NCBI GenBank assembly: GCA_016193585.1 | Contig: JACPRW010000006.1 | Location: 126,293 to 190,292, forward strand | Origin: Candidatus Aenigmatarchaeota archaeon | GTDB lineage: Archaea > Aenigmatarchaeota > Aenigmatarchaeia > GW2011-AR5 | Direction of reading: 5' to 3' | DNA length: 64,000 nucleotides | In this document: positions 1 to 64,000 of the stretch, piece by piece | Layout of the letters: each line of letters opens with the position of its first letter | Position numbering within the stretch: the stretch's first letter is position 1 | The notes under the pieces: model-generated | Databases searched by the model: none | What the model was told of the DNA's origin: nothing | The model's input: only the letters and a program-made list of their open reading frames with translations | Program-made: the position numbers and the translations under genes

Positions 1-1584
1 CACGTCCATGAGGGTTGCCAGATACTGGTCAAGCCAGTTGATGACATCGCCGAGCTGCGCGCCTTCCTCAGCCGCCTTCTGTTTTCCATCCATCTCAGCC
101 GACAGTGCCTGCACGCGCTGCCCTGTATCTTCGATTTTCTGCTCTGCCTTCGCCATCGCCCGTTCCAGCGCAAGCTTCTCAAGCGTCAGCTGGTGGGCAG
201 CTTTCTCGATATCGGCATACTGCGCTTCAAGCAGCGCGCTGCGCCCGGCTCCAGGAACAAGAAGGGCGAGGTCCCTGCTCAGGACAGCTATTTCGCTGTC
301 CAGCGCTGCGCGCTCTGCTTCAGCCTTCTCTTTCCTGCCGCGCATGTCGGCATGCAGCTGTTCGTGATGCGCCTTTTTCTCGCTGTCGAACATGAACTTC
401 CGTATCGCTTCCTGTTCTTTCCTCAGGTTGAGCAGCTGCTCCTCAATCGAGGCAAGCTGCGCGTCAAGTTGCTCCATGAGTGCGCGCTTGCTGTCCACGC
501 TCCTCGAGAACAGCTGCATGTCGTCCACCTTCCTGCCACAGACCGAGCACATGCCTTCATTGAGAATCGACTCATGGTTCTTCGCGTCTGCACGGACGAT
601 AGCGCGGTGCTGCATAACATCATCACGCTCCTTCTCCGTGCGCCGTATTTCATTATGTATGGTACGCTCGTCCCGCCGGGGCTGCTCGAGCAATGCGTAC
701 CGGCCCATCTCGCGCGCAGCGGAAGCCAGCTTTGCTTCAAGGACGTCACGTTCGTCATCAATGCCGCGCAGCCGCACCCTTCGCGTCTTGATTTCGGTCT
801 CCTTCTGTACGACCTGCTGCTTCAGCTTCTGCGTTTCTGCAATAGCTTCCCTGAGCCCTGCGAGACCTGCGCGGCTGGCCTCGATCTGCCCGTTAAGCTT
901 CTGGATTCCTTCCGCTGTGCGTGCCTGCTCCTCCTTCAGCGTTACCAGCAGCAACTCCTTCTCCTCCTTTTCCCTCACCGTGGCATCGATATCCTTTGCC
1001 AGCGCGTCCTTCTCGCGCTTGCGGCTGCGCAGTTCTGCCAGAAGCAGGCGGGAATTCTCCCTGATAATTCGGTATTTGTCGATGCCGAACAGCTTTCTCA
1101 GAACGTCCATGCGGAGTTCCTGGTCGAACAATATGTATTTCATCTGCTCCTGCGGCGTGTACACCGTGTACCGGAACAGCGGGATGTTCTTCCTGAGCGC
1201 TGCTTTCGGGTAGCCGAACAGTTGCAGTATGCGGGCTTTCATCTCGGTCGGCATGAGTTCCTCGAATACACCGCCGACTTCTATGCCGCCTGCGTGCTGG
1301 CCAATACCGCCGGTGTTCCTCCGCAGCGTGCGCGTGATGACGATGCGCTTCCCATCCAGCTCGAATTCCAGTTCCACCGAGCCGGCATTCTTTCCGTGCC
1401 GGAGCAGCTCGGAGCCGGCAATCTCGCCTTTCTGCAGGCCGAAGAACGCGAAATCAATGGCAAGGAGGATGGTCGACTTCCCCGACCCGATGTCTCCCGA
1501 GAGCAGCACCGAGCCTAACGGAAAGACTATTGTCTCGTCAACGTAGGAACGGATGTTCTTCAGCTTGAGGGACTTGAGAATCAC
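1..1584 (-). CDS. rad50: DNA double-strand break repair ATPase Rad50 (N-terminal half, cut by window edge)
   Basis: SMC-like ATPase that works with Mre11 in DNA end resection. Reading starts at a GTG at 1584, 11 bases after the mre11 stop, with GAGG just upstream. Residues 1-65 form the ABC head, with Walker A GDIGSGKST near residue 30. A long coiled-coil-type stretch follows. The zinc hook CSVC lies at residues 346-349 (about 541-552 on the map), inside MCSVCGRK. About 528 codons are present; the second coiled coil and the C-terminal head with Walker B lie beyond position 1. It forms an operon with mre11. A long open frame on the opposite strand here is a composition shadow. Confidence 0.95.
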   Translation of the reverse strand, partial: MILKSLKLKNIRSYVDETIVFPLGSVLLSGDIGSGKSTILLAIDFAFFGLQKGEIAGSELLRHGKNAGSVELEFELDGKRIVITRTLRRNTGGIGQHAGGIEVGGVFEELMPTEMKARILQLFGYPKAALRKNIPLFRYTVYTPQEQMKYILFDQELRMDVLRKLFGIDKYRIIRENSRLLLAELRSRKREKDALAKDIDATVREKEEKELLLVTLKEEQARTAEGIQKLNGQIEASRAGLAGLREAIAETQKLKQQVVQKETEIKTRRVRLRGIDDERDVLEAKLASAAREMGRYALLEQPRRDERTIHNEIRRTEKERDDVMQHRAIVRADAKNHESILNEGMCSVCGRKVDDMQLFSRSVDSKRALMEQLDAQLASIEEQLLNLRKEQEAIRKFMFDSEKKAHHEQLHADMRGRKEKAEAERAALDSEIAVLSRDLALLVPGAGRSALLEAQYADIEKAAHQLTLEKLALERAMAKAEQKIEDTGQRVQALSAEMDGKQKAAEEGAQLGDVINWLDQYLATLMDV

Positions 1585-1595
1585 AACAACTGCCT

Positions 1596-2807
1596 CTAAT
1601 CCATGCCGAGCGCGCGGCGGGCGTTGCCGAGGATGCGCTCTTCATATGTCTGGCTGTACTCCCCTTCCTGCTTCTCATCGTTGAGGGCTTCCATAAGCCT
1701 CGTGGTCGCCGCACCTTCATCCGTGAACGGCGAGCGGATTTTTCCCACATGCTCGCGGATAATCATTTTTTCCAGCTCCTCGATTGACGCGGTATGGCGC
1801 ACCTGTATCTGCTCGAGCTCTTTGGTCGTCATCTGCGACGTGCTCCTCTTGACAGCAAAGGCACCCTTCATGTACGCCGCTGCGCACAGCGAGCGGAAGT
1901 CGATGCCAGACGGCCTGCCGTCGAGGACCCCGCGGACACGCAGGAGCACGATGGAACCCTGCATCGACGCGGCAGCGATGCGGCCGTGGATTTCCGCTTC
2001 AACCGCTTTCGGCGTTTTATTGTCAACTGCCACGTCGATGAGCAGCACGTTGTGGAGCTTGACCGTTCTTCGCGTTGCGTGCAGCGCGCTGCGCTGCTCG
2101 ACGATGAAAAAGCCGGGATCGTACTTCTCGATTTCGGCGAACTCTGTTGGGAAGAGCGCGCCGGGGAACACAATTTTGCCAAAGCCCGGCTCGTCCTTCT
2201 CGAAGACGTGATGCACGTGGCCTGCAGCGTAATAATCGAAGCCTCTCGGCAGCAGCGACAGCGGCAACGCCGGCATTTCCCTGAGATGCTCGGGCTTGTA
2301 CTCGGCGATTGCCGAGTGGAACATGAATATCTTGAAGCCGTTCTCCTGCTCGACGCTCCGGTCAAGCTGCTCGAAGTAGCGCGACTCGAGCGCTCCTGCC
2401 CTGCCGACGACGCCGCACAGCTTCGCGCCGGTCTTCGTGTCCTCGGTCACCTGCAGCCTGAGCTTGCCGTTTGCTTCCGAGCCTTTCGCCACGTTGACGA
2501 CAAGCCCGGCGTCCTCGAGCACGTTGATGAACGTCTTGCCGGTCGGCGAGAAATCGTGGGAGCCGGGGATGACGTACACCGCTACGCCGGCTTCCCTGCA
2601 CTGCCTGAACTTCACCGCAGCCCTGCGCAATACATCAACTGACGGCAGCGATGTGTCGAACAAATCTCCGGCAATGAGGATGAAATCCACCGGCTCGGCA
2701 AGGCATATGTCCATCGATTTCTCGAACGTCTGCAGCGCCAGCTCGTGCATCTCGGGATGCGAGCTCCACGAGCCCAGATGCACGTCGGAGAAGTGGGCGA
2801 ACTTCAT
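1596..2807 (-). CDS. mre11: DNA repair exonuclease Mre11
   Basis: Metallophosphoesterase nuclease subunit of the Mre11-Rad50 complex, 403 aa. Phosphodiesterase motifs are in order: FSDVH (D8, H10), AGDLFD (D48), PGSHD (about 81-85), a histidine in FMFHSAI and AGHVHH near residue 200. The third motif is GSHD instead of the usual GNHD, so a metal-ligand Asn is replaced by Ser; the other ligands are intact. It is followed directly by rad50. A hairpin element lies just upstream, and CCTATAACC about 40 bp before the ATG is a possible TATA box. Confidence 0.96.
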   Translation of the reverse strand: MKFAHFSDVHLGSWSSHPEMHELALQTFEKSMDICLAEPVDFILIAGDLFDTSLPSVDVLRRAAVKFRQCREAGVAVYVIPGSHDFSPTGKTFINVLEDAGLVVNVAKGSEANGKLRLQVTEDTKTGAKLCGVVGRAGALESRYFEQLDRSVEQENGFKIFMFHSAIAEYKPEHLREMPALPLSLLPRGFDYYAAGHVHHVFEKDEPGFGKIVFPGALFPTEFAEIEKYDPGFFIVEQRSALHATRRTVKLHNVLLIDVAVDNKTPKAVEAEIHGRIAAASMQGSIVLLRVRGVLDGRPSGIDFRSLCAAAYMKGAFAVKRSTSQMTTKELEQIQVRHTASIEELEKMIIREHVGKIRSPFTDEGAATTRLMEALNDEKQEGEYSQTYEERILGNARRALGMD

Positions 2808-2851
2808 GAGACTAAGACGCCGGGAAACTTCTTAATGGTTATAGGTGAAAT

Positions 2852-2946
2852 ATAGTGAACCAAGTAAATAATCAGGTATTATATCTTGGTTCACTTATAG
2901 CGGACAACAAAAGTAATATGTCGGTATTCTTTTGTTGTTCCACTAT
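2852..2946. repeat. Tandem kissing-hairpin element, copy 1
   Basis: Ends are ATAG and CTAT. The left stem GTGAACCAAG pairs with 2885-2894 around a 20-nt loop. The right stem GGACAACAAAAG (2902-2913) pairs with its complement ending near 2941 around the loop TAATATGTCGGTATT. The two loops can pair over about 15 positions (10 Watson-Crick, 2 G-U). It lies between mre11 and the divergent DUF488 gene. Nearly identical copies occur at 51954-52048 and 22105-22251. Confidence 0.85.
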
Positions 2947-3062
2947 AACACGTCCTCGGAGGCGGGCGGCACTGCCGACGGGTTAAAAAGCACTTTTCAC
3001 TTTTCGATGCCCGGCTAACCCTTATATGTCCACCACGGACTATTATACAAACTAGTGATAGC

Positions 3063-3908
3063 ATGAAAGTTCTGACACAGAAACAAAAAATACTGATGCT
3101 CGTACTGGACGAGATGCATAGAAGCGGGATTCGATCAAAAACGTATATGATGAAAACTCTTTTTTTGCTGAAAGAAGAGGGCAACCTCGACGGTACGATA
3201 AAATTCTATTCGTTTTATCCATACAAGTACGGACCTTTTTCATCGGTTTCCTACGATGACCTGAACAGACTCCAAAAGGCGGGGTTCGTAGATGATGCAT
3301 TAAAGATTACTTCACTGGGAAGACTGAAAATCAAACCAGACAAAGAAATGCAGTCTAAGGCAAGAAATATCATAACAGGGTTTGCGACTGAAAGCAAAAT
3401 AAGGGCATATGTATACGAAAAGTACCCCCAATACACAGTAAAAAGCGAACTTTCAAAGCCGGAAATAGAAAAAATGCCACCGGCTATTTTTACGATAGGC
3501 TATGAAGGCATGGATATAGACAGCTTCCTGAATGCTCTCATAGAAAACCAGATAGAAGTTGTTATAGATATACGATTCAACCCTTTCAGCATGCGGTTCG
3601 ACTTTATTCAGAACAGACTTAGAACCAAACTAGGAAATGTTGGAATAGAGTACGTTCACATAAAAGACCTGGGCATAGAGGGCAGCCTGAGAAAGGACCT
3701 CGACTCCCCCGAGGACTACAAGAAATTGTTTTCCGATTACAGAAGAAGAATACGCGAACATAACAATAATGAACTCGAGGCAGTAATAAAATCTGGTAAA
3801 GAAAAAAGGATAGCACTGCTTTGTTTCGAAAGCGAGAAAGAAAGATGCCATCGGCAAATAGTAGCGGATGAGATAGAAAACCACGGAACAAAGGTAGTGC
3901 ATTTATGA
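3063..3908 (+). CDS. DUF488-family protein with N-terminal winged-helix-like domain
   Basis: 281 aa. Residues about 135-281 match the DUF488 pattern: FTIGYEGMDIDSFL, then VVIDIRFNPFSMR, and near the end ALLCFESEKERCHRQIVADEI with a Cys-His pair. The first 100 residues (KTLFLLKEEG, then YPYKYGPFS, then a short helical region) resemble helix-turn-helix or Panacea/DUF4065-like domains, a tentative match. TTATATG lies about 35 bp before the ATG. The next gene overlaps the stop by ATGA, so the two are translationally coupled. DUF488 genes are often found in defence islands; the biochemical role is unknown. Confidence 0.8.
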   Translation: MKVLTQKQKILMLVLDEMHRSGIRSKTYMMKTLFLLKEEGNLDGTIKFYSFYPYKYGPFSSVSYDDLNRLQKAGFVDDALKITSLGRLKIKPDKEMQSKARNIITGFATESKIRAYVYEKYPQYTVKSELSKPEIEKMPPAIFTIGYEGMDIDSFLNALIENQIEVVIDIRFNPFSMRFDFIQNRLRTKLGNVGIEYVHIKDLGIEGSLRKDLDSPEDYKKLFSDYRRRIREHNNNELEAVIKSGKEKRIALLCFESEKERCHRQIVADEIENHGTKVVHL

Positions 3909-4624
3909 CAACGGAACGGATCCTCATTCTGGTACGGGCAATGCCCGAGGAAAGCAAAAAATACGGGCATACCGTTTGCGTCGCTGGTCTTACGGACAAC
4001 AATGAATGGAGGAGGCTGTATCCATTTGAGTTCCGGTACGGAAAGATATCGGTTCCGTTCAAGAAAAAAGACCTTATAGAAGCCGAGATCGCCGCCAGCG
4101 ACAAGGACAAGCGGAAGGAAAGCAGGAAGATTTCAAGCTACAGGAATCTTAATTTACCCCAAACTGAAAGCGATATATCGAAGAGATTGGAGACACTACA
4201 CTGCCATATATCTGATATGGAAGAACACGGGGACAGTATATGCGTCATAAAGCCACAGCTCGAAGGTATCGAGATTGCAGTGAATGACACCAGATTATAT
4301 GACGATCAGAAGTACTTCTCACTCATAACCGGAAGTCTTGAGACGAGGGAAAAAGTCAAGATGCCGATAGAAGTCCGTTACCTATTCAGGTGCGGAGGCG
4401 AATGCTGCGCTGAAAAGCCGCATAAAATCATAGCCATAGACTGGGAAATAAACGAGCTTGCGCGGAATCTTCTCAGGAGGCATTCCGACAAGCGTGCTGT
4501 CGAACGGAAGATGAAAGACAAGCTGTTCGACTGGATGAAATCAAGAAACCTCTATTTCATCATGGGCACCCATTTCAAATTCAGGACCCCCATGATCATC
4601 GGCATATTCTACCCAAAAAAATAA
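3905..4624 (+). CDS. Conserved partner protein of the DUF488 gene, function unknown
   Basis: 239 aa, overlapping the DUF488 gene by 4 bp (ATGA). The N-terminus is ERILILVRAMPEESKKYGHTVCVAGL. A middle Cys cluster RCGGECC (about residues 161-167) is followed by a basic helix and a C-terminal hydrophobic strand, HFKFRTPMIIGIFY. I recognise no catalytic motif. The tight overlap implies a two-gene unit acting with the DUF488 protein. The single Cys cluster could bind metal, but this is inference. Confidence 0.65.
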   Translation: MTTERILILVRAMPEESKKYGHTVCVAGLTDNNEWRRLYPFEFRYGKISVPFKKKDLIEAEIAASDKDKRKESRKISSYRNLNLPQTESDISKRLETLHCHISDMEEHGDSICVIKPQLEGIEIAVNDTRLYDDQKYFSLITGSLETREKVKMPIEVRYLFRCGGECCAEKPHKIIAIDWEINELARNLLRRHSDKRAVERKMKDKLFDWMKSRNLYFIMGTHFKFRTPMIIGIFYPKK

Positions 4625-4633
4625 GACAACCTG

Positions 4634-4690
4634 CTACTTCTGCACCTCGTTACAATCCGGACATCTCAGGAGGCGGTAGCGGGCTTTGAA
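4634..4690 (-). pseudogene. Tail fragment of a zinc-ribbon gene (paralogue of the gene at 5648-5845)
   Basis: Reverse-strand translation gives FKARYRLLRCPDCNEVQK and a stop. This aligns with the last 18 residues of the intact zinc-ribbon protein about 1 kb away (FKARYKFLRCPECDVVQK). No start or upstream half is present. The nucleotide match is clearly diverged, so this is an old remnant. It marks the left side of a 1-kb segment whose right side is the intact gene. Confidence 0.7.
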
Positions 4691-4731
4691 GAAGGTCTTG
4701 GTATGGAACACTTGGGCTGATAGCGTCCTAC

Positions 4732-4923
4732 ATGACCGCGTACTGGAATCCCTGGCGTGAGGCGTACCTTACGTTTGTATTCGTCTGCACCGCCTTCTTC
4801 TCCCACGATCCTCTTCTCGCCCTCACCGCAGACGGCGTCACCATGACAAACACCATCGGGCATTATGCGGGGTGGTTGATGGGGTGGGCAGTTGGGGCGA
4901 TTGAGAAAAAGACGGCTAATTGA
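4732..4923 (+). CDS. Short membrane-protein reading frame, possibly a gene fragment
   Basis: 63 aa with two hydrophobic stretches (YLTFVFVCTAFF and HYAGWLMGWAVGAI). The open frame continues upstream without a start codon to about 4690, adding YGTLGLIASY, so this may be the 3' part of a larger membrane protein whose beginning has been lost. No clear ribosome-binding site or TATA box. It sits between the zinc-ribbon tail fragment and the coiled-coil gene. No function assigned. Confidence 0.35.
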   Translation: MTAYWNPWREAYLTFVFVCTAFFSHDPLLALTADGVTMTNTIGHYAGWLMGWAVGAIEKKTAN

Positions 4924-4978
4924 GTTCATTGCGTTCGTCTTGCATAAATTTATTACTTTTTCTATGTAAATCTACTTT

Positions 4979-5638
4979 ATGAGTTCTCAGGAAATTGAAA
5001 AAGCTAGAGACTGGGCAACAGAACAAAAACTTAAAAGACTCGGGAAGCAAAAAGAAGTGCGAATAAGAGAAGAGAAAGAGAAGATCAAGATATCATTAGA
5101 AACCTGGCTAAAAAGTACTAATCTCAAGTCAACACAAAAACAGCGAAATAATGTCGTAGAGCTTGCTTTTCATATAAATGAATATAGAATCATGTCGTTG
5201 GAAAATATAGAAAAATCATATGATGGAAAACTAAAAGAAGCAGAAGATGATAGAGATACAAAATTAAGAGCCCTCAAAGATAGCCAAGAGAAAATAACGT
5301 CATTTATAGCGAAAAGCGGTATACCAGAGGCATTTTTTATTGAACTAGAAAATGTAGATATAAAAGATTATAAAGGTTGTCTAGAAGATGTCCTACTCGA
5401 AAACGGTTCTGAAACGTTCATATCCGATAACGAAAAAGCGATAGAATTAGCAATGGAGAGGTCAAAATTGAAACCAAAGCATGAAATAGAATCAGAATTC
5501 AATGGGCAAAAAGATAGCCTGGGCAAGGAAAAAGTGAATAGAATAAAGGCATACAATGACATCAAAGAGGAAATCAGTGAATTAACTATTTTTTCAGATT
5601 TCATCAACAAATATTTGGCTAAAAACAGTTCCACATAG
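4979..5638 (+). CDS. Coiled-coil protein of unknown function
   Basis: 219 aa, rich in Lys and Glu. Most of residues 1-110 and 150-200 have heptad-like patterning, suggesting a long coiled coil broken by a short region around IPEAFFIELENVDIKDYKG. No signal peptide, membrane segment or catalytic motif. ATAAATTTATTAC lies about 35 bp before the ATG, a convincing TATA box with a short leader. The A/T-rich coding sequence differs from the housekeeping genes nearby and resembles the restriction genes, consistent with acquisition. Confidence 0.7.
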   Translation: MSSQEIEKARDWATEQKLKRLGKQKEVRIREEKEKIKISLETWLKSTNLKSTQKQRNNVVELAFHINEYRIMSLENIEKSYDGKLKEAEDDRDTKLRALKDSQEKITSFIAKSGIPEAFFIELENVDIKDYKGCLEDVLLENGSETFISDNEKAIELAMERSKLKPKHEIESEFNGQKDSLGKEKVNRIKAYNDIKEEISELTIFSDFINKYLAKNSST

Positions 5639-5647
5639 AGCTAATAG

Positions 5648-5845
5648 CTATTTCTGCACCACATCGCACTCTGGGCACCTGAGGAACTTGTACCGGGCCT
5701 TGAACCCGCACTTCTGGCAGGTCAGGAGGTCGCGGGTTGGCGGACTTTTTTCAATATTTGCCTGTCCTTCCATTCGCTCCTTCATACTCATGGTATTGGC
5801 GCGCTTGCGTTGATTCCAGTTGAATGCTTTTTGTGAGACACCCAT
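5648..5845 (-). CDS. Small zinc-ribbon protein at the end of the type I RM operon
   Basis: 65 aa. The N-terminus is basic and the C-terminal half holds CQKC and CPEC, two CxxC knuckles 16 residues apart that should bind one zinc. It starts 22 bases after the hsdM stop on the same strand, so it is probably co-transcribed. A diverged copy of its last 18 codons lies at 4634-4690. Possible roles are nucleic-acid binding or an accessory to the methylase; neither is demonstrated. Confidence 0.7.
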   Translation of the reverse strand: MGVSQKAFNWNQRKRANTMSMKERMEGQANIEKSPPTRDLLTCQKCGFKARYKFLRCPECDVVQK

Positions 5846-5867
5846 AAAAATCTACCTATATCAAAGC

Positions 5868-7319
5868 CTAAATTTCCAAGTCTTTTAATGCTTGCGCTAT
5901 TTTATTCTCCAATTCCAATATCTTCTTTTTTATTACTTCAGGCTTTTCGTATTTTACTTCTTCGTACTCAATTTCTCTGTATTTTGAAATACTAAGGTCC
6001 CAGCTATTATCTTGGATTTCTTTTATCGGCACAAAGAAGTGCTTTTTCCTGCGGTCTGTGTTAGGCTCTTCTTTCCGCTTGCCGAACCTTTCCAATATGT
6101 CCGGTATATCGTTTTTCACAGTTTCAACTCTCTTATCGTCTAGGCTGTATCCGTCGTTTTCCATGTCATAAAACCACACCTTTTCGGTCGGCTCTCCTTT
6201 GGTGAAGAACAATACGACTGTAGAGACTCCTGCATAAGGCCTGAAAATACCAGACGGCATCGATACGACTGCATCCAGCCTGCACTTTTTCAGAACCATC
6301 TCCCTTATTGCCCTGTGCGCCTTTGAATTCCCGAACAGAACGCCGTCCGGCACGATAACGGCGCATCTACCGTGCGGCGCCATTACATGGAACATAAGCT
6401 CAAGAAAGAGCAATTCTGTCTTGGTTGTTTTTATCCTGAACCTGTCGCTTATCTCAGCTTCGTTTATGCTTCCCTTAAACGGCGGATTAGCGAGGACCAG
6501 GTCGTAGGCATTCTCAGGTATTTTATCATCTGCCAGTCTTGACAAAGAGTTCAGGCGTTCTATCCTCGGCTTCTTCAGCCCGTGCATCATCAGGTTCATC
6601 AGGACTATCTTCGTCATCGTATCATCGATATCGAACCCGTTGATAGATTTCTCGTCCAGTATTTTCTTCTGGACCTCTGTCAGTGTGCTTATATTGTCTT
6701 TCTTGTTCTTACTGAGTATATACTCGTAGGCGTTTACGAGGAATCCACCTGTACCGGCAGCAGGGTCAAGTATCATATCGCCGTATCTTGGCTTTGCCAA
6801 TTCCACCATCATTTTAATTATGTGCCTAGGCGTCCTGAACTGGCCGTTCTTGCCGGAAATCTGCAGCTCGCTCAAAAGATATTCGTATATGTCTCCCTGC
6901 GTATCCCTGTTCCTTTCCTTTATGTGCATGTCCTCGATTATCTTAACGGCCTCAATCAGCAGAGAAGCCGTAGGCATGGAGAAGTTTGCGTTCTTCATAT
7001 ACTCTTTATAGAAAGAGTCGCCGTCTCCAAGGTTTCTCATGAACGGAAAGACCTTTTCCCTCACGTGGTCAAGGATTTCCTCTGCGGGCATGTCCCGCCA
7101 GTTGCTCCATTTGCATTCCTCGTGGCCATGAAAAATTGACTTGTATTTGACTCCGGAGAAGTCTGCTTCCTGCTGCCTTTTGGTATCCTCATCCTCAAGT
7201 CGCTTCATGAAAATCAGGTACGACATCTGCGTGATGGCTTCAATCGGGTTAACCAAGCCACCGCTCCAGAACCTGTCCCAAAGTTTCCGTATCTGAGATT
7301 CGAGTTGTTTGTCGAGCAT
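5868..7319 (-). CDS. hsdM: Type I restriction-modification DNA methyltransferase subunit M
   Basis: N6-adenine methylase subunit. The N-terminal helical region (LDKQLESQIRKLWDRFW...AITQMSYLIFMKRLEDED) is typical of HsdM. The S-adenosylmethionine motif DPAAGTGGF and the catalytic NPPF (ANPPFKGS) are present and intact. I start it at ATG 7319, one base after the upstream stop; an in-frame TTG at 7352 and an ATG at 7337 would add 11 or 6 residues. It acts with HsdS and HsdR. Its upstream neighbour is the Shedu-like gene. Confidence 0.95.
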   Translation of the reverse strand: MLDKQLESQIRKLWDRFWSGGLVNPIEAITQMSYLIFMKRLEDEDTKRQQEADFSGVKYKSIFHGHEECKWSNWRDMPAEEILDHVREKVFPFMRNLGDGDSFYKEYMKNANFSMPTASLLIEAVKIIEDMHIKERNRDTQGDIYEYLLSELQISGKNGQFRTPRHIIKMMVELAKPRYGDMILDPAAGTGGFLVNAYEYILSKNKKDNISTLTEVQKKILDEKSINGFDIDDTMTKIVLMNLMMHGLKKPRIERLNSLSRLADDKIPENAYDLVLANPPFKGSINEAEISDRFRIKTTKTELLFLELMFHVMAPHGRCAVIVPDGVLFGNSKAHRAIREMVLKKCRLDAVVSMPSGIFRPYAGVSTVVLFFTKGEPTEKVWFYDMENDGYSLDDKRVETVKNDIPDILERFGKRKEEPNTDRRKKHFFVPIKEIQDNSWDLSISKYREIEYEEVKYEKPEVIKKKILELENKIAQALKDLEI

Positions 7320-7320
7320 A

Positions 7321-8307
7321 TCAATCGCTTTTCTCATTACTTTTAGAAACAATTTTTGTGCTATTTCTTTTTTCTATGAGTTTTATGAAATTTTCTCCTA
7401 TTTCTATCATGTCATCGTAAGTCAATATTTCTATGTCATGGAGATACGAATTAAGAGACTTCAATGCTCTTCTATTTATTTTTTCAGTCCTTCCTATTAC
7501 AATTAGACCTTTTGGCTTATGTATTGATTTGCCTTTTTCCCATAAAATGTTCGTTTTATCTATTTCGTATGTTTCCAAATAACCAATTATTTGTGATACC
7601 GCATTTTTCAAATCGAAAGACATACTGTATTTTCTAGAAATGTCATTTTCTGGGATTTCCTCCTCTTCGCCAACGAACAATTTACACGTAGGCAATTTTA
7701 GTTCTATAACATCAAAATACGTATCATACCGCTGGAGTAAAAAATCTATTCGGTCTCCTTTTCTAGTAATTTCCTCTTTTGTTTCTTCTATGTAAATTGG
7801 TCCAAATATCCACGGATGGTCATATAACCAATTCTGGATTTTCTTTTCCTTAGATTTTTGTTTTAAGAGACTTTTTAATTCTCTTATATCTTTTTTGAAA
7901 TCATCTAGACTTATCAAAAGTTTTTGCTGTCGTAATTGACCAACTTGCTGAAGAAGTTTCTCTATTATTTCTTTTTGATGAGCTATTTGCTTTTTTGATT
8001 TATCTTTAACATCTTTTAGAGCTTCATTAGACTTAATCATTTTTTCTATCTCTTCATCTGATAGCTCAGTAACCCATCCCAATTCCTCGGCACCTTTTTC
8101 TAACATAGTTTTAATAAGAAATAGTGATTTCTGGGATGGAATAGTGAACCAATTTTTGTATCGTTTTAATCGTAATACGAATTCTCCGTCTTTTTTTCGT
8201 TTCCCTAGGACAAGATGAATCCATCCAAACTCTGGATCACTGACTTTTATAATTTTTACAATCTCGTGTCTATCTGACCATTTATTTGCTTGTTCTGGTT
8301 CATCCAT
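7321..8307 (-). CDS. Shedu-like (DUF4263) nuclease inside the RM operon
   Basis: 328 aa. The C-terminal half carries the DUF4263/Shedu pattern: NWLYDHPWIFGP, then KGDRIDFLLQRY...FDVIELKLP, a PD-(D/E)XK-type core (D...E-x-K) around residues 170-200. The N-terminal third is predicted to be strand-rich, with a coiled coil (about 95-150) between. SduA of the single-gene Shedu anti-phage system has this C-terminal domain. The gene is coupled to hsdS on one side and hsdM on the other. Whether it is an independent system or works with the RM enzyme is open. Confidence 0.85.
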   Translation of the reverse strand: MDEPEQANKWSDRHEIVKIIKVSDPEFGWIHLVLGKRKKDGEFVLRLKRYKNWFTIPSQKSLFLIKTMLEKGAEELGWVTELSDEEIEKMIKSNEALKDVKDKSKKQIAHQKEIIEKLLQQVGQLRQQKLLISLDDFKKDIRELKSLLKQKSKEKKIQNWLYDHPWIFGPIYIEETKEEITRKGDRIDFLLQRYDTYFDVIELKLPTCKLFVGEEEEIPENDISRKYSMSFDLKNAVSQIIGYLETYEIDKTNILWEKGKSIHKPKGLIVIGRTEKINRRALKSLNSYLHDIEILTYDDMIEIGENFIKLIEKRNSTKIVSKSNEKSD

Positions 8308-9477
8308 TTAGACCACTAATTCCCCTTTGAACGTTTTCTGCATAAGCGCATTGAATAAATTTTCAAGATGCTCTCTTGACTTCATTTGCTGCTCTTTCAA
8401 CTGCTCAACTTCTTTGACTATTGAGGCGAATTTATTTTGGATCTCAATTGGAGGCATAAAGGTTACTAATTTTTTAATTTGCCCTTGGAATAGATTGGCT
8501 TGTGAAGACTGGTTAATTAAACTCAATATTTGTTTTTGTATGTACATGGAGCTAATACTATATTCTAAGTAAATAGGGTTTATTATTTCACTATTCGGAC
8601 GTATTAATGCAACACTTCTTACCATTTGAAACTTAAACGAGTTTTTTACTCTTGTAACTCTTCCGACCGAACCAGAACATGAAACTAATATATCACCTAT
8701 TTGTGGAATAATTCTTTTTGAAATTCTATCGTATTCTTTATTATCTATAAAATCAACATCATCTAATCGTATTTCGTGATCGTGAATATTCCTAGCTGAC
8801 AATAGATAAATCCCTGAAGTAGTTCTTTGAGGAGTTGAATGTTCGCCATCAGTTATTTTAAGAGAGATTTTATCAAATGTTTTCATGGGCATTTTTCCAT
8901 CATTCTTCAAAGGATCTCCAAACATCTCCATAAAAACAGCTTTCAAAAATTCCTTCGTCAGTTCATCAGCTTCTTTCCGCCATTGTTTTGCCTGCTCGGC
9001 TTTTTCCAATACTGAAACAATTTTTTCTTGTATTGAAACAGGAGGAAGAATAATTTTTATTGATTCAAAATCTTTTTTTGTAATATGCTTCATTGTTGAT
9101 CCATGTGTATTCTTTTTCATTTCAGCAATTTTAGTTTTAACTAAATAGAACAAGAATTTTCTATTAACAATATTGCTTTTTTCTACAACCTTAAAAATAT
9201 GCTGATTGAGCCAGCCATATTCTTTGTTCCAAATAAACGCATCTAAAGTAGCAGACCACGAAATTAACAAATCTCCTTTTTTCACTAAATATTTTTTAGC
9301 AAAACTTTTGGTCGTATAATTAGGATTTTCAATATTTCCTGTCAAATCTTGAATTCGGATTATTATTTTACCCGTCCGCTCCCATTCTGTGGGTTTAAAG
9401 GCTCTACCATTGATAAATTCGGCAATTTCGCCTAGTTTTAGACCTTTCCACCCTTCAGGAAGCTTATTTTGTGCCAT
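8308..9477 (-). CDS. hsdS: Type I restriction-modification specificity subunit S
   Basis: 389 aa. Two target-recognition domains, each with the usual opening (LPEGWKGLKLGEIAEFINGRAF and MPMKTFDKISLKITDGEHSTPQ) and each ending in a conserved helix (IQEKIVSVLEKAEQAKQWRKEADEL and IQNKFASIVKEVEQLKEQQMKSREHLENLFNALMQKTF, quoted in part by family pattern). The start is ATG 9477, overlapping the end of the DUF4145 gene. A longer open frame to 9588 would run through that gene and is unlikely. The DNA sequence recognised cannot be read from the protein. Confidence 0.93.
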   Translation of the reverse strand: MAQNKLPEGWKGLKLGEIAEFINGRAFKPTEWERTGKIIIRIQDLTGNIENPNYTTKSFAKKYLVKKGDLLISWSATLDAFIWNKEYGWLNQHIFKVVEKSNIVNRKFLFYLVKTKIAEMKKNTHGSTMKHITKKDFESIKIILPPVSIQEKIVSVLEKAEQAKQWRKEADELTKEFLKAVFMEMFGDPLKNDGKMPMKTFDKISLKITDGEHSTPQRTTSGIYLLSARNIHDHEIRLDDVDFIDNKEYDRISKRIIPQIGDILVSCSGSVGRVTRVKNSFKFQMVRSVALIRPNSEIINPIYLEYSISSMYIQKQILSLINQSSQANLFQGQIKKLVTFMPPIEIQNKFASIVKEVEQLKEQQMKSREHLENLFNALMQKTFKGELVV

Positions 9478-10099
9478 CTTTTTGCCTCCGTTCCTGGATT
9501 TCTCTGACCCTGGCAGGTGCGACGAAGACGACTCCCATGAATTGCTCGGCCAGCTCGAGAATTTCCTTGGCTTCTTGGTCGCTGACATCTATGTCATTGG
9601 GATGGGCACCATCATTGCCGACAAGCCTGACCGTATGGGCAAGGTCTTTCATATCTTCTGTTATGGTTTTCTTGTCGGCAAGCTCGGCTATTTGATCATA
9701 TAACTCTTTCTTTGTTGCTCCTTTTTCCTTGCAAGCCCTCTGGAGCGAGCGCCTGGACATCACTGCCGAGGCATTGAAAGCGCCAACGCTAAAGCACAGC
9801 TTAGCTTCTTCTAGTTCCTTCTTAATCAATGATGGGATTTTTTCGTTTACTGGGGAAGGGAGAGGATATGGATAAATTTTATGGCTGATTAGGTGGCGAT
9901 CTTCTTGGCTACCGTTTATTAAAACGCAATTCTTGCATGATGTACATACTCCAATAACCCACACTCCCTTTTCGTTGCGAAAATGCGCTTCAAGATAATT
10001 AGTAAGACTTCCTCCACCGCTGGTCGCCCCTGTCCAGGAAAAATTAACATGAACCTTACAGTAAGGACAAATAGCATCAATATGATTAACCATTGTCAT
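9464..10099 (-). CDS. DUF4145-domain protein of the RM operon
   Basis: 211 aa. The N-terminal half has two CxxC pairs (CPYC near residue 9 and CTSC near 55), likely a zinc site. The C-terminal half (ELEEAKLCFSVGAFNASAVMSRRSLQRACKEKGA...GNDGAHPND) is the helical DUF4145 domain, a HEPN-related fold common in RM neighbourhoods. The start at 10099 overlaps the stop of the upstream gene by ATGA and the next gene is hsdS, so it is translated as part of the operon. Role unknown. Confidence 0.85.
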   Translation of the reverse strand: MTMVNHIDAICPYCKVHVNFSWTGATSGGGSLTNYLEAHFRNEKGVWVIGVCTSCKNCVLINGSQEDRHLISHKIYPYPLPSPVNEKIPSLIKKELEEAKLCFSVGAFNASAVMSRRSLQRACKEKGATKKELYDQIAELADKKTITEDMKDLAHTVRLVGNDGAHPNDIDVSDQEAKEILELAEQFMGVVFVAPARVREIQERRQKDGTK

Positions 10100-10488
10100 C
10101 TCAGCAGCCTCCTTGGAACTGGCACGCTCTTTCTGCTCTTGCATTGGAGGAGCTCGTCGCGCTCGTGGAGCTTTGCCTTTATCCTGTTGTGCAGGTCGCG
10201 CAGAAAGTCGGCAGGCACGTCTTCGAGGATAGTCTTCTCGTCGCCTGCGTCAGATATTATTTTCCAGGAAAAGTTGTCTGCCTTTGGGTTGTATTCCATG
10301 GTGTTCCGGCCAAAGACGTGCGAGACAGAGCCGGATTCGGCGTATTCGTTCGCCAGCTCGCGCAACTTGCTGTTTATCGTCCTATCGTGTAGGGTGCATT
10401 TGCTCGCGAACCTTACAAATTCTTCGTTCGGCAGCTTGACCCGGAGGACCTTGTTTTCCTGCTTTCGTACCGGATTTTCCAATACCAT
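10096..10488 (-). CDS. Predicted ribbon-helix-helix DNA-binding protein heading the hsdS-Shedu-hsdM operon
   Basis: 130 aa. Residues about 14-50 (VLRVKLPNEEFVRFASKCTLHDRTINSKLRELANEY, shown in family form) match the strand-helix-helix layout of CopG/Arc proteins. The C-terminal part is unassigned. The gene lies between hsdR and the DUF4145 gene, with its own TATA box (CTTTATAAAG, 10509-10518) and two perfect 11-bp direct repeats just upstream. I infer it represses the promoter driving the modification genes. The RHH call rests on pattern alone. Confidence 0.6.
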   Translation of the reverse strand: MVLENPVRKQENKVLRVKLPNEEFVRFASKCTLHDRTINSKLRELANEYAESGSVSHVFGRNTMEYNPKADNFSWKIISDAGDEKTILEDVPADFLRDLHNRIKAKLHERDELLQCKSRKSVPVPRRLLR

Positions 10489-10523
10489 AACCAGAATTAG
10501 AAGGCAAACTTTATAAAGAAATA

Positions 10524-10545
10524 TGTCCTACCTTTGTCCTACCTT
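10524..10545. promoter_or_regulatory. Two head-to-tail 11-bp repeats upstream of the RHH gene promoter
   Basis: TGTCCTACCTT occurs twice without a gap (10524-10534, 10535-10545). The pair lies 6 bp upstream of the TATA box at 10509-10518 for the reverse-strand gene and overlaps the hsdR stop codon. Direct repeats beside a promoter are a usual operator layout for ribbon-helix-helix repressors. Confidence 0.65.
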
Positions 10546-13277
10546 ATTTTTATCTTCTCGGCTGCCTCGATAATCTTCTGGAGCTGTTCCCTGCTGAACT
10601 TCTCCAGAGGCCGCTCATCCGCCAGTGGATAGGACGTGAAATCTTTTCTTTCAAGGTGCTTGTTTATGGCGAAGAAAGACGCAAGCATCCGAAGGAAGCG
10701 TATCTGCTCCACGTTATAGTCCTTGTTTTTTTCCATGATCAGAGTTTCGAATTCCTGTTTGATTGTGTACTCGGGGTCAGGCAGGTCCTTGAGGTCAAGT
10801 ATGTTTCGCAGAAAAAGAATAAAATCCTGATTTTTCTGTACGTTCTCTATTGTCCATGCAGAATTCAGCTTCGCCAACTCCTGCGATATCACGCGCAGTT
10901 CCTGCCACGTCACGCCATCCCGTACCATTTTTCGAACGAGTTCGCTCTTCTTGAACTCCTCGAATCTTTTGTCTTCCTTGAACTGCATCTTGAAATCTTC
11001 TACCTTTATAACAAAGTCCGGTGCGTGCACTCTCACGATCTTTTTTCTCTCTTTTTCGTAGTATACCATCAGCGGAGCGATGTTTCTGATAAGAAAGTCG
11101 ACATCGTCAAAAGTTAGGTCCTGCCAGAACTTTTCCTGAAGGATTTGTTTGATCTCACCGGATTTCTTCTTCACCGCCTCAATATCAGATTCCCAGATGC
11201 TTATTACCCTCTCCTCGATAAAATCCCGAACGTTATCTATGCCCTCTTTGTCGTCTTCCTTAACGTACCTGAACAGGTCAACGCAGTTGGATATGAATGT
11301 CTGGACCTTTCCGTCGCCAAAGTCGGAAAACTTGAGCAGTGGCACTATCTCCTTCTTTATCTCGTCTACGTGGCTTTTGATATCATAGGGCTTGGAAACA
11401 ATTTTCTTGATGATGGGTATCTTGTCTCTGACTATAAAGGACTTCTTGTCTATGTTATCAATTCTTTCCACAATATGATTTTCGACAATGTCCTTCTCCT
11501 TTGGTGAAAGGTCTTTTTTCAGGAGTTCTATCTGCTTCCTTAGTATTTTTTCCCTGATGTCTTCTCTTGATTTTGTATCGTCGCTTACTTCTAACCGATG
11601 CTCTAAAACATTTGAAAAGTCGCCGAATTTGAAATCGAGAATCCTGAAATCTCGCTTGTCAGGAACGCCGTCGTAGACGGGCAGCCTGGACATGTGCCTG
11701 CACGCTGATATACTCCTTGTTCCTCTCCCTACCATCTGCCAGAATCTTATACGGGACAGTACTGGCGTTACAAAGACAAGGTTGCAGACTTCCGGTATAT
11801 CCACGCCGGTATCAAGGACACCCACAGATATAGCAACCTTTGGTGACTCATCCTTCATGAATCTTTCCACGGCATCCATGTACCTGTCGAACTCGGAGAC
11901 AATGACCTCTGTCTCGTTGCAGAGGTTAGGATACATCTCGTCGAAGCGCTTTTTCAGCGCCTTCGCATGCTCTACATTTACGCAGAAAAAAATAGTTTTG
12001 CATGGCTTTTCGTCCTCTGTTTTGTGGCAGCGGTTCATGAATTCTGATACGATCAATTCGTTTGTTCTCTTGTCAGTAAAATACCTTGCGAATCTCTTCC
12101 CCGGAACTTTGAATACCTCTGGATCTTCGTCTTGTTTTATGAGTTCTGTTCTGAGTTCCTTGTCTAGATCCATTCCGCTAATACCGAGCTTCAGCACCTT
12201 GGTTTCAATGATCTGGGCGTCATACGGAACCAAAACGCCGTCCTTGACCGCTTCGTCATACGTGTATTCGACGGTGGGCTTCCCTCTTTCGCAACCAAAC
12301 AGGTCATACGTATCTCTTCCTTCGCTCTTGGAAGGCGTTGCGGTTAAGCCTATTTTTAGGACATCAAAATACTTCATAACAAGATTTTGTTTGTCATAAT
12401 AAGATCGATGAGCCTCATCATATATTATTAAATCAAAGAAACCCGGACTGAAAGACTGAAAAAGCCGTTCACCATTTCTTTGTTTGGCCATGAGAGTCTG
12501 GACGGTTGAAACGTAAAATCTCTTGTCTTTGCTGAATGCTTGCTCGTTCATAAGACACGAAGGTGTCGAGGAAAAATATTTCTGAAACCCGTTGTAAAAG
12601 GCCAGTCTACCAAGAGAAATCCTGTCGACAACGAACAAGACGTTTTGAACATACCGTGCTTTCAAAAGCGCATGAATTATTCCCATCGCTACCCGTGTTT
12701 TTCCCGTCCCGGTTGCCATGGAGATTAAAGCAGATCTATTCCCAGAGCTGAAGTTATTAAGAATTTGTTTAATTATTTCGATACTCTTGGATCTGTCAAC
12801 TATCTCCGTATTTACTTCGATATTAGACAGGTCAGCTCTATTTTTTGACAGACTGAATTTCTTTTGGAGATCTTCTTGCGAGAATGGCCCAGAAATTTCT
12901 CTCATTGGGTAGTCTTTCTCTTTTATATACCACTTTTTCCCGTTTGTTAGAAATATAGGAACTGCATGGCCTATCTGGCTTTCGATATCTTTTTGGTACG
13001 TAGTAGCTTGTATAATGCCTTTATCTGGATCAAGAGAAAACTTTTTTGCCTCTATAATAGCTATTGGTGATTGGTGTTCGTCTGTTAATACAAAATCTAT
13101 AAACCTACCGTCTTTATACCCTGTTTTTAGGAAAACGTATTTTTTTGTCTTAAAGTTGGTCGCTTTAGAATTGACTTCTTTCTTGACGTATTGTTCTTTC
13201 CACCCCAACTCTTCAAGGCGTGAGTCTATGTATTGTTCCCTTGTTTGTTTTTCTGACAAATCTACCATAGTATTCAT
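10539..13277 (-). CDS. hsdR: Type I restriction enzyme subunit R (ATP-dependent translocase/endonuclease)
   Basis: About 912 aa. The N-terminal nuclease core shows GRFIDFVL...IAIIEAKK (D...E-x-K). Superfamily 2 helicase motifs follow: ATGTGKTR (Walker A), DEAHRS, LTATPSK and the arginine-finger motif MVGRGTRS. A C-terminal helical region for complex assembly follows. The open frame continues 63 codons further to 13466, but that part reads through a herA tail fossil. GATATAAAAAC lies about 28 bp before ATG 13277, so I place the start there (or ATG 13268). Confidence 0.95.
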   Translation of the reverse strand: MNTMVDLSEKQTREQYIDSRLEELGWKEQYVKKEVNSKATNFKTKKYVFLKTGYKDGRFIDFVLTDEHQSPIAIIEAKKFSLDPDKGIIQATTYQKDIESQIGHAVPIFLTNGKKWYIKEKDYPMREISGPFSQEDLQKKFSLSKNRADLSNIEVNTEIVDRSKSIEIIKQILNNFSSGNRSALISMATGTGKTRVAMGIIHALLKARYVQNVLFVVDRISLGRLAFYNGFQKYFSSTPSCLMNEQAFSKDKRFYVSTVQTLMAKQRNGERLFQSFSPGFFDLIIYDEAHRSYYDKQNLVMKYFDVLKIGLTATPSKSEGRDTYDLFGCERGKPTVEYTYDEAVKDGVLVPYDAQIIETKVLKLGISGMDLDKELRTELIKQDEDPEVFKVPGKRFARYFTDKRTNELIVSEFMNRCHKTEDEKPCKTIFFCVNVEHAKALKKRFDEMYPNLCNETEVIVSEFDRYMDAVERFMKDESPKVAISVGVLDTGVDIPEVCNLVFVTPVLSRIRFWQMVGRGTRSISACRHMSRLPVYDGVPDKRDFRILDFKFGDFSNVLEHRLEVSDDTKSREDIREKILRKQIELLKKDLSPKEKDIVENHIVERIDNIDKKSFIVRDKIPIIKKIVSKPYDIKSHVDEIKKEIVPLLKFSDFGDGKVQTFISNCVDLFRYVKEDDKEGIDNVRDFIEERVISIWESDIEAVKKKSGEIKQILQEKFWQDLTFDDVDFLIRNIAPLMVYYEKERKKIVRVHAPDFVIKVEDFKMQFKEDKRFEEFKKSELVRKMVRDGVTWQELRVISQELAKLNSAWTIENVQKNQDFILFLRNILDLKDLPDPEYTIKQEFETLIMEKNKDYNVEQIRFLRMLASFFAINKHLERKDFTSYPLADERPLEKFSREQLQKIIEAAEKIKIR

Positions 13278-13316
13278 CCTATAGAAAAAGAGTGTTTTTA
13301 TATCTGGTACCTCAGC

Positions 13317-13404
13317 TCCCATCCCCGCAAACGCCAGCTTCCGCCTGTGCGTGCCGAGCCCCTCGAACTTCGGTATCTTCACGGGACGGCGAACCTCGTG
13401 AAGT
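13317..13404 (-). pseudogene. Frameshifted fossil of a herA 3' end
   Basis: Reverse-strand translation gives FTRFAVP, a one-base deletion, then VKIPKFEGLGTHRRKLAFAGMG. The intact HerA C-terminus reads [29 protein letters not shown] with the same spacing. About 20 bases (TTCACGAGGTTCGCCGT and its surroundings) are nearly identical. The stop codon is lost and the frame runs into the hsdR leader. The intact herA tail lies 1.1 kb away at 14454, with only the Fic gene between. Confidence 0.8.
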
Positions 13405-13476
13405 AGCCTTATTTTGGCGGGTACCATTAAAAATGCTTTGAAAACCGCCATTGCCTTTTGGTTCATTCCTTCTCAA

Positions 13477-14400
13477 TCAGACTTCTGCAAGGAATTTGTA
13501 GTTCTTCTTCATTGTGCTCAACAGGAAGTCCACTATCATGATGTAGTCTCCATCGTTGGCTTTTCTGACGGCCTTGAGGTAATTGTTCCTTGATTTCACG
13601 TATATGTTTATCTCAGGATAGCCGTTTTTTTTGAGTATATAATTCATGAGCAATCGCGAAACCCTGCCGTTGCCGTCTGTAAACGGGTGTATGGACACAA
13701 ATTTCATTGAAAATAGCGCTGCAAGCTCCGTCGGATACATTCTTTTGCTTGATTTGTACCACCGTATCAGGGCTTTCATCAGTGTTGGGACATTGGAATG
13801 GCGTGGAAATTGCACGTCAGAACCCATTATGAATACAGGAACGGTCCTGTATGTGCCGCGTCTTTCGTCTATATTTTTTAGCAGTATCGAGTGCAGCTTC
13901 AGAATAAGGTGTTCGTTTATATCGCCCTTGTACAAGAGAAGGAACTCCAGTGCCTCTTTATGATTCCTTGCTTCGTTAACCTCCCTGAGCAGTGTGTTTT
14001 TAGGTATGATATTTTCGTATATGATCATAGACGTTTCACGAGGTCCCAGGGAACTGCCCTCGATTGCGTTGGAGTTATAGGTAAGTTCTGTGAAAAACCA
14101 CTCGTTAAAATTTTCGACGCCAGATTTTCCGGCCTTCTTAAGGTACGCGTCAAACCTCAGTTTTATCTGATCTATCGCTTCCTTCTGTTCTTCCGACAGG
14201 TAAGAATTTCCCATGAGGCTTTTTGCAAAGGACTCCTCTTCTTCTTTTATTTTTTCCTTTGGCACATCGCCCTCGCCTATATATTTCCTTATCTTTTTCC
14301 ATTGTTTGCCTGCCCTTATAGTATGGACTAAGTAATTGTATCTTTTTTTCTTCCGTTCCTTGACTTCCAGGTACACCATAACCTTATTATACGGGCACAA
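13477..14400 (-). CDS. Fic-domain protein (probable AMPylase/filamentation-induced family)
   Basis: 307 aa. The Fic core motif HPFTDGNGRVSRLL is complete, including the catalytic His and the anion-binding GNGR. An N-terminal SNAIEGSSL fits the (S/T)xxxE(G/N) inhibitory helix, so the enzyme probably regulates itself. The N-terminal 60 residues are basic. The gene stands alone between the herA tail fossil and intact herA, with an A/T-rich TATA-like stretch (TTTAAAAAGCTTTAAATA) upstream. The target protein is unknown. Confidence 0.88.
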   Translation of the reverse strand: MCPYNKVMVYLEVKERKKKRYNYLVHTIRAGKQWKKIRKYIGEGDVPKEKIKEEEESFAKSLMGNSYLSEEQKEAIDQIKLRFDAYLKKAGKSGVENFNEWFFTELTYNSNAIEGSSLGPRETSMIIYENIIPKNTLLREVNEARNHKEALEFLLLYKGDINEHLILKLHSILLKNIDERRGTYRTVPVFIMGSDVQFPRHSNVPTLMKALIRWYKSSKRMYPTELAALFSMKFVSIHPFTDGNGRVSRLLMNYILKKNGYPEINIYVKSRNNYLKAVRKANDGDYIMIVDFLLSTMKKNYKFLAEV

Positions 14401-14453
14401 ATATTTAAAGCTTTTTAAATGTGGACGTACAAATGAGCGGTGTAGAAAAAAGT

Positions 14454-15944
14454 TTACCCCATTCCGCTGAACCTTATCTTTTCCTGCGGCTTTTCCTGTT
14501 TCCTGAAGAGCGGTATCTTGACCGGCACGGCGAACCTCGTGAAGTTGCTCGTGATGATGGCCTCGCCGACGTCAAGGGAGGCGATGTTCCGGTCGTCCCT
14601 GCTCAGGTCCTGCGCCGCGCTCTCGATAACCGCGTTGCGCTCGGACGCGAGCTCGGTGCCCAGGATAATCTTCGTGTTGAGGTTGGCAAGAATCTCTTTC
14701 GGAATCAGGCCGGGCAGCTGCGTGATCGCGAGCAGGCCGACGTTGAACTTCCTGCCCTCGCGCGCGATGGTGGCGAAAATATTTCCTTTTTCAAGCGCGT
14801 CCTTGTTGAGCACGCGCGGCGCCTCCTCGAGCACGACGGAAATGATGGGCTTTTTTTCGAGCGTGCCGTCGATTTTGCACTTCTTGTAGCGGCTGAATGC
14901 CTCCTTGGCAATCATCGAGCTGGCGATGACCTCGAGCTCGCCGGAGATGAGCGAGGTGTTGATGATGACGCTTGTTCCGGATTCGAGCTCGCGGCAGATG
15001 TCAGCTAACGTCGTTTTCCCCGACGTTTCGCTGAAGATGCCCTCGCATTGCAGCGCGCCGTTGACGGCGCGGATGCCGAGCAGGACGTTGAACTTCCGCT
15101 GGACAGCAGCGAGCGTGCCGGGGTGGATGCCGAACCTGTCCGCTTCATTCTTCGTGCTCAGCACCAGTTCCCGTATCCACGAGTCGCCATGCTCTTTGTA
15201 ATAAGCACTCAGCGCCTGCTGCTGCGCGTCGGTGAACGACGACAAATCCTCGAGGTGCTGCGGCTTGAGCGCGTCCAGACTAAAGACCAATGAGCATCCT
15301 CCTAGCTTCGGCTTGACCGAGTACGAAACGCACTGCGGCAGCGCCGACGTGTATTCATCATGCGGGTCGAAGATGAGCAGGGAACAATAGCCGCCCTGCG
15401 TGATTGAGGAGGCGAGCACCTTGACGAGGTTCGATTTTCCACGGCCGGTCGTCGCCGCGACGAGCACGTGGTGCGTCAGTACTTTCCGCCCGTCGAGCGT
15501 GACGTCGACGCCAAGTTCTTTCGAGCCTGAGCGCACCGTACCGACGTACAATGGGTTCGCCGGCTTCGCAAGGAACGCGAGGTCCTGCGGCGTCACCTGG
15601 CGGATGTGCGAGAAGAACTTCGGCAGCACCTTCGGGATGCGCTCCCGGCCGTTGGCGACGAGGACGAGCGGCTTCAGCCGCGCGATGGTGTAGTTCGCCA
15701 TCGCCTCGTCGTAGAGCGGCGCGCGCTCGTAGCCCTCGAGCGCCATGCCCGATATCAGCTCCCTGGATAATTCACCGATCTGGCTGCCGTACGCAAGATC
15801 GAACGCCTCGAGTATAATATATCCGTTCGTCGTGTCCGCGACGAGCAGGTCGCCTATCTCTATTTCCTCCCCGGACTTCTGGCGGACGACGACCTCGGCG
15901 AAGTCTCCGCGCACCACCTGGCCGACAATACTGAGTTCGTTCAT
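14454..15944 (-). CDS. herA: DNA end-resection helicase/translocase HerA
   Basis: 496 aa. Bipolar FtsK/HerA-type ATPase that works with NurA. The N-terminal HAS barrel ([20 protein letters not shown]) is followed by Walker [17 protein letters not shown] and Walker [10 protein letters not shown]. The C-terminal segment [14 protein letters not shown] is the brace that folds over a neighbouring subunit. The start is ATG 15944, two bases after the upstream stop; the longer frame to 16016 has no support. It is last in the operon nurA-HAD-alkD-herA. Confidence 0.96.
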
Positions 15945-15946
15945 GA

Positions 15947-16630
15947 CTATCCCCGTGCAAGCCTTTTCCGTACTGCTCCGCTTCTCAGCTCCCTTAGCGC
16001 ATCTGCGGCTATCCATCGCGCGCTCTTCGGATCCGATTTCCGCATCTTCTCTGCGGTTTCGATTGCTGCCGCATGCAGCCGGGCGTTGCGCTTGCCAATC
16101 TGGCGCAGCGCCCAGTTCACTGCTTTCCTGACAAAATTCCTTCCGTCTCCTGACTCTCTTTTTATTATACCAAGAAACCTCAAAAACTTCCGGTCATCCG
16201 CTTTTTTGTCGTGCACCGCAAGGCATGCCATGAGCGCAAAGCCCGCCCTCCTGACGAATTCCTCCTTCCTGCTGCTCCATGCAGCAGCCTTCTCGTACGC
16301 GAATGCGGTTTTGTCGAAAAGGTTGCCGCAGCACTGGTCGCAGACATCCCATGAATCGAAGCCCCTTACCCAGAGCTCCATCTGCCCGCCGGTAACCACG
16401 GCAGCATCATCAACCATCGACGCCAGTATCCGCGCCTCGTGGATGCCCGATGCCCACAGCTCCTGGGCGAGCGTGTGGTCTTTGCCTATTTCCTTTGCGA
16501 GCTTCCGTATTTTTGGTACTGATACGCCAAGCATACTATTGGGGTTTATCCCGAACCGCTTCATGCCTTCGGCTGCTGCCGGGTCTGCCAAAGACCTGAG
16601 ATGCCCGAGGATTTCTTCTGATTCTGACAT
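15947..16630 (-). CDS. AlkD-like DNA alkylation repair protein
   Basis: 227 aa. HEAT-like helical repeats with family signatures: [18 protein letters not shown], then [16 protein letters not shown], then [18 protein letters not shown], then [13 protein letters not shown]. AlkD-type glycosylases remove bulky or positively charged alkylated bases without flipping them. It sits between the HAD phosphatase and herA on one strand, so it is probably part of a repair operon. Confidence 0.88.
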
Positions 16631-16645
16631 AGTATGACTCTGCGT

Positions 16646-17278
16646 TCACGCCGCTAGCGCTGCAAGTATTTCTGCAGGGCTGTGCACCACCACGTCAGCA
16701 CCCTTCAGCTGCTCAAGCGAATGATAACCGTACGACACCGCAATCACTTTTGCCACGCCCGCCCTTCTTCCGGCAAGGATGTCATCGAACGTATCGCCGA
16801 CAAGGCACGTTTCCGTTGGCCTGACGCCGAGCTTGTTCATGCACATCGTAACCGATGTCGGGTCAGGCTTCAGCTTCCCTTCGTGGCCGTCAACAATCTC
16901 GTGGATGAAGGCGAGTATCTTCTCGTTCCTGAGCTTCGTTTCGATGATTGAGCGCAGGTTGTTGGTGACGATCCCTATTCTGCACCGCGTATGCAGCTCT
17001 GCAAGCACCTTTTCCATGCCGCGGAAAACCTGCACCTCATGCTGCAGCAGCGCGATGTCATGATAAAACATGCGGGCTGATTCCTCGATCTGCTCCTCAG
17101 TCATGCCGAGGCTCCGGTACGTCGCCTTCCAGTCCATGGATACCCTTCTGAAGTCATCGAGCGCGTATTCTTTCCTGCCGAAGTGGCGCATGATTTTGTT
17201 GTTGAGCGCATGCACGACACTGAACGAGTCCGCAATGACGCCGTCGTAATCGAAGATGACTGCTTTCATTTTCTTCAC
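16646..17278 (-). CDS. HAD-superfamily hydrolase, phosphoglycolate phosphatase-like
   Basis: 210 aa. HAD motifs: FDYDGVIADS (nucleophile Asp), VTNN, KPDPTSV (Lys) and GDTFDDILAG. A helical cap domain lies at about residues 15-85, the class I arrangement of Gph/PpaX-type phosphatases. The GTG at 17278 overlaps the nurA stop; an ATG at 17269 is equally plausible. Its place in a repair operon would suit removal of 2-phosphoglycolate left by DNA strand-end repair, but this is inference. Confidence 0.88.
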   Translation of the reverse strand: MKKMKAVIFDYDGVIADSFSVVHALNNKIMRHFGRKEYALDDFRRVSMDWKATYRSLGMTEEQIEESARMFYHDIALLQHEVQVFRGMEKVLAELHTRCRIGIVTNNLRSIIETKLRNEKILAFIHEIVDGHEGKLKPDPTSVTMCMNKLGVRPTETCLVGDTFDDILAGRRAGVAKVIAVSYGYHSLEQLKGADVVVHSPAEILAALAA

Positions 17279-18300
17279 TAGCTCACCAGCCTGTTGAGCA
17301 GCTCGTGCGGGTCGTCCCTGCCTGCGAAGACCGAGCGGTAATAATTTTTCTCGTGGCTGGTCACGCGGGCGTAGTTGTCCGCTGCAATGAGCCCGAATGG
17401 GTATCCGAGGAATCGCCGGTCGTTGCTGTTCCCGGCGATGAGCGCGAGCGCGCGCTCCGCGCCTCCGGCCTGCTCCCTGAGCACGTCGATGCGGAACGCG
17501 TGCTGGCCACGGCCGTGCAGCTTCGCTGCGAAGAGTGCCGCCCGATGATTCGGGCTTCCGCTATCCGCGATGGGATGATACGCCCACGGTTTATGCTCGT
17601 GCAAAGCGCTGCCGCGCCTGTACAGAACGCCGAGCAGGTCCTTGCCCGTCGACGTGAAGAGCTTCGTTGTTTTGGAAAGCGCAGCGACGGTGACCTGCTT
17701 TTCCTGCGCCGCGCGGTACAGGCGCTCGGCAGCAGCGCTCTCGCCAGTGATGCCTGCCTGCAGCGTGCCGTCGCGGACGAGCACGTCGCCTGCTTCGCCT
17801 TCACGCTCAACGATATGCGCAGCGAACAGCCACTCGGCGAACCTGCGGGCGATGCCCGGTATCACCGCAAGGTCGGCGCTGAACACGCCCTCGCGGATGG
17901 TAGGGTCGGCAGGACTGAGAGCCAGCTGCGGCAGCACACCAGCCGGCACATCGACCGGCACATAGCTCGCCGCATAGAGCAGCGTATCGTGATGGCGCAC
18001 GGGCTGCGCGATGCAGAAGAACTCGGCGCGCCGGAACTTCTTTTCCGCCTGCCCGTTCACGCACGAGTAGGCGAACAAACGGATAAGGCTCACCATGCGG
18101 CTGCCCGATACGGCAAGCTCGGCGTTGCCGCCGTCAACGAACCAAAGCTTGCCGTCGCTTCGCGGCACCAGCTCCTGAAAATGCGCATCGTCGAGCGGGA
18201 ACGGTTCGTAACCGGCGTCGTGGAAGAACGGGTCGCCGTCCTCACCGTCGCCGCCGGCGAGCGACGCAGCAACATCGCGCAGGAGCGCCTTCATGGGCAT
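17278..18300 (-). CDS. nurA: 5'-to-3' nuclease NurA
   Basis: 340 aa. NurA motifs are visible: LWFVDGGNAEL (first metal-binding Asp) near residue 50 and VLVRDGTLQ (second Asp) near 190. NurA degrades DNA ends in a complex with HerA. The start is ATG 18300 or ATG 18294; the longer open frame runs into the divergent endonuclease III gene and is not real. It is first in the operon HAD-alkD-herA and diverges from nth with only about 30 bp between. Confidence 0.9.
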   Translation of the reverse strand: MPMKALLRDVAASLAGGDGEDGDPFFHDAGYEPFPLDDAHFQELVPRSDGKLWFVDGGNAELAVSGSRMVSLIRLFAYSCVNGQAEKKFRRAEFFCIAQPVRHHDTLLYAASYVPVDVPAGVLPQLALSPADPTIREGVFSADLAVIPGIARRFAEWLFAAHIVEREGEAGDVLVRDGTLQAGITGESAAAERLYRAAQEKQVTVAALSKTTKLFTSTGKDLLGVLYRRGSALHEHKPWAYHPIADSGSPNHRAALFAAKLHGRGQHAFRIDVLREQAGGAERALALIAGNSNDRRFLGYPFGLIAADNYARVTSHEKNYYRSVFAGRDDPHELLNRLVS

Positions 18301-18330
18301 ACTATGCCAGGAATGTATTAAACATTTAAC

Positions 18331-19020
18331 TTGTTCCACGTGAGTATACCGGTGCAGGACCATGCCGCTTCCATTGCTCATGTCATGCGGACGCTCAGAA
18401 AGCAGCCGTGGGCGCGGCCCGCGCTCACGAACATAGCCGAGCGGTCGCGCGACACGTTCAAAGTCCTGATTTCGTGCATCATCAGCCTGCGCACGAAGGA
18501 TGCGGTCACCGCTGCAGCGTCCGGGCGGCTGTACGCACTGGCAGAGACGCCTGAGCAGATGATGCGGCTGAAGGCAGCGCAGATAGCGCGCGCCATCTAT
18601 CCTGCAGGCTTCTACAGGACCAAGGCGAAGCGCATCAAAGAAATTGCAAAACGCATCGTCGAAGAGCACGGCGGGCGCGTGCCTGAAGACTTCGAAACGC
18701 TGCTGTCGTTCAAGGGCGTCGGCAGGAAGACGGCGAACATCGTCATGGTGTACGGCTTCGGCAGGGAAGGGCTGCCGATCGACGTTCATTGCCATCGCGT
18801 GCCTAACCGGTTGGGGTGGGTGCAAACAAAAACACCGGAACAGACAGAGGAAGAGCTGAGAAAGATTCTGCCGAAACAATACTGGATGGATTTCAATAAT
18901 TTATTCGTGCAATTTGGCCAGAACGTCTGCAGGCCGGTCAGGCCGAAGTGCGGCGAATGCCCGGTCAGCACGCACTGCGCGTACTACCGCGAAACGTATC
19001 GCAGCAAACAAGCAGCATGA
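18331..19020 (+). CDS. nth: Endonuclease III (DNA glycosylase/AP lyase)
   Basis: 229 aa. The helix-hairpin-helix FKGVGRKTAN carries the catalytic Lys, and LPIDVHCHRVPNRLG carries the catalytic Asp. The C-terminal iron-sulfur loop C-x6-C-x2-C-x5-C is complete (CRPVRPKCGECPVSTHC). It removes oxidised pyrimidines. The first possible start is TTG 18331; GTG 18340 is an alternative. It diverges from nurA, placing a base-excision enzyme next to the end-resection operon. Confidence 0.94.
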   Translation: MFHVSIPVQDHAASIAHVMRTLRKQPWARPALTNIAERSRDTFKVLISCIISLRTKDAVTAAASGRLYALAETPEQMMRLKAAQIARAIYPAGFYRTKAKRIKEIAKRIVEEHGGRVPEDFETLLSFKGVGRKTANIVMVYGFGREGLPIDVHCHRVPNRLGWVQTKTPEQTEEELRKILPKQYWMDFNNLFVQFGQNVCRPVRPKCGECPVSTHCAYYRETYRSKQAA

Positions 19021-19131
19021 TTGTAGCTTGTTTTACACTAACTTCTCAATATATACGTTCAAACCTTTATATACCAGTTCGACATAATATATATGTTAGT
19101 TCTGTAATGCGTTTGTAATTGAGGCGATAGC

Positions 19132-19269
19132 GTGGTAAGGAAAAAGAAAGCCAAATACAAAAAGACCCATCTCGAAGCCTGGAAATGCAGTGACTGCACC
19201 TTTGAATGGTGCTACCGGACTGCCCGATGCCCCATCTGCAGTGCCGTCGGCCAGATAAAAATCATCTGA
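19132..19269 (+). CDS. 45-residue zinc-ribbon microprotein
   Basis: Starts at GTG 19132 after the good ribosome-binding sequence GAGGCGATA and stops at TGA 19269. The basic N-terminus VVRKKKAKYKKTHLEAW is followed by CSDC and CPIC, two CxxC knuckles with 12 residues between, so one zinc. TTTATATACC and further TATA-like runs lie upstream at about 19070-19095. A short basic zinc ribbon suggests nucleic-acid or ribosome association; no specific role can be given. Confidence 0.75.
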   Translation: MVRKKKAKYKKTHLEAWKCSDCTFEWCYRTARCPICSAVGQIKII

Positions 19270-19319
19270 TTCTTCTGTTTTGTTTTTTATTTTTCTCTCT
19301 GTTTATTGCGTCATGCACT

Positions 19320-19464
19320 ATAGTAGATGACATTAATTTTCATACAAGATAATGTCATCTGCATATCCCTAGAAAGCATAGCTTTCTGGGATGCCAGAAA
19401 ACTCTTGTTTTCTGTGCATAGCAGTGACATCCTAATATGTCTGAATACTTATGTCACATGCTAT
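19320..19464. repeat. Tandem kissing-hairpin element with two short hairpins inserted between its arms
   Basis: The left hairpin 19320-19365 has stem GATGACATTA and its complement. The right hairpin 19418-19464 has stem GCAGTGACAT/ATGTCACATGC, with ends ATAG and CTAT. Between the arms lie two short-loop hairpins: AGAAAGC-ATA-GCTTTCT (about 19371-19387) and CAGAAAAC-TCTT-GTTTTCTG (about 19395-19414). Loop-loop pairing is weaker here than in other copies. The 326 bases 19270-19595 hold this and the next element and no gene I can support. Confidence 0.7.
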
Positions 19465-19558
19465 ATACTAAACTGCGAAACTTATATGACGCAGATTCGC
19501 AGTTTGTATACAGATAACTGCTCATAATATGTCATGCAAATTATGCAGTTATCTATAC
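19465..19558. repeat. Tandem kissing-hairpin element directly abutting the previous one
   Basis: The left stem AAACTGCGAA pairs with TTCGCAGTTT, and the right stem AGATAACTGC pairs with GCAGTTATCT. The loops contain ATGAC and GTCAT, which can pair with G-U extension on both sides. The ends are ATAC/GTAT-like rather than strict ATAG/CTAT. It follows the preceding element with no spacer. Confidence 0.65.
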
Positions 19559-19595
19559 ATTGGATGTTAAAAACTTTTCCTTAATGTAAAATAGC

Positions 19596-19862
19596 ATGAA
19601 TTACCAGAAGAGAATACTGGACAAAGTAGATAGCCTGACAGCCGGGCGACCGGAATTAAGTCCTGTAGGGGATGCATTCCGGGACTATTTTGCATCCAAT
19701 GCGAGCGGCTTTGTATTTGGTGCCACACTTTCTGCAGTCATGAGAACTGGTGGGATTGGGGTGGAAGACCCCCTCTACAGAGAGCTTTTTGCTGCAGCTG
19801 AAGAAGCGGACGTGTATTCTGGAGAAAATCTCAGGACACCGCAGGAATTTGCATTGATATAG
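19596..19862 (+). CDS. Small hypothetical protein (88 aa)
   Basis: Begins MNYQKRILDKVDSL and includes a Gly/Ala-rich middle (FVFGATLSAVMRTGGIGVEDPLYREL) that could be one amphipathic or weakly hydrophobic helix. No Cys, no signal peptide and no recognised motif. It lies between hairpin elements at 19465-19558 and 19888-19981. Coding composition looks ordinary for this genome. No function assigned. Confidence 0.5.
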   Translation: MNYQKRILDKVDSLTAGRPELSPVGDAFRDYFASNASGFVFGATLSAVMRTGGIGVEDPLYRELFAAAEEADVYSGENLRTPQEFALI

Positions 19863-19887
19863 ATAATTGCGCAGCTTATGTCGTATT

Positions 19888-19981
19888 ATAGCAATACAAG
19901 GAAATAAACACGATATGACTTCCTTGTTTGCTATATGTGAAGCAAATGTATAATATCGGTATTATTTATTTGCTTCACTAT
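19888..19981. repeat. Tandem kissing-hairpin element
   Basis: Ends ATAG/CTAT. The left stem AGCAAtACAAGGAA pairs with TTCCTTGTtTGCT, and the right stem GTGAAGCAAAT pairs with ATTTGCTTCAC. The left loop contains CGATAT and the right loop ATATCG, a perfect 6-bp loop-loop match in a sequence context different from other copies. It starts 26 bp after the preceding stop codon. Confidence 0.85.
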
Positions 19982-19995
19982 AACGCGCAATTTTC

Positions 19996-20082
19996 TATTT
20001 TTTGGTGCACCGGAAAACCTTGTTTTCCGCGTGTAGCGGACAACAAAAGTATTATGTCGGTATTCTTTTGTTGGTCCACTAT
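19996..20082. repeat. 5'-truncated kissing-hairpin element with one short hairpin
   Basis: Contains the short hairpin CGGAAAAC-CTT-GTTTTCCG (20011-20029) and the right-arm hairpin GGACAACAAAAG...CTTTTGTTGGTCC ending CTAT at 20082. It is almost identical to the right two-thirds of the element at 22105-22251. The left arm is missing, so this is a partial copy. Confidence 0.75.
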
Positions 20083-20087
20083 AACCA

Positions 20088-20411
20088 GTGCAATTCACCA
20101 TACAAACCGGGAGGCGAGGTGCAGAAGGAATTGGCCCGTCACAGGAACCGCATAGAATCTATGCACTGGTCAAGGGAGCTTCTCTGGAAGACGTGCACGA
20201 GGCAAGAGCAAGAATCAAACTCACTGCTTATGGACATTACTTTGGCTTAGATGGTGGTCTGGTAAGAATTTCCATGGAGCCGCTGGATGCAGCTGGCAGA
20301 ACTGTTCGCGACCCCGTTCCTCTCCACGAAGACGGAACGCCTATGGACCCTTCAGACTATACCTATGCAGGCAACTTTCCTTTCAGAAGAAACCGGCCTG
20401 AAACTCGTTGA
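20088..20411 (+). CDS. Hypothetical protein, possibly partial
   Basis: 107 aa from GTG 20088, six bases after a hairpin element. The middle (RIYALVKGASLEDVHEARARIKLTAYGHYFGLDGGLVRISMEPLDAAG, in part) has a plausible alternating strand and helix pattern. The first 20 residues look less protein-like, so the true beginning may have been displaced by the element. The 3' end overlaps the convergent gene by 29 bp. No domain recognised. Confidence 0.4.
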   Translation: MQFTIQTGRRGAEGIGPSQEPHRIYALVKGASLEDVHEARARIKLTAYGHYFGLDGGLVRISMEPLDAAGRTVRDPVPLHEDGTPMDPSDYTYAGNFPFRRNRPETR

Positions 20412-21366
20412 ACGGATTCGTCTCGACTATCGTTGCGTGATATGTTTTCGTCAAGTCTTGGCATCGCTCCTCGTACCACGTCTCGCCGAACCTGAACCTC
20501 CCGTAGAGCAGCAGTGCAGCTAAGCCGTTGTCGACGATATTCCGACAGTCATTTTCTATCAATGCAGTGAGTTGCTTCCTGTCGATGGGCAGGCGCATGA
20601 AACGCCGGTTTTCATAGCGTGCGGCAGCGGTTTCATACCCCTCATACAATTGGCGCGCAGTCCATGATGACTCGACAATGAACGGCACGGCTGGAACCCA
20701 TGAACCGGGGATGCTCGTGCCCCTCACCGCACCGATACAATACATGGCTTTCTTCACGTCACTTTCGAGCTGAAATCCCATTTCAGTGTATGCCAGTCTC
20801 TCCAATGCCTGGAATGGAGTTTCCATCTTTTGCTGAGCAGCATCGTACACCGGATGACCAGCCGGAAACGGTAGTATCTTTCCTTCGAGGTGGATGCGCC
20901 CCCGGACACCGAGTGCCAGGTAACCATCAGAACTTTCAACAATACCCAGTGGCGCAATGGGTGCCAGCAGCCTGAGAAACCTGCTTCGTTCCTTGCCGGG
21001 AAGCGACGCCACCATGCCGGGGCGTAGCACGCCTGCAATCGTTGCCCAGTCAGTCATGTTTTCTTCCCAGTACACGCTGTCTTCATCAGGGCGAAACACG
21101 CAAAGATTCGCCACAAGCTCGTTGGGATTATAGGAAGGAGATCTTCTTCTTTCCCGTTCTGCCCGGTACGCGTGCGCAAAAGTCAGCGGCGCATCGACGG
21201 AGTACACGGGAAACGGCACGGTAATTTCCCTTTTTGTACCATCTTCAATGATATCGACAGTTGCCGGTCCATCAACCGGCAGCGTGACGGTGTGTTTCTG
21301 CCGATAATTGATGCGTCCCTTCGGCATGCCGTGCGGAAAGTAAGCGAAAATTTCCAGCTGATGCAT
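20383..21366 (-). CDS. Uncharacterised protein with a possible degenerate Nudix-like region
   Basis: 327 aa from ATG 21366 (MHQLEIFAYFPHGMPKG); the open frame extends to 21456 but would overlap the eS6 leader. Around residues 165-200 is GKILPFPAGHPVYDAAQQ...TPFQALERLAYTEMGF, which has the spacing of a Nudix box but lacks its REuxEE residues. No membrane segment or metal-binding cluster. It diverges from eS6. I do not recognise the family; the Nudix idea is weak. Confidence 0.6.
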   Translation of the reverse strand: MHQLEIFAYFPHGMPKGRINYRQKHTVTLPVDGPATVDIIEDGTKREITVPFPVYSVDAPLTFAHAYRAERERRRSPSYNPNELVANLCVFRPDEDSVYWEENMTDWATIAGVLRPGMVASLPGKERSRFLRLLAPIAPLGIVESSDGYLALGVRGRIHLEGKILPFPAGHPVYDAAQQKMETPFQALERLAYTEMGFQLESDVKKAMYCIGAVRGTSIPGSWVPAVPFIVESSWTARQLYEGYETAAARYENRRFMRLPIDRKQLTALIENDCRNIVDNGLAALLLYGRFRFGETWYEERCQDLTKTYHATIVETNPFNEFQAGFF

Positions 21367-21497
21367 GGAAGAGTCTATATGTACAACAAATTTAAGCTTT
21401 CTACACGTATCATTGCGTAACCCGGCTGGAAAAACTGGGACGCGCTTTGTCTGCATTCGCGTTTGCCAGCCTCAGAGCAGTACAGGTGATGGAGCAC

Positions 21498-21953
21498 ATG
21501 GCAAATTTCAAATTCGTCGTCAGCAGCGGCAGCAAGAGCTGGCAGATTGAGAAAGACCAGAAAGAATGCCCGGTCATGGGGAAAAAAATAGGCGACACGT
21601 TCCCTGGCGATTTTCTCGGCCTGCCGGGATATGAGCTGCTCATCTCCGGCGGAAGCGACAAGGACGGCTTCCCCATGCGGACCGACTTTGACGGCCCCGT
21701 AAGGAAAAGAATCGTCGTCACCGAAGGAAAGGGCTTCAGGACCGATGTCAAGGGGCTCCGCAGGAGGAAAACGCTGCGCGGCAACACCATCGGACAGGAC
21801 ACCGTGCAGGTGAACTGCACCGTTTCGAAAACCGGCGAAAAGCCGCTCGAAGAGATTTTGGGAAAGAAGGAAAGCAAAAAAGAAGGCGAAGCTGAGGGGA
21901 AGACAGAAACGCCGAAAGAAGAAAAAGTGGAAAGCAAACATGAGTCTGTATAA
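21498..21953 (+). CDS. rps6e: Small ribosomal subunit protein eS6
   Basis: 151 aa. The archaeal/eukaryotic S6e core is clear: FKFVVSSGSKSWQIE, then GDFLGLPGYELLISGGSDKDGFPMR, then GKGFRTDVKGLRRRKTLRGNTI. The Lys/Glu-rich tail beyond residue 115 is longer than in many archaeal eS6 proteins. Start ATG 21498 follows AGGTGATGG, a good ribosome-binding site; upstream in-frame starts are less likely. A kissing-hairpin element begins two bases after its stop codon. Confidence 0.96.
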   Translation: MANFKFVVSSGSKSWQIEKDQKECPVMGKKIGDTFPGDFLGLPGYELLISGGSDKDGFPMRTDFDGPVRKRIVVTEGKGFRTDVKGLRRRKTLRGNTIGQDTVQVNCTVSKTGEKPLEEILGKKESKKEGEAEGKTETPKEEKVESKHESV

Positions 21954-21955
21954 TT

Positions 21956-22050
21956 ATAGTGAACCCAGTAAATAATCAGGATATGTTATGACTGGGTTCA
22001 CCTATAGTTCACAAGGAAATAATATCCAGAATCTTTCCTTGTAGAACTAT
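21956..22050. repeat. Tandem kissing-hairpin element 3' of the eS6 gene
   Basis: Ends ATAG/CTAT. The left stem GTGAACCCAGT pairs perfectly with ACTGGGTTCAC, and the right stem ACAAGGAAA pairs with TTTCCTTGT plus an outer AGTTC/GAACT. The loops carry GGATAT and ATATCC, a perfect 6-bp match. It may end the eS6 transcript. The 316 bases 21954-22269 hold this element and the next and no gene. Confidence 0.85.
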
Positions 22051-22104
22051 AAAATGTAAATAGGAAAACTGGTGTCATTGAGGGGGCACGGAAGCAAAGC
22101 ATAT

Positions 22105-22251
22105 ATAGTGAACCAAGTAAACAATCAGGTATTATATCTTGGTTCACTTACACCCAAAAAGCAAAGCTTTTTGGTGCACCGGAAAACCTTGTTTTCCGCG
22201 TGTAGCGGACAACAAAAGTAATATGTTGGTATTCTTTTGTTGGTCCACTAT
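22105..22251. repeat. Kissing-hairpin element with two short hairpins inserted between arms
   Basis: The left arm GTGAACCAAG...CTTGGTTCAC and right arm GGACAACAAAAG...CTTTTGTTGGTCC match copy 1 (2852-2946). Where copy 1 has TTATAGC between arms, this copy has about 50 extra bases with hairpins CCAAAAAGC-AAA-GCTTTTTGG and CGGAAAAC-CTT-GTTTTCCG. The comparison shows short hairpins inserted into a pre-existing element. Confidence 0.85.
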
Positions 22252-22269
22252 AAAAAGGGGGTTTCACAG

Positions 22270-22794
22270 ATGAACGATACCTACGCGCAATTCATTGAAT
22301 TTCTTGATACGCATAAGGCACACTATAAGCTGATTGACCATCCTTCAGAGGGACGGACTGAAATAGTCAGCCCGATGCGCGGCAACAACGTTTCACAAGC
22401 GGCAAAGTGTATTGTTATGATGGTGAAGATTGGAAAGAAGGCGACGAAATATGTCCTGGGTGTTGTGCCTGGCGATGCAATGATAGATTTAAGCGCTATT
22501 AAAGAATTGTTCAACGGTACGTACATCTCTTTTGCTACTCCGGAAATAGCAGAAAGACTGGCAGGCAGTGTTTCTGGTACTATTCTTCCATTTTCCTTTA
22601 ATCCTGAGATGGAGTTACTTGTTGACCCATCACTGTTGAAAAACGATGAAATTTACTTCAACGCAGCTCGCTTGGACCGTTCAATGGCTTTGAAAACGAG
22701 TGATTATGTAACCTTAGCCAAGCCACGTCTTGAACGCATAGCAAAATATTCCGAGCCAAACCCAAATAAAATTTCTGCTGATAACCGAATATGA
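22270..22794 (+). CDS. YbaK/EbsC-type aminoacyl-tRNA deacylase-like protein
   Basis: 174 aa. The YbaK fold pattern is visible: FLDTHKAHYKLIDHPSEGRTE, then NNVSQAAKCIVMMVK (conserved Lys), then YVLGVVPGDAMIDLSAIK, then GTILPFSF and a terminal strand-helix region. Such proteins hydrolyse mischarged tRNA, often Cys- or Ala-tRNA(Pro). Start ATG 22270 follows AGGGGG. The stop overlaps the aIF2-gamma start (ATGA), so the two genes are coupled, which suits a translation-quality role. Confidence 0.85.
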   Translation: MNDTYAQFIEFLDTHKAHYKLIDHPSEGRTEIVSPMRGNNVSQAAKCIVMMVKIGKKATKYVLGVVPGDAMIDLSAIKELFNGTYISFATPEIAERLAGSVSGTILPFSFNPEMELLVDPSLLKNDEIYFNAARLDRSMALKTSDYVTLAKPRLERIAKYSEPNPNKISADNRI

Positions 22795-24041
22795 TGGGTT
22801 CCTATGAGGTGGTACCTTTCCCAGAAGCAAAGCCCTCCGTTCTTATACCGGAAATCAACGTCGGTACTGTTGGCCATGTCGACCACGGAAAAACCTCGCT
22901 CGTTCAGGCGCTCACGGGGAAATGGACCGACACGCACAGCGAAGAACTCAAGCGCGGCATCACCATCAGGCTCGGCTACGCAGACGCTATTTTCTACCAG
23001 TGCAAGCAGTGCAAGCTGTACGGCGTGAGCAGGAAATGCGTCTCCTGTTTCAGCGAATGCGCCGAGAAGCGGGCTGTTTCCTTCATCGATGCGCCCGGAC
23101 ATGAAACGCTCATGGCGACCGTCCTGAGCGGCGCGTCGCTCATGGATGGCGCGCTCCTCGTCATCGCGGCAAACGAAAAATGCCCCCAGCCGCAGACAGC
23201 GGAGCACCTCAAGGCGCTCGACGTCGTCGGGATACGGAACATCATCATCGTGCAGAACAAGGTGGACATTGTTTCGAAGGAGCGCGCAATCGAAAGCCAC
23301 AATGAAATCAAGGCATTCGTGAAAGGCACCGTTGCCGAAAAAGCCCCTGTCGTACCTGCCAGCGCAATACACAACGTCAACATCGACGCGCTCATCGAGG
23401 CGATAGAAGCGATAATCCCCACGCCGAAGCGGGACGAGACGAAGGAGCCGCGATTCTTCGCGGCGCGCAGCTTCGACGTCAACAGGCCGGGAACAGCGAT
23501 CAGGGAACTGAAGGGCGGCGTCGTCGGCGGTTCCCTCGTGTCGGGCGTGCTCAAGGTGAAGGACACGATAGAAATAAAGCCTGGCGTCAAGGTAAACGAC
23601 GCCTGGAAGCCGCTGGAAACGACCATTGCCGGGATTATACAATCAGGGGTGCATATTGACACCGCGCGGCCCGGGGGGCTTGTTGCGCTGCAGACCGAGC
23701 TTGACCCCAGCCTCACGAAAAGCGACAGCCTCTCAGGGAACATCATCGGCATCAAGGGAAAGCTCCCGGAAACGAAAAGCGAGCTGAAATTCAAGGTGGA
23801 GCTGTTCGATCACGTCGTCGGCATCGAGGGGAAGCAGAAGGTCGACCCTGTAAAGACAGGTGACGTGCTCATGATAACCGTTGCCATCGCCAAAACGGTT
23901 GCCATCGTGCAATCCGCAGCAAAAGGCGTGTGCCAAGCGAAGCTCAAGCTGCCGGTGTGCGCCGAGAAGAGCGATAAAATCTCCATTTCGCGCCAAGTCG
24001 GCGGCAGGTGGCACCTCATCGGCTACGGCATTATACTGTAG
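22791..24041 (+). CDS. eif2g: Translation initiation factor aIF2 subunit gamma
   Basis: 416 aa GTPase that delivers initiator tRNA. GTPase motifs: GHVDHGKTS (G1), the switch I region ELKRGITIRLGYAD, DAPGHE (G3) and NKVD (G4). The zinc knuckle CKQCKLYGVSRKC..C between G1 and G3 is typical of the gamma subunit. Domains II and III follow with the family's GGVVGGSLVSGVLKV. The start overlaps the YbaK stop. The long open frame on the other strand is a shadow. Confidence 0.97.
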   Translation: MMGSYEVVPFPEAKPSVLIPEINVGTVGHVDHGKTSLVQALTGKWTDTHSEELKRGITIRLGYADAIFYQCKQCKLYGVSRKCVSCFSECAEKRAVSFIDAPGHETLMATVLSGASLMDGALLVIAANEKCPQPQTAEHLKALDVVGIRNIIIVQNKVDIVSKERAIESHNEIKAFVKGTVAEKAPVVPASAIHNVNIDALIEAIEAIIPTPKRDETKEPRFFAARSFDVNRPGTAIRELKGGVVGGSLVSGVLKVKDTIEIKPGVKVNDAWKPLETTIAGIIQSGVHIDTARPGGLVALQTELDPSLTKSDSLSGNIIGIKGKLPETKSELKFKVELFDHVVGIEGKQKVDPVKTGDVLMITVAIAKTVAIVQSAAKGVCQAKLKLPVCAEKSDKISISRQVGGRWHLIGYGIIL

Positions 24042-24063
24042 CATTGCTCTTTCTCGGCAAGAA

Positions 24064-24813
24064 CTATCCAATCCACAGCAGCGCTACCATGACGCCGACG
24101 CCGAGCAGGAATGCCAGCAACTGGAGAACAGAATGCACCGGGCTTGACTGCTTGTGCAGTTCCGGTATCAGGTCGGAGCCGGCGATGTAGATAAAGCCGC
24201 CTACGGCAAATGGTATGAGCATCATCGTCACGTTTTCGACATAGGAACTCAGGTACAGCGAAACGCCGACGCCGAGCACCGCGGTGAGCGCCGTAAGGAA
24301 GTTGAAGAGCAATGCCTTGCCGCGCGAGAATCCGCCGTGCAGGAGCACGCCGAAATCGCCTATCTCCTGCGGGATTTCATGAAGGATGACCGCAATGGTC
24401 GTGGCGATGCCGACCGGTATGCTGACAAGATAGCTCGCGCCAATAATGAGGCCATCGATGAAATTGTGCACCGCATCGCCGACCAGCACCATGACGGAAA
24501 ACGGGTGAGCCTGCTGCTTCGAATGGGGAAGATGGTAATGGTGCCACTGGACGAGCTTCTCGAGGGAGAAAAACACGACGATGCCAGCGAGGACGTACAG
24601 CGACACGTACAAGCTGAAGCCCGATTGCTCGACGACTTCAGGCAACAGGTGGATGAACGCATCGCCGAAGAGCGCACCTGCCGCAAAGCTCACCAGATAG
24701 AGCAGGATGTTCTTGAGCACTTTCGGCTTTATCGACAGCGTGATGACGCCGACAAGCGAAACGAGACTTACCAGAAGGACGCTCGAGAAGGCGTAGAGAA
24801 TCGTGTCTGCCAT
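24064..24813 (-). CDS. ZIP-family metal transporter
   Basis: 249 aa with about eight membrane segments. Transmembrane helix 4 has HNFIDGLIIGAS and helix 5 has HEIPQEIGDF, the ZIP metal-binding signatures for zinc, iron or related ions. A His-containing loop WHHYHLPHSKQQAH (about residues 90-105) precedes helix 4. It diverges from a NikR-like regulator across an 85-bp region with a palindrome and an A/T-rich TATA stretch, so metal-controlled expression is likely. Confidence 0.93.
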   Translation of the reverse strand: MADTILYAFSSVLLVSLVSLVGVITLSIKPKVLKNILLYLVSFAAGALFGDAFIHLLPEVVEQSGFSLYVSLYVLAGIVVFFSLEKLVQWHHYHLPHSKQQAHPFSVMVLVGDAVHNFIDGLIIGASYLVSIPVGIATTIAVILHEIPQEIGDFGVLLHGGFSRGKALLFNFLTALTAVLGVGVSLYLSSYVENVTMMLIPFAVGGFIYIAGSDLIPELHKQSSPVHSVLQLLAFLLGVGVMVALLWIG

Positions 24814-24846
24814 GCTATTCCTTAGATTTTAATAAATTTAAGCTTT

Positions 24847-24861
24847 AGTTTTAATAAAACT
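24847..24861. promoter_or_regulatory. 15-bp palindrome in the ZIP/NikR-like divergent promoter
   Basis: AGTTTTAATAAAACT is a perfect palindrome around a central A. A similar TAGATTTTAATAAATTT half-copy lies 22 bp upstream at about 24833-24849, where a TATA box for the ZIP gene would be. The position suits binding by the NikR-like protein encoded at 24899. Confidence 0.5.
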
Positions 24862-24898
24862 GCATCGGCATCATCTGGAAATTTAATAAGGTGGTCAC

Positions 24899-25279
24899 AT
24901 GAAAATCGTCAGCATCTCGATGAGCGACGAGGCATTCGGCGAAATGGAGAAGCTGCAGCAGGAGCTTGCGTTCAGCAACCGCTCCGAAGTTTTACGCAGG
25001 GGCGTCCGCCTCATGCGGGAAGAATTGGAATCAATGGAAAAATTGCAGGGGCATCTTGATTGTATCCTTGTCGTCATGCACACGAAGGCTGAGGCTGCCC
25101 TGTCGAAAATAATCCACCGTAACAACAGCCTTGTCAAGACGCACATCCACAACAACCTCTGCAACGACAAGTGCCTGGAAATTTTCGTCATGCATGGCGC
25201 ATCAGAAAAGCTCAGAAACCTGTACAACGAGCTGAAAAGAACCAAGCGCATAGACTACGTGAAGCTCATTATCCCATGA
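24899..25279 (+). CDS. NikR-like metal-responsive ribbon-helix-helix regulator
   Basis: 126 aa. Residues 1-45 form a ribbon-helix-helix (KIVSISMSDEAFGEMEKL...SNRSEVLRRGVRLM). The rest fits the ACT-like metal domain, with KTHIHNNLCNDKCLEIFVMHG supplying His and Cys ligands in the place where NikR binds nickel. There is an extra Cys pair (CNDKC), so the metal may differ. It diverges from a ZIP transporter and probably controls it. Confidence 0.8.
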   Translation: MKIVSISMSDEAFGEMEKLQQELAFSNRSEVLRRGVRLMREELESMEKLQGHLDCILVVMHTKAEAALSKIIHRNNSLVKTHIHNNLCNDKCLEIFVMHGASEKLRNLYNELKRTKRIDYVKLIIP

Positions 25280-25327
25280 CGAGCGGACAAGCTTAAGAAG
25301 TCTTTCAAGATAGGGTATTGGACTCGT

Positions 25328-25567
25328 ATGGGCTTACTTGCACGGCTCAAGCAGCTTTTCAGACGAAAGCAGCCAGAAGTTTCTCCTGAACCCGCTTCTT
25401 CAGACCTTCACGCGTCTCCCGAACCAGCCGTGCAGCTTTCTGAAACGCCGGTGGCAAAGAAGCCTGCCCTCCTGAAGGATGAGCGCGAGCAGAAAAGCTG
25501 CGCCAAGTGCAGCGCACCGAACGATATATTCGTGCACAAATGCTGGCTCTGCAAGGAAGAAATATGA
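25328..25567 (+). CDS. Small protein with C-terminal zinc ribbon
   Basis: 79 aa. The amphipathic basic N-terminus MGLLARLKQLFRRK is followed by a Pro/Ser/Glu-rich linker and a C-terminal CAKC...CWLC zinc ribbon. A short membrane-binding helix plus zinc finger would fit a peripheral membrane or ribosome-associated protein. TTAAGAAG-like A/T sequence lies upstream. No family recognised; it looks like a real gene because of the ordered Cys motifs. Confidence 0.6.
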   Translation: MGLLARLKQLFRRKQPEVSPEPASSDLHASPEPAVQLSETPVAKKPALLKDEREQKSCAKCSAPNDIFVHKCWLCKEEI

Positions 25568-25626
25568 ATGCTGCGTCAAGGAAAGAAGCGGCTCAGTATG
25601 GGCTTTTAGTTAACAGTTAACAACTA

Positions 25627-25719
25627 ATAGTAGGTTCACTTAATAACCAAACTTTTCATCTGAACCTGCTATACGGTATGTTCTGGATAAAATGTTCACT
25701 AATCAACAGAACATACTAT
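25627..25719. repeat. Tandem kissing-hairpin element
   Basis: Ends ATAG/CTAT. The left stem AGTAGGTTCA pairs with TGAACCTGCT (one G-U), and the right stem GTATGTTCTG pairs with CAGAACATAC. The loops can pair over about 15 bases with two single-base bulges. The 229 bases 25568-25796 otherwise hold only a TATA-like CCTATAAATAGG at about 25739 and a GGGATCCC palindrome before the transposase fragment. Confidence 0.75.
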
Positions 25720-25796
25720 AATACGGCTCCTTAGAAACCCTATAAATAGGATGGGATCCCATACCCCAACTGAGTGATCAGGGATGGGGTACACCA

Positions 25797-26057
25797 ATGA
25801 ACGTTAGTTCGTCAAGGCTAATAAAGTTTACCAAGCAGAAGTACTGGAATTCCCTGTTCGACAGGAAAGCTTATCATCAGAGAGGCAAAAGCGAGTGCGT
25901 GAACTCGGTGATAAAGAGAAAGTACAAGGATTTCCTGAGTTCTCATGAATGGAAGAATCAGCACAAAGAAGCTGCGCTTCTTTGTGTGGTGTACAATGTT
26001 GACAGGGATGTAAAGAAAATGACAGCTTTTCTCATAGGATTTCTAAGGAGCTTATAA
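25797..26057 (+). pseudogene. C-terminal fragment of an IS4/IS5-type DDE transposase
   Basis: 86 aa. AYHQRGKSECVNSVIKRKYKDFLSS matches the region around the last catalytic residue (Glu) of DDE transposases, followed by NQHKEAALLCVVYNVDR. The two catalytic Asp residues and the N-terminal domain are missing and no terminal inverted repeats are evident, so this is a dead remnant. It is the only insertion-sequence protein trace I see in the window. Confidence 0.75.
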
Positions 26058-26087
26058 TACTTAAGTTTTTGCTCGAAAAGAACACAC

Positions 26088-26372
26088 ATGAATGCACTGT
26101 TTATCATGGCTCTCGTACTATTCGCATTCGCAACAGGGTTCTTTATTGCTACCTTGCCGCAATCCGCAGATTCGACTTTAGCAATAATTTTATTCTTTGC
26201 AATAGGAGGCCTTACTTTGGCTTCATTCTGGATGCCTCAACTAAGAATTGTGAGTTTCGCACTCGTAGCTATAACGTTTGCGTATGGATGGGTCAGCACT
26301 GGCAACAACTGGTTCTTGGTAGGTGCACTAGGCATGGCAATACCTGCAGTTGTCTTCGCTACGAGGCTTTAA
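26088..26372 (+). CDS. Small three-helix membrane protein
   Basis: 94 aa made almost wholly of hydrophobic segments: ALFIMALVLFAFATGFFIATL, then LAIILFFAIGGLTLASFW, then IVSFALVAITFAYGWV and a final FLVGALGMAIPAVVF. No charged functional motif. TTATAATACTTAAG lies about 35 bp upstream and provides a TATA box with a short leader. Function unknown. Confidence 0.65.
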   Translation: MNALFIMALVLFAFATGFFIATLPQSADSTLAIILFFAIGGLTLASFWMPQLRIVSFALVAITFAYGWVSTGNNWFLVGALGMAIPAVVFATRL

Positions 26373-26417
26373 ACGAAATTGAATGCAACATGGGATTAAG
26401 TGCCCAACAGCCGCACA

Positions 26418-27614
26418 TTAGTTCCTTGTCACACCTGTTTCTATCGCCGCTTTCCTCACCGCTTCAGAAACGCTTTTCACCACCGCCTTGTCGAGCGCAT
26501 TGGGAATTATATGTTCTTTTGACGGGCTGTTTACACAGTTCGCCAGCGCATAGGCAGCCGCGAGCTTCATCTCGCTGCTGATGCGGACGGCTCGTGCATC
26601 CAGCGCGCCGCGGAAGACGCCGGGGAACGCGAGCACGTTGTTGATCTGGTTGGGGTAGTCGCTCCTTCCGGTGCCGACAATGTAGGCGCCTGCGGCAAGC
26701 GCGTCGTCAGGCATGATTTCAGGCACCGGGTTTGCCATGGCAAGGACGATAGCTTTGTCGTTCATCGTCGCGACCATCTCCCTGCTCAGAACGTTCGCCC
26801 TTGACACGCCAATGACCGCGTCCGCACCCTGAAGCGCGTCGGCGAGTGTTCCTTTCCTTTGCTCGCGGTTGGTGAAGCGGGCCGTTTCCTCCTTGTATTT
26901 GTTGAGGTCAGGCCTGCCCTGATAGATGATGCCTTTGCTGTCGCATTCGATGATTTCCCTGACCGACGTGCATATGTTCCGGTCGATGCCGAGACAGAGC
27001 AGCAGCCTTGTCGTCGCGGTGCCGGCAGCGCCTGCGCCGCTGATGACAACACGCAAATCCTCGAGTTGCTTGCCAGCAACCTTCGCGGCATTGATGAGGG
27101 CGGCGAGCACGACGATGGCGGTGCCGTGCTGGTCATCATGGAATACCGGTATGCCTATGCCCTGAAGCTGCTCCTCAATGAGGAAGCACCGGGGCGCCGC
27201 GATATCCTCGAGGTTGATGCCGCCGAACACCGGGGCGATATTTTTCACGATGCGTACAATCTCTTCCGCATCCTGCGTCGCCAGACAGAGAGGGAACGCG
27301 TCGATGTCGGCAAATTCCTTGAATAATATTGCCTTGCCTTCCATGACCGGCAGCGCCGCCTCGGGGCCTATGTTGCCCAGGCCGAGCACTGCAGAGCCGT
27401 CAGAAACAACAGCGACGCTGTTCGCTTTCATCGTGTAACGGTACACGTTGCGCTTGTCGCTCGCTATCTCCTTGCACACTTCGGCAACGCCGGGCGTGTA
27501 GGCGAGCGTCAGGTCGTGGGATGACTCGATCTTCACTTTTGAACTGACTTCAAGCTTCCCTTTGTTCTTTTCATGCATCTCAAGGGCTTCTTTTTTGAGA
27601 TCGATACTTTTCAC
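26418..27614 (-). CDS. NAD(P)-dependent malic enzyme (oxaloacetate-decarboxylating)
   Basis: 398 aa. Short bacterial/archaeal-type malic enzyme: [11 protein letters not shown], then [24 protein letters not shown] (catalytic Lys region), then [12 protein letters not shown] and [11 protein letters not shown] (metal ligands), then the nucleotide-binding [13 protein letters not shown] and NPVPEI. It interconverts malate and pyruvate plus carbon dioxide. The start is GTG 27614, which lies inside a truncated hairpin element, so the element seems to supply the start codon and leader. Confidence 0.95.
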
Positions 27615-27674
27615 CTGAACCTGCTATAGTGTATGTTCTGCATAAAATGTTCACTAACCAACAGAACATACTAT
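27605..27674. repeat. Truncated kissing-hairpin element between malic enzyme and trxB
   Basis: Matches the element at 25627-25719 from ACTTTTCA onward. It retains the end of the left arm (TGAACCTGCT) and the complete right hairpin AGTGTATGTTCTG...CAGAACATACT, ending CTAT at 27674. The left arm's first half is replaced by malic enzyme coding sequence. It ends two bases before the trxB stop codon. Confidence 0.75.
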
Positions 27675-27676
27675 TA

Positions 27677-28624
27677 CTACGCCCAGTCCGTCTTGACGGT
27701 TGGCTTTCCTTCGAGCTTCTGCAGGTAATTGTACGCGCTCAGCCCGGCAATCGCCCCCTGGCCTGCGGAGATAATTGTCTGCTTGTACGGGACGTTGGTC
27801 ACGTCGCCGCAGGCGAACAAGCCCGGTGTTCTTGTTTCACACTGTTCATTGATGAGGATTTCATTGCTCTTGTTGAGCTCGACGAGGTGCTTCACAAAGT
27901 CGGTCTGTGTTATGTAGCCGATTTCGACGAAGACGCCATTCACTGGTAACTCTCTTTTTTCTTTTGTAGTCACGTCTTCTATAACCATTGCCTTGACAAA
28001 TTTATCCCCCCTGACTTCGACGGGAACGGCATTGAGCACCATCTCGACGTTGTGCGCCGCCTTTATCTTGTCGACGGTTACCGGATCGCCGCGGAACTCG
28101 TTCCTGCGGTGGATGAGGTATACCTTGGCGCAGAACTTGCTGCCGAGCTCCGCCGCCTCGAGCGCCGAATTGCCGCCGCCGATGATGGCGACGGTTTTCT
28201 TGTTGAAGAGCGGCATGTCGCAGGTCGCGCACGTCGAAACGCCGCGTCCGAGGAAATGCTCCTCTCCCGGAATCCCGAGGCTCCGCGGCACCTTGCCGTA
28301 CGCGAGGATGACCGCCTTCGCCTTGTATGCCTCGCCGTTCGCCAGCGTCGCCGTGAAGCCGGTGCCGCGCTTTTCGAGCTTCGCCACCTTCCCGAAGACG
28401 AACTCGGTGCCGAAATTCTTCGACTGCTCGTCGAACAGCTGCATGAGCTTCGGCCCGGAAAGGTCGAGGTAGCCGGGATAGTTCTCGATATGCTCGGTCA
28501 GGTTCGTCTGCCCGCCCATGTTGATAGAAACAACGAGCGTGCTGAGCTTCTTCCTCCTTGTGTAGATGGATGCGGTGAGCCCTGCCGCGCCGCCGCCGAT
28601 GATGATGACGTCGTACGTGTCCAT
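27677..28624 (-). CDS. trxB: Thioredoxin reductase
   Basis: 315 aa flavoprotein. FAD motif IIIGGGAAGLTASIYTRR, redox-active CATC in CATCDMPLF, NAD(P)H motif IIGGGNSALEAAELG and C-terminal GLFACGDVTNVPYKQ. Start ATG 28624 follows TTTATAAATATTTC by about 30 bp, a strong TATA box with nearly no leader; the frame extending to 29062 overlaps the divergent gene and is rejected. It likely reduces the many thioredoxin-like proteins encoded at 47-56 kb as well as glutaredoxin. Confidence 0.96.
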   Translation of the reverse strand: MDTYDVIIIGGGAAGLTASIYTRRKKLSTLVVSINMGGQTNLTEHIENYPGYLDLSGPKLMQLFDEQSKNFGTEFVFGKVAKLEKRGTGFTATLANGEAYKAKAVILAYGKVPRSLGIPGEEHFLGRGVSTCATCDMPLFNKKTVAIIGGGNSALEAAELGSKFCAKVYLIHRRNEFRGDPVTVDKIKAAHNVEMVLNAVPVEVRGDKFVKAMVIEDVTTKEKRELPVNGVFVEIGYITQTDFVKHLVELNKSNEILINEQCETRTPGLFACGDVTNVPYKQTIISAGQGAIAGLSAYNYLQKLEGKPTVKTDWA

Positions 28625-28723
28625 TGACAGGATATTATGCATGAAATATTTATAAACGGCAACCACGCCCCTACATGCCCGAACGAAGCATTTTAATATG
28701 TATCTGACAAAGGGTGCTGAACT

Positions 28724-29725
28724 ATGACAGCTGATATCTGGCTGCCACGCGCGAGGAGCGCACGAGGCTACCTGTACGACAGCATGGACACCATACGATC
28801 CTCTCAAACCAATGCGCTCTTCCCCTCTGCCCCAGTGGCTCTGAAGGGTCATTACCGCTGGGCTTCGTCTTACGGCAAATATGTAGGGCTCGTCACCAAC
28901 GGCCCTTTTATGAACGAATGGATTGATTTCGCAGCTGCGTGTCTGGAGGGCTGGCATGCAGCGCCTTCCCGGTATGAAACATTCACTGAAAAAAGCACTA
29001 TCAGTACACCGCTCGGCAGCCTTGCAGTTTACCGGACAGCGCAGCCGGTAACTGGCCAGCATTACGGAGAACTATTCGGGATCACGGACGGAGGCGGCGT
29101 TTTAGGCCGCATTACCCCGGAAGGAGTGCATGAAAAGGTGATTATGGTGAGCGCCGACAGGGTTGCTGCATTGAAGGAGCTAAAAATCCGGGCAGCAGAA
29201 GATCCTTTTATGGGACGTCTGCTGTCTGTCTACGGAACGCCCTATGACACGGCGAGCGTCATCACCCTGCGGGGCTCTCTTGAGGAGTTCAGAAGCACTG
29301 TCGGAGACGTCATACCGCGGAGCCTTGACAAGGATCTCGCACCAGAGAACTGGGTTGAGCGCATGCTTTTGTGGCTCGGCGATGCGTACGGAGAATCAAC
29401 AGCACGCATCGGCCCGTATTTCGCCCCGTGTATGACAAAGATTCAAAACAGGCGAGTATATCAGTATCCTGACAAGACATTTAACGGCCTTCCCATGGAC
29501 AAGAAGAACGGCACACGGGCAGCTGAACTTGTCCTCGGCGTTCCCATCCTTGGTAATCATGTGTACACTTCTGACCGCCTCGAATCGCCCCCTGAACGGG
29601 TGATGCGGGAGGGCGACGTGATGAGCGTCGACGTGACGGGAAATGACGACTTTGCATATGACGCAGCAACGAGAACGCTCATCGTCGGCAGGTTCGACCA
29701 GTTCACCGAGGCGCTCGCGGCGTAG
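28724..29725 (+). CDS. Uncharacterised protein, 333 aa
   Basis: No signal peptide or membrane segment. It opens MTADIWLPRARSARGYLYD, has a central GITDGGGVLGRITPEG, and ends with a strand-rich RLESPPERVMREGDVMSVDVTGNDDFAYD region. Soluble alpha/beta composition. TTTAATATG lies about 30 bp upstream as a TATA box. It diverges from trxB. I do not recognise the family. Confidence 0.65.
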   Translation: MTADIWLPRARSARGYLYDSMDTIRSSQTNALFPSAPVALKGHYRWASSYGKYVGLVTNGPFMNEWIDFAAACLEGWHAAPSRYETFTEKSTISTPLGSLAVYRTAQPVTGQHYGELFGITDGGGVLGRITPEGVHEKVIMVSADRVAALKELKIRAAEDPFMGRLLSVYGTPYDTASVITLRGSLEEFRSTVGDVIPRSLDKDLAPENWVERMLLWLGDAYGESTARIGPYFAPCMTKIQNRRVYQYPDKTFNGLPMDKKNGTRAAELVLGVPILGNHVYTSDRLESPPERVMREGDVMSVDVTGNDDFAYDAATRTLIVGRFDQFTEALAA

Positions 29726-29759
29726 CTGTTGTTATGCAGAACATGGAAAGGGCAGCGAA

Positions 29760-30200
29760 TTATCTTTGCCTGATTCTTTTTGAAATTATCCCAAGAATCT
29801 CTTTGCCACAGGTGTCCCAGAATTCTATTACTTCTTTTGCCTGCGATACAGAAACCCTGAAACCTCTGTAATTTGCATCATTCCTTATTTTTTTGAACCT
29901 GTACAAGTGATTGAGTTTTATTTTGTTCTTTATATCTAGTTCTTTCAGAATTTCCAAGCTTATCTCATGATTGAGCGGCTCATATCCTTCAATCCACCAG
30001 CAGGCGTCCCCGAGTTGTCTTACCGATTCGTATAGTTCCCTGAATACAACAGTCGCGCTGTCGTCATTCAATCGTATGCCTTTCGAGACTTTGGCATTTG
30101 TTACAGCAGAATTTATTATGGATAGTATTCTTTCAACGTCAAGCTGTCGTACTCTCAGTTGCTTTTCGGCAACAAGATTGTCTATTATCTCTTTTCTCAT
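29760..30200 (-). CDS. HEPN-domain protein, toxin of an MNT/HEPN pair
   Basis: 146 aa, all helical. The C-terminal LNHLYRFKKIRNDANYRGFRVS holds the polar RNxxxY-like cluster of HEPN ribonucleases. It starts within 4 bp of the end of the upstream nucleotidyltransferase gene (overlap at 30197-30200), the standard order for HEPN toxins with an MNT partner. HEPN toxins cleave RNA and the MNT partner inactivates them by adding AMP; the assignment here is by motif and context. Confidence 0.78.
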   Translation of the reverse strand: MRKEIIDNLVAEKQLRVRQLDVERILSIINSAVTNAKVSKGIRLNDDSATVVFRELYESVRQLGDACWWIEGYEPLNHEISLEILKELDIKNKIKLNHLYRFKKIRNDANYRGFRVSVSQAKEVIEFWDTCGKEILGIISKRIRQR

Positions 30201-30799
30201 TTACCTACCACCAGAAAACCGTACAGAACGATGCCGTTTGCAATATTGTTGAACACATTTATGTCGACAACCTTCCTGCTGAATAGGTGTATCTGTATTT
30301 TTCTTTTTATTTTCTTTTCAAACTGCTCTGTGTTATCGAGTCCAGCTATATGCGATAAGGTAAGCACTTTATATTCGTCCACCTCATCTGTCTCAACTGC
30401 TATGTCTACATCGGAACTGGATATGTCCTCACCTCTTCTGAAACTACCAAAAAGGACGATAGACTTTGGGTTTCTATAGCGATCAGCAAGAAATTCAATT
30501 ATGCCGCTATGATACATAGCATCCAAATTGCGCACTATTTTGAATTTTACAAAATTCCAGTTTTTTTGATTTGCTTTTATCCTCCAGATTTTAGTTAGCT
30601 TAGTGATTTCAACGAAATCATTTTTCTGTAGGATATCTAGAATTTTTCCAATATTTGCCTTGGCGACTTCCGCCTCTTTTGCCAAATCGCTAAGGCTGAA
30701 TTCCTTTTCGGGAAAATCACATAGTGTGCCAAGTATTCTCAATATACCGGTTTCAAAATATAACTTTTGATATATTTTATTACCGTCTGGTTTCTTCAT
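30197..30799 (-). CDS. HTH-fused nucleotidyltransferase (MNT), antitoxin of the pair
   Basis: 200 aa. Residues about 1-75 form a winged helix-turn-helix (FSLSDLAKEAEVAKANIGKILDILQKNDFVEI). Residues about 110-200 form a minimal nucleotidyltransferase with GSFRRGEDISSSDVDIAVE, the GSxxRG...DxD catalytic core. The fused HTH makes it a likely autoregulator. A 16-bp palindrome covers the start codon and the promoter. Confidence 0.85.
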   Translation of the reverse strand: MKKPDGNKIYQKLYFETGILRILGTLCDFPEKEFSLSDLAKEAEVAKANIGKILDILQKNDFVEITKLTKIWRIKANQKNWNFVKFKIVRNLDAMYHSGIIEFLADRYRNPKSIVLFGSFRRGEDISSSDVDIAVETDEVDEYKVLTLSHIAGLDNTEQFEKKIKRKIQIHLFSRKVVDINVFNNIANGIVLYGFLVVGK

Positions 30800-30814
30800 A
30801 TAACATATGTTATA
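30799..30814. promoter_or_regulatory. 16-bp palindromic operator of the MNT/HEPN pair
   Basis: TATAACATATGTTATA is a perfect palindrome that starts on the first base of the MNT start codon and includes the TATA-like GTTATATAAC on the reverse strand. Binding would block transcription start, so autorepression by the HTH-MNT protein is the simplest reading. Confidence 0.6.
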
Positions 30815-30877
30815 TAACGAAACCTTTTAAACCTTTTGTTAATCGAGCGGCCAATGAGAATTAACATTAACAGGTGT

Positions 30878-31108
30878 CTACTTCTTCAGCGCCTTCTCGA
30901 TGGCAGGGCGGTTGAAGCCGACAATGATGGTGCCGTTGATGTCGATGACAGGGACGCCCATCTGGCCGCTCTTCTCTATCATCTCCTCGGCTGCTTTCTC
31001 GTCGCTCTCGACGTTGACCTCGGTGTACGCGACACTGTTCTTCTTGAAGTATTCCTTCGCCATGACGCAGTACGGGCAGTGCGTGGTCGTGTAGATTTTT
31101 ACTGACAT
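30878..31108 (-). CDS. Glutaredoxin-like protein
   Basis: 76 aa. MSVKIYTTTHCPYCVMAKEYF has the CPYC active site; GVPVIDINGTIIVGF carries the cis-Pro and substrate-binding loop. Start ATG 31108 has AGGTGAT upstream. The longer frame has no support. It shares the 31109-31191 region, including a predicted PadR site, with the divergent CARDB/ABC operon. Electrons could come from trxB. Confidence 0.9.
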   Translation of the reverse strand: MSVKIYTTTHCPYCVMAKEYFKKNSVAYTEVNVESDEKAAEEMIEKSGQMGVPVIDINGTIIVGFNRPAIEKALKK

Positions 31109-31175
31109 AGTAGTATCACCTGCGGGTTGCTTTTTATTCTTTTCATTAGTATCCTTTTCACACGTATTTAAATTC

Positions 31176-31189
31176 ATAGGATGTCCTAT
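31176..31189. promoter_or_regulatory. Predicted PadR-type operator ATAGGATGTCCTAT
   Basis: Matches ATAGGA-YR-TCCTAT, the same 14-bp palindrome found twice upstream of the padR gene (56815-56828, 56856-56869). It lies between the TATA box TATTTAAATT (about 31164) and ATG 31192, over the expected transcription start of the CARDB/ABC operon. Confidence 0.65.
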
Positions 31190-31191
31190 AA

Positions 31192-32340
31192 ATGGAAGGT
31201 GGTATCGTGGGAAAAACTTCCGCTTTGCTATTGCTTCTAACAGTCCTTGCCCTTTCGGTGCCCGCATTCGCCGACGTCGCGGTATCGTCGGTCACCGCGA
31301 CGCCGCAGCCGGTGGAACCGGGCAACGACCTGACGCTCACCGTCGAATTCACGAACACGGAGAACGTGTTCCTCAACAACTCGAAAGCGTCCATCGACCT
31401 CAGGCACCCGTTCACGCTCAAGACGTCGAGCGAAAACTTCGAGCAGGGTTTCCCGCTGTGCGCGTACTGCACGAGGAAGAACGTCTACTTCATCAGCGTC
31501 GCCTCCCGCACGGCATCGGGCATCTACCCCATCTTCATCCGCATGAGCAGCGCAGGGGACAGCTACACGCAGCGCAACATCTCCATCGAGGTGAAAGGGA
31601 AGCCCGAGCTGTTCTTCACTGCGCAGGCTGGAGAAAACGTCGTTCCGGGGAGGCAGTTTTCCGTTTCCCTCAACCTCAGCAACATCGGCACCGGAGACGC
31701 GCAGCAGGTGAAAGTCGCGCTCAAGTCATCCGACTTCATAGCGCTCGGCAACTCGGTGCAGACGCTTGAGCGACTGGGCATGAATGCCTCTGCTGTTGCC
31801 GGGTTTGACATCGCGCCTTCCGAAAGCCTCAAGGCAGGACCGTACAACATACCGTTCGAGATCTCCTACCGGGACGGCGCGGGGCGACCGTACAACACGA
31901 CGCAGAATCTCGGTATACAGATTGTCAACGAAGGCATACTCGGCGTGCAGAACATCAAGGTAAGCTCGGCGACCGGCGGGCCGCCGCAGTCCAACGAGCC
32001 GTTTACGGTCATAGCGCGCATCGAGAACGTGGGAAGCGGCGATGCAACGTCGATAGCCGTGCTTCTCTCGTGCAGTTTCAACGGCGGCCAGAAGGCATTT
32101 CTCGGGCGCCTGAAGAAGGACGAGGATGCCCCCGCTGTTTTCACGCTCGCCACCGACAAGGCAGGAACCCATACCTGCCGCCTGCAGGCAGACTATGCCG
32201 ATGACCTCGGGAACAAGACCCTCGAGGAGGAATTTGATGTCGCTGTCCACAGCACCTCGTCGCCGCTTCTCCCTGCCGTTGCCGTCCTGGGCGCCGCAGG
32301 ACTTGTTGCCTATTACCTGAGACGGAGAAAGCGGTTGTAA
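31192..32340 (+). CDS. Secreted, membrane-anchored protein with CARDB-like repeats
   Basis: 382 aa. Signal peptide (residues about 1-28), then three immunoglobulin-like beta domains with CARDB/NEW3-type phrases (PVEPGNDLTLTVEFTNTENV, PGRQFSVSLNLSNIGTGDA, SNEPFTVIARIENVGSGDA), then a C-terminal membrane helix and RRRKRL. So the beta domains lie outside the cell. It is first gene of an operon with an FtsX-type permease and an ABC ATPase; it may be the substrate-handling partner. Confidence 0.85.
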   Translation: MEGGIVGKTSALLLLLTVLALSVPAFADVAVSSVTATPQPVEPGNDLTLTVEFTNTENVFLNNSKASIDLRHPFTLKTSSENFEQGFPLCAYCTRKNVYFISVASRTASGIYPIFIRMSSAGDSYTQRNISIEVKGKPELFFTAQAGENVVPGRQFSVSLNLSNIGTGDAQQVKVALKSSDFIALGNSVQTLERLGMNASAVAGFDIAPSESLKAGPYNIPFEISYRDGAGRPYNTTQNLGIQIVNEGILGVQNIKVSSATGGPPQSNEPFTVIARIENVGSGDATSIAVLLSCSFNGGQKAFLGRLKKDEDAPAVFTLATDKAGTHTCRLQADYADDLGNKTLEEEFDVAVHSTSSPLLPAVAVLGAAGLVAYYLRRRKRL

Positions 32341-32358
32341 ACTGCCAGCGGTCCTCGT

Positions 32359-33588
32359 ATGGCGTTCACCAACATCAGGCTTATCTCGTTCCTGGCATTC
32401 AAGGACATTATAAGGGACAAAAAGATAGCACTGCTGGTCATTTTCCTCCTTGCATTCTCGTACCTGAACATCACCTTCTTTTCCTCGTTCATCAATGGCC
32501 TGGGAAACACCTTCCAGGAGGAGGTCATCGATACCGGAACCTCGCATATCCTCATCAGCGTTCCTTCGGATTCGGGGAAACTGTACCTCGACTCCATCAC
32601 GAAGATACAGAAGAAGATAGAAGCGAACCCCCGTGTTCTTGCGACGACATCCCACATCACGGTTCCGCTGAAGATTTCGTTCGGCGACAAGAGCATCTCG
32701 GTCAACGCCATAGCGGTGGACCCCTCGGAAGAACCGGACGTCACGACGATTCCGGATAAGGTCATTGACGGGACATTCCTCAGCTCGAACAGCGACATCG
32801 TCCTTGGCAGGCTCATCGCAGGCGAGCGCCTTGAGGACACCATCGGCAGGCAGCGGTTCGGCCAGCTCATCACCGGCCTCGACGTCCGCGTCGGCGAGGT
32901 GGTGACGGTCACCTACCCGAACGGCGTGGTGAAGCAGTACAAAGTCGGCGGCATCGTGAGCAGCGAGGGGTTCGCGGTCGTTTCCCAGGGCGTCTATTTC
33001 TCGCGCGAGGAAGCGGAGCAGGTGCTCAGCCTCAGCGACCAGGCGTCGAACATTCTTGTCCGCCTCGACGACCGGTATGCTGCGGACAGCGTTAAGCAGT
33101 TCATCCTTGAGCAGGGGATAGCGAGCGCGGACGTCAAGACATGGAGCGAGGCATCGAGCTTCGTCGGCGCCATCAACGCAACGTTCGGAGTCGTCATCCT
33201 CGCGACCACGCTTGTCGGCATCGTCATCGTGCTATCGACCATCGGCATCGTCATCTTCATCAACACCTCGCGGAAACGGCGCATCATCGGCGTCCTCAAG
33301 GCAATCGGCATGAGCAGCAGGCAGATCATGGCGCTCTTCCTCTTCCAGTCCTTCATCTTTGGTGTCCTCGGGACGCTCATGGGAATCGGCATGACCTACG
33401 GCATCACCGGCTATCTGGAAGCAAACCCCATACGCCTGCCCGTCGGCAACCTGAGGCCGGTGCTCACCGGCGACATGGTCGTATCCACCGCGCTCATCCT
33501 TCTCATTGCCTCGCTCGCGGCAGGGTACATCCCGGCGCGCCTGGCGGCGAAGCATAAAATCATCGACGTCATCAAGGTGGTTGACTAG
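32359..33588 (+). CDS. MacB/LolC-type ABC transporter permease (FtsX domain)
   Basis: 409 aa. Membrane helix at about residues 25-45, a large extracytoplasmic domain (about 50-265), then three helices forming the FtsX domain (GIVIVLSTIGIVIFINTSRKRRIIGVLKAIGMS). The KRRIIGVLKAIG motif contacts the ATPase. MacB-type systems transmit force across the membrane rather than moving substrate through it. The stop overlaps the ATPase start. Confidence 0.9.
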   Translation: MAFTNIRLISFLAFKDIIRDKKIALLVIFLLAFSYLNITFFSSFINGLGNTFQEEVIDTGTSHILISVPSDSGKLYLDSITKIQKKIEANPRVLATTSHITVPLKISFGDKSISVNAIAVDPSEEPDVTTIPDKVIDGTFLSSNSDIVLGRLIAGERLEDTIGRQRFGQLITGLDVRVGEVVTVTYPNGVVKQYKVGGIVSSEGFAVVSQGVYFSREEAEQVLSLSDQASNILVRLDDRYAADSVKQFILEQGIASADVKTWSEASSFVGAINATFGVVILATTLVGIVIVLSTIGIVIFINTSRKRRIIGVLKAIGMSSRQIMALFLFQSFIFGVLGTLMGIGMTYGITGYLEANPIRLPVGNLRPVLTGDMVVSTALILLIASLAAGYIPARLAAKHKIIDVIKVVD

Positions 33589-34274
33589 TGCAGGCATTCA
33601 TCAGGACACGCAACGTGCGGAAAACGTACCGTTCGGGAACCGTCGAGGTCAACGCGCTCAATGGCGTTACTGCCGACATCAAGAAGGGCGAGTTCGTCGC
33701 CATCATGGGACCTTCCGGCTCTGGCAAGTCGACGCTGCTCCATGTCATCGGGACGCTTGACCAGCCTACCAGCGGGACAATCACCATCAAAGGCGTCGAC
33801 GTGCTGAAGCTCAGCGACGACGGGAAAACGTCCTTCAGGCTCAAGGAAATGGGATTTGTGTTCCAGTTCTATTCGCTTCTTCCCGAGCTGACCGCGGCGG
33901 AGAACGTATTCGTCCCCCAGATGCTCATCGGCAAAAGCGGCGGCGAAATGACCGCCAACTGCACCGAGATCCTCACCTCTCTTGGCCTCAGGGAACGGAT
34001 GCACAACTACCCGTTGCAGCTGTCGGGCGGGGAGCAGCAGCGCATTGCGATAGCCCGCGCGCTGGTCAACAAGCCGGAACTTCTTTTAGCCGACGAACCA
34101 ACAGCCTCACTGGATTCCAAATCGGCGCAGAACGTCCTGCACGCTTTCAAGGAACTCAACGAAACGCTGGGGCAGACGATTGTCATGGTAACGCACGACG
34201 AGCATCTCGGCAGGATGGCCGACCGCGGCATCTGGCTGAGGGACGGCATGATTGAGAAGGAAAAAACATTCTAA
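33588..34274 (+). CDS. ABC transporter ATPase, LolD/MacB type
   Basis: 228 aa. Walker A GPSGSGKST, Q-loop FQFYSLLPELTAAEN, signature LSGGEQQRIAIARAL, Walker B LLLADEPTASLD and switch His in VTHDEHLG. Start GTG 33588 overlaps the permease stop (TAGTG). It pairs with the FtsX permease just upstream. A hairpin element starts next to its stop codon. Confidence 0.95.
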   Translation: MQAFIRTRNVRKTYRSGTVEVNALNGVTADIKKGEFVAIMGPSGSGKSTLLHVIGTLDQPTSGTITIKGVDVLKLSDDGKTSFRLKEMGFVFQFYSLLPELTAAENVFVPQMLIGKSGGEMTANCTEILTSLGLRERMHNYPLQLSGGEQQRIAIARALVNKPELLLADEPTASLDSKSAQNVLHAFKELNETLGQTIVMVTHDEHLGRMADRGIWLRDGMIEKEKTF

Positions 34275-34366
34275 TAGTAAAGAACATTGATTTTGGAACA
34301 TTTTACAATGTTCTTTCCATATAGCAGATTGTGGTTAAAAGTTCCATTATTATTACAATCTGCTAT
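34274..34366. repeat. Tandem kissing-hairpin element
   Basis: Ends ATAG/CTAT. The left stem AAAGAACATTG pairs with CAATGTTCTTT, and the right stem AGCAGATTGT pairs with ACAATCTGCT. The left loop contains TGGAAC and the right loop GTTCCA; TTTTA and TAAAA extend the loop pairing past one bulge. A close copy lies at 48051-48143. The 346 bases 34275-34620 hold this and the next element and no gene. Confidence 0.85.
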
Positions 34367-34367
34367 A

Positions 34368-34573
34368 ATAGTATGTTCAGTTTATTTTGGAACATTTTAT
34401 CTTGAATGCCTTGAAAATTGCTGCCTTCAGGCAGCAGATGCAACAAGGCATTCGGGATGCCATGCTCCACGGAAACCACCGACTGCAGTCGGTGGTATAG
34501 AGGAGCATATCATGCAGAACATACCGTATAGCAGGTTCGAATGAAAAGTTCCAGTAGTATTCGAACCTACTAT
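34368..34573. repeat. Large kissing-hairpin element with nested short hairpins in its left loop
   Basis: Ends ATAG/CTAT, 206 bp. The left arm GTATGTTC pairs with GAACATAC near 34518-34525. Its loop holds TTTTGGAAC and three further hairpins: GAATGCCTTG/CAAGGCATTC with GCTGCC/GGCAGC inside it, ATGCTCC/GGAGCAT, and a 20-bp palindrome at 34477-34496. The right arm AGGTTCGAAT/ATTCGAACCT has loop AAAAGTTCCA. TGGAAC/GTTCCA pairing between loops is kept. It abuts the preceding element with one base between. Confidence 0.75.
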
Positions 34574-34620
34574 AAGCATCGTCTGGCAAGCTATTTACGT
34601 ATCAGAGGTTATGACCTATC

Positions 34621-35820
34621 ATGCACAAGAGAAAGACCAGCGCCATACTCATGCTCATGTTCGCCGTTGTCATAATCGCATTTCTCGTGTATCTCTTTAT
34701 TTCCCAGCTAGGCATCAGACCTGCGGTCAAGCAGGATGATGCGCTGGTGAATCTTCCAGAAGGTTTCCGGATGACGGTCTTTGCCTCAGGACTCGGAGGA
34801 AGCCCCGTATCAACGCCTGGCCCGAATCCCGGGCCGCGCATGATGCTACTCAGAGGCGGTGTCGTGTACGTCACGATACCGAGCCAGGGGAAAGTCGTCG
34901 CGCTGCCCGACCGGAATAGCGACTTTGCATCTGACGAAACGGTCCCCTTCATCGACAATCTCGGGAATCCGCACGGCATCGATTTCTACGACGGCTGGTT
35001 CTACATAGCGGAAGAGGAGCGGGTCATCCGCGTGCAGGATCGCGACAGCGACCTGCGCGCCGACAAGGAAACGCTTCAGGTGCTCATCGGCAACATCAGC
35101 ACCGGCAGGCTGCCGCACGGCGGGCATTTCACCAGAACAATCAAAGTTCATAACGGCAGCCTTTTCATAAGTACCGGCTCGTCGTGCAATGTGTGCTACG
35201 AAGAGGACGAGCGGCGTGCTGCCATCATGCGATGCAATCCTGACGGAAGCAACTGCAGCGTATTTGCAAGGGGCCTGCGAAACGCGGTCGGCATCGTGTT
35301 CCATCCGATAACAGGAGCGCTGTACGCCACCGAAAACGGCAGGGACCTGCTTGGCGACAACGTGCCGCCCGATGAGCTGAATGTTATAGAAGAAGGCGGG
35401 AACTACGGGTGGCCTGAATGCTACGGCAAAAACATTCTCGATACTGATTTCCACAAGGACGACCATGTCCACATACGCGCGCATTGCACCGAACCGTTCG
35501 AGCAGCCGAGCCTTGTCGACTTCCAGGCCCATTCGGCGCCGCTGGGACTGACGTTCTACTACGGCAACCAGTTTCCCGACGACTATCGGGGAGACCTGTT
35601 TGTCGCGTTCCACGGCTCGTGGAACCGCGGCCAGCCGACGGGCTACAAGATCGTGCGCGTCGACAGGGACACGCTGCGCGTCCACGACTTTGCCACCGGC
35701 TGGCTGCAGGGAGCGAACGTGCTCGGCAGGCCCGTCGACATCATCGCCGCAGCAGACGGCTCGCTCCTCGTGAGCGACGACAATGCAGGGAAGATATACC
35801 GGATTTACTACGGGGGATGA
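34621..35820 (+). CDS. PQQ-dependent sugar dehydrogenase-like beta-propeller protein
   Basis: 399 aa. An N-terminal membrane anchor (residues about 8-30) is followed by an extracytoplasmic six-bladed propeller of the soluble glucose/sorbosone dehydrogenase family: NLPEGFRMTVFASGL, then GNPHGIDFYDGWFYIAEE, then RGLRNAVGIVFHPITGALYATENGRD, then EEGGNYGWPECYG, then GSWNRGQPTGYKIVR. It would oxidise sugars using PQQ and pass electrons to a membrane or periplasmic carrier. Cofactor use is inferred. The end overlaps the next gene's start region. Confidence 0.88.
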   Translation: MHKRKTSAILMLMFAVVIIAFLVYLFISQLGIRPAVKQDDALVNLPEGFRMTVFASGLGGSPVSTPGPNPGPRMMLLRGGVVYVTIPSQGKVVALPDRNSDFASDETVPFIDNLGNPHGIDFYDGWFYIAEEERVIRVQDRDSDLRADKETLQVLIGNISTGRLPHGGHFTRTIKVHNGSLFISTGSSCNVCYEEDERRAAIMRCNPDGSNCSVFARGLRNAVGIVFHPITGALYATENGRDLLGDNVPPDELNVIEEGGNYGWPECYGKNILDTDFHKDDHVHIRAHCTEPFEQPSLVDFQAHSAPLGLTFYYGNQFPDDYRGDLFVAFHGSWNRGQPTGYKIVRVDRDTLRVHDFATGWLQGANVLGRPVDIIAAADGSLLVSDDNAGKIYRIYYGG

Positions 35821-35822
35821 TG

Positions 35823-36806
35823 ATGGCTGCAATAGAACTTGTCAATCTCACCAAAAAATTCAACGGCTTCGCTGCGGTTGATGGCATTACGCTGACGATA
35901 CAGGAAGGCGAGCTGTTCGGGCTGCTCGGGCCAAACGGCGCCGGCAAGACAACCACCATCAGCATGCTCGCGACGATGCTCAAGCCTACCACGGGCAGCG
36001 CCACCGTGAATGGCGTCAGCATTGCACAGGAAGATGCTGTCAGAAAATCAATCGGCATCGTTTTCCAGGATCCGAGCCTTGATGATGAGCTGACCGGCGA
36101 AGAGAATCTTGATTTTCACGGCCGGCTCTACCACATGCCAAAGACAGTGCGCGAGCAGCGAATGCAGGAAGTTCTGAGGCTTGTCGAACTCGAAGACAAG
36201 GCACGCCAGCAGGTGAAAACCTATTCAGGCGGCATGAAGCGCCGCCTGGAGATAGCCCGCGGTCTCATGCACCGCCCCAAAATCCTGTTCCTCGACGAGC
36301 CAACGCTTGGCATGGACCCGCAAACGCGCAGGAGTATCTGGGAGTACACACAAAAATTAAACAAGCAGGAAAAAGTCACTATAGTTTTAACAACCCACTA
36401 CATGGAAGAGGCCGACTACCTGTGCGGAAGAATCGCGATTATCGATAAGGGTAAAATAATAGCCCTCGACACGCCAGCGAACCTGAAAAACAGCATGGGT
36501 GGCGACATCGTGATGCTGGAAACACCGGATGCGGAAAAACTGAAGGGCGTTCTGACGCCTGCATGGATTAAGGGCATGAAGCTGCTCGACGGCACGCTCA
36601 GCGTAACCGTAAGCAACGGCGAAACAGCCGTGCCGAAAATACTTGACATTGCACGCCTCCATGGCATCGCGATACGTGCTGTCAGCCTCAAGAAGCCGAA
36701 CCTCGAGGATGTCTTCATCCACTACACGGGCAGGACCATTCGAGAGGAAGAGGCATCAGCAGTGGACACGATGCGGCTCCGCATGAAAATGGGGTGGAGA
36801 AGATGA
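35823..36806 (+). CDS. ABC-2 type exporter ATPase (DrrA/NatA-like)
   Basis: 327 aa. Walker A GPNGAGKTT, signature YSGGMKRRLEIARGL, Walker B ILFLDEPTLGMD, switch His in LTTHYMEEADYL, and the C-terminal domain typical of DrrA-type ATPases. Start ATG 35823 follows GGGGGATGATG; two upstream ATGs in frame overlap the previous stop. It is coupled by ATGA overlap to its permease. Confidence 0.95.
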   Translation: MAAIELVNLTKKFNGFAAVDGITLTIQEGELFGLLGPNGAGKTTTISMLATMLKPTTGSATVNGVSIAQEDAVRKSIGIVFQDPSLDDELTGEENLDFHGRLYHMPKTVREQRMQEVLRLVELEDKARQQVKTYSGGMKRRLEIARGLMHRPKILFLDEPTLGMDPQTRRSIWEYTQKLNKQEKVTIVLTTHYMEEADYLCGRIAIIDKGKIIALDTPANLKNSMGGDIVMLETPDAEKLKGVLTPAWIKGMKLLDGTLSVTVSNGETAVPKILDIARLHGIAIRAVSLKKPNLEDVFIHYTGRTIREEEASAVDTMRLRMKMGWRR

Positions 36807-37546
36807 TTGCCGACGTGTACGCGATATGGCTTCGGGAGATGCTCCGCATGGTGCGTGCGCGCTCGCGCATCATCGGCGGGCTCGCCATGCCGTTCTTCTG
36901 GTTCGTCTTCATCGGCGCGGGCATCGGCTCGGCATTCAGCACGCCGGGCATGGATTACACCGCATTCCTTGCTCCCGGCATTTTGGGCATGGTAACGCTC
37001 TTCACCTCGATTTTCTCCGGTGTTTCGGTCATGTGGGACCGGCAGTTCGGCTTCCTCAAGGAAATACTTGTCGCGCCCGTATCGAGGACGAGTATCGTCA
37101 TCGGGAAGACGCTTGGCGGCGCGACGACCGCAGTCATAAATGGCGTGATAATGCTCGCGATTTCAGTTGCATTGGGAGCGGTGCAGCCGGGCTACGGGAT
37201 TCTTGTTGCCGTGCCGCTCATGTTCCTCATAGCGGTCTGCTTCGTTTCACTGGGCCTCGCTATCGCCTCGCGGATGAAGAGCATGGAAGGGTTCCAGCTC
37301 ATCATGTCGTTCCTCGTCATGCCGATATTCTTCCTATCCGGCGCACTATTTCCGCTCCAGAGTGCACCGACATGGATGAAACTGCTGTCGTACGCCGACC
37401 CGCTCACCTACGGCGTTGACGGGCTGCGGAACGCCCTTCTCGGCAGTGGCATGTTCCCGATGTGGCTCGACGTCTCTGTCCTTGCGGGCTTCACCGTTGC
37501 GCTCATCCTTGCAGGCGCGTACCTCTTCAGAAAGAGCATTGAGTAA
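36803..37546 (+). CDS. ABC-2 type transporter permease
   Basis: 247 aa with six membrane helices. Family phrases: AIWLREMLRMVRARSRIIG, then FSGVSVMWDRQFGFLKEILVAPVSRTSIVIGKTLGG, then MPIFFLSGALFPLQSAP..MKLLSYADPLTYGVDGLRN. Start ATG 36803 overlaps the ATPase stop. Such pairs export drugs, lipids or polysaccharide precursors; the substrate is unknown. Confidence 0.94.
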   Translation: MIADVYAIWLREMLRMVRARSRIIGGLAMPFFWFVFIGAGIGSAFSTPGMDYTAFLAPGILGMVTLFTSIFSGVSVMWDRQFGFLKEILVAPVSRTSIVIGKTLGGATTAVINGVIMLAISVALGAVQPGYGILVAVPLMFLIAVCFVSLGLAIASRMKSMEGFQLIMSFLVMPIFFLSGALFPLQSAPTWMKLLSYADPLTYGVDGLRNALLGSGMFPMWLDVSVLAGFTVALILAGAYLFRKSIE

Positions 37547-37565
37547 AAATTGTCTCTTTTAGTGG

Positions 37566-37596
37566 ACAAATGTAAATATTTAAAGTTTACATTTGT
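37566..37596. promoter_or_regulatory. Inverted repeat with 11-bp arms at the second MNT/HEPN promoter
   Basis: ACAAATGTAAA (37566-37576) and TTTACATTTGT (37586-37596) are perfect inverted arms around the TATA-like TATTTAAAG. ATG 37607 lies 11 bp downstream, so the transcript is likely leaderless and the operator spans the TATA box. The likely binder is the HTH domain of the next gene. Confidence 0.7.
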
Positions 37597-37606
37597 ATAT
37601 AATTAT

Positions 37607-38197
37607 ATGCAATTCAGAGACTACGCTGAAAATCTATTCGGATCAAAGGTAAAAGTCAAAATATTGCGCCATATATTGCTACAAGAAGAACCCGAAATTA
37701 TTACGAGTGAAAGGGAATTAGCAAAGCTGGTAGGTGTTTCGCATAGTGCTGTTAATAAGACTCTAAAAGATTTCTATGAGTTAAACTTTGTAACGCCATT
37801 GCGTGTTGGTAATGTTACAGTGTGGAAGATGAACAAAGAAAATTTTGCATACCCTCTCATCCTTGCTTGGATCGTATTCTCACCAACGGATAGGTTGAAA
37901 AACGAAGTAAAGGAATCTTTAGAAAAGGTAACATCAATAAAGAAAGTTGTTATCTATGGTTCTATTGTCACAGGCAGCGAACTTCCCAACAGTGATATAG
38001 ATCTATTTATTTTAGTTGATAAAGAAGGCCATAAAAAAGATATCTTGCCCAAATTGTCTGATTTGACAAATAGATGTATAGGCTTATTCGGTAACAAGAT
38101 TTCTCCGAACATCTTTACTGAAAAAGATGTGAAATCCAAGAGAAATGAAAAATTTTTAGAAAATGTATCGAAGGGTATAGTGGTGTTCGAGCGGTGA
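37607..38197 (+). CDS. HTH-fused nucleotidyltransferase (MNT), second pair
   Basis: 196 aa. N-terminal winged HTH (SERELAKLVGVSHSAVNKTLKDFYELNFV), then a nucleotidyltransferase core VIYGSIVTGSELPNSDIDLFILVDKE (GS...DxD). Start ATG 37607; an upstream frame to 37550 would run through the operator. Domain order is as in the gene at 30197 but sequence similarity is low. The stop overlaps the HEPN gene start. Coding sequence is A/T-rich, unlike the neighbouring exporter. Confidence 0.83.
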   Translation: MQFRDYAENLFGSKVKVKILRHILLQEEPEIITSERELAKLVGVSHSAVNKTLKDFYELNFVTPLRVGNVTVWKMNKENFAYPLILAWIVFSPTDRLKNEVKESLEKVTSIKKVVIYGSIVTGSELPNSDIDLFILVDKEGHKKDILPKLSDLTNRCIGLFGNKISPNIFTEKDVKSKRNEKFLENVSKGIVVFER

Positions 38198-38595
38198 AAA
38201 CAAGATCCGTTGACCGTTTTCGTTCAAAAGACTATCTAAAACGGGCAGAGGAATGCAAAAGCGCCATGAACAGGGCTTTCGAAGCAGGTGACTGGAATGC
38301 GTGTGTGATTAACGCTGTACATTGCGCCATTTCTTCTGCTGATGCATTTTGCATATTCAAGAAAGGTCTCAGAAATGCAGGTGACAGTCACCGGGACTCT
38401 ATAGCTCTGTTCTTGAGCATAGACCCGAACACCGAAGAACTGAAAAAGACTGTAACTCACCTTTCACGCCTGCTTGATATAAAAACCGACGCCGAGTATG
38501 GAGAGCGACTGGCAAGCAGTGAAAATGCCGAGCAAGCGAAAAAGCATGCCGAACGGTTATTTGATTTCGTTGCAACTCGACTTCGTACTCTATAA
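38194..38595 (+). CDS. HEPN-domain protein, second pair
   Basis: 133 aa helical protein: SKDYLKRAEECKSAMNRAFEAGDWNACVINAVHCAISSADAFCI, then HLSRLLDIKTDAEYGERLAS. The latter fits the RxxxxxY-type HEPN active-site region. Start GTG 38194 overlaps the MNT stop. It is likely the toxin half of the pair. Its 3' end overlaps the convergent argF by 6 bp. Confidence 0.72.
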   Translation: MKTRSVDRFRSKDYLKRAEECKSAMNRAFEAGDWNACVINAVHCAISSADAFCIFKKGLRNAGDSHRDSIALFLSIDPNTEELKKTVTHLSRLLDIKTDAEYGERLASSENAEQAKKHAERLFDFVATRLRTL

Positions 38596-39519
38596 TTTCC
38601 TCATCAACCATAACAATATCGCCTTCTGCATGTGCAGGCGGTTTTCAGCCTGCTGAAAGACGATGCTCTGCCTGCTTTCGAAGACGTCCTCGGTGACCTC
38701 GTTGCCGCGCTTTGCCGGCAGGCAGTGCATGAACACCGCGTCTTTTTTCGCCAGGCTCATGGTCTTTTTGTTCACCTGGTACGGCAGAAATAGCTTCATG
38801 CGCTTGTGCGACTCGTGCTCGGGTATGCGGTAGCTCATCCAGCTGTCCGTATACACGACGTCGGCTCCCTGAGCCGCCTCTGATGCATCTTGGGTAACGT
38901 CCATTAAAGAGCCCGACTTTTCGGCAAGCCTCTTCGCATCTCTGGTAACAGCAGGCTGCGGCTCGAACGCCTCCCCTTTCGGGCAGGCGACGACGATGTC
39001 CATGCCGAGAATCGCGGCTGCGTACATAAGCGAGTGCGTCGTATTGTTGTTGCCGTCGCCGAGGTAGGCGAGCTTTATCTTGAGCGACTGCTTCTTTTCG
39101 TATATCGTAAGCATGTCTGCAAGGATTTGGCATGGGTGCTCAAGATTTGTCATGCCATTGATGACAGGGACAGAAGCGTAGTCTGCCAGTTCCAGCAGCT
39201 GCTCGTGGCTGAAGACGCGCACCATGATAGCGTCGCAGTAGCCTGATATCGTCCGCGCAAGGTCGCCTATTGTTTCCTCCTTGCCGATGGTCGACTCCTT
39301 GATGTGGTAGAAGATTGCGTGGCCACCAAGCTGCGTCATCCCTGCTTCAAACGAGACACGCGTCCGCAGCGAAAACGTCTCGAACAGCATGAAGAGCGTC
39401 TTGTCCTCAAGAGCACGATTGTATTTCTGTGGATTTCTCTTTATCGCTTCTGCATGCTTGAGCAGCTGCAGTATCCCCTTCTTGCCAAGATCCTTTACTG
39501 ACATCAGATGCTGTGCCAT
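38590..39519 (-). CDS. argF: Ornithine carbamoyltransferase
   Basis: 309 aa. Carbamoyl-phosphate motif FSLRTRVSFE (usual STRTR region), HPCQ in TNLEHPCQILADMLT, and ornithine-site HCLPAKRGNEVTEDVF. It catalyses ornithine plus carbamoyl phosphate to citrulline, or the reverse. Last in the operon carbamate kinase - cDPGS-like - argF, which suggests the catabolic, ATP-yielding direction. No arginine deiminase gene is in the window. Confidence 0.95.
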   Translation of the reverse strand: MAQHLMSVKDLGKKGILQLLKHAEAIKRNPQKYNRALEDKTLFMLFETFSLRTRVSFEAGMTQLGGHAIFYHIKESTIGKEETIGDLARTISGYCDAIMVRVFSHEQLLELADYASVPVINGMTNLEHPCQILADMLTIYEKKQSLKIKLAYLGDGNNNTTHSLMYAAAILGMDIVVACPKGEAFEPQPAVTRDAKRLAEKSGSLMDVTQDASEAAQGADVVYTDSWMSYRIPEHESHKRMKLFLPYQVNKKTMSLAKKDAVFMHCLPAKRGNEVTEDVFESRQSIVFQQAENRLHMQKAILLWLMRKL

Positions 39520-39522
39520 AGT

Positions 39523-40845
39523 TCATTTCACCTTCCTTGTGAATTTTTTTATTGCACGCTCGAGCGCATTGCCAACCGGACTGAGCGCATAATCAACTTC
39601 CGCGATAGGCTTGTTGATCCTGATGAGGTGTGCCAAGTCAACCGGCGTGCCGTCAATAACGGTGTCGCATACTGCCCTGTTTATTGTCTGCTCCAGTTCT
39701 CGTACCTGCTTCGCGCTGTACCCCATGGCGGGCAATATTTTAGAAAGGTGCGGATAGGCTTTGTACACTGTTCGTATCGAGCCAACCGCGTGCTTCGATG
39801 CGTCGACGATGGCCTTTGCCCTGTAGCGCTGCGCCGCAACGAAACCTGCACCGAATTTCATGCCGCCGTGGGTAAGCGTCGGCCCGTCCTCGACGATAAG
39901 CACGCGCTTGCCGCGAATGAGCGCCGGCTTGCTGACGATGAGGTCTGATCGTGCCTTTATTATTGCTGCCCTTGGATTTACTGCTTTCGCATTTTTCATG
40001 ACAGTTTGTATATCTTCTTTCTTCGCCGTATCGATCTTGTTGACGATAAAGATGTCTGCGGCGCGGAAATTCACTTCTCCCGGATGGTACTTCAACTCAT
40101 GCCCTGCGCGGTGGGGATCGAGCACGACAATCTGCAGGTCGCTTTTGAAGAATGGGAAATCATTGTTGCCGCCGTCCCATACGATAATGTCGCATTCCTT
40201 TTCTGCCTGTCTCAGTATCTTTTCATAGCCGACTCCGGCGTACACGACAATTCCTTTCCTGATATGCGGCTCGTACTCCTCGCGCTCCTCAACGGTGCAC
40301 TTGTTCTTCTTCAGGTCATCGTACGTCGCGAAACGCTGCACTTCCTGCTTCCGCAGGTCGCCATAGGGCATCGGGTGGCGCACGACAAGGGGCTTGAGCC
40401 CTTGTGTGAGCAACAAATCGACAACGTATCGTGTCGTCGGGCTCTTGCCTGCACCGGTGCGCACGGCGCAGATGCTGATGACAGGCTTCTTCGATTGCAG
40501 CTGTGTGTCGCGGGGACCGAGCAGCGCGAAGTTCGCGCCGTGCGCCAATGCAATGGATGCCTTGTGCATGACGTCCTCGTGCGTGATGTCGCTGTACGAG
40601 AAAAAGACATAATCGATGTTGAACTGTTTGATGAGCTTTGGCATGTCTGATTCAGGGTAGACGGGAATTCCTTTCGGGTACAGCCTGCCCGCCAGCTCCT
40701 TCGGATATTTCCTGCCAGCGATATCGGGGATTTGCGCTGCGGTGAACGCCTTCACGTCGTACAAGGGGTTGCCGCGGAAGTAGACGCTGAAGTTGTGGAA
40801 ATCCCTTCCCGCCGCTCCCATGATGATGACATTGATGCGCTTCAT
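39523..40845 (-). CDS. Cyclic 2,3-diphosphoglycerate synthetase-like P-loop protein
   Basis: 440 aa. The N-terminus is a Rossmann-like domain (NVIIMGAAGRDFHNFSVYFR). The P-loop AVRTGAGKSPTTRYVV is near residue 137, VWDGGNNDFPFF and FIVNKIDTAK further on. The family (COG2403) includes archaeal cDPG synthetase, which makes a thermoprotectant, but many members lie beside carbamoyl-phosphate enzymes as here. The context, between carbamate kinase and OTC, points to a role in that pathway; the activity is unproven. Confidence 0.85.
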   Translation of the reverse strand: MKRINVIIMGAAGRDFHNFSVYFRGNPLYDVKAFTAAQIPDIAGRKYPKELAGRLYPKGIPVYPESDMPKLIKQFNIDYVFFSYSDITHEDVMHKASIALAHGANFALLGPRDTQLQSKKPVISICAVRTGAGKSPTTRYVVDLLLTQGLKPLVVRHPMPYGDLRKQEVQRFATYDDLKKNKCTVEEREEYEPHIRKGIVVYAGVGYEKILRQAEKECDIIVWDGGNNDFPFFKSDLQIVVLDPHRAGHELKYHPGEVNFRAADIFIVNKIDTAKKEDIQTVMKNAKAVNPRAAIIKARSDLIVSKPALIRGKRVLIVEDGPTLTHGGMKFGAGFVAAQRYRAKAIVDASKHAVGSIRTVYKAYPHLSKILPAMGYSAKQVRELEQTINRAVCDTVIDGTPVDLAHLIRINKPIAEVDYALSPVGNALERAIKKFTRKVK

Positions 40846-40879
40846 AAGGAATTATTAGATACGGCGTAATAAAAGCGTT

Positions 40880-41803
40880 TTACTTTACCATCGTCGTCCC
40901 CGCCTTTCCGCGGAGCGCTTTCTCTGCCGAGGCGAAATCCGTGATGACCGCTTTCCTGCCGCCGTGCGCCACGAAATCAGCCGCCGCCTCGACCTTCGGC
41001 AGCATGCTCCCCTCGGCGAAGTGGCCTTCGTGTATATAGTGCCGTGCCTGCGATACGGTCATGCACCTGATTGCTTTCTGGTTCTTCGTTCCGTAATCCA
41101 GATACGTGCATGGCACGTCGGTCACTATAAGCAGCATATCTGCCCTGACATCCCGTGCAAGCACCGCAGACGCGCGGTCCTTGTCGATGACGGCATCAAT
41201 ACCAGTCAGAGCCTTTCCCTTCCTGTGCACAGGGATGCCGCCGCCTCCAGCGGCGATGACGAGTATTCCCATCTTGACAAGCTTCCGTATCGCTTCCGCT
41301 TCCAGTATCTCCAGCGGCTTCGGCGATGGCACAACCCTTCGGTAGCCGCCGTTGATTTTTGTCATGGAAAATCCTTTTCTTGCCAGAGCATCCGCATGCT
41401 GCTTGCCGTAGTACGGGCCGATGGGTTTTGTAGGGTTCTGAAAGGCAGGGTCGTTTTTACCAACAAGAACCTGCGTGAGCATGCTGGCGATACGCTTCTT
41501 CAGCTTTCGTCTGGCAAGCTCATTGAGGAGCGACTGCTCCAGAATGTAGCCGATTTCACCCTCGCTTTCGGCGACGGCGACGTGCAGCGGCACCGGATAC
41601 GCCCTGCCGAGCGCCGCCTCGACCTGGAGCATAATATTCCCCACCTGCGGGCCGTTGCCGTGCGTGATGACGAGCTGATGCTTCTTCGCGAGCTGCGCAA
41701 GCACTGCTGCAGCCTTCCGCGCGTTGGCGAATTGCGTCTCTACCGAGAGCTTCTGCCCCCTCTGCAGGAGCGCGTTACCGCCGAGCGCAGCGACGATGAG
41801 CAT
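40880..41803 (-). CDS. arcC: Carbamate kinase
   Basis: 307 aa amino-acid kinase. MLIVAALGGNALLQRGQ, then THGNGPQVGNIMLQ, then AAGGGGIPVHRKGKALTGIDAVIDKDRASAVLARDV, then GSMLPKVEAAADFVAHGGRKAVIT are all family signatures. It transfers phosphate between carbamoyl phosphate and ADP. Start ATG 41803 has TTTATAAAG about 25 bp upstream; the longer frame to 42001 has no support. First gene of the operon with the cDPGS-like protein and argF. Confidence 0.95.
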   Translation of the reverse strand: MLIVAALGGNALLQRGQKLSVETQFANARKAAAVLAQLAKKHQLVITHGNGPQVGNIMLQVEAALGRAYPVPLHVAVAESEGEIGYILEQSLLNELARRKLKKRIASMLTQVLVGKNDPAFQNPTKPIGPYYGKQHADALARKGFSMTKINGGYRRVVPSPKPLEILEAEAIRKLVKMGILVIAAGGGGIPVHRKGKALTGIDAVIDKDRASAVLARDVRADMLLIVTDVPCTYLDYGTKNQKAIRCMTVSQARHYIHEGHFAEGSMLPKVEAAADFVAHGGRKAVITDFASAEKALRGKAGTTMVK

Positions 41804-41867
41804 AGTACTATTGTGCTTCCCCGCTTTATAAAATGAAAGACCAGAAAGAGCAGTTTCCTGTATCAGC

Positions 41868-42380
41868 TTAGCGTCTCTTGCGCCTTTTGTTTTCCTTCCG
41901 CAGGAACACGAAATAAACACCCGTTCCCAAGAAGAGGACCCATCCGATAACGCCGAGCACGAGAACCGTATCAAAACCATTGTAATACGCCGGATAGGCA
42001 TTGCCCATCATCCGCATCATCATTGGCATCATCATGCCGCTGCCCATGCTTCCCATCATCCCCTCGCCCGTGCAGCCGAGCCAGTTGGAGCCCAAGGTCG
42101 TATGCATCTGCCGCAGGCTCATTGAGCCTTCGCCACCCATCATGGCATCCATCTGCTCGTGCAGCTCGTGGTCGCCAGCCATCCGCTCCATCACGGCGTC
42201 GCCGAGCGCTTCCATCTCCGGCTGCGTGATTTTGCTGCAGTCGAGCTGCTCCGCTGACGATACGCCCTGCTGTGCCATCATCGAACGTACCATGTCGTCA
42301 GGAGTCATCATTTCCGTGTGACCATGGGCTGCCGCGACAAGCACAGCAATAAGCAGAAAGCAAAGCATCTGCTGTTTCAT
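41868..42380 (-). CDS. Secreted Met-rich protein with C-terminal membrane anchor
   Basis: 170 aa. Signal peptide (LCFLLIAVLVAAAHG), an acidic helical region with a CSKI and a C, a run of Met and Gly (GEGMMGSMGSGMMMPMMMRMMG), then a membrane helix and KENKRRKRR. Met-rich stretches bind Cu(I) or Ag(I) in periplasmic copper proteins. It diverges from a cupredoxin-like lipoprotein across a palindrome, supporting a copper role, by inference. Confidence 0.7.
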   Translation of the reverse strand: MKQQMLCFLLIAVLVAAAHGHTEMMTPDDMVRSMMAQQGVSSAEQLDCSKITQPEMEALGDAVMERMAGDHELHEQMDAMMGGEGSMSLRQMHTTLGSNWLGCTGEGMMGSMGSGMMMPMMMRMMGNAYPAYYNGFDTVLVLGVIGWVLFLGTGVYFVFLRKENKRRKRR

Positions 42381-42400
42381 AGATTGTTGTATGCTTCCGA

Positions 42401-42415
42401 CACCTTTTAAAGGTG
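42401..42415. promoter_or_regulatory. 15-bp palindrome between the Met-rich and cupredoxin genes
   Basis: CACCTTT-T-AAAGGTG is a perfect palindrome midway between divergent start codons at 42380 and 42435. The CTTTTAAAG core could act as a TATA box in one or both directions, and a further AAAATATATAG lies next to the cupredoxin start. It could let one regulator control both genes. Confidence 0.5.
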
Positions 42416-42434
42416 CGGCAGCAAAATATATAGT

Positions 42435-42896
42435 ATGCACGCGAAGCTCATCCTTGGCATTATCGCTGTGCTGCTCGTCGCCGGCTGCACGCAGCAGGGC
42501 GGCTATGAGACAACTACCACACAACCGTCAGCTACGACCACAACAAGCGGCGGACAAACCACCAGCACGACCGCAGCGCAGCAGCCCGGCGTCAAGGAGT
42601 TCCGTGTCACGGTGAGCCATACGTTCTACAGTCCTTCGAGCTTCATCGTAACCAAGGGCGACACCGTGCGCCTCCTTGCGGTTGCAGCGCCCGGAACGTC
42701 ATCGCACAACCACGGCATCGCCATCGACGAATACGCTATTAACCAGCCAGTGACCGTAGAGGATGCCAGTAATCCGGTGACGATAGAGTTCGTCGCTGAC
42801 AAAGCCGGCAGCTTCAGAATCTACTGCAAGCCGTGCTGGGACGGGCCGTTCGGCAGGAACCACCCGGACATCCAGGCGACACTCGTGGTGCAGTGA
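42435..42896 (+). CDS. Cupredoxin-like lipoprotein
   Basis: 153 aa. Lipobox LLVAGC with Cys 18, then a Thr/Ser-rich linker (about 20-50), then a cupredoxin fold: SPSSFIVTKGDTVRLLAVA, SHNHGIAID (His ligand), FRIYCKPCWDGPFGRNHP (Cys and His ligands). The CxxC followed by His resembles a CuA or mixed copper site rather than simple plastocyanin, but the methionine ligand is not evident. It is on the outer face of the membrane. Confidence 0.85.
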   Translation: MHAKLILGIIAVLLVAGCTQQGGYETTTTQPSATTTTSGGQTTSTTAAQQPGVKEFRVTVSHTFYSPSSFIVTKGDTVRLLAVAAPGTSSHNHGIAIDEYAINQPVTVEDASNPVTIEFVADKAGSFRIYCKPCWDGPFGRNHPDIQATLVVQ

Positions 42897-42938
42897 CGTT
42901 TTCTTTCAGCTTTAATACTTTTCTTCAATCCTTCTCGC

Positions 42939-43724
42939 ATGCAAAATGGGCAATCAAAAACAATGGAAGACTTCTGGCTGGAGATGGGATGGTTCAAAGA
43001 GGTATACGACAGAACAACAGACGGGCGCGACAGAAAGCTTACCCAAGGAGAATGGCAGGATGAGTGCGTAAGAGCAGATGCCATCAGGTTTCTTGTGGAG
43101 AACGTGTTGGGAAAGGACCCGAAAGATGTTACTGAGGAAGACTTTCTGAGTAACAAGCTCGGCGGGCTTTTACGTTCATATCACTGGGGAAGCCCTCACG
43201 CTGCATTGAGAAGCGCCGGTTACGAGGTAGAACCCTGGGAAATGCCTGTTAAGCCAAGAAGGTTTTATGAGACGCCGGAAAACAGGAAAGCTGCAACACG
43301 CTGGCTTGTTCACAAAACAGGGAAACCCCCAACAACTGTTACAGCTGCTGATTTTTATGCCAACAGGCTGGGAGGACTTCTGTCTTGTCATTACGGAAAC
43401 AGCCCTTATGATGCTCTGAGAGAAGCAGGATACGAAATGGAGTTATGGGAAATGGAAGGAACACCTAAAGGCTTTTTCGGCATCAGGGAAAACAGAATAA
43501 GAGCCACACAATGGCTTGCCGGAAAGATAGGTAAGGAACCACAAGAGCTTACGCAGCAGGATTTTTTTGCCGCTGGCTTGAAGCATCTCATCAGTGGCTA
43601 TCATAACGGAAGCCCTTATGAGGCGTTACATGAAGCCGGGCTTGTGGATAAGGGAAAGGAGGCATACATGAGAAACCCTAACCATGGAAAGAATCCTGCA
43701 AAGAGGGCGGAATGCTTTATTTAG
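42939..43724 (+). CDS. Protein with three tandem ~65-residue repeats
   Basis: 261 aa. Repeats at about residues 46-104, 115-172 and 184-241, each with R...A.(R/Q)WL..K..GK.P..(V/L)T..DF....L..L(L/I)S..(H/Y).GSPY.AL.EAGY followed by E.WEM in the first two. TTTAATAC lies 28 bp before the first ATG, so the mRNA is leaderless. The GSPYEAL.EAG phrase resembles small DNA-binding repeats found near homing endonucleases, a tentative link. Function unknown. Confidence 0.72.
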   Translation: MQNGQSKTMEDFWLEMGWFKEVYDRTTDGRDRKLTQGEWQDECVRADAIRFLVENVLGKDPKDVTEEDFLSNKLGGLLRSYHWGSPHAALRSAGYEVEPWEMPVKPRRFYETPENRKAATRWLVHKTGKPPTTVTAADFYANRLGGLLSCHYGNSPYDALREAGYEMELWEMEGTPKGFFGIRENRIRATQWLAGKIGKEPQELTQQDFFAAGLKHLISGYHNGSPYEALHEAGLVDKGKEAYMRNPNHGKNPAKRAECFI

Positions 43725-43742
43725 TCCCTGCTAATTAGGTAT

Positions 43743-44480
43743 ATGCTTAACAGCTTCAGGGATGTTTACAACCAGATGCTGCTGTTTCTTTCGGCGCTCG
43801 CTGCACTAGGTGTCTACACGTTCGGAATGCCTGCACTGCTCAATGTCGCTGCCGCTGTTTCCATCGCAGCCTTGCTTGACGCAGGCGTCAACTACTACAA
43901 ATTCAAAAAACTTGAGCTGCCGAAGAGCGGCGTCATTTCGGGTTTCTTTGTGGCACTGATACTGCCGTTCAATCCGCTGTATGCAGCTGCTGGAGCTGCT
44001 ATTGCCATCGCATCCAAGCATATCATACGATTCAACAAAAGGCACGTCTTCAACCCTGCGGCGTTCGGCATCACCGCCGCGATGCTGCTGTTTTCCGCTG
44101 CGGCATCGTGGTGGGTGGCGACGACATGGCTGCTCGTGCCGTTGGGGTTGCTCATTGTTTACAGCATACGGAGATGGAGAACTGCGGCAGCGTTCCTTGG
44201 CGCGTATGCGCTGCTCAGCATTGGATTAAGTATTGTAAGGTTTGGTCTATTTCCTGATGCGTTTCGTGTGCTTGACCTCACGCTGCTCTTCTTTGCGCTG
44301 TTCATGGTCATCGAGCCGCGCACGACGCCGCACCGGACGAAGGCGATGCTCGCCTTCGGCGCACTCGTGGCGCTTGCGTCAGTTGGCCTCAGGGAGCTTG
44401 GCGCGCCGACGGACAGCCTGCTTGCCGCGATGCTCCTGGGGAACCTCTTCACGAGTACGCTCAATAAAAAACTGGGATGA
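43743..44480 (+). CDS. RnfD/NqrB-family membrane protein
   Basis: 245 aa with about eight membrane helices. SKHIIRFNKRHVFNPAAFGIT is the diagnostic NqrB/RnfD/RnfE phrase, and ELPKSGVISGFFVALILPF and MVIEPRTTPHRTKAMLAFG also fit. Those proteins carry flavin in ion-pumping redox complexes. No other Rnf/Nqr subunits are nearby, so this stand-alone copy may work with a different electron donor. Confidence 0.85.
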   Translation: MLNSFRDVYNQMLLFLSALAALGVYTFGMPALLNVAAAVSIAALLDAGVNYYKFKKLELPKSGVISGFFVALILPFNPLYAAAGAAIAIASKHIIRFNKRHVFNPAAFGITAAMLLFSAAASWWVATTWLLVPLGLLIVYSIRRWRTAAAFLGAYALLSIGLSIVRFGLFPDAFRVLDLTLLFFALFMVIEPRTTPHRTKAMLAFGALVALASVGLRELGAPTDSLLAAMLLGNLFTSTLNKKLG

Positions 44481-44485
44481 TGCCA

Positions 44486-44632
44486 ATGGCTGCAATCAGC
44501 ATCTGCACGCGATGCAACGAGCTGTACCTTCCCGGCACCGAACGATGCGACTGCGGCGCCGCGCTTGTCGCCACCTGCACCATCTGCAGCAAGCGCATGG
44601 ACAACTGCCGCTGCGGGAACATTATCAGATGA
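44486..44632 (+). CDS. 48-residue Cys-rich zinc-finger microprotein
   Basis: Starts at ATG 44486 (two further in-frame ATGs at 44477 and 44480 overlap the previous stop) and ends at TGA 44632. MAAISICTRCNELYLPGT is followed by three more Cys pairs: CDCG, CTIC and CRCG. Eight Cys in four pairs suit two zinc sites. It is coupled to the RnfD-like gene. No function assigned. Confidence 0.7.
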   Translation: MAAISICTRCNELYLPGTERCDCGAALVATCTICSKRMDNCRCGNIIR

Positions 44633-44684
44633 TATGGGATACGACGCGCGTGTACAGCGAAGCGACACGTGCGGGGTATTACGA

Positions 44685-44697
44685 CTCGCGAAGCGAG
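44685..44697 (+). promoter_or_regulatory. Short hairpin covering the Shine-Dalgarno sequence of the next gene
   Basis: CTCGC-GAA-GCGAG folds with a three-base loop, and its 3' arm contains the start of GAGGGG (44695-44700), 5 bases before ATG 44705. An almost identical arrangement precedes lplA at 60907-60919 with a compensated G-C to A-T change. It could lower translation until opened. Confidence 0.65.
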
Positions 44698-44704
44698 GGG
44701 TATT

Positions 44705-45082
44705 ATGGAGCTGTTTGTCTACGGCGGATTCGCGGCCGCGCTCGAACAAATCACCGGCAAAAAGCACGCCATGAAAAGGGCGCTGCTTCCGGGTTACCGG
44801 CACATCGAGGATAGGCACACCGTCGTGAAATGGAAGGACGGCTCGGTCGCCGGCAAGCTTGTCACCGACATCACGCAGGACGATATCATAAAGCTCGATG
44901 CGCTCAATCCTGAGAACACGCGGACCGTCGAGCGAGTGCACGCAGGAAAGAAGCTGTATCAGGCATTCGTCTACGTGAACTCGGACTATTCGCTCAAAGA
45001 GCTGGAGCGTTCAGGCCATGCAACGGTACCCCGGTCACCAGCAGCACTGCAAACAAAAGCGGCTGGTGCAAGCCGTATATAA
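44705..45082 (+). CDS. Gamma-glutamylcyclotransferase-like (AIG2-type) protein
   Basis: 125 aa. MELFVYGGFAAALEQITG occupies the place of the VYGTL substrate-binding motif, with LLPGYRHIED and KLDALNPENTR in the usual order and KLYQAFVYV as the last strand. The catalytic Glu is not certain. The last 30 residues overlap the convergent DUF1624 gene and look atypical, so the end may be altered. An SD-covering hairpin lies just upstream. Confidence 0.7.
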   Translation: MELFVYGGFAAALEQITGKKHAMKRALLPGYRHIEDRHTVVKWKDGSVAGKLVTDITQDDIIKLDALNPENTRTVERVHAGKKLYQAFVYVNSDYSLKELERSGHATVPRSPAALQTKAAGASRI

Positions 45083-45731
45083 GCAGCGAATGCCTGCCGA
45101 CGAGGCAGAGCACGCGGGCAGCGCCGGGCATTTTGCCAATGACGAAGCTCCTTTTGCCGCGCGGATAGTGGACGTTCCCGAGGTGTATGCCCATGAGGAA
45201 CAGGCCGAACCACGGCAGCAGAGGGAAATAGTCGAACGTGTAGAAGTTGTGCGGCGCCAAGCCGAGCCACAATAACCACGGCATATCAACGGAAACGGAG
45301 CCGAGATATGCGCCTGTCATCATCAAGAGTGCGCCGAGCACGAGATTCAGCCTTCCGAGCTTCACGAACAGGGAGCCGGCAGCGACCGCGACTCCCATGA
45401 AATGGAGTATGCCGAACACCACGGTTCCCTGAGGCACGAACAGCCATGTCGCCAGCGTGACCAACAAACCGAACGAAAAGAGCATGGCGCCACGCGAAAG
45501 GAATTTCTGCAACCGCTTCCTCTTCGGCGTCCGGTGGCAGCTTATGGCAAGGGAAACGCCCGCGACGGCAATGAACGTGCCGGCGATGAGGCGGGGGAAG
45601 AGCCACCAGTAGAACCACCCGCCACCGGCATCGTACACGCCAAAGTAGCGCAGCGTGAACGACCAGTTGAACAGGAGCATGAGCATCACGGCAACGCCCC
45701 GCGCCGCATCCAGCTCCCAGAAGCGTGCCAT
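44994..45731 (-). CDS. DUF1624 membrane protein (heparan-alpha-glucosaminide N-acetyltransferase-like)
   Basis: 245 aa with about seven membrane helices. WELDAARGVAVMLMLLFNW is the diagnostic opening with conserved Asp and Arg; GILHFMGVAVAAGSLFV and YFPLLPWFGLFLMGIHLG also match. Such acyltransferase-fold proteins modify carbohydrates at the membrane. It follows the M56-like peptidase gene by 24 bases on the same strand. Confidence 0.85.
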   Translation of the reverse strand: MARFWELDAARGVAVMLMLLFNWSFTLRYFGVYDAGGGWFYWWLFPRLIAGTFIAVAGVSLAISCHRTPKRKRLQKFLSRGAMLFSFGLLVTLATWLFVPQGTVVFGILHFMGVAVAAGSLFVKLGRLNLVLGALLMMTGAYLGSVSVDMPWLLWLGLAPHNFYTFDYFPLLPWFGLFLMGIHLGNVHYPRGKRSFVIGKMPGAARVLCLVGRHSLLIYGLHQPLLFAVLLVTGVPLHGLNAPAL

Positions 45732-45755
45732 ATGCTACAACTGGCGGGCATCATT

Positions 45756-46508
45756 TTAATAGTGGCAGCAGAAGGCGTCCATCTTCCGCTTGGCTGACAA
45801 CAAGTATCTTTCTGTCTTTTGCTGCCGCACCACGAACGCGTCGGTCCTGCGCTCTTCCTCGCCTGCGTCATGGTGGAACCTCGCGAGCAGCGACAGCGGC
45901 GAGAGCCGGAGCAGCGCGTGCGACAGCTTCAGCGCCGACGACCGGCGCTGCAGATGGGCAAGCTCGTGGAGGAGGACCGCCTCGATTTCCTTCCTGTTCA
46001 TGACATCGAGCAAGCCTACGGACAGGAATATCGCCGAGCGGAAGCTGCGGAACGAGAATGCGAGCGGCTTTGCCCGGTCGATGGCGTACAGCTTCAGCTT
46101 TTTTATCTTCATCCTCCGTGCGTGCCGGTGCACGAAACGGAGCAGTTCCTTGTCGCTTATTTCCATCCGCTTGTGGGAAACGATGTAAAACGACGGGATG
46201 ACGACGAAGCCAGCGATGGTTGCAAGGGCCAGCGTTGACGGCAACGCATAGCCAATAAGGGCGTAGGTGTTGTCCTGGCACGGCATGCACATGCTGCCGC
46301 AGGCGAGATTGGTCGTGAACAGCACGGCAGGAAACGAAAGGAAGAAGAGGTGGCTGTAGATAATCCCTATTTTCAGTTTTGTCGACAGTTCGTATTTCTT
46401 CAGCGCATACAATGTAAGCACAGCGAAAGCCAGCGATAGAATCGAGAGCGCCAGCCGTTCGCCGCCGATCAGGTCAACGATGTTGGTTATGCATCCGACG
46501 AGCATCAT
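45756..46508 (-). CDS. M48/M56-type membrane metallopeptidase
   Basis: 250 aa. Membrane helices near the N-terminus and around residue 90, then a cytoplasmic peptidase region with AVLLHELAHLQRRS (HExxH) followed by an acidic GEEERRTDAFVV likely to hold the third ligand. Its neighbour is a BlaI-type repressor, matching the BlaR1-BlaI layout in which the peptidase cleaves the repressor. The sensor domain of BlaR1 is missing, so the signal must differ. Confidence 0.85.
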   Translation of the reverse strand: MMLVGCITNIVDLIGGERLALSILSLAFAVLTLYALKKYELSTKLKIGIIYSHLFFLSFPAVLFTTNLACGSMCMPCQDNTYALIGYALPSTLALATIAGFVVIPSFYIVSHKRMEISDKELLRFVHRHARRMKIKKLKLYAIDRAKPLAFSFRSFRSAIFLSVGLLDVMNRKEIEAVLLHELAHLQRRSSALKLSHALLRLSPLSLLARFHHDAGEEERRTDAFVVRQQKTERYLLSAKRKMDAFCCHY

Positions 46509-46526
46509 ACCCCACCTTCGGTGCGA

Positions 46527-46633
46527 CAAGGACTTTTATCAAAGTCCTTGTGCACGCAAAGACCAGTGGTCTTTGCCGTGTCGTGCTCAAAGAACCTTCG
46601 GTTCTTTGGCACCCTGAAGAGCTTCGCTCTTCA
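46527..46633. repeat. Array of four short-loop perfect hairpins
   Basis: Four hairpins in 107 bases: CAAGGACTTT-TATC-AAAGTCCTTG (46527-46550), GCAAAGACC-AGT-GGTCTTTGC (46556-46576), CAAAGAACC-TTC-GGTTCTTTG (46588-46608), TGAAGAGC-TTC-GCTCTTCA (46615-46633). They lie between blaI and the peptidase gene. The stems are unrelated in sequence, but every loop is 3-4 bases and stems are perfect. Confidence 0.85.
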
Positions 46634-46655
46634 CGGCATCCCATACTACAGCCAA

Positions 46656-47024
46656 CTATTTTTTGCCCCTGAACCTCTCGTTGAAATACGCCACGGCGGT
46701 TTTGCCGAACGTGTCGATGAGTTTGTCGACCGTGCGCTCGATGACGGTGTTCTCGAACTCTTCCTTCGACGTCTTGGCAGCATAGATGTAATGATAACCG
46801 CCTCTTCCCGGCTCTGCACGCCGCTCGACGACGCCCTTCGCATGGAGCCTGTCGAGCATCACCGCAACGCTTGTCAGGGCTACCGCTCGCCGCGGCTTAA
46901 GGTCAGCATAAATATCGCGCACACGGGCGCTTTCTTTTTTCCAGAGAAGTTCGAGCACTTCCGTTTCAAGCGGGCTCAAAACGCCGAGGCCGCGCTTGTT
47001 GAGCCGTATCCTGCTCACGTGCAT
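46656..47024 (-). CDS. BlaI/MecI/CopY-family transcriptional repressor
   Basis: 122 aa winged-helix protein: LSPLETEVLELLWKKESARVRDIYADLKPRRAVALTSVAVMLDRLHAKGVVERRAE (in part), then KTSKEEFENTVIERTVDKLIDTFG as the dimer region and cleavage zone. A membrane peptidase gene follows, as in bla/mec systems. Likely target sites are palindromes such as that at 47464-47480. In archaea this pair is unlikely to sense beta-lactams; copper or envelope stress are alternatives. Confidence 0.87.
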   Translation of the reverse strand: MHVSRIRLNKRGLGVLSPLETEVLELLWKKESARVRDIYADLKPRRAVALTSVAVMLDRLHAKGVVERRAEPGRGGYHYIYAAKTSKEEFENTVIERTVDKLIDTFGKTAVAYFNERFRGKK

Positions 47025-47167
47025 GTTTTATTTTTAACTTTGATTCTACTTAAGCTTTACAACAAATGAAGAGGTTTCCATGCCTGTTTCTGCTGCATGT
47101 TGCTTCTATAATTTAACCTACTATCAACATTTATATTCCGCTCCGACCAATTAGTAGCGGTGATCGT

Positions 47168-47368
47168 ATGGGAGGTATGGGAGGCACGTGCATGACCGTT
47201 TCGGGTCTCCTGGTCCTGGGAGCGGGCGCAACGCTGCTTGCGTTCGGTATGGGATCGGTTGCCGGAAACACCGCACATCTGGTTGCAGGAGCGCTGTTTG
47301 CCCTCGTCGGCCTTGGCGAGATTATGCACGGCATGGGCATGTGCCCGATGCACAAAGGAAAGCGCTGA
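47168..47368 (+). CDS. Small Gly/Met/His-containing membrane protein
   Basis: 66 aa. Two membrane helices (TVSGLLVLGAGATLLAFGM and HLVAGALFALVGLGEIMHG), Met-rich ends (MGGMGGTCM and HGMGMCPMHKGKR) and two Cys. The Met/Cys/His content suggests Cu(I) or another soft metal. TTTATATTCC lies about 35 bp upstream. It is divergent from blaI and may share its control. Confidence 0.65.
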   Translation: MGGMGGTCMTVSGLLVLGAGATLLAFGMGSVAGNTAHLVAGALFALVGLGEIMHGMGMCPMHKGKR

Positions 47369-47463
47369 ACAGACCACATTTTTCTGGCGTTCTGCTGCTG
47401 TTGTTCGCCCCGGCCGAAACGGCCGGGGTATCTTTAAATATACCCCTCTCCAACTATTCAAGA

Positions 47464-47480
47464 TTTACAATATATGTAAA
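47464..47480. promoter_or_regulatory. Palindrome TTTACA-N5-TGTAAA before the TlpA gene
   Basis: TTTACA (47464-47469) and TGTAAA (47475-47480) are inverted around ATATA, 10 bases before ATG 47490 and about 20 bases after the TATA box TTTAAATATACC. TACA...TGTA is the core of BlaI/CopY operators, although their spacer is usually shorter. The BlaI-type gene is 0.5 kb away. Confidence 0.5.
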
Positions 47481-47489
47481 GGTAATTAC

Positions 47490-48038
47490 ATGAAAGCTCT
47501 GCCGGTGCTTGTTGGCCTGCTCATACTCGCGAGCGGCTGCATCTCGTCGCAGGGCATACCGACGACGAAGCAGGGCGTGCAGGTGCGCCAGAACCCGATT
47601 TTCGGCCCGCAACCGGGCGAGCAAGCCCCTGCGTTCACGGTTACCACAACCGATGCCAGAACCATTTCGCTGGACAGCCTGACACAGTACAAGAAGCCGG
47701 TGGTGCTGTACTTCTTCGCCACCTGGTGCTCAACGTGCATCGAGGACCTCAAGCAGGCAAAGCAGGTGTATCCGGCGTATGCCAACAGGATTGAATTTAT
47801 CGCTGCCGACCTCGACCTTGAGGAGAACAAGGAGGTCATCGACGCATTCGTGAAGCGCTACGGCTTCGAGGGCTTCAGGAATTTTGCGCTGCCGCAGGAG
47901 CAACTTCTTGTTGATTACCGGATAACGCAGACATCAACCAAATATCTGATAAACAGAGACGGCATTGTGGTGTTCAGCCATTCGGGTGCTACCAACACCG
48001 AAGGCTGGAAAAGAATATTTGAGAGTTTGCTGCAGTGA
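47490..48038 (+). CDS. TlpA-type thioredoxin-fold lipoprotein
   Basis: 182 aa. Lipobox LILASGC with Cys 17, then the AhpC/TSA-like opening GPQPGEQAPAFTVTTTDARTISLDSL, active site FFATWCSTCIEDL (CSTC), and cis-Pro-containing STKYLINRDGIVVF region. It acts outside the membrane in disulfide reduction. The next gene encodes a CcdA-like protein that would pass electrons to it. Confidence 0.9.
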   Translation: MKALPVLVGLLILASGCISSQGIPTTKQGVQVRQNPIFGPQPGEQAPAFTVTTTDARTISLDSLTQYKKPVVLYFFATWCSTCIEDLKQAKQVYPAYANRIEFIAADLDLEENKEVIDAFVKRYGFEGFRNFALPQEQLLVDYRITQTSTKYLINRDGIVVFSHSGATNTEGWKRIFESLLQ

Positions 48039-48050
48039 ACATTCGAAGTA

Positions 48051-48143
48051 AAAGTAAAGAACATTGATTTTGGAACATTGTACAATGTTCTTTCCATATA
48101 GCAGATTACAGCTAAAAGTTCCATTATTATTACAATCTGCTAT
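48051..48143. repeat. Tandem kissing-hairpin element between tlpA-like and ccdA-like genes
   Basis: Close copy of 34274-34366: left stem AAAGAACATTG/CAATGTTCTTT, right stem AGCAGATT/AATCTGCT, and loop pair TGGAAC/GTTCCA. The left end is AAAG rather than ATAG; the right end is CTAT. It starts 13 bases after the TlpA stop. Confidence 0.8.
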
Positions 48144-48158
48144 AAAACTGAAGCATCA

Positions 48159-48851
48159 ATGATTTGTATGGTCGATGTAATTATCCTCTTCCTGGCTTTC
48201 ACCGCAGGAGCCATAGCGTTTTTCAGCGTCTGCGGCGCCGTTGTCATGCCTGCGTACCTGACGCATTACTTCGGAAAAGAAGCGAAGGATGAAAGGATGA
48301 AGAAGAGCATCACCCGTGGTATCACCGCCGGGCTGCTGGTGACGCTCGGCTTTCTCACGGTATTCGGCATTTCGGGAGCTGTCATAACCTATTTCGGGAG
48401 AGGTCTCATTGCATACATTCCGTGGATAAGCATTCTTCTCGGGGCTGCGCTCATTGTATTCGGTGCTCTGACACTTGCCGGAAGGACTGTCATGCTTGCC
48501 ATACCGCACAAAAAACTCGCAGTTTCCAATACCATTTCATTCTACAACTTCGGCATCGTCTACGGCATCGCTTCGCTCGGCTGCACGCTGCCCATTTTTG
48601 TTTCCATACTCTCGATAGCCCTTGCCGCTGACGCGACGACAGGATTTCTTAGTTTCATTTTCTACTCCCTTGGCATGGGAATTGTCATGCTTGTGGTGAG
48701 CGTTGCCGCGGCTGCATCGAAGGGGCTGCTGGCAAAACGAATAACCTCGCTCACGCCGCTGATGAAGAAGCTCAGCGGCGTCTTTATCATCGTCGTCGGC
48801 ATATACCTCATCTATACGCAGATAAAGACAGGACTCATCGTGCTTGGCTGA
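48159..48851 (+). CDS. ccdA: CcdA/DsbD-type transmembrane thiol-disulfide carrier
   Basis: 230 aa with six membrane helices. Helix 1 carries FFSVCGAVVMPAYLTHYF and helix 4 carries IASLGCTLPIFVSIL, each with the conserved Cys-Pro neighbourhood of CcdA. It moves electrons from cytoplasmic thioredoxin to outside thioredoxin-like proteins. Adjacent to the TlpA lipoprotein and upstream of the secreted thioredoxin-rich cluster. ATG 48168 is an alternative start. Confidence 0.9.
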   Translation: MICMVDVIILFLAFTAGAIAFFSVCGAVVMPAYLTHYFGKEAKDERMKKSITRGITAGLLVTLGFLTVFGISGAVITYFGRGLIAYIPWISILLGAALIVFGALTLAGRTVMLAIPHKKLAVSNTISFYNFGIVYGIASLGCTLPIFVSILSIALAADATTGFLSFIFYSLGMGIVMLVVSVAAAASKGLLAKRITSLTPLMKKLSGVFIIVVGIYLIYTQIKTGLIVLG

Positions 48852-48855
48852 AACT

Positions 48856-49317
48856 ATGGACAGTAACATGGTGACCATGATGGCTCTTGTAGTTATTCTT
48901 GTATCAGGTTGCGTATCGCAGCCGGCTGGGCAAACAAAAGCGTATTCACCTTCACTTAATCCTGCTGAAGTTGTAGAACTGTACTTCGCCTCATGGGATT
49001 CGAAAGATTATGAAATGATGTACGCAACCATCTCAGACGGCTTCAAGCGCATCGAGCCGACGGCGCAGACGCCGGAAGCCTTCAGCGCTCAGATGGCGAA
49101 GTTTTACGAATCTGCAAAAAGTGTGCAATTAGTCAGTGACACAGAAACCATTAATGACGGCGCAACTGCAAGCATTGACTACACGATAGAAATAGAAAAG
49201 ACCGATGGCATGAAAACGCCGTTCAGCGGCACCTACACGCTCAAGTACCGGAGCACTGACGCAAGCCCGGGGTGGAAGCTCATCCATCCGTACGGGAAGA
49301 ATGTTGATATTTCGTAG
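48856..49317 (+). CDS. Lipoprotein with NTF2-like domain
   Basis: 153 aa. Lipobox LVSGC with Cys 19, then NPAEVVELYFASWDSKDYEMMYATISDGFKRI and a curved-sheet pattern ending YTLKYRSTDASPGWKLIHPYG, typical of NTF2-like/DUF4878 proteins. These bind small ligands or act as scaffolds. It lies in the run of envelope genes and overlaps the end of the ccdA-like gene only through an alternative TTG start at 48844. Confidence 0.72.
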   Translation: MDSNMVTMMALVVILVSGCVSQPAGQTKAYSPSLNPAEVVELYFASWDSKDYEMMYATISDGFKRIEPTAQTPEAFSAQMAKFYESAKSVQLVSDTETINDGATASIDYTIEIEKTDGMKTPFSGTYTLKYRSTDASPGWKLIHPYGKNVDIS

Positions 49318-49325
49318 GCGATTGG

Positions 49326-49757
49326 ATGAAAAGAAAGCATAAATCTAAGCATCAATTAAAAATTCGATCGATACTGATCGGCAGTTTGGCGGCTTTGACA
49401 ATCCTGCTCGCCTTCGGTTTCATTACAGCGCTTATACCTAATGCATTGTTTATAAGAATGACACCCGTTTACTTCTACGATTATGTATTTCTTTCCCTAA
49501 CATCCATTCTGTCAGGCGCGTACATGGGATTATGGTATTATGCAAAAAGAACGCAGGCGAAATGCAATTACGCCGCGGCTGGCGGTGCTGTTGGCGGTTT
49601 ATTCTCTTTCGGCTGCGCAATCTGTAATAAAATACTAATACTTCTTTTGGGTGTGACGGGAGTGGTAACATATTTTATGCCTTTGCAGCCGGTACTTGGC
49701 GTAATTAGCTTGATTCTCCTGTCATATGCCGTTTATAAGCAATCTAAAAATAGGTGA
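49326..49757 (+). CDS. Membrane protein with intramembrane CxxC
   Basis: 143 aa with four membrane helices. Helix 3 begins FSFGCAICNKILILLLGVTGVVTYF, with a CAIC pair at its start; NYAAAGGAVGG precedes it. Similar short proteins accompany mercury or thiol genes, where a Cys pair in the membrane passes metal or electrons. It stands just before the HxH protein and mercuric reductase, with close spacing. Function inferred from position. Confidence 0.65.
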   Translation: MKRKHKSKHQLKIRSILIGSLAALTILLAFGFITALIPNALFIRMTPVYFYDYVFLSLTSILSGAYMGLWYYAKRTQAKCNYAAAGGAVGGLFSFGCAICNKILILLLGVTGVVTYFMPLQPVLGVISLILLSYAVYKQSKNR

Positions 49758-49761
49758 ATCT

Positions 49762-50520
49762 ATGGGAGAATACATTGAGATACGATCAACGCACGTGCTT
49801 CTTGCCATAGCAGGCATAGCATTACTCGTAGCAGGATATGCACTAATTTCCTCACTCTCCACGCTGTCATTGCAGCAAAAATCTGACAAGGAAGCTGCAA
49901 CAATGCCGCCAAAAATATCGAGAATGGATCTGTCGCCCTTCGACAGAGCGTTAGCAAGGCAGATTATGGACAAAAATGGCGACGGCAAGTGCGATGCATG
50001 CGGCATGCCTGTCGATATGTGCATCGACAGCGGACAGCTACAGTGCAACATGGACCCGTCATCAACCATTGGCCTCCTCGGCTCGCAGCACATCCATGCA
50101 GACTGGAAAATATACATAAATGGCAAGGCATTAGACGATAAATTTTTTGACTCTATATCCATGGACATGTCTAATACAAACAATGGCATATCAAGCAGCT
50201 TCATACATGTTGACAAAGGAGCGCCTTCTCCAGAAAAGACCGGAGATTTAATACATATGCACGCGACTGGCGTGCCTTTGTGGATATTCTTCAAAAGCGT
50301 TGGTATGGATTTCAGCAAGGATTGCGTAACGCTGCCAGACGGACAAAAGTTCTGCAGCGACAACAAAAACGTTTTGAAGTTCTACGTAAATGGCAAACCG
50401 AACAACGAGTGGGAAAACTATGTATTCAGCGATTTGGACAAGGTTCTGATTTCATACGGGGATGAAACTGATTTAACCATTCAACTGAATTCAATTACAG
50501 ACTTTGCGAAAAATCATTGA
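49762..50520 (+). CDS. Membrane-anchored extracytoplasmic protein with HxH motifs
   Basis: 252 aa. N-terminal membrane helix (LLAIAGIALLVAGYALIS), then a Cys-rich metal-type loop DKNGDGKCDACGMPVDMC, then a domain with HIHADWKIYINGK, FIHVDKG, LIHMHATGVPLWIFFKSVG and FCSDNKNVLKFYVNGKPNNEWENY. The His-rich pattern recurs in the protein at 55588 (HWHADVD, LHTHD, VIHTEG, TLGRFMKILGVKF), so the two are paralogous. Probable metal binding outside the cell, just upstream of merA. Confidence 0.72.
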   Translation: MGEYIEIRSTHVLLAIAGIALLVAGYALISSLSTLSLQQKSDKEAATMPPKISRMDLSPFDRALARQIMDKNGDGKCDACGMPVDMCIDSGQLQCNMDPSSTIGLLGSQHIHADWKIYINGKALDDKFFDSISMDMSNTNNGISSSFIHVDKGAPSPEKTGDLIHMHATGVPLWIFFKSVGMDFSKDCVTLPDGQKFCSDNKNVLKFYVNGKPNNEWENYVFSDLDKVLISYGDETDLTIQLNSITDFAKNH

Positions 50521-50530
50521 GGGGGTACAT

Positions 50531-51952
50531 ATGGCTAGCAAGCGCTACGAACTGATAATCTTAGGCCAAGGCTCTGCTGCATTTGCTGCTGCAATAAAGG
50601 CAAATGATTTGAGGATAAAAACAGCGATGATAGGCGGCAACGCAACGCCCGGCACCGTCATTGGCGGCACCTGCGTGAATGTTGGCTGTATGCCAAGCAA
50701 GAGGCTCATTACTGTTGCGAATGCTTTCTACCATGCCAAAGGTAACTCTTTTGAAGGAGTGTCGTATGGCGAAGGAAAGCTGGATTTCAAGCAGGTCATC
50801 GAGCAGAAGAACAAGCTTGTCGGAAAATTCAGGAAAGAGAAGTACGCTGATGTCGCAGAGAGCCTTGAGCATGTTACATACATAGAAGGCAAAGGCAGAT
50901 TTGCTTCTAAAAATGCTGTTGAAGTAAATGGGCAGAAAATAGAGTGTGAGAAATTCCTGGTAGCTGTAGGCGCAAAGTCGTATGTAATTCCAGTGAAAGG
51001 CCTGGACAGCATAGATTATTTGACAAATGAAGAAGCGTTGGATCTCAAAGAGCTGCCAGAATCATTATGTGTAATAGGCGGCCGCGCTCTTGGCTTGGAG
51101 TTCGCGCAGATGTATTCGCATTTCGGCACAAAGGTTACGATCCTTCAGAGGAGCGGCAGAATAATACCAGAAGAAGAGCCTGAGATTTCTGATTTGTTAA
51201 GGCGATATCTGGAAGATGAAGGCATTGAAATTTACACAGGCATGAGCATTAACAGCATACGGAAATCAGGAAGCAAGAAAGTTGTCAATTTCTCTATTAA
51301 AGGGAAAGTAAAAGAGATAGAGGTTGGCCACATTTTATTTGCGACAGGCAGAAAGCCAAATACAGACGACATGAATTTAGAAAAGGCTGGGGTGAAGCTG
51401 GACGAGAAGGGCTTTGTTAAAGTTAATTCAGAAATGCGGACTTCTGCTCCACACATATGGGCAGCTGGTGATGTTATAGGCGAACCTATGCTGGAAACAA
51501 TCGCAGCTAAAGAAGGTGCTGTTGCTGTTGAGAATGCATTTACAAAGAACAAGAAAAAAATTAATTTCAAGGAAGTACCACGTGCTGTTTTCACGCACCC
51601 AGAAGTGGCAAGTGTTGGATTAACAGATGCACAAGCTGTCAGCCGAGCCATAAAGTGCAAATGTGGAATTCTTCCATTAGAACTTGTGCCAAAAGCCCAT
51701 ATTATCGGAGATACCAGAGGACTGGTAAAAATTGTTATCAATAGAAAAACAAAGCAGATTTTAGGTGTGCATATTCTAGCACCCAATGCCGCAGATTTGA
51801 TTCATGAAGGTACACTAGCTGTAAAATTCAAATTCACCGTTGATGATATCATCGACACCGTTCACGTATTCCCAACATTATCAGAGTCGATTAAACTGGC
51901 GGCGCAATCCTTCTATAAAGATGTTAGTAAACTAAGCTGCTGTACTGAGTGA
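50531..51952 (+). CDS. merA: Mercuric reductase
   Basis: 473 aa pyridine nucleotide-disulfide oxidoreductase. FAD motif IILGQGSAAFAAAIKA, redox CVNVGC (Cys 48 and 53), NAD(P)H motif VIGGRALGLEFAQMYSHFG, C-terminal dimer domain, and the vicinal SCCTE tail with Cys 470-471 that passes Hg(II) to the active site. No N-terminal MerP-like domain. Start ATG 50531 follows GAGGGGG. The C-terminal CC pair separates it from lipoamide dehydrogenase. A kissing-hairpin element starts one base after the stop. Confidence 0.95.
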   Translation: MASKRYELIILGQGSAAFAAAIKANDLRIKTAMIGGNATPGTVIGGTCVNVGCMPSKRLITVANAFYHAKGNSFEGVSYGEGKLDFKQVIEQKNKLVGKFRKEKYADVAESLEHVTYIEGKGRFASKNAVEVNGQKIECEKFLVAVGAKSYVIPVKGLDSIDYLTNEEALDLKELPESLCVIGGRALGLEFAQMYSHFGTKVTILQRSGRIIPEEEPEISDLLRRYLEDEGIEIYTGMSINSIRKSGSKKVVNFSIKGKVKEIEVGHILFATGRKPNTDDMNLEKAGVKLDEKGFVKVNSEMRTSAPHIWAAGDVIGEPMLETIAAKEGAVAVENAFTKNKKKINFKEVPRAVFTHPEVASVGLTDAQAVSRAIKCKCGILPLELVPKAHIIGDTRGLVKIVINRKTKQILGVHILAPNAADLIHEGTLAVKFKFTVDDIIDTVHVFPTLSESIKLAAQSFYKDVSKLSCCTE

Positions 51953-51953
51953 T

Positions 51954-52048
51954 ATAGTGAACCAAGTAAATAATCAGATATTATATCTTGGTTCACTTAT
52001 AGCGGACAACAAAAGTAATATGTCGGTATTCTTTTGTTGGTCCACTAT
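51954..52048. repeat. Tandem kissing-hairpin element directly 3' of merA
   Basis: Ends ATAG/CTAT. Nearly identical to copy 1 (2852-2946): left stem GTGAACCAAG, right stem GGACAACAAAAG, with the same loops apart from AGATATT for AGGTATT in the left loop. It lies between merA and the thioredoxin-like gene, so it could end or attenuate the mer transcript. Confidence 0.85.
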
Positions 52049-52080
52049 AAAAGTGAAATATCATTGAAAGATGATTTCAC

Positions 52081-52350
52081 ATGCCGCATAAAATAGAGAT
52101 TTTCACGGGAAACTGCGTGCTGTGCGAAGATTTCCTGAATGCGCTTGTAATAGGGAAATGCGCAGGCTGCGAATTAGCAGAGCACCGCCTCAGCAGCACA
52201 GAAGGCTTACGCAGAGCAGAAGCATATGGCATAAAGGTTGTCCCAACGGTGGTGATTGACGGCGTTATCAGAATCGAGGGCAAGCCAGATTTCCCGTTTA
52301 TCTGCAGCGACGACTTTTATGAATCCCTTAAGAAGAATTATCATGTGTAG
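52081..52350 (+). CDS. Small thioredoxin-fold protein of the mer cluster
   Basis: 89 aa. KIEIFTGNCVLCEDFLNALV gives a CVLC active site, AEAYGIKVVPTVVIDGVIRIEGKP gives the cis-Pro and the final sheet. A second pair, KCAGC, follows the first helix. Such proteins accompany archaeal and bacterial merA genes and may shuttle Hg(II) or reduce disulfides; that role is inferred from position. Confidence 0.75.
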   Translation: MPHKIEIFTGNCVLCEDFLNALVIGKCAGCELAEHRLSSTEGLRRAEAYGIKVVPTVVIDGVIRIEGKPDFPFICSDDFYESLKKNYHV

Positions 52351-52353
52351 CGT

Positions 52354-52539
52354 ATGAGCAAGAAACTCACAGGGACAGTGAAATGCCCGGAATGCGGGCA
52401 CCAGCAGAAGATGGAAATTCCTGTAGCTGTATGCATGCAGTTCTACCGATGCGAGGGCTGCAAGAAGCTCATCAAAGGCACCGCCAAATGCATCTTCTGC
52501 TCATATGCAGACAAGAAATGCCCCAGCGGGTGCCTGTGA
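52354..52539 (+). CDS. Zinc-ribbon protein of the mer cluster
   Basis: 61 aa. CPECGHQQKMEIPVAVCMQFYRCEGCKKLIKGTAKCIFCSYADKKCPSGC has nine Cys in CxxC-type pairs. The end CxFCSYADKKCPSGC matches the small GDCCVFCSYADKKCP-type proteins often seen beside merA. It ends overlapping the next start (TGATG). It probably binds Zn or Hg in the cytoplasm. Confidence 0.75.
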   Translation: MSKKLTGTVKCPECGHQQKMEIPVAVCMQFYRCEGCKKLIKGTAKCIFCSYADKKCPSGCL

Positions 52540-52952
52540 TGACGAAAAAGAAACGGGGCAAAAAAACGTACAAAGAACGATTTGTCGGGATTTTCAGCGG
52601 CATCTCCGGAAGCCTGAGCTTTCTCGGCGGCTGGCAGGTCTGCCACAACCTCTGTCTTGGCATCATAGCAGCCTTGGCGCTCATCGGCATAACATTTGTA
52701 GGCATGCCGTTATTGTTTTTAACGCAGTATGCGGTATTTTTCTGGTCTCTTGCAGCGCTGCTGCTCATACCAACGCTGTTCATGTACTGGAAGAACCGAA
52801 CATGCATGTCTGAAAAGCTTGTTCTGTTCAATGCAGGGATCGTAACCGCAAGCGTGCCTTTTTTTCAGGCGTACCAGATTGTATTCTGGATTGTGGGCGG
52901 ATTGCTAGTACTTACAAGCGTTTTCCTTTACCTCAGAGATAGGCTTAAATAG
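52539..52952 (+). CDS. MerT-like small membrane protein
   Basis: 137 aa with four membrane helices. GGWQVCHNLCLGIIAALALIG has a Cys pair (CxxxC) at the start of helix 1 and MYWKNRTCMSEK has a loop Cys. MerT-type importers move Hg(II) along Cys pairs to MerA, although classical MerT has adjacent Cys in helix 1. Start ATG 52539 overlaps the zinc-ribbon stop; it is last in the unit with merA. Confidence 0.65.
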   Translation: MTKKKRGKKTYKERFVGIFSGISGSLSFLGGWQVCHNLCLGIIAALALIGITFVGMPLLFLTQYAVFFWSLAALLLIPTLFMYWKNRTCMSEKLVLFNAGIVTASVPFFQAYQIVFWIVGGLLVLTSVFLYLRDRLK

Positions 52953-53015
52953 GAGCGAATACAAAAATAAAAATACTGAGAAGCCTTTCAACATTTGTAA
53001 TGGTTTGGTGGTCGC

Positions 53016-53801
53016 GTGCCGAGAAAAGAAGACGGAAAGAAAAATGTATCGCATGAACACGATCCTGCTCATGAACATCATGAAAATCACGCGACACCGC
53101 ACGAAACGCACCACGAACCGGTGCACAAGGAAAGCTCGTTCATCAGGGACATCCACCTCATGCTTCTCGTGCTGTCCGTCGCCCTGCTGCTCGGCGTGCA
53201 GTTCATGACCGCGACGGCGATGGCATCAGCGTCAACAGGCGGCACGTACACCATCGGCTCGCTCAACCTCGAGTACGGCGCGAAAAAGACGCTCAAGCCC
53301 ATGCCGCTTGCCGCCGGCGAGCAGCCGGCCATGCAGGGTTACCGGACGAAAGTCAAGTCCATGCCGACCATCAGCGAACTGCAGATGGCGGCACCAACCG
53401 GCGATGCGGCGCAGGACCTGCTCAACAACGTCGTGCCATCGGGAACTCCGTGGTACAGTGCAGAAGCGGGGGACGTCACGTTTGACGACCCTATAAGAGC
53501 GCAAAATACCTGGAAAAAATACCGGGCGCTGCAGCTTTCGCCTGATGCGGAAAAACGGTGGGGGACCATCGTCAACTCGTTCACCTGCGACTACTGCTGC
53601 GGCTCGCCGCAGAGCCCGACCATCATCACCCAATGCGGGTGCGCCCATTCGCTCGCTGCGCAGGGAATGGCGAAATGGTTCCTCAGCAACTACGGGGACC
53701 AGTATACGGACGAGGAGATTTACGGCGAGATGGCACGGTGGTACGCACTGTGGTATCCGGGCCCTACCATTAAGCGAATCATCCTCGAAAGCCAGAACTA
53801 G
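53016..53801 (+). CDS. PCYCGC-like extracytoplasmic protein with His-rich cytoplasmic tail
   Basis: 261 aa. Residues 1-40 are very His-rich (HEHDPAHEHHENHATPHETHHEP), then a membrane helix (LMLLVLSVALLLGVQF). The outside C-terminal domain has FTCDYCCGSPQS..TQCGCAHSLAAQGMAKWFL, resembling the PCYCGC motif protein family of unknown function that often accompanies metal or redox genes. Start GTG 53016. The His tail would bind metal on the cytoplasmic side. Confidence 0.75.
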   Translation: MPRKEDGKKNVSHEHDPAHEHHENHATPHETHHEPVHKESSFIRDIHLMLLVLSVALLLGVQFMTATAMASASTGGTYTIGSLNLEYGAKKTLKPMPLAAGEQPAMQGYRTKVKSMPTISELQMAAPTGDAAQDLLNNVVPSGTPWYSAEAGDVTFDDPIRAQNTWKKYRALQLSPDAEKRWGTIVNSFTCDYCCGSPQSPTIITQCGCAHSLAAQGMAKWFLSNYGDQYTDEEIYGEMARWYALWYPGPTIKRIILESQN

Positions 53802-53833
53802 CAATTCTGCATAAACAACATGGAGGTTGTTCG

Positions 53834-54058
53834 ATGAAAGTGAAAAAAGACACGGTGCTTACGGCACTGCTGGCAGTGCTCGTCCTGGTATCGGCAGTCC
53901 AGGCGGTGCAACTCATGTCGCTCAGCACGGCACTTGCCAACGGCGGCGTCGCGCCGAAGGCGGTTTCCAAGCCGGTAACCAGCGCCTCGGGAGGCTCGAG
54001 CCAGGGTTCAATCCCGCAAAGCCTGCAGGACCTGCCTGACATGGTCGGCGGATGCTGA
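53834..54058 (+). CDS. Small anchored protein ending in Cys
   Basis: 74 aa. N-terminal membrane helix (TVLTALLAVLVLVSAVQAVQLM), a flexible Ser/Gly/Pro segment and a C-terminal DLPDMVGGC, whose last residue is the only Cys. GGAGGTTGTTCG just before the ATG is a good ribosome-binding site. It lies between the PCYCGC-like protein and the four-thioredoxin protein, so the terminal Cys may exchange disulfides with them. No family recognised. Confidence 0.6.
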   Translation: MKVKKDTVLTALLAVLVLVSAVQAVQLMSLSTALANGGVAPKAVSKPVTSASGGSSQGSIPQSLQDLPDMVGGC

Positions 54059-54107
54059 GTTTTTTGTTTTGTTTACTTTTTAATCATGAGGAACTACAAT
54101 CGTTTGC

Positions 54108-55577
54108 ATGGTTTTCACGATGAACAGGAAATTCTCCAGCGAAAACGTGTTCATAATCCTCGTCGCGCTCGTTGTCGCCATCTCCGTCATCAACGTTGCC
54201 ATCCTCTTTTCGACGAACGCATTTCTGGGGAATCTCATCAAAGCGCAGGAGGAGGAAGCACGGGCGGCGCGGCTTGAGGCCATCTCCATCGTCGATTCTT
54301 CGTGCGCTGATTGCTACGCCATCGCGACGATGACGAACCTGCTCAGGAAAGAAAACGTCAACATCACTAGCGAGAGAATGGTCGAATTCTCATCTGCGGA
54401 GGGACGGCAGCTGGTGCAGCAGCACGCCATACCGAGAATCCCGGCGCTGGTGCTCAAGGGAGAGGCGAACAAAACAGGGGCGCAGGGCTTTGTCGCCAGC
54501 TACGGCGCATACAGGGGCAACGATACCGCGGTCGTCACCAACTACGACCCTCCGTACTATGACGTCGGGCAGCAGCGCGTTGTTGGCAGGATAACGGCGA
54601 CGCATGTCACCGACCCGTCATGCCCTAACTGCACGTCGCTTGCGCCGCTCATCGACGCGCTCAGGGAGGCGAAGGTCGCCATTGCCGAAGAGAAGTCGGT
54701 TGCGTACAGCTCTCCGGAGGGACAGCAATTAATTGCAAAATTCGCCATACAGCATGTGCCGGCTGTCATCATTTCGAAGGACATCACCGCATACCAAGCC
54801 TACAAAAACCTGCCGCAGCAGCTCAATGCAACAGAAAAAGAAGGGTTTTATGCCCTTCATGCGACCAGGCCGCCGTACCGCAGCATGAGCGAAAACCGCA
54901 TACTCGGCATGATATCGCTCACCACCATCAGCGACCATGGCTGTCGCGAGTGCAGCAACGTGACGCTCGCCTTCACGCTCAGGCAACTCGGAGCATTTGT
55001 CTCAAGCGAGAAAACGGTTGATTACAACTCGACCGAGGGGAAGGCACTTGCCTCTCTCTACGGCATCACGACGCTTCCTTCGATGCTCGTTTCGAACGAC
55101 GTCGACGATTATGCTAACCTGAAGACGTACTGGGCAACCGTCAACAAGACGCTCGTCAATGGCACGTATGCTGTTCCTTCTGACCGGCCGCCGTACGTGG
55201 ACCTGCAGAGCGGCGCGGTCAAAGGGCTCGTCACGGTGATCTACCTTTCCGACGCCCCGTGCACCAGCTGCTATCCTGTAACCAATCATCGTTTTCCCCT
55301 CAGTTCGTTTAGCGTTTATATCATGAATGAAACAATGCTCGACGTGAGCTCATCGGAAGGGAAGGCACTCATCGCCGCGTACAACATCACCAGGGTTCCG
55401 ACCATTTTGCTTTCGCCTGACGTGGACGCGTACCGCCAGCTACAAGCTGTCTGGATAGACCCGGCAAGCGCTGTTGGCACCATTGCACCAGACGGCTGGT
55501 ACGTGTTCACCGCAACGCAGCTCATGGGAACGTACAAGGACCTTGCGACAGGACAGGTAGTGACTGCCCATGGGTAA
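54108..55577 (+). CDS. Membrane-anchored protein with four tandem thioredoxin-like domains
   Basis: 489 aa. Membrane helix at about 15-38, then four units about 107 residues apart, each with a CxxC: CADC (66-69), CPNC (172-175), CREC (279-282), CTSC (385-388). Each unit continues to a Ser-Ser-x-Glu-Gly phrase and a cis-Pro-type strand (IPALVL, VPAVII, LPSMLV, VPTILL). The domains lie outside the cell. Four different CxxC pairs on one chain suggest a relay of disulfide exchange; electrons could come from the CcdA-like protein. ATG 54120 is an alternative start. Confidence 0.85.
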   Translation: MVFTMNRKFSSENVFIILVALVVAISVINVAILFSTNAFLGNLIKAQEEEARAARLEAISIVDSSCADCYAIATMTNLLRKENVNITSERMVEFSSAEGRQLVQQHAIPRIPALVLKGEANKTGAQGFVASYGAYRGNDTAVVTNYDPPYYDVGQQRVVGRITATHVTDPSCPNCTSLAPLIDALREAKVAIAEEKSVAYSSPEGQQLIAKFAIQHVPAVIISKDITAYQAYKNLPQQLNATEKEGFYALHATRPPYRSMSENRILGMISLTTISDHGCRECSNVTLAFTLRQLGAFVSSEKTVDYNSTEGKALASLYGITTLPSMLVSNDVDDYANLKTYWATVNKTLVNGTYAVPSDRPPYVDLQSGAVKGLVTVIYLSDAPCTSCYPVTNHRFPLSSFSVYIMNETMLDVSSSEGKALIAAYNITRVPTILLSPDVDAYRQLQAVWIDPASAVGTIAPDGWYVFTATQLMGTYKDLATGQVVTAHG

Positions 55578-55587
55578 GTGATTCACC

Positions 55588-56292
55588 ATGAAGTGCGAGC
55601 AGTGCGGCAAGGAATTCGATACAGAACAAGGCTTGGAGCAGCACAAGCGCGACAAGCATGGCGAAACGAGCCACGACATCAAGGAGATGAAAAAGAAAGC
55701 GAAGGAAGAGTGGAAGGAAATCGAACGGAAAAAGGCGCACGGCGCGAAGCGTCAGAAGAACATGCTCCTCATCGCAGGCGGCGCTGCACTCGTTCTTGCT
55801 CTGGGATTCATCGTATTCATGTACAAGCCTGCCGGTGCGCCGCCTTCCACGTCGTACAACCTGACCGGCATACCGGCGCATTTCGTGCACTGGCACGCGG
55901 ACGTTGACATGGTCATCTGCGGCGAGGAGAAGCAGCTGCCGTACGGCCCTGCAGGAAGCATGCTCGGCACGTCGCGGCTCCACACGCACGACCGGGCATC
56001 CAACATTGCGAGCATGGCGTCAAGCGACGGCAACGGCGTCATCCACACCGAGGGCAATATAATCACGGCTCCTTCAGAGCACACGCTCGGCAGATTTATG
56101 AAAATCCTGGGCGTAAAATTCTCGGAAACTGAAATCATGGACAAGAAGAACGGCGACCTGTGCGGCGATGCTGCAGGCAGCGTCAAGGTGTTCCTCAACG
56201 ACGCCCCCCTCACAGACGCCGTCAACTATCTGCCGCGCGACAAGGACGTCATCAGGATAGAATTCTCGGCAGGCAATGCGACATCAACGTAA
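55588..56292 (+). CDS. C2H2 zinc-finger / membrane helix / HxH-domain protein
   Basis: 234 aa. Residues 1-25 form a C2H2 finger (MKCEQCGKEFDTEQGLEQHKRDKH), then a basic coiled coil (about 28-52), a membrane helix (MLLIAGGAALVLALGFIVFM), and an outside domain with HFVHWHADVDMVICGEEKQLP, SRLHTHDRAS, GVIHTEGNI and TLGRFMKILGVKFSET. The outside domain is paralogous to that of the protein at 49762. A cytoplasmic zinc finger joined to an extracytoplasmic metal-type domain is an unusual layout. Confidence 0.75.
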   Translation: MKCEQCGKEFDTEQGLEQHKRDKHGETSHDIKEMKKKAKEEWKEIERKKAHGAKRQKNMLLIAGGAALVLALGFIVFMYKPAGAPPSTSYNLTGIPAHFVHWHADVDMVICGEEKQLPYGPAGSMLGTSRLHTHDRASNIASMASSDGNGVIHTEGNIITAPSEHTLGRFMKILGVKFSETEIMDKKNGDLCGDAAGSVKVFLNDAPLTDAVNYLPRDKDVIRIEFSAGNATST

Positions 56293-56394
56293 GAAACCAT
56301 GGCACGGTTATTTTTGCCGCCCATTCTTCTGCCACACACATTCAGATTTTTTTCTCTATATGTAATGCCCAACTAATGCGGTACCTTTCCAGTT

Positions 56395-56706
56395 TCACTT
56401 TTTCACCTGATGCTCGAATATGTCGCCGAACGACCTGCAGAAATAAGCGCACGCGTACTTGATGGTTTTCCTGCCCTCTGCTGTCAGCGAATAGACGATG
56501 ATTTTCCCCCGCTTCTTGCCCCTAATAAGGCCTTTCGCCTTCAGGTCCTTGAGCGCAGGGTATATGGTGCCTGCTTTCGGCTTCTCGCCTCGCCGCTTCC
56601 TTATCTCCTCGGCTATCGCCTCGCCGTGCATCTCCTGCTGGGAGAGCAGCCACAGGATGTGGAAGGAGAGCATGCCGCGCATGTCGCACTCTATCCGGCC
56701 TTTCAT
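56395..56706 (-). CDS. PadR-family transcriptional regulator
   Basis: 103 aa winged helix: MRGMLSFHILWLLSQQEMHGEAIAEEIRKRR, then KAGTIYPALKDLKAKGLIRGKKRGKIIVYSLTAEG (in part), the PadR wing. ATG 56715 is an alternative start. Two ATAGGA-YR-TCCTAT palindromes lie between it and the divergent small-protein operon, so it probably regulates itself and that operon. Its leader is a kissing-hairpin element. Confidence 0.88.
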   Translation of the reverse strand: MKGRIECDMRGMLSFHILWLLSQQEMHGEAIAEEIRKRRGEKPKAGTIYPALKDLKAKGLIRGKKRGKIIVYSLTAEGRKTIKYACAYFCRSFGDIFEHQVKK

Positions 56707-56716
56707 ATGAACCATT

Positions 56717-56810
56717 ATAACCGACCAACTTTCTATTCATGATAGTATACAAGCTGGTCACCTATAGTTAACCAAGGTATGGTATCCTGATTCTTTACTT
56801 GGTTACCTAT
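56717..56810. repeat. Kissing-hairpin element forming the probable padR 5' leader
   Basis: The left stem GACCA...TGGTC and right stem TAACCAAG...CTTGGTTA lie inside ATAA/CTAT ends. The two loops can pair along 14 positions with 11 Watson-Crick and one G-U (TCATGATAGTATAC against GTATGGTATCCTGA), the longest loop-loop match in the window. It ends 2 bases before ATG 56715. The TATA box for padR (TATTTAAATA, 56829-56838) is just upstream of it, so padR mRNA would begin with this structure. Confidence 0.75.
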
Positions 56811-56814
56811 AACT

Positions 56815-56828
56815 ATAGGACATCCTAT
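56815..56828. promoter_or_regulatory. PadR-type operator site 1
   Basis: ATAGGACATCCTAT, a palindrome of 6-bp arms around CA, beside the TATA box TATTTAAATA for padR. The same consensus is at 56856-56869 and 31176-31189. Confidence 0.65.
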
Positions 56829-56855
56829 GTATTTAAATACGTGTGCCTCCTATAT

Positions 56856-56869
56856 ATAGGATATCCTAT
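56856..56869. promoter_or_regulatory. PadR-type operator site 2
   Basis: ATAGGATATCCTAT, a perfect palindrome overlapping the TATATATAGG promoter of the downstream small-protein operon. The centres of sites 1 and 2 are 41 bp apart, about four DNA turns, so two dimers would lie on the same face. Confidence 0.65.
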
Positions 56870-56916
56870 ACATCATTCCCCAAATGAATATGTGAAGGAT
56901 AATCGAGGTGATAGCA

Positions 56917-57051
56917 ATGTACGGATACTGCGGAAGGCAATACCTTACCAAGCAGGAAAAGATAGAAGATCTCAGGGAATACAAGGAAGCCCTTGAGAAC
57001 GAAGCGAAAGGCGTTGCAGAGAGAATAAAGGAACTTGAGAAAGAAAAATAG
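56917..57051 (+). CDS. 44-residue protein, DUF5320-like
   Basis: Starts at ATG 56917 after GAGGTGATA and ends at TAG 57051. MYGYCGRQYLTKQEKIEDL and a helical KEALENEAKGVAERIKELEKEK match the small MYGYCGRRYLTKEEKI-type proteins common near PadR regulators and metal genes. One Cys. It is co-directional with the next gene, which starts 9 bases on. Role unknown. Confidence 0.7.
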   Translation: MYGYCGRQYLTKQEKIEDLREYKEALENEAKGVAERIKELEKEK

Positions 57052-57060
57052 GTGATAGCG

Positions 57061-57321
57061 ATGGAATACGAACTGTGCATGGCAGAAGCCGACTTCTACG
57101 ACGAGATGGAGAGCAGGCTCATGCAGATGACGCTCTGGGCGCACAAGGCAGTGCTCTTCGAGAAAATAAAGCAGAAGATAGAGCAGCAGGAAGGCGGGAA
57201 GCTCGACACGATAGCCGAGCTGCTCGTCGAAGCCTCGAGGAACAGGCTGGAATCCGAGCGCGCGCTGGAGAAAAGCAGGGATACGTTCAAGGAAAAACTG
57301 AAGGAGACTTTTGAAGAGTAA
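57061..57321 (+). CDS. Small helical protein of the PadR operon
   Basis: 86 aa. Starts at ATG 57061 after GGTGATAGCG. Mostly charged helix with coiled-coil patterning (ALEKSRDTFKEKLKETFEE at the end) and a single Cys. It is coupled to the DUF5320-like gene and shares its leader motif, so the two may form one complex. No family recognised. Confidence 0.6.
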   Translation: MEYELCMAEADFYDEMESRLMQMTLWAHKAVLFEKIKQKIEQQEGGKLDTIAELLVEASRNRLESERALEKSRDTFKEKLKETFEE

Positions 57322-57364
57322 ATCTTTTTACCTCTTTTATAATCATTATTCAAAGGACGATACG

Positions 57365-58312
57365 ATGAGGGCAGCACAAATCAACAAGTACGGCAGCAAA
57401 GAAGTTGTCGAAATTGACAAAAACGCGACAAAGCCCGCCCTTTCTGCCGGTCATGCCATCATCGAGGCGCGCGCAGCCGGCGTCAACCCGGTCGACTGGA
57501 AAATCCGCGAGGGGTACCTGCAGCAGATGATGCCGCTGAAGTTCCCCGCAACCCTTGGAGGGGATTTTTCAGGAGTTGTAGCCGACATCGGAGCGGGAGT
57601 TTCAGGCTTCAAGAAAGGTGATGAGGTATACGGGCTGGCAAGCGTCCTGGCCGGCGGCTCGGGGTCGTTTGCCGACTATATCTCAGCTGACGCGGCGCTG
57701 ATTGCCCACAAGCCGAAGAACGCCAGCCATACCGAGGCAGCCGCATTGCCGCTCGCAGGGATAAGCGCATGGGATGTACTCGTCAACAAGATGGAACTGT
57801 CCAAAGGGCAGAAGATTCTCATTCACGGCGGTGCGGGCGGCATCGGATCGATCGCCATACAGCTTGCCAAGCACGCGGGAGCATACGTGGCGACAACGGT
57901 CAGCGCCGACGACAGGCAGTACGTTACGGGACTCGGCGCAGACGAAGTCATCGACTACAAAAGCGAGTCATTCGAAGGCCTGCTGCACGGCTATGACGCA
58001 GTCTTTGATACGGTAGGCGGCGAGGTGTACAAGAAATCGTTCAGCGTGCTCAAGAAAGGCGGCATCATCGTTTCCATGCTGGAGCAGCCCGACGAGGAGC
58101 TGACGAAGAAATACGGCGTGCGCGCTATGGCGGAAGCCACGGGCTATGCCATAAACACCCACAACCTGTCCGCGCTGGCTGCGCTGGTGGACCGCGGCGT
58201 CATCAAAGTGCACGTTGACAGGGTATTTCTTCTGGAGCATGCAGCAGAAGCCCTCGCGCACCAGCAAAGCGGGCATCCCCGAGGCAAGATTGTCCTCGAA
58301 GTGAAGCGATAG
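57365..58312 (+). CDS. Quinone/zinc-type alcohol dehydrogenase-like oxidoreductase
   Basis: 315 aa medium-chain dehydrogenase. MRAAQINKYGSKEVVEI opening, GGDFSGVVADIGAGVSGFKKGDEVYG, then the NADPH motif ILIHGGAGGIGSIAIQLAKHAG and a final RGKIVLEVKR. It lacks the Cys/His ligands of zinc alcohol dehydrogenases, so it is of the zeta-crystallin/quinone reductase type. Start ATG 57365; an upstream in-frame ATG overlaps the previous gene. Followed by a flavin reductase gene. Confidence 0.9.
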   Translation: MRAAQINKYGSKEVVEIDKNATKPALSAGHAIIEARAAGVNPVDWKIREGYLQQMMPLKFPATLGGDFSGVVADIGAGVSGFKKGDEVYGLASVLAGGSGSFADYISADAALIAHKPKNASHTEAAALPLAGISAWDVLVNKMELSKGQKILIHGGAGGIGSIAIQLAKHAGAYVATTVSADDRQYVTGLGADEVIDYKSESFEGLLHGYDAVFDTVGGEVYKKSFSVLKKGGIIVSMLEQPDEELTKKYGVRAMAEATGYAINTHNLSALAALVDRGVIKVHVDRVFLLEHAAEALAHQQSGHPRGKIVLEVKR

Positions 58313-58334
58313 AAGAACGGCATGAGGTGATTAT

Positions 58335-58898
58335 GTGGACCTACCATGGGGCGACGAGCGGTCGCTGAAATTCATAACGAACGTCGGCCTCATCACGAGC
58401 GACGGGCCGCACGGACCCAACGTCATGGCGGCCGAATGGACGCATCACGTTTCGTACAAGCCGGGCTATATAGCGGTGTGCATCGGGTCCGGGAAGGCGA
58501 CACTAGAGAACATCACGAAAACAAAAAAATTCGGCGTCAACATCACCGCGACTGGTCAGTCGGTCATGGCACATGTTGCGGGAAACTACTCAGGGAAAAA
58601 GACCGATAAAATCGGCGCGCTCAAGGAACTTGGCTTCACGTTCTACAATGGAGAGAAAACGGGGCTGCATATGGTTCAGGGTGCGGCGCTCAATGCGGAA
58701 TGCAAGGTTATAAAAATGACAACCGTTGGCGACCACGTCATGGTCATCGGCGAAGTGCTGAGCGCTTCTGCCACGGACAAAGAACCGGTGGCATACCACA
58801 AGGGCATGTATTGGAACATGGAAACGCCTACCGCAAAACCATCTGAAGCAGAGCGCGACCACATGCATAAGATTGTCGCCAAGCATCTGAAGAAATAG
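58335..58898 (+). CDS. Flavin reductase-like FMN-binding protein
   Basis: 187 aa. Split-barrel flavoprotein: ITNVGLITSDGPHGPNVMAAEWTHHVSYKPGYIAVCIG, then KKFGVNITATGQSVMAHVAGNYSG, then NAECKVIKMTTVGDHVMVIGEVL, the pattern of flavin reductase-like proteins that bind FMN. Start GTG 58335 has GAGGTGATT upstream. It follows the quinone oxidoreductase by 22 bases, suggesting joint use of NAD(P)H and flavin. Confidence 0.88.
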   Translation: MDLPWGDERSLKFITNVGLITSDGPHGPNVMAAEWTHHVSYKPGYIAVCIGSGKATLENITKTKKFGVNITATGQSVMAHVAGNYSGKKTDKIGALKELGFTFYNGEKTGLHMVQGAALNAECKVIKMTTVGDHVMVIGEVLSASATDKEPVAYHKGMYWNMETPTAKPSEAERDHMHKIVAKHLKK

Positions 58899-58933
58899 CC
58901 ATCTTTTTATTTCTCATCGTTCAGTATAACGCC

Positions 58934-59392
58934 ATGGAAGCCGAAGCGAAGCTGCAGCAGTACATGGCGGCGCATACCATGCCCGGGACTTTCGTGCGGT
59001 TCGCAGCATCGTGCCATACCGCCGAGGAGGCGGCGCGCGCCGCAGGGACGACCATCGACGAGATCGTCAAGAACGTCTGCCTCATTGGAGGCGGCTGGCT
59101 CATTGTCGCCATCGTCATGGGCAGGGACCGCGCGAGCACGACGCGGATTGCAGAGCTGCTCGGCATCGAGCGTCCGCGACCTGCGGCAGCGGAAGAGATT
59201 CTTATGAAAACGGGCTATCCGGCAGGCGGCGTACCGTCCTTCGGCTACGAGGCGACGTTCCTCATCGACGCGAACGTCATGGAGCGCCCCCTCGTCTACA
59301 CGAGCGGCGGCTCGGACCGCTCGCTCGTCCGCATCGCGCCGGCTGATTTGCAGAAGGCGAATGGCGCTGCCGTCGCCCGCATCCGGAAGTAA
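58934..59392 (+). CDS. YbaK/ProX-type aminoacyl-tRNA deacylase-like protein
   Basis: 152 aa. FAASCHTAEEAARAAGTTIDEIVKNVCLIGGGWLIVAIVMGRDRA, then AAEEILMKTGYPAGGVPSFGYEATFLIDANVM, then VYTSGGSDRSLVRIAPADL give the full YbaK fold with Lys and the GGVPPxG-like loop. It would clear mischarged tRNA. It differs from the coupled YbaK at 22270, so there are two in this window. Confidence 0.9.
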   Translation: MEAEAKLQQYMAAHTMPGTFVRFAASCHTAEEAARAAGTTIDEIVKNVCLIGGGWLIVAIVMGRDRASTTRIAELLGIERPRPAAAEEILMKTGYPAGGVPSFGYEATFLIDANVMERPLVYTSGGSDRSLVRIAPADLQKANGAAVARIRK

Positions 59393-59393
59393 T

Positions 59394-60518
59394 CTATGCG
59401 ATGCAGAATTCCTTGTTCCCGAAACGTACTCTTTTCATAATTTCTTCAACCGCTTCATGCATAACAGCTGTTTCATCCGGTAAACACTGCACTGGCTCCC
59501 GCATCTCGTCGATACGCCATGCCAGTTCCCTGCACTTTTGTATTTCTGCTTCCGGCTCTTCGTTCAGCTCCATTTCGTACACCCTGAGGAATAGCAGCTC
59601 GGCGAGCCTCTTGTTCATGGAAAGCGGCGAATCCGGAACAAACCGTTTGATGCGGTAATCCAACCCGTGCGTTTCGCACAGGCCCTTTACCGTCCTTCCC
59701 AATGATGCCCATGAATTGTCCTGCGGGGAAAACCTTCCCTGATACAGCGTTTTGTACCTGTCAACAAAATTTTTATTGTACCGTTCCAGCGATTTGTAGA
59801 AGGATTCAGCCTGCGCATCGCTCAGCGCCAGACCACCTGCCACCACGAACCGTCCTCCGCTCTCTTTCGTCTTCCTTATGACTGCTTCAAGATTCTCCCT
59901 GCTGTCCGTGATGAACGGCAGCACCGGCATGAGCGCGGTGCCTGTGTGTATGCCGGCTTCACTGCACTTTTTCATCGCAAGAAACCTGCTTTCAACTGAT
60001 GATGCAAACGGCTCAAAGAATTCCCGGTAGCCCGCAGACTGGTGCGAGCCGATGCTGAACACCACGCACGCCCATGACCGCCTGCTTATTTCCCTGATGA
60101 CATCAATGTCCCTGACAACGAGCGGCGATTTTGCTATGATGATGACGGGAAATTCATGCGTGCGGCAGACCTCGAGCATTTTTCTCGATAGCATGAACGT
60201 GCTTTCAACAGGCTGATAGTCGCCCACGCCGATGACGTCGCGCTCCACGTCCTGCAACTCCTTATCAAGAACCAGATGCGCATTCGTTTTAACGCGCAGG
60301 TACTGGGAGAACGTGTCATCCATGCCTACGGTGCGCTCATTCCCCACGTTAAGCCCGTACCCGTCCTGGCGCAGGAAGCAGTAGGCGCAGGCGTACTGGC
60401 AGCCGAGGTACGGGCTCGCCGAATACTTTGCCCAGAACCAGCCATCCTGATGCGCAAAGGTGTTGAGAACCTTATCGACGGTGATTTCCTCTACAACAAT
60501 CGTTCGGGAGGCTGGCAT
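59394..60518 (-). CDS. Radical SAM protein, SplB/Rv2578c-like
   Basis: 374 aa. PYLGCQYACAYCFLRQDGYGLN holds the CxxxCxxC cluster for the 4Fe-4S centre. VGDYQPVEST and KSPLVVRDIDVIREI follow in the TIM-barrel pattern of spore photoproduct lyase-like proteins. Start ATG 60518. The substrate is unknown; relatives range from DNA photoproduct repair to peptide modification. Convergent with the YbaK gene and divergent from lplB. Confidence 0.85.
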   Translation of the reverse strand: MPASRTIVVEEITVDKVLNTFAHQDGWFWAKYSASPYLGCQYACAYCFLRQDGYGLNVGNERTVGMDDTFSQYLRVKTNAHLVLDKELQDVERDVIGVGDYQPVESTFMLSRKMLEVCRTHEFPVIIIAKSPLVVRDIDVIREISRRSWACVVFSIGSHQSAGYREFFEPFASSVESRFLAMKKCSEAGIHTGTALMPVLPFITDSRENLEAVIRKTKESGGRFVVAGGLALSDAQAESFYKSLERYNKNFVDRYKTLYQGRFSPQDNSWASLGRTVKGLCETHGLDYRIKRFVPDSPLSMNKRLAELLFLRVYEMELNEEPEAEIQKCRELAWRIDEMREPVQCLPDETAVMHEAVEEIMKRVRFGNKEFCIA

Positions 60519-60552
60519 AAAGCAATTAATGCTTGCGGGATTAAATAGCAAC

Positions 60553-60840
60553 ATGCACGGCATTGCAGCAGAAAAAGTCCCTGACGGCAAGCTGCTGCGC
60601 GTGAAAGTGGACTACAGCGACCTCATCGAGCGCGTGCAGCTGACCGGCGATTTCTTTGTGCACCCCGAGGACGACGTGCTGCGCATCGAGGAAGCGATAG
60701 CCGGCATGCGCGCCGACGAGGATGAGGAAACGATTACGGATGTCGTCAGGACTATTGTCACCGAAAACCGCATAGAGCTTATCGGCATCAGTCCCGAGGC
60801 TATAGCGCGGAACGTCAGGAGGGCAATCGAAAGTAGATAG
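60553..60840 (+). CDS. lplB: Lipoate-protein ligase accessory subunit (LplB, C-terminal domain)
   Basis: 95 aa. KLLRVKVDYSDLIERVQLTGDFFVHPEDDVLRIEEAIAGM (in part) is the separate C-terminal domain of archaeal bipartite lipoate ligase, needed to make lipoyl-AMP. It lies directly before the catalytic subunit gene lplA, as in Thermoplasma. Start ATG 60553; a longer frame to 60460 overlaps the divergent gene. Confidence 0.88.
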   Translation: MHGIAAEKVPDGKLLRVKVDYSDLIERVQLTGDFFVHPEDDVLRIEEAIAGMRADEDEETITDVVRTIVTENRIELIGISPEAIARNVRRAIESR

Positions 60841-60849
60841 AATGGGATA

Positions 60850-60919
60850 CCTTGAAGAGCAAAGCTCTTCGAGGTCCCGAAGAAGTTTTAACTTCTTCGA
60901 GGACGACTCACGAAGTGAG
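60850..60919 (+). repeat. Three short hairpins between lplB and lplA, the last covering the lplA Shine-Dalgarno
   Basis: CCTTGAAGAGC-AAA-GCTCTTCGAGG (60850-60874), CGAAGAAGTT-TT-AACTTCTTCG (60878-60899) and CTCAC-GAA-GTGAG (60907-60919). The third hairpin's 3' arm begins GAGGGG (60917-60922), the ribosome-binding site 5 bases before ATG 60927. Same geometry as 44685-44697 with A-T in place of one G-C pair. Confidence 0.8.
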
Positions 60920-60926
60920 GGGCATT

Positions 60927-61670
60927 ATGAAATGGAGGATTATCGAACTGGAGCAGCGGAACGCGTTCATGCACATGGCGCTCGACGAGGCGGTAAGCGA
61001 GGCGGTTGCAGGCGGCGCGAACCCGACCATCAGGTTCTACACATGGAACCCGGGCGCGGTGAGCATCGGCTGTTTCCAGTCGCTGCACGACGAGGTTGAT
61101 GTCGAGGCGTGCACGAACAGGGGCATCGACGTCGTGCGGCGAAGGACCGGCGGCGGCGCGGTGTACCATGACATGAACGGTGAAATCACCTACAGCGTCA
61201 TCGCGTCCGAGGCATTACTGCCGAAAGGCATCACCGAATCGTACCTCGCCATATGCGGCTGGGTCATCGCCGGCCTTTCGCACCTCGGGTTGTCCGCCCG
61301 GTTCAAGCCCATCAACGACATACTCGTCGGCGACCGGAAGATTTCCGGCAATGCGCAGACGCGGCGGAACGGCGTCGTGCTCCAGCACGGCACCATACTG
61401 TACGACCTCGACGTGCACACGATGTTCTCGCTGCTCAAGGTAAGCAAGGAGAAAATATCGGACAAGATGATCACCGATGTCAGGCAGCGGGTAACCCGCG
61501 TGCTTGACCACACGAATGTTTCGCCGCAGGAAGTGTACGAGGCGCTCCTCGTCGGCTTCACTGCCGACAAGGAGCATGAGTTCGGCGCGTACACCAGTGA
61601 GGAACTCAGGCGGGCCGAGGAACTTGCCGCGACGCGCTATGCCACGAAGGAATGGAACGAGATGCGGTAA
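60927..61670 (+). CDS. lplA: Lipoate-protein ligase A, catalytic subunit
   Basis: 247 aa. RFYTWNPGAVSIGCFQS, VVRRRTGGGAVYHDMNGEITYS (lipoate pocket) and KPINDILVGDRKISGNAQ with the catalytic Lys are complete. It adenylates lipoate and attaches it to Lys of E2 and related proteins. LplB is encoded just upstream and the lipoylated E2 at 62369-63598. Start ATG 60927 follows a hairpin-buried GAGGGG. Confidence 0.93.
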   Translation: MKWRIIELEQRNAFMHMALDEAVSEAVAGGANPTIRFYTWNPGAVSIGCFQSLHDEVDVEACTNRGIDVVRRRTGGGAVYHDMNGEITYSVIASEALLPKGITESYLAICGWVIAGLSHLGLSARFKPINDILVGDRKISGNAQTRRNGVVLQHGTILYDLDVHTMFSLLKVSKEKISDKMITDVRQRVTRVLDHTNVSPQEVYEALLVGFTADKEHEFGAYTSEELRRAEELAATRYATKEWNEMR

Positions 61671-61757
61671 CGTGCACTCCGCCTCTCGTTTAGTAGGTTC
61701 CAAAGACGCAATTCCCCAGCAGCCGCATGTGTACGAACAAACACCAGAATTCAAGAA

Positions 61758-62169
61758 TTAGTAGCCCCTACCTCTGCTGAAGGCTTTTACAACCCAAACA
61801 ATAGAATTTTCTACAAAATATTCAAATCTATAGTCTCCAACGCGAAGTCCGTAAAGCGTATTGAGCCGTCCTTTCAGTTTCTTTACATCTGTTCCTGATC
61901 TCGATTCATATGGATTATCTTTATAGTGAACCCACAAAGGAATCCGGACATGAATTTGTGGGTTCACCTATAGCTCACAAGGAAATAATACAAGGTGGAT
62001 TCCATGAATCCACCTGTACAGGAGAATCTTCGATTCTCCTCGTATCTTGGTTGTTTCCTTGTAGAGCTATAAGTGTATTTAGCGCTGCTCTGCACAGGTC
62101 TCTTTCATGGTCTTGCAAAGAATCAAGAAATTTGAGAATTTTTGGGTGCAATCTAACTTCGTATACCAT
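61758..62169 (-). pseudogene. relE: relE toxin gene interrupted by a kissing-hairpin element
   Basis: Codons 1-33 (62169-62071) read MVYEVRLHPKILKFLDSLQDHERDLCRAALNTL and codons 34-87 (61922-61758) read KDNPYESRSGTDVKKLKGRL...YGLRVGDYRFEYFVENSIVWVVKAFSRGRGY. Both halves together give a normal-length RelE-type toxin. Removing exactly 61923-62070 restores the frame without a stop. With the element present, translation reads into it and stops, so the toxin is probably inactive. Its antitoxin lies just upstream with overlapping ends. Confidence 0.88.
61923..62070. repeat. Kissing-hairpin element inserted in relE, with two nested short hairpins
   Basis: 148 bp with ends ATAG/CTAT. The left stem GTGAACCCACAAA pairs with TTTGTGGGTTCAC over 13 bp. 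The right stem ACAAGGAAA/TTTCCTTGT has outer AGCTC/GAGCT. The right loop holds GGTGGATTC-CAT-GAATCCACC (61994-62014) and AGGAGAATC-TTC-GATTCTCCT (62020-62040). Flanks join as ...ATCTTT|AAGTG..., with no target duplication, so insertion was between TT and AA. Confidence 0.88.
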
Positions 62170-62332
62170 GCTTCCTATTATATTCATCTAAAGAGATAAA
62201 CTTATCTCTATCTCTTTCAAGGATTCCATGCAGGTTTTCAATATAGCTTTCTGCAACCATCTCCAGAACTTCCTTAATTTCTTCTATCTCCTCATGCATT
62301 TTAGTTATTTCCTGCTCCACTTTTGTTGGCAT
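62153..62332 (-). CDS. RelB-like antitoxin
   Basis: 59 aa, ATG 62332 to TAG 62153. MPTKVEQEITKMHEEIEEIKEVLEMVAESY, then RDKFISLDEYNRKHGIRS. Its last codons overlap the relE start (ATGGTATACG read in two frames), the typical coupling in relBE pairs. An acidic N-terminal helix and C-terminal tail would wrap the toxin. The toxin gene is broken, so the antitoxin is an orphan. Confidence 0.75.
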   Translation of the reverse strand: MPTKVEQEITKMHEEIEEIKEVLEMVAESYIENLHGILERDRDKFISLDEYNRKHGIRS

Positions 62333-62368
62333 GATATTAATGATTTGCTGATAGATTTATAGCATTCG

Positions 62369-63598
62369 TCACTGCTCCTCCACGAGCAGCATGTCGGGGT
62401 CTTCGAGGTACATCTTCAGGTCGTTCACGAACCGTGCCGCCTCGGCGCCGTCGACGACGCGATGGTCGAACGAGAGCGACAACGGCATCATTTTCCGCAG
62501 CTGGATTTCGCCCTCGCGGGAAACGACCTTGTCCTGTATCTTCCCTGTCGCGAGTATCGCGACCTCCGGCCAGTTGATGATGGGCGTTGCGTGGATGCCG
62601 CCGTACACGCCGACATTCGTGATGGTGAACGTGCCACCCTTCAGGTCAGCGAGGTCAATCGTCCGCTTCGCCGCCCTTTCCGCAAGCTCGCCTATTTCCT
62701 TTGCAATCGCGAGGATGCTCTTCTGGTCGGCTCCCTTGATGACCGGAACAAGAAGCCCGTCGGGCGTGTCGACGGCGACGCCGATGTTGTAGTACTTCTT
62801 GAGCACGATTTCCTGCGTGTCGTCGTCCAGCGACGCGCTGAGGTACGGATGTTTCCTGAGCGCGGCGATGACCGCCTTGACCACAAACGGCAGGTACGTC
62901 AGATGAATGCCCTGCGACGCCGCAAAATCCTTTTCCCGTTCCTTATGCCTGTGGAGCGATGTCACGTCAGCCTCGTCCATGTGCGTCACGTGCGGTGCGG
63001 TAGAAACTGCATGCACCATGTTTTTTGCGATAGCTTTCCGCACCCCCCTGAGGGAAATCCGTTCGATATACCCGTACATGTCGTACTTGCGCGTGACGGT
63101 GGCAGTGAGCTGCGTTTCCGTTGCTTCTCCTTTTTCTCCGGCGTGCTTCCGTACATCCTCATCGGTTACACGCCCCTGCGGTCCTGAGCCGGTTACGCTG
63201 CTCATAGTGACGCCGAGCTGCTTTGCCAGTACCCGGACCGCAGGCGTTGCGAGTATTTCTTTTTGTTGCTTCGCTTCCGCAGCCTCTTCGCGCCTCGGAA
63301 GGACGGTCTCTGTCCGCGGAAGCTCGCCAACCACGGAAACGGACGCTTCGTTTGCTGTTTCTATCGTCACGAGCGTCTCGCCAACCTTGACCGTTTCTCC
63401 CTGCTTGTGGTGGATTTTCAGAATGCTGCCGGCATAGGGCGACGGAATTTCGACGACTGCCTTGTCCGTCTCGATTTCGCAGAGCACGTCGTGCTCCTTT
63501 ACCGCATCCCCTTCCCTGACCTTCCACGACACGATTTCTCCCTCGGCAATGCCCTCGCCGACGTCGGGAAACCTGAACTCGATGGTCACGGGATTCAT
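62369..63598 (-). CDS. 2-oxoacid (pyruvate) dehydrogenase E2, dihydrolipoamide acyltransferase
   Basis: 409 aa. N-terminal lipoyl domain with IETDKAVVEIPSP, where Lys is lipoylated by LplA/LplB. A Glu/Ala-rich hinge, then a peripheral subunit-binding domain (TPAVRVLAKQLGVTMSSVTGSGPQGRVTDEDV), then the catalytic domain ending SLSFDHRVVDGAEAARF with the HxxxDG site. E1-beta ends just upstream on the same strand, so this is the E1-E2 operon; an E3 (dihydrolipoamide dehydrogenase) is not in the window. Confidence 0.96.
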   Translation of the reverse strand: MNPVTIEFRFPDVGEGIAEGEIVSWKVREGDAVKEHDVLCEIETDKAVVEIPSPYAGSILKIHHKQGETVKVGETLVTIETANEASVSVVGELPRTETVLPRREEAAEAKQQKEILATPAVRVLAKQLGVTMSSVTGSGPQGRVTDEDVRKHAGEKGEATETQLTATVTRKYDMYGYIERISLRGVRKAIAKNMVHAVSTAPHVTHMDEADVTSLHRHKEREKDFAASQGIHLTYLPFVVKAVIAALRKHPYLSASLDDDTQEIVLKKYYNIGVAVDTPDGLLVPVIKGADQKSILAIAKEIGELAERAAKRTIDLADLKGGTFTITNVGVYGGIHATPIINWPEVAILATGKIQDKVVSREGEIQLRKMMPLSLSFDHRVVDGAEAARFVNDLKMYLEDPDMLLVEEQ

Positions 63599-63933
63599 CT
63601 CGGTATCGATTCACACCGGCTGTTGAAGCAGCGCATGCCTGCCGTTTCCACGCACGAATAGATGCAGTTCGAGGTGTATTCGTTCACCAGCGCTGTTACT
63701 TTTGCCGCCTCATTTTTGTTGACTAGTATGTGGCATCCAAACGGGCACTTGCTTCCGATATCCACGCAGTCCGCTTCGGCCGCGCAGTAGTTGCTGCGGT
63801 TTATCTGCTCCTGCACGTATGCCGCGCTCACGCCGGAGCCGGCGACGATGATGACCGATATGGCGAGGAGCAGCGCGACGATTAGGAATGCGAGCAGGTA
63901 CTCAAGGTTCATGAACGTGGTCCAGCGTATCAT
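63595..63933 (-). CDS. Small secreted Cys-rich protein between E1-beta and E2
   Basis: 112 aa. Membrane helix (LLAFLIVALLLAISVIIVAGSG) then an outside domain with seven Cys: NYCAAEADCVDIGSKCPFGCHILVNK and NCIYSCVETAGMRCFNSRCES. The CxxxxxxCxDxxxxCPxGC spacing suggests disulfide bonding. Its stop overlaps the E2 start by ATGA, odd for a membrane protein within a soluble dehydrogenase operon. ATG 63912 is an alternative start. Function unknown. Confidence 0.65.
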   Translation of the reverse strand: MIRWTTFMNLEYLLAFLIVALLLAISVIIVAGSGVSAAYVQEQINRSNYCAAEADCVDIGSKCPFGCHILVNKNEAAKVTALVNEYTSNCIYSCVETAGMRCFNSRCESIPR

Positions 63934-63938
63934 ACCGG

Positions 63939-64000
63939 TCAAAACGACATCGTGGTTTCTATTGCCCTGTTTATTCTTTGTGCATCGGGAAGATAAAACT
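63939..64000 (-). CDS. C-terminal end of 2-oxoacid dehydrogenase E1-beta (cut by window edge)
   Basis: Reverse-strand translation from the edge reads FYLPDAQRINRAIETTMSF and a TGA at 63941-63939. The DYYLPxxxRIxxAIxxxxxF pattern is the usual E1-beta C-terminus (transketolase C-terminal domain). It is followed by the small secreted protein and E2. Only about 20 codons are present, so the call depends on that pattern and on the E2 next door. Confidence 0.7.
   Translation of the reverse strand, partial: FYLPDAQRINRAIETTMSF

Follow-up and report, generated by a model that had tools for sequence, protein, structure and literature searches.

Double-hairpin elements dispersed in an Aenigmatarchaeota genome are very probably IS630-type MITEs with hairpin-enclosed terminal repeats

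The window analyzed here, a stretch of 64,000 nucleotides from the 1.17-Mb genome of an Aenigmatarchaeota archaeon, holds short elements made of two tandem hairpins whose loops are complementary to each other. A preliminary description had proposed selection for a kissing-loop structure in RNA or single-stranded DNA, and the question was whether that structure or some other origin accounts for the complementary loops. On comparison of sequences, the elements are very probably non-autonomous IS630/Tc1-mariner transposons (MITEs), the hairpin loops being the inner part of the inverted ends.

Copies, ends and insertion sites

Full copies were approximately 93–98 nt long; they began with ATAG and ended with CTAT, and between these lay hairpins 1 and 2, separated by a CATATAG-like joint. 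All 15 places named in the preliminary description held elements of this one plan. Its positions were retained with two corrections: an extra copy was located at 19464-19557, and the copy at 19888 was nested in 19859-19998. The elements of the window are given below by coordinates, strand and type.

2852..2946, +, full element, subfamily D (TGAACCAAG / GGACAACAAAAG stems), at TA; left end among the best window matches to the L169 IS630 ends
19320..19464, +, full element, subfamily F, central TATA joint occupied by a 2-hairpin module
19464..19557, +, full element, subfamily H; both ends are those of the G020 IS630 transposon (24/30 left, 28/30 right)
19859..19998, +, hairpin 1 of a subfamily I element, loop interrupted; TATT|AACGC in >10 copies without the interruption
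19888..19981, -, full element, subfamily E, lying within the I-hairpin loop at TT|AA; exact empty site, flanks up to 100% identical
19999..20083, +, partial D element (module hairpin and hairpin 2)
21956..22050, +, full element, subfamily A (type copy), directly 3' of an ORF stop codon
22105..22251, +, full element, subfamily D, central TATA joint occupied by a 2-hairpin module (ACACCC...GCGTGT)
25627..25719, -, full element, subfamily B1; related copies found
27605..27673, -, partial B1 element
34274..34366, +, full element, subfamily B (loops TGGAAC/GTTCCA), TA-flanked
34368..34573, +, subfamily B2 element with a two-hairpin insert (~34398-34507) in the hairpin-1 loop; uninterrupted relative in L009
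48051..48143, +, full element, subfamily B
51954..52048, +, full element, subfamily D, immediately 3' of an ORF
56717..56811, -, full element, subfamily C-like
61923..62070, +, full element, subfamily A, hairpin-2 loop occupied by a 51-nt mini element
61992..62042, +, mini element nested in the preceding copy, CAAGG-hairpin-TGTACA-hairpin-CTCG, flanked by duplicated TA (61990-61991, 62043-62044)

The copies at 19996 and 27605 were partial, and several others (19320, 22105, 34368, 61923) were lengthened by an extra two-hairpin piece. Nested mini elements of the form TA-CAAGG-hairpin-TGTACA-hairpin-CTCG-TA occupied one fixed place in the hairpin-2 loop of long copies; the site of 61992-62042 was filled in other long copies and empty in short ones. 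Related modules were found at the central TATA joint of other long copies instead. The stems of the mini elements varied between genomes yet stayed paired. These mini elements repeat the double-hairpin design at half size.

A search of the rest of the genome and of related archaea, as proposed in the preliminary description, returned copies in both. The pattern TATAG-N20-50-TATAG-N20-50-CTATA gave 99 matches in the own genome and 0 with a reversed control pattern; because the plan is near-symmetric, some elements match on both strands, and the 99 matches represent fewer than 99 elements. A blast-type search of the same genome with the 21956 copy as query gave 45 matches, and several dozen copies or more are present there. 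Similar copies were found in 20 of the 40 genomes searched (own genome included), some being 97–98% identical in another genus, and related copies were located in named Aenigmatarchaeota genomes, archaeon GW2011_AR5 among them. In distant genomes the loose pattern was at background, and it is informative only within the own family and order. Near-identical copies occupied unrelated places. At least 10 subfamilies (A to J) shared the plan while differing in stems and loops. As in MITEs, the elements were short (~95 nt), non-coding, multicopy and dispersed.

In viral contigs the single match was an isolated 21-mer that lacked a hairpin partner, and a longer pattern gave none. The Calothrix and Kapaibacterium matches were likewise lone 21-mers only. 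A full element was present in Omnitrophica, but the contig was approximately 77% homologous to an Aenigmatarchaeota contig (L105) and is probably misbinned.

The elements were bordered by TA on both sides, and mostly by TTAA, with T at -1 in 96 and A at +1 in 103 of 106 cases, T at -2 in 79 and A at +2 in 92. Some copies directly followed stop codons because the target TTAA contains the stop TAA. The element at 403-498 of L034 had an unoccupied counterpart in L167 (95.5% identical) that read TT|AA, and the empty site of that at 19888-19981 was present in more than 10 uninterrupted I hairpins, up to 100% identical. Duplication of TA and blunt insertion at TT|AA yield identical sequences; we infer TA duplication as the insertion chemistry.

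Both ends bore the motif AATCnGGAtAT, and its distance from the outer tip TATAG was constant at 25 nt. Among ends where it was recognized, it stood at position 25 in every left end (54/54) and in 41/42 right ends, against inner arms that varied from 14 to 18. In each hairpin the inner arm of the stem partly repeats the outer end in inverted orientation, and the inner motif shows as the loop. The outer ends of an element pair with each other over only ~5 bp.

IS630 transposons with matching ends

In G020, a genome of the same order, an IS630 transposon contained a 317-aa reading frame matching PF13358 at 7.8e-34 and the IS630 transposase model NF033545 at 3.3e-67. Its two ends, TATAGATAACTGCGAAACTTGGATGACGCC and TATAGATAACTGCATAAGTTACATGACATA, lay on different contigs. 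When these were run over the whole 64-kb window, the left end was best matched by the left end of the 19464-19557 element (24/30) and the right end by its right end (28/30); the best places outside this element reached 18 and 19 of 30.

A second IS630 transposon, L169 from the same class, was 992 bp long, had both ends in place (TATAGCTTTCCAAATAAATAATCCGTACTG / TATAGTACTCCAAATAAATAACCCGGACTA) and was itself located at TTAA. Its transposase was broken into two frames, each of which matched NF033545 at 1e-22 to 1e-24, values below the curated cut-off because the pieces are halves of a broken gene. Scored with a profile of 118 ends from subfamilies A, C, D and E, the L169 ends were beaten by only 2 and 1 of 20000 random stretches; plain identity was 19-21 of 30, which overlapped the shuffled-control maxima, so that only the profile test was strong. 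By this profile the AATCnGGAtAT ends match those of L169. Terminal repeats shared with an autonomous IS630 were found in this manner for subfamily H (G020) and for A, C and D (L169, by profile). No autonomous element was found that matched subfamilies B, F, G and J, which are grouped with the others by architecture and TATAG/TA ends alone.

Other candidates for a parent were set aside. The IS630 copies in G002, G021 and G011 did not display TATAG ends, and a transposase-like remnant at 25797-26057, beside the 25627 element, appeared by eye to have its own, different terminal repeats (GCTCCTTAGAAA).

In IS630/Tc1-mariner transposition, as in ISY100, the transposase binds the inverted repeats via N-terminal helix-turn-helix domains and cuts at the tips, and the element is inserted into TA, which is duplicated (PMC2170065). 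By the same scheme a full IS630 transposon would provide the double hairpins with a DDE transposase in trans; the enzyme would bind the motif that lies 25 nt inside each TATAG tip, cut the element at its tips and paste it into TA, with TTAA preferred. Enzymes of the G020 and L169 type would be the ones to act on the elements, which lack a gene but have the needed features at each end. Each terminal repeat would lie within its own hairpin, and the loops would be complementary as inverted ends. The outer inverted ends, the fixed spacing, the empty sites at TTAA or TA, the nested insertions, the scatter of near-identical copies over unrelated loci and the IS630 transposons with the same ends support this reading.

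A search of the own genome (G000, estimated 91% complete) yielded no PF13358 transposase, which speaks against the IS630 reading; within the phylum the domain was present in only 14 of 156 genomes. A transposase in the same genome is usual and is not strictly required, as MITEs outlive their parents. The elements of the own genome may be relics, or they may be served by an enzyme that is encoded in the missing part of the genome or arrives from outside.

Stems, loops and competing readings

Compensatory changes preserve the pairing of both stems. Among distinct sequences, hairpin 1 had Watson-Crick pairs in 159 of 176 cells, against at most 136 after shuffling, and hairpin 2 in 190 of 200, against at most 145, and most stem positions were occupied by several pair types, in agreement with the preliminary description, which had stems that remain paired while their sequence changes. 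Selection on RNA is expected to favor G:U on one strand. In hairpin 1 the GT+TG count was 3 vs 7 for AC+CA, and in hairpin 2 it was 29 vs 24; with no excess of G:T over A:C, nothing therefore points to RNA, and the pattern looks like one of DNA or of a mutational process. The conserved single-base bulge on the 3' side of hairpin 2 arises because the outer arm is one base longer than the inner arm.

A plain MITE needs no hairpin, and the stems are nonetheless clearly maintained, which also counts against the IS630 MITE reading. No inverted partner of the tip was visible near the ends of the G020 and L169 transposons, and the hairpins are therefore a feature of the miniature elements. Three accounts of stem upkeep stand: the structure aids the transposase; it serves neighboring transcripts or limits effects on them; or template switching in replication perfects the palindromes.

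The IS630 reading could accordingly carry an addition, in which the hairpins have a second selected role as a terminator, in RNA stability or as a cruciform that exposes the ends. The strong maintenance of both hairpins and the several copies directly 3' of stop codons fit such a role, but the latter follows from the TTAA target, the wobble pairs have no strand bias, and templated palindrome correction during replication could keep the stems without selection; the addition is possible, if somewhat doubtful. A more specific version, in which an IS630-type DDE transposase prefers ends in extruded cruciforms, and selection holds the terminal repeats in hairpins while the stem sequence drifts, is unlikely.

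Mobilization by a Y1 HUH transposase that recognizes single-stranded hairpins, as for REPINs or IS200-like elements, is very improbable. Like REPINs, the elements are dispersed, non-coding pairs of inverted hairpins, with a conserved stem-side tetranucleotide (ATAG rather than GTAG) and a bulge that resemble REPINs or IS200/IS605 ends. REPINs go with Y1 (RAYT) enzymes, however, and Y1_Tnp (PF01797) was not found in the own genome; the flank preference was symmetric (TT...AA), the ends match IS630 transposons instead, and the bulge is explained by the fixed length of the outer arm.

The complementarity of the loops is real (GGATAT/ATATCC, CGATAT/ATATCG, TGGAAC/GTTCCA) and, as first described, its sequence differs by subfamily. 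The loops did not covary within subfamily A. Among 60 distinct pairs of that subfamily, loops of the same copy matched at 9.28 of 17 fixed positions vs 9.50 after re-pairing, and 4683 of 5000 shuffles reached the value of the real pairs. An independent test by alignment score gave 4.56 for loops of the same copy and 4.73 for those of different copies; loops with shuffled letters scored 3.77, which indicates that both loops bear a shared motif in opposite orientation. The common left motif GGACAT faces ATATCC with a C-A mismatch. Between subfamilies, which were picked by hand and are in some cases related, real loop pairs scored modestly higher, 6.80 vs 5.65 for cross pairs (19 of 1842), and the loop-loop dG was -6.7 for real pairs vs -4.6 for cross-subfamily pairs. 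The loops are complementary because the element ends are inverted repeats of each other, and the advantage of real pairs between subfamilies is expected if the terminal inverted repeat differs from one subfamily to the next.

A regulatory or processing RNA in which both hairpins fold in the transcript and the loops pair is very improbable: the covarying stems and the loops complementary in several subfamilies, above cross-subfamily pairs, favor it, but neither re-pairing test gave covariation within copies, the C-A mismatch remains, G:U does not exceed A:C in the stems, the elements had no Rfam match, and their ends are IS630 terminal repeats, a known kind of mobile element. For the kissing loop, both outcomes that the preliminary description had named as refuting were thus observed: a larger alignment showed no covarying loops, and the elements matched a mobile element of a described kind. 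The selected kissing structure of the preliminary description was consequently abandoned in favor of IS630 MITEs.

Relation to known elements

The elements constitute a new MITE superfamily of DPANN archaea whose terminal repeats are each enclosed in a separate hairpin. The superfamily is spread through the family and order of an archaeon with a genome of about 1 Mb in which no home transposase was found. Terminal inverted repeats placed inside hairpins can mimic loop-loop covariation and are thus a trap for searches for RNA motifs. The maintained double hairpins also raise the question of whether the IS630 transposase uses the structure of the ends.

Sulfolobus SM and other archaeal MITEs are likewise archaeal and non-autonomous; among the archaeal examples named in the available part of a review of prokaryotic MITEs, none is in DPANN (PMC10969869). 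ERIC and Correia/NEMIS resemble the archaeal elements in being intergenic and 100–200 bp long, with TA ends and a stable fold (PMC2229807). They form a single long stem from end to end, whereas the outer ends of the archaeal elements barely pair. ISY100 and other IS630/Tc1-mariner elements carry a transposase and the double hairpins do not.

RUP of Streptococcus pneumoniae, which goes with IS630-Spn1, is to our knowledge not built of two hairpins. Unlike in RUP, the archaeal terminal repeats each lie in their own hairpin and many subfamilies coexist. RUP and the archaeal elements are alike in being non-autonomous, ~100 bp long and often located within other mobile elements, with ends that match IS630 and a TA target (PMC2229807). 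CIR of Caulobacter and Brucella has two long inverted repeats that form two arms and a linker, with the protein-recognition motif GANTC at the loop, a two-arm form unlike that of other bacterial MITEs (PMC2229807). It differs from the archaeal elements in sequence and lineage, and its motif is a methylation site whereas the archaeal loop motif is the inner transposon end. By these descriptions (PMC2229807), RUP is the closest known element in origin and CIR the closest in shape.

Inserts within the elements

One constant site in the loop of hairpin 2 held a mini element centred on TGTACA, across subfamilies and genomes. This mini element was 50-odd nt long, comprised two small hairpins, and was bordered by TA on both sides. 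In elements of subfamilies A, D, E and F, the central TATA joint was the site of one of two further modules, each likewise made of two hairpins: TATCCC...AGATAG or ACACCC...GCGTGT. A further two-hairpin insert, of a longer type, was contained in the hairpin-1 loop of an element of subfamily B2; its stems were GAATGCC...GGCATTC and ATGCTCC...GGAGCAT. Positions in the window and loci read from the genomes searched (L-numbers) were as follows.

Hairpin-2 loop, TGTACA mini element: 61990-62044; L010, L020, L026, L028, L036, L063, L083, L107, L117, L121, L124, L126, L148
Central joint, both module types: 19366-19421, 22149-22196; L017, L021, L030, L034
Hairpin-1 loop, longer insert: 34398-34507

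Insertion site and neighboring transposase-like sequences

The insertion point of the element at L034:403-498 was the exact center of a perfect palindrome, AAAGGACTTCTT|AAGAAGTCCTTT. Adjoining the B1 element at 25627-25719 (minus strand), an apparent transposase remnant of 86 aa was identified by eye (25720-26057), flanked by inverted repeats of approximately GCTCCTTAGAAA. In G020, a genome of the same order, a second IS630-like gene was present at L136 and L139, with elements and mini modules of the same kinds interrupting or bordering it.

Assignment of an Omnitrophica contig

L127, on Omnitrophica contig MHGP01000037.1, showed approximately 77% identity over 5 kb to the Aenigmatarchaeota contig L105, and is probably a misbinned contig.

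What the first reader, a model, noticed from the sequence alone, without database searches (positions are those of the whole stretch)
61758..62332. Precise insertion of one element in relE gives its exact ends and shows mobility
The relE gene is split. Removing 61923-62070, from ATAG to CTAT inclusive, joins codon 33 to codon 34 in frame and gives a normal 87-residue RelE (ALNTL|KDNPYES). The join creates TT|AA with no target duplication. The ends agree with those of the other copies. Insertion without duplication and hairpins at both ends resembles single-strand transposition of IS200/IS605-type elements or passive PATE-type derivatives, but no TnpA gene is in this window.
Basis: seen in the sequence. 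Interest (0 to 1): 0.9.

Follow-up and report, generated by a model that had tools for sequence, protein, structure and literature searches.

The report
IS630-type mini-transposon inside relE
A short DNA element with no genes of its own has jumped into a toxin-antitoxin gene of a tiny archaeon; it belongs to a swarm of about 200 similar, often nested, hairpin-shaped mini-transposons that most likely borrow the cutting enzyme of IS630-type jumping genes.

Summary
The insertion is real. A 146-bp core (61924-62069), flanked by TA on both sides, splits a RelE-family gene. Intact RelE homologues in relatives run straight through the break with no residue gained or lost. About ten distinct element-in-element insertions follow the same length rule, always at TA. 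That fits IS630/Tc1-mariner transposition, not IS200/IS605: no Y1 transposase is found in this genome, and the hairpin loops are inverted between the ends.

The element is a ~96-bp double-hairpin MITE carrying a 52-bp two-hairpin module nested at a TA. It belongs to a swarm filling about 2.4% of the genome (207 loci, ten families used as probes). An order-level relative (Ca. Aenigmatarchaeota) carries an IS630 whose two ends match both ends of one MITE family closely. A class-level relative carries an IS630 whose ends resemble this element's own family, with moderate support. No IS630 transposase was found in this genome.

So: a new, modular, fold-back variant of IS630-type MITEs, mobilised in trans. 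The mechanism is inferred from established IS630 biochemistry; activity is not shown here.

The parts
61758..61922 (-). 3' part of relE-like gene (C-terminal 54 codons KDNPYES...RGRGY and stop)
   Evidence: aligns to RelE-type homologues in 14 relatives
62072..62170 (-). 5' part of relE-like gene (first 33 codons MVYEV...ALNTL)
   Evidence: 73% identical to the G004 homologue; abuts the C-terminal part with no gap in seven homologues
62153..62332 (-). antitoxin-like ORF upstream of relE (59 aa)
   Evidence: the region is 81% identical in relative G004; no Pfam family at E<0.05
61922..61923 (.). left copy of the duplicated TA target
   Evidence: net-length rule and protein register
61924..62069 (.). 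inserted element core, TAG...CTA, 146 bp (96-bp double-hairpin MITE plus nested module)
62070..62071 (.). right copy of the duplicated TA target
   Evidence: as for the left copy
61926..61967 (.). left-end hairpin H1 (GTGAACCCACAAA / TTTGTGGGTTCAC)
   Evidence: about 90 H1-type matches in the genome
61969..62071 (.). right-end hairpin H3 (CTATAGCTCACAAGGAAA ... TTTCCTTGTAGAGCTATA), carrying the nested module in its loop
61991..62042 (.). nested 52-bp two-hairpin module (CAAGG...CTGTACAGG...CTCG)
   Evidence: absent from compact copies; its insertion leaves TA on both sides
61989..61990 (.). left TA beside the nested module
62043..62044 (.). right TA beside the nested module
21955..22252 (.). 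another H1+H3 element of the same family (compact), followed by an E3-type element
19858..20102 (.). E2-type element with an H1+H3 element nested at a TA in its loop, plus a further element
2851..2947 (.). E3-type double-hairpin element of the swarm
51953..52049 (.). E3-type double-hairpin element of the swarm

Best explanation
The insert is a non-autonomous IS630/Tc1-mariner-type miniature transposon (MITE). Each end is a terminal repeat beginning TA|TAG, followed by an inverted copy of its own outer ~10-14 bases, so both ends fold back into hairpins. An IS630-family DDE transposase supplied in trans would excise the element and insert it at a TA, and repair would double the TA. SHOWN here: the TA rule, the multicopy nested insertions, the uninterrupted homologous gene register, and the match of one MITE family's two ends to an IS630 in a relative. 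INFERRED: that the window's own family uses an IS630 like the one in G115, that the transposase was lost from or is missing in this assembly, and the cut-and-paste chemistry (established for ISY100, PMC2170065). The 52-bp module most likely entered an ancestral copy at a TA and then travelled with it.
For:: insertions of one element into another give internal empty sites. Ten distinct outer/inner pairs, each counted once with intact single inserts, all have net length = inner element (with TATA at both ends) minus 2 bp, at a TA; zero-residue register in seven RelE homologues, which requires a net 148 bp. G020 (JACRMW01, Ca. Aenigmatarchaeota) has an IS630 (DDE_3 7.8e-34, IS630-type HTH) with ends TATAGATAACTGCGAAACTTGGATGACGCC and TATAGATAACTGCATAAGTTACATGACATAAG (read on separate contigs that break inside this repeat). 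They match the left and right ends of MITE family E6 (0 of 1000 shuffles reach either score). Related IS630s in a Nanoarchaeota and a Pacearchaeota record begin TATAGATAACTGCG. G115 has a 992-bp IS630 with ends TATAGNNNTCCAAATAAATAAYCCG, against the H1 class TATAGTGAACCAAGTAAATAATCCGG (shuffle p 0.069 and 0.026 for the two ends). TATAG-N36..42-CTATA occurs 161 times against 14 for the control pattern; 207 loci, 27.8 kb, 24 midpoints in ORFs although ORFs cover 81%.
Against: No DDE_3 protein and no match to the G020 transposase in this genome, although the assembly is 90.75% complete and 8 contig ends lie within 250 bp of an element. No IS630 with ends fully matching the window family was found; the G115 match is moderate. 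IS630 biochemistry does not need hairpins, so the fold-back ends are unexplained. At least one nested case (C1:5134) is 2 bp shorter than the rule predicts.
Confidence: 0.83

Rival explanations
1. IS200/IS605-type single-strand transposition, with the element as a PATE-like derivative that inserts without duplication.
For: Strong hairpins at both ends; the sequence alone allows a parse without duplication; Y1 transposases occur in 15 of 59 relatives.
Against: No Y1 transposase in this genome, nor in element-bearing G009, G014 and G003. Loop motifs are inverted between the two ends. No constant tetranucleotide flanks the copies, only TA. Ends match IS630 ends instead.
Confidence: 0.03
2. A TA-targeting enzyme other than IS630, unknown today, recognises the folded hairpin ends; the stems vary freely because structure, not sequence, is read.
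For: Twenty unit families have stems that differ from each other but are self-complementary (mean 9.85 of 12 within a unit, 5.36 between units). No IS630 transposase in the genome.
Against: Family E6 matches both ends of a real IS630. The autonomous IS630 ends read show no fold-back, so hairpins are not required for that enzyme. TA duplication is the IS630/Tc1 hallmark.
Confidence: 0.1
3. A structured RNA or regulatory element kept by selection, not mobile DNA.
For: Very stable folds and compensatory stem differences between families; elements sit between genes.
Against: It interrupts relE, and elements are nested in each other at TA with identical junctions. No Rfam family in the window. Copies are near-identical at unrelated places.
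Confidence: 0.03

Closest known systems
RUP of Streptococcus pneumoniae (107-bp MITE linked to IS630-Spn1; PMC2229807, PMC3049150)
   Same: About 100 bp, about 100 or more copies, ends like an IS630, TA target, enzyme in trans
   Different: Here the transposase is absent from the host assembly, several end families coexist, each end folds back on itself, and elements are nested in one another
Correia/NEMIS elements of Neisseria (107 and 155 bp; PMC2229807)
   Same: TA at the ends, a short form and a long form with about 50 bp of extra internal sequence
   Different: Different sequence and host; here the extra block is a two-hairpin module bordered by TA on both sides, and each end is its own hairpin
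BOX elements of S. pneumoniae (PMC3049150)
   Same: Composite repeats with optional internal modules
   Different: BOX modules are tandem boxB units; here modules are TA-bordered hairpin pairs of unrelated sequence at two fixed places
IS630 elements of DPANN archaea seen here (G020, G115, L132, L135)
   Same: TATAG-starting ends, TA flanks, end sequences shared with MITE families
   Different: They carry a DDE_3 transposase, and their ends show no fold-back arm in the stretches read
IS200/IS605 and PATE elements
   Same: Hairpins near the ends
   Different: Enzyme absent, loops inverted, TA target

Membership tests
IS630/Tc1-mariner MITE | Insertion at TA with TA on both sides | tested here: met
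   the sequence cannot separate a TA duplication from insertion between T and A, but the TA rule holds
IS630/Tc1-mariner MITE | Ends shared with an autonomous IS630 | tested here: inconclusive
   clear for family E6 (G020 IS630, both ends); for the window's own H1 class only moderate (G115, p 0.069 and 0.026); no IS630 was found for the H3 end
IS630/Tc1-mariner MITE | Autonomous partner in the same genome | tested here: not met
   no PF13358 and no tblastn match; assembly incomplete. Not a strict requirement for a MITE
IS630/Tc1-mariner MITE | Short, no transposase gene of its own, multicopy | tested here: met
IS630/Tc1-mariner MITE | Mobilised in trans by the transposase | not testable with these tools
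   needs a transposition assay
IS200/IS605 or PATE | Y1 (HUH) transposase available | tested here: not met
   none in this genome
IS200/IS605 or PATE | Fixed target tetranucleotide at the left end | tested here: not met
   flanks vary apart from TA
IS200/IS605 or PATE | Hairpins in the same orientation on one strand | tested here: not met
   sequence: the loop TTGGAAC..TTTTA of F2 and TAAAA.GTTCCA of F1 are inverted; H1 and H3 likewise
Known RNA family | Match to an Rfam model | tested here: not met
   none in the window at gathering thresholds

The most novel reading that the evidence does not exclude
The fold-back ends are functional: a group of IS630-related elements in DPANN archaea moves as double hairpins recognised by shape, with stem sequence free to drift as long as it stays paired, and the TA-bordered ~50-bp hairpin pairs are themselves among the smallest mobile DNAs known.
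Probability: 0.15. Interest if true: 0.7.

Novelty: new variant of a known kind. Interest (0 to 1): 0.45.

Why it matters
It shows an archaeal genome of about 1.2 Mb with at least 2.4% of its sequence in IS630-type mini-elements, although no IS630 transposase was found in it. The nested copies give ready-made empty sites and a relative order of arrival. The architecture (each end a hairpin, optional TA-bordered hairpin modules) is a testable puzzle about why non-autonomous elements gain fold-back ends that the autonomous ones lack. No paper in the held library combines DPANN with IS630, or Aenigmarchaeota with miniature inverted repeats.

Tried and rejected
IS200/IS605 (no Y1 enzyme, inverted loops). 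Pairs of solo H1 hairpins as ends of a 2-3 kb autonomous element: the intervals C1:111689-114089 and C3:129988-133089 hold ordinary genes. Rfam: nothing at gathering threshold. 48-bp single hairpins as independent elements: 48 of 257 units looked solitary, but on inspection most have a partner displaced by a nested module, so this was dropped. The second IS630-like gene of G020 (C7, C72, C104) gave no usable ends. The G011 DDE_3 hit lies on a contig with a dnaE-like reading frame and may be contamination. Orthologous empty site at DNA level: the closest relative, G004, has its own deletion starting at the same point, so only the protein register could be used. The phylum-wide search repeated the class-wide one.

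Full report
1. What is there. The window is part of a 1.17-Mb, 10-contig genome. A genome of the same order, G020, is Ca. Aenigmatarchaeota: its transposase matches record JACRMW01 at 100% (phylum). At 61758-62170 a RelE-like reading frame on the minus strand is split. In seven homologues the last residue of the N-terminal piece and the first residue of the C-terminal piece fall on neighbouring residues. So the insertion added 148 bp net. Pfam support for the C-terminal piece as RelE/ParE/HigB-like is weak on its own; the antitoxin-like ORF upstream and the homologues carry the assignment.

2. Ends. Both flanks read TA, so three placements of the 148 bp are equivalent. "No duplication" is therefore not an observation.

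3. Anatomy. The element has a left hairpin H1 and a right hairpin H3. A 52-bp two-hairpin module sits in the H3 loop at 61991-62042. Compact copies, for example C1:137758-137853, are otherwise identical to the window element and lack the module.

4. The swarm. The genome pieces were put together in the Python box (about 3.6 kb of contig tails were not fetched and 1,971 bases of C8 read N). They hold at least ten related double-hairpin families of 94-99 bp: 136 full-length copies, 207 loci, 27.8 kb, mostly between genes. The pattern TATAG-N36..42-CTATA occurs 161 times here against 14 for its reversed control. Eight contig ends lie within 250 bp of an element, so copy number is underestimated.

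5. Empty sites from nesting. Elements inserted in other elements give built-in empty sites. For intact single inserts, ten distinct outer/inner combinations all obey one rule: the net gain equals the inner element (counted with TATA at both ends) minus 2 bp, at a TA. Examples are E3 in E2, E4b in E2, E2 in E5, E1 in E5, E4 in E3 and E3 in E6. One case is 2 bp short (C1:5134). Many repeated nestings may be copies of one composite rather than separate events.

6. The enzyme. IS630 transposases (PF13358) are found in 14 of 156 genomes of the class and not in this one; tblastn with the G020 enzyme also found none here. In G020 the ends of the IS630 match both ends of family E6; left and right ends were read on separate contigs that break inside the repeated gene. 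Related elements in a Nanoarchaeota and a Pacearchaeota record share the TATAGATAACTGCG start. In G115 a 992-bp IS630 has ends TATAGNNNTCCAAATAAATAAYCCG, close to the H1 class; this link is moderate. Its reading frame is in two overlapping parts, either a frameshift or a broken copy. Y1 transposase is absent here. ISY100, an IS630-family element, cuts exactly at its 3' ends and inserts at TA with TA duplication; Tc1/mariner cleavage has no hairpin intermediate (PMC2170065).

7. Fold-back ends. In 20 unit types the two arms match at a mean of 9.85 of 12 positions within a unit and 5.36 between units, with 1 of 380 cross-comparisons at 10 or more. Stems therefore change while pairing is kept. 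Some unit types are related to each other, so the 20 are not fully independent. Templated correction of palindromes, a known mutational process (own knowledge), could produce this without selection. The autonomous IS630 ends that I read have no fold-back arm.

8. Verdict. The insertion and its mobility are sound. The mechanism is best read as IS630-type transposition in trans, not IS200/IS605. It is a new variant of a known kind: comparable to RUP and Correia elements, with an unusual modular double-hairpin build and heavy nesting.

Noticed in passing
G000 C8:95767-95818, C7:55435-55486, C5:124351-124401, C8:73536-73584: Two-hairpin modules of about 50 bp, like those nested in the MITEs, also stand alone between genes with other flanks; they may be a separate small repeat class.
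   Followed up: partly
L104 1547-1828 (G004:C33): The closest relE homologue lacks about 23 residues, starting at the same LNTL where the element sits in the window; the lost stretch is bordered by an LNTL repeat, so a repeat-mediated deletion is likely.
   Followed up: partly
L120 and L121 (G020:C72 and C7): A second IS630-like transposase gene in G020 is itself interrupted by TATAG-ended elements carrying long strings of hairpins joined by GTAC.
   Followed up: partly
L123 (G011:C8:22500-26500): The DDE_3 fragment lies beside a dnaE-like reading frame; the contig may be bacterial contamination.
   Followed up: no
L115 (G002:C12): An IS630 with other ends (TACTATGACAATTTAATTA...), in a genome that also has an excess of TATAG...CTATA units (62 against 16 for the control).
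   Followed up: no
window 19858-20102 and 19318-19557: Composite stacks of several element families nested in one another; useful for ordering bursts of activity.
   Followed up: partly
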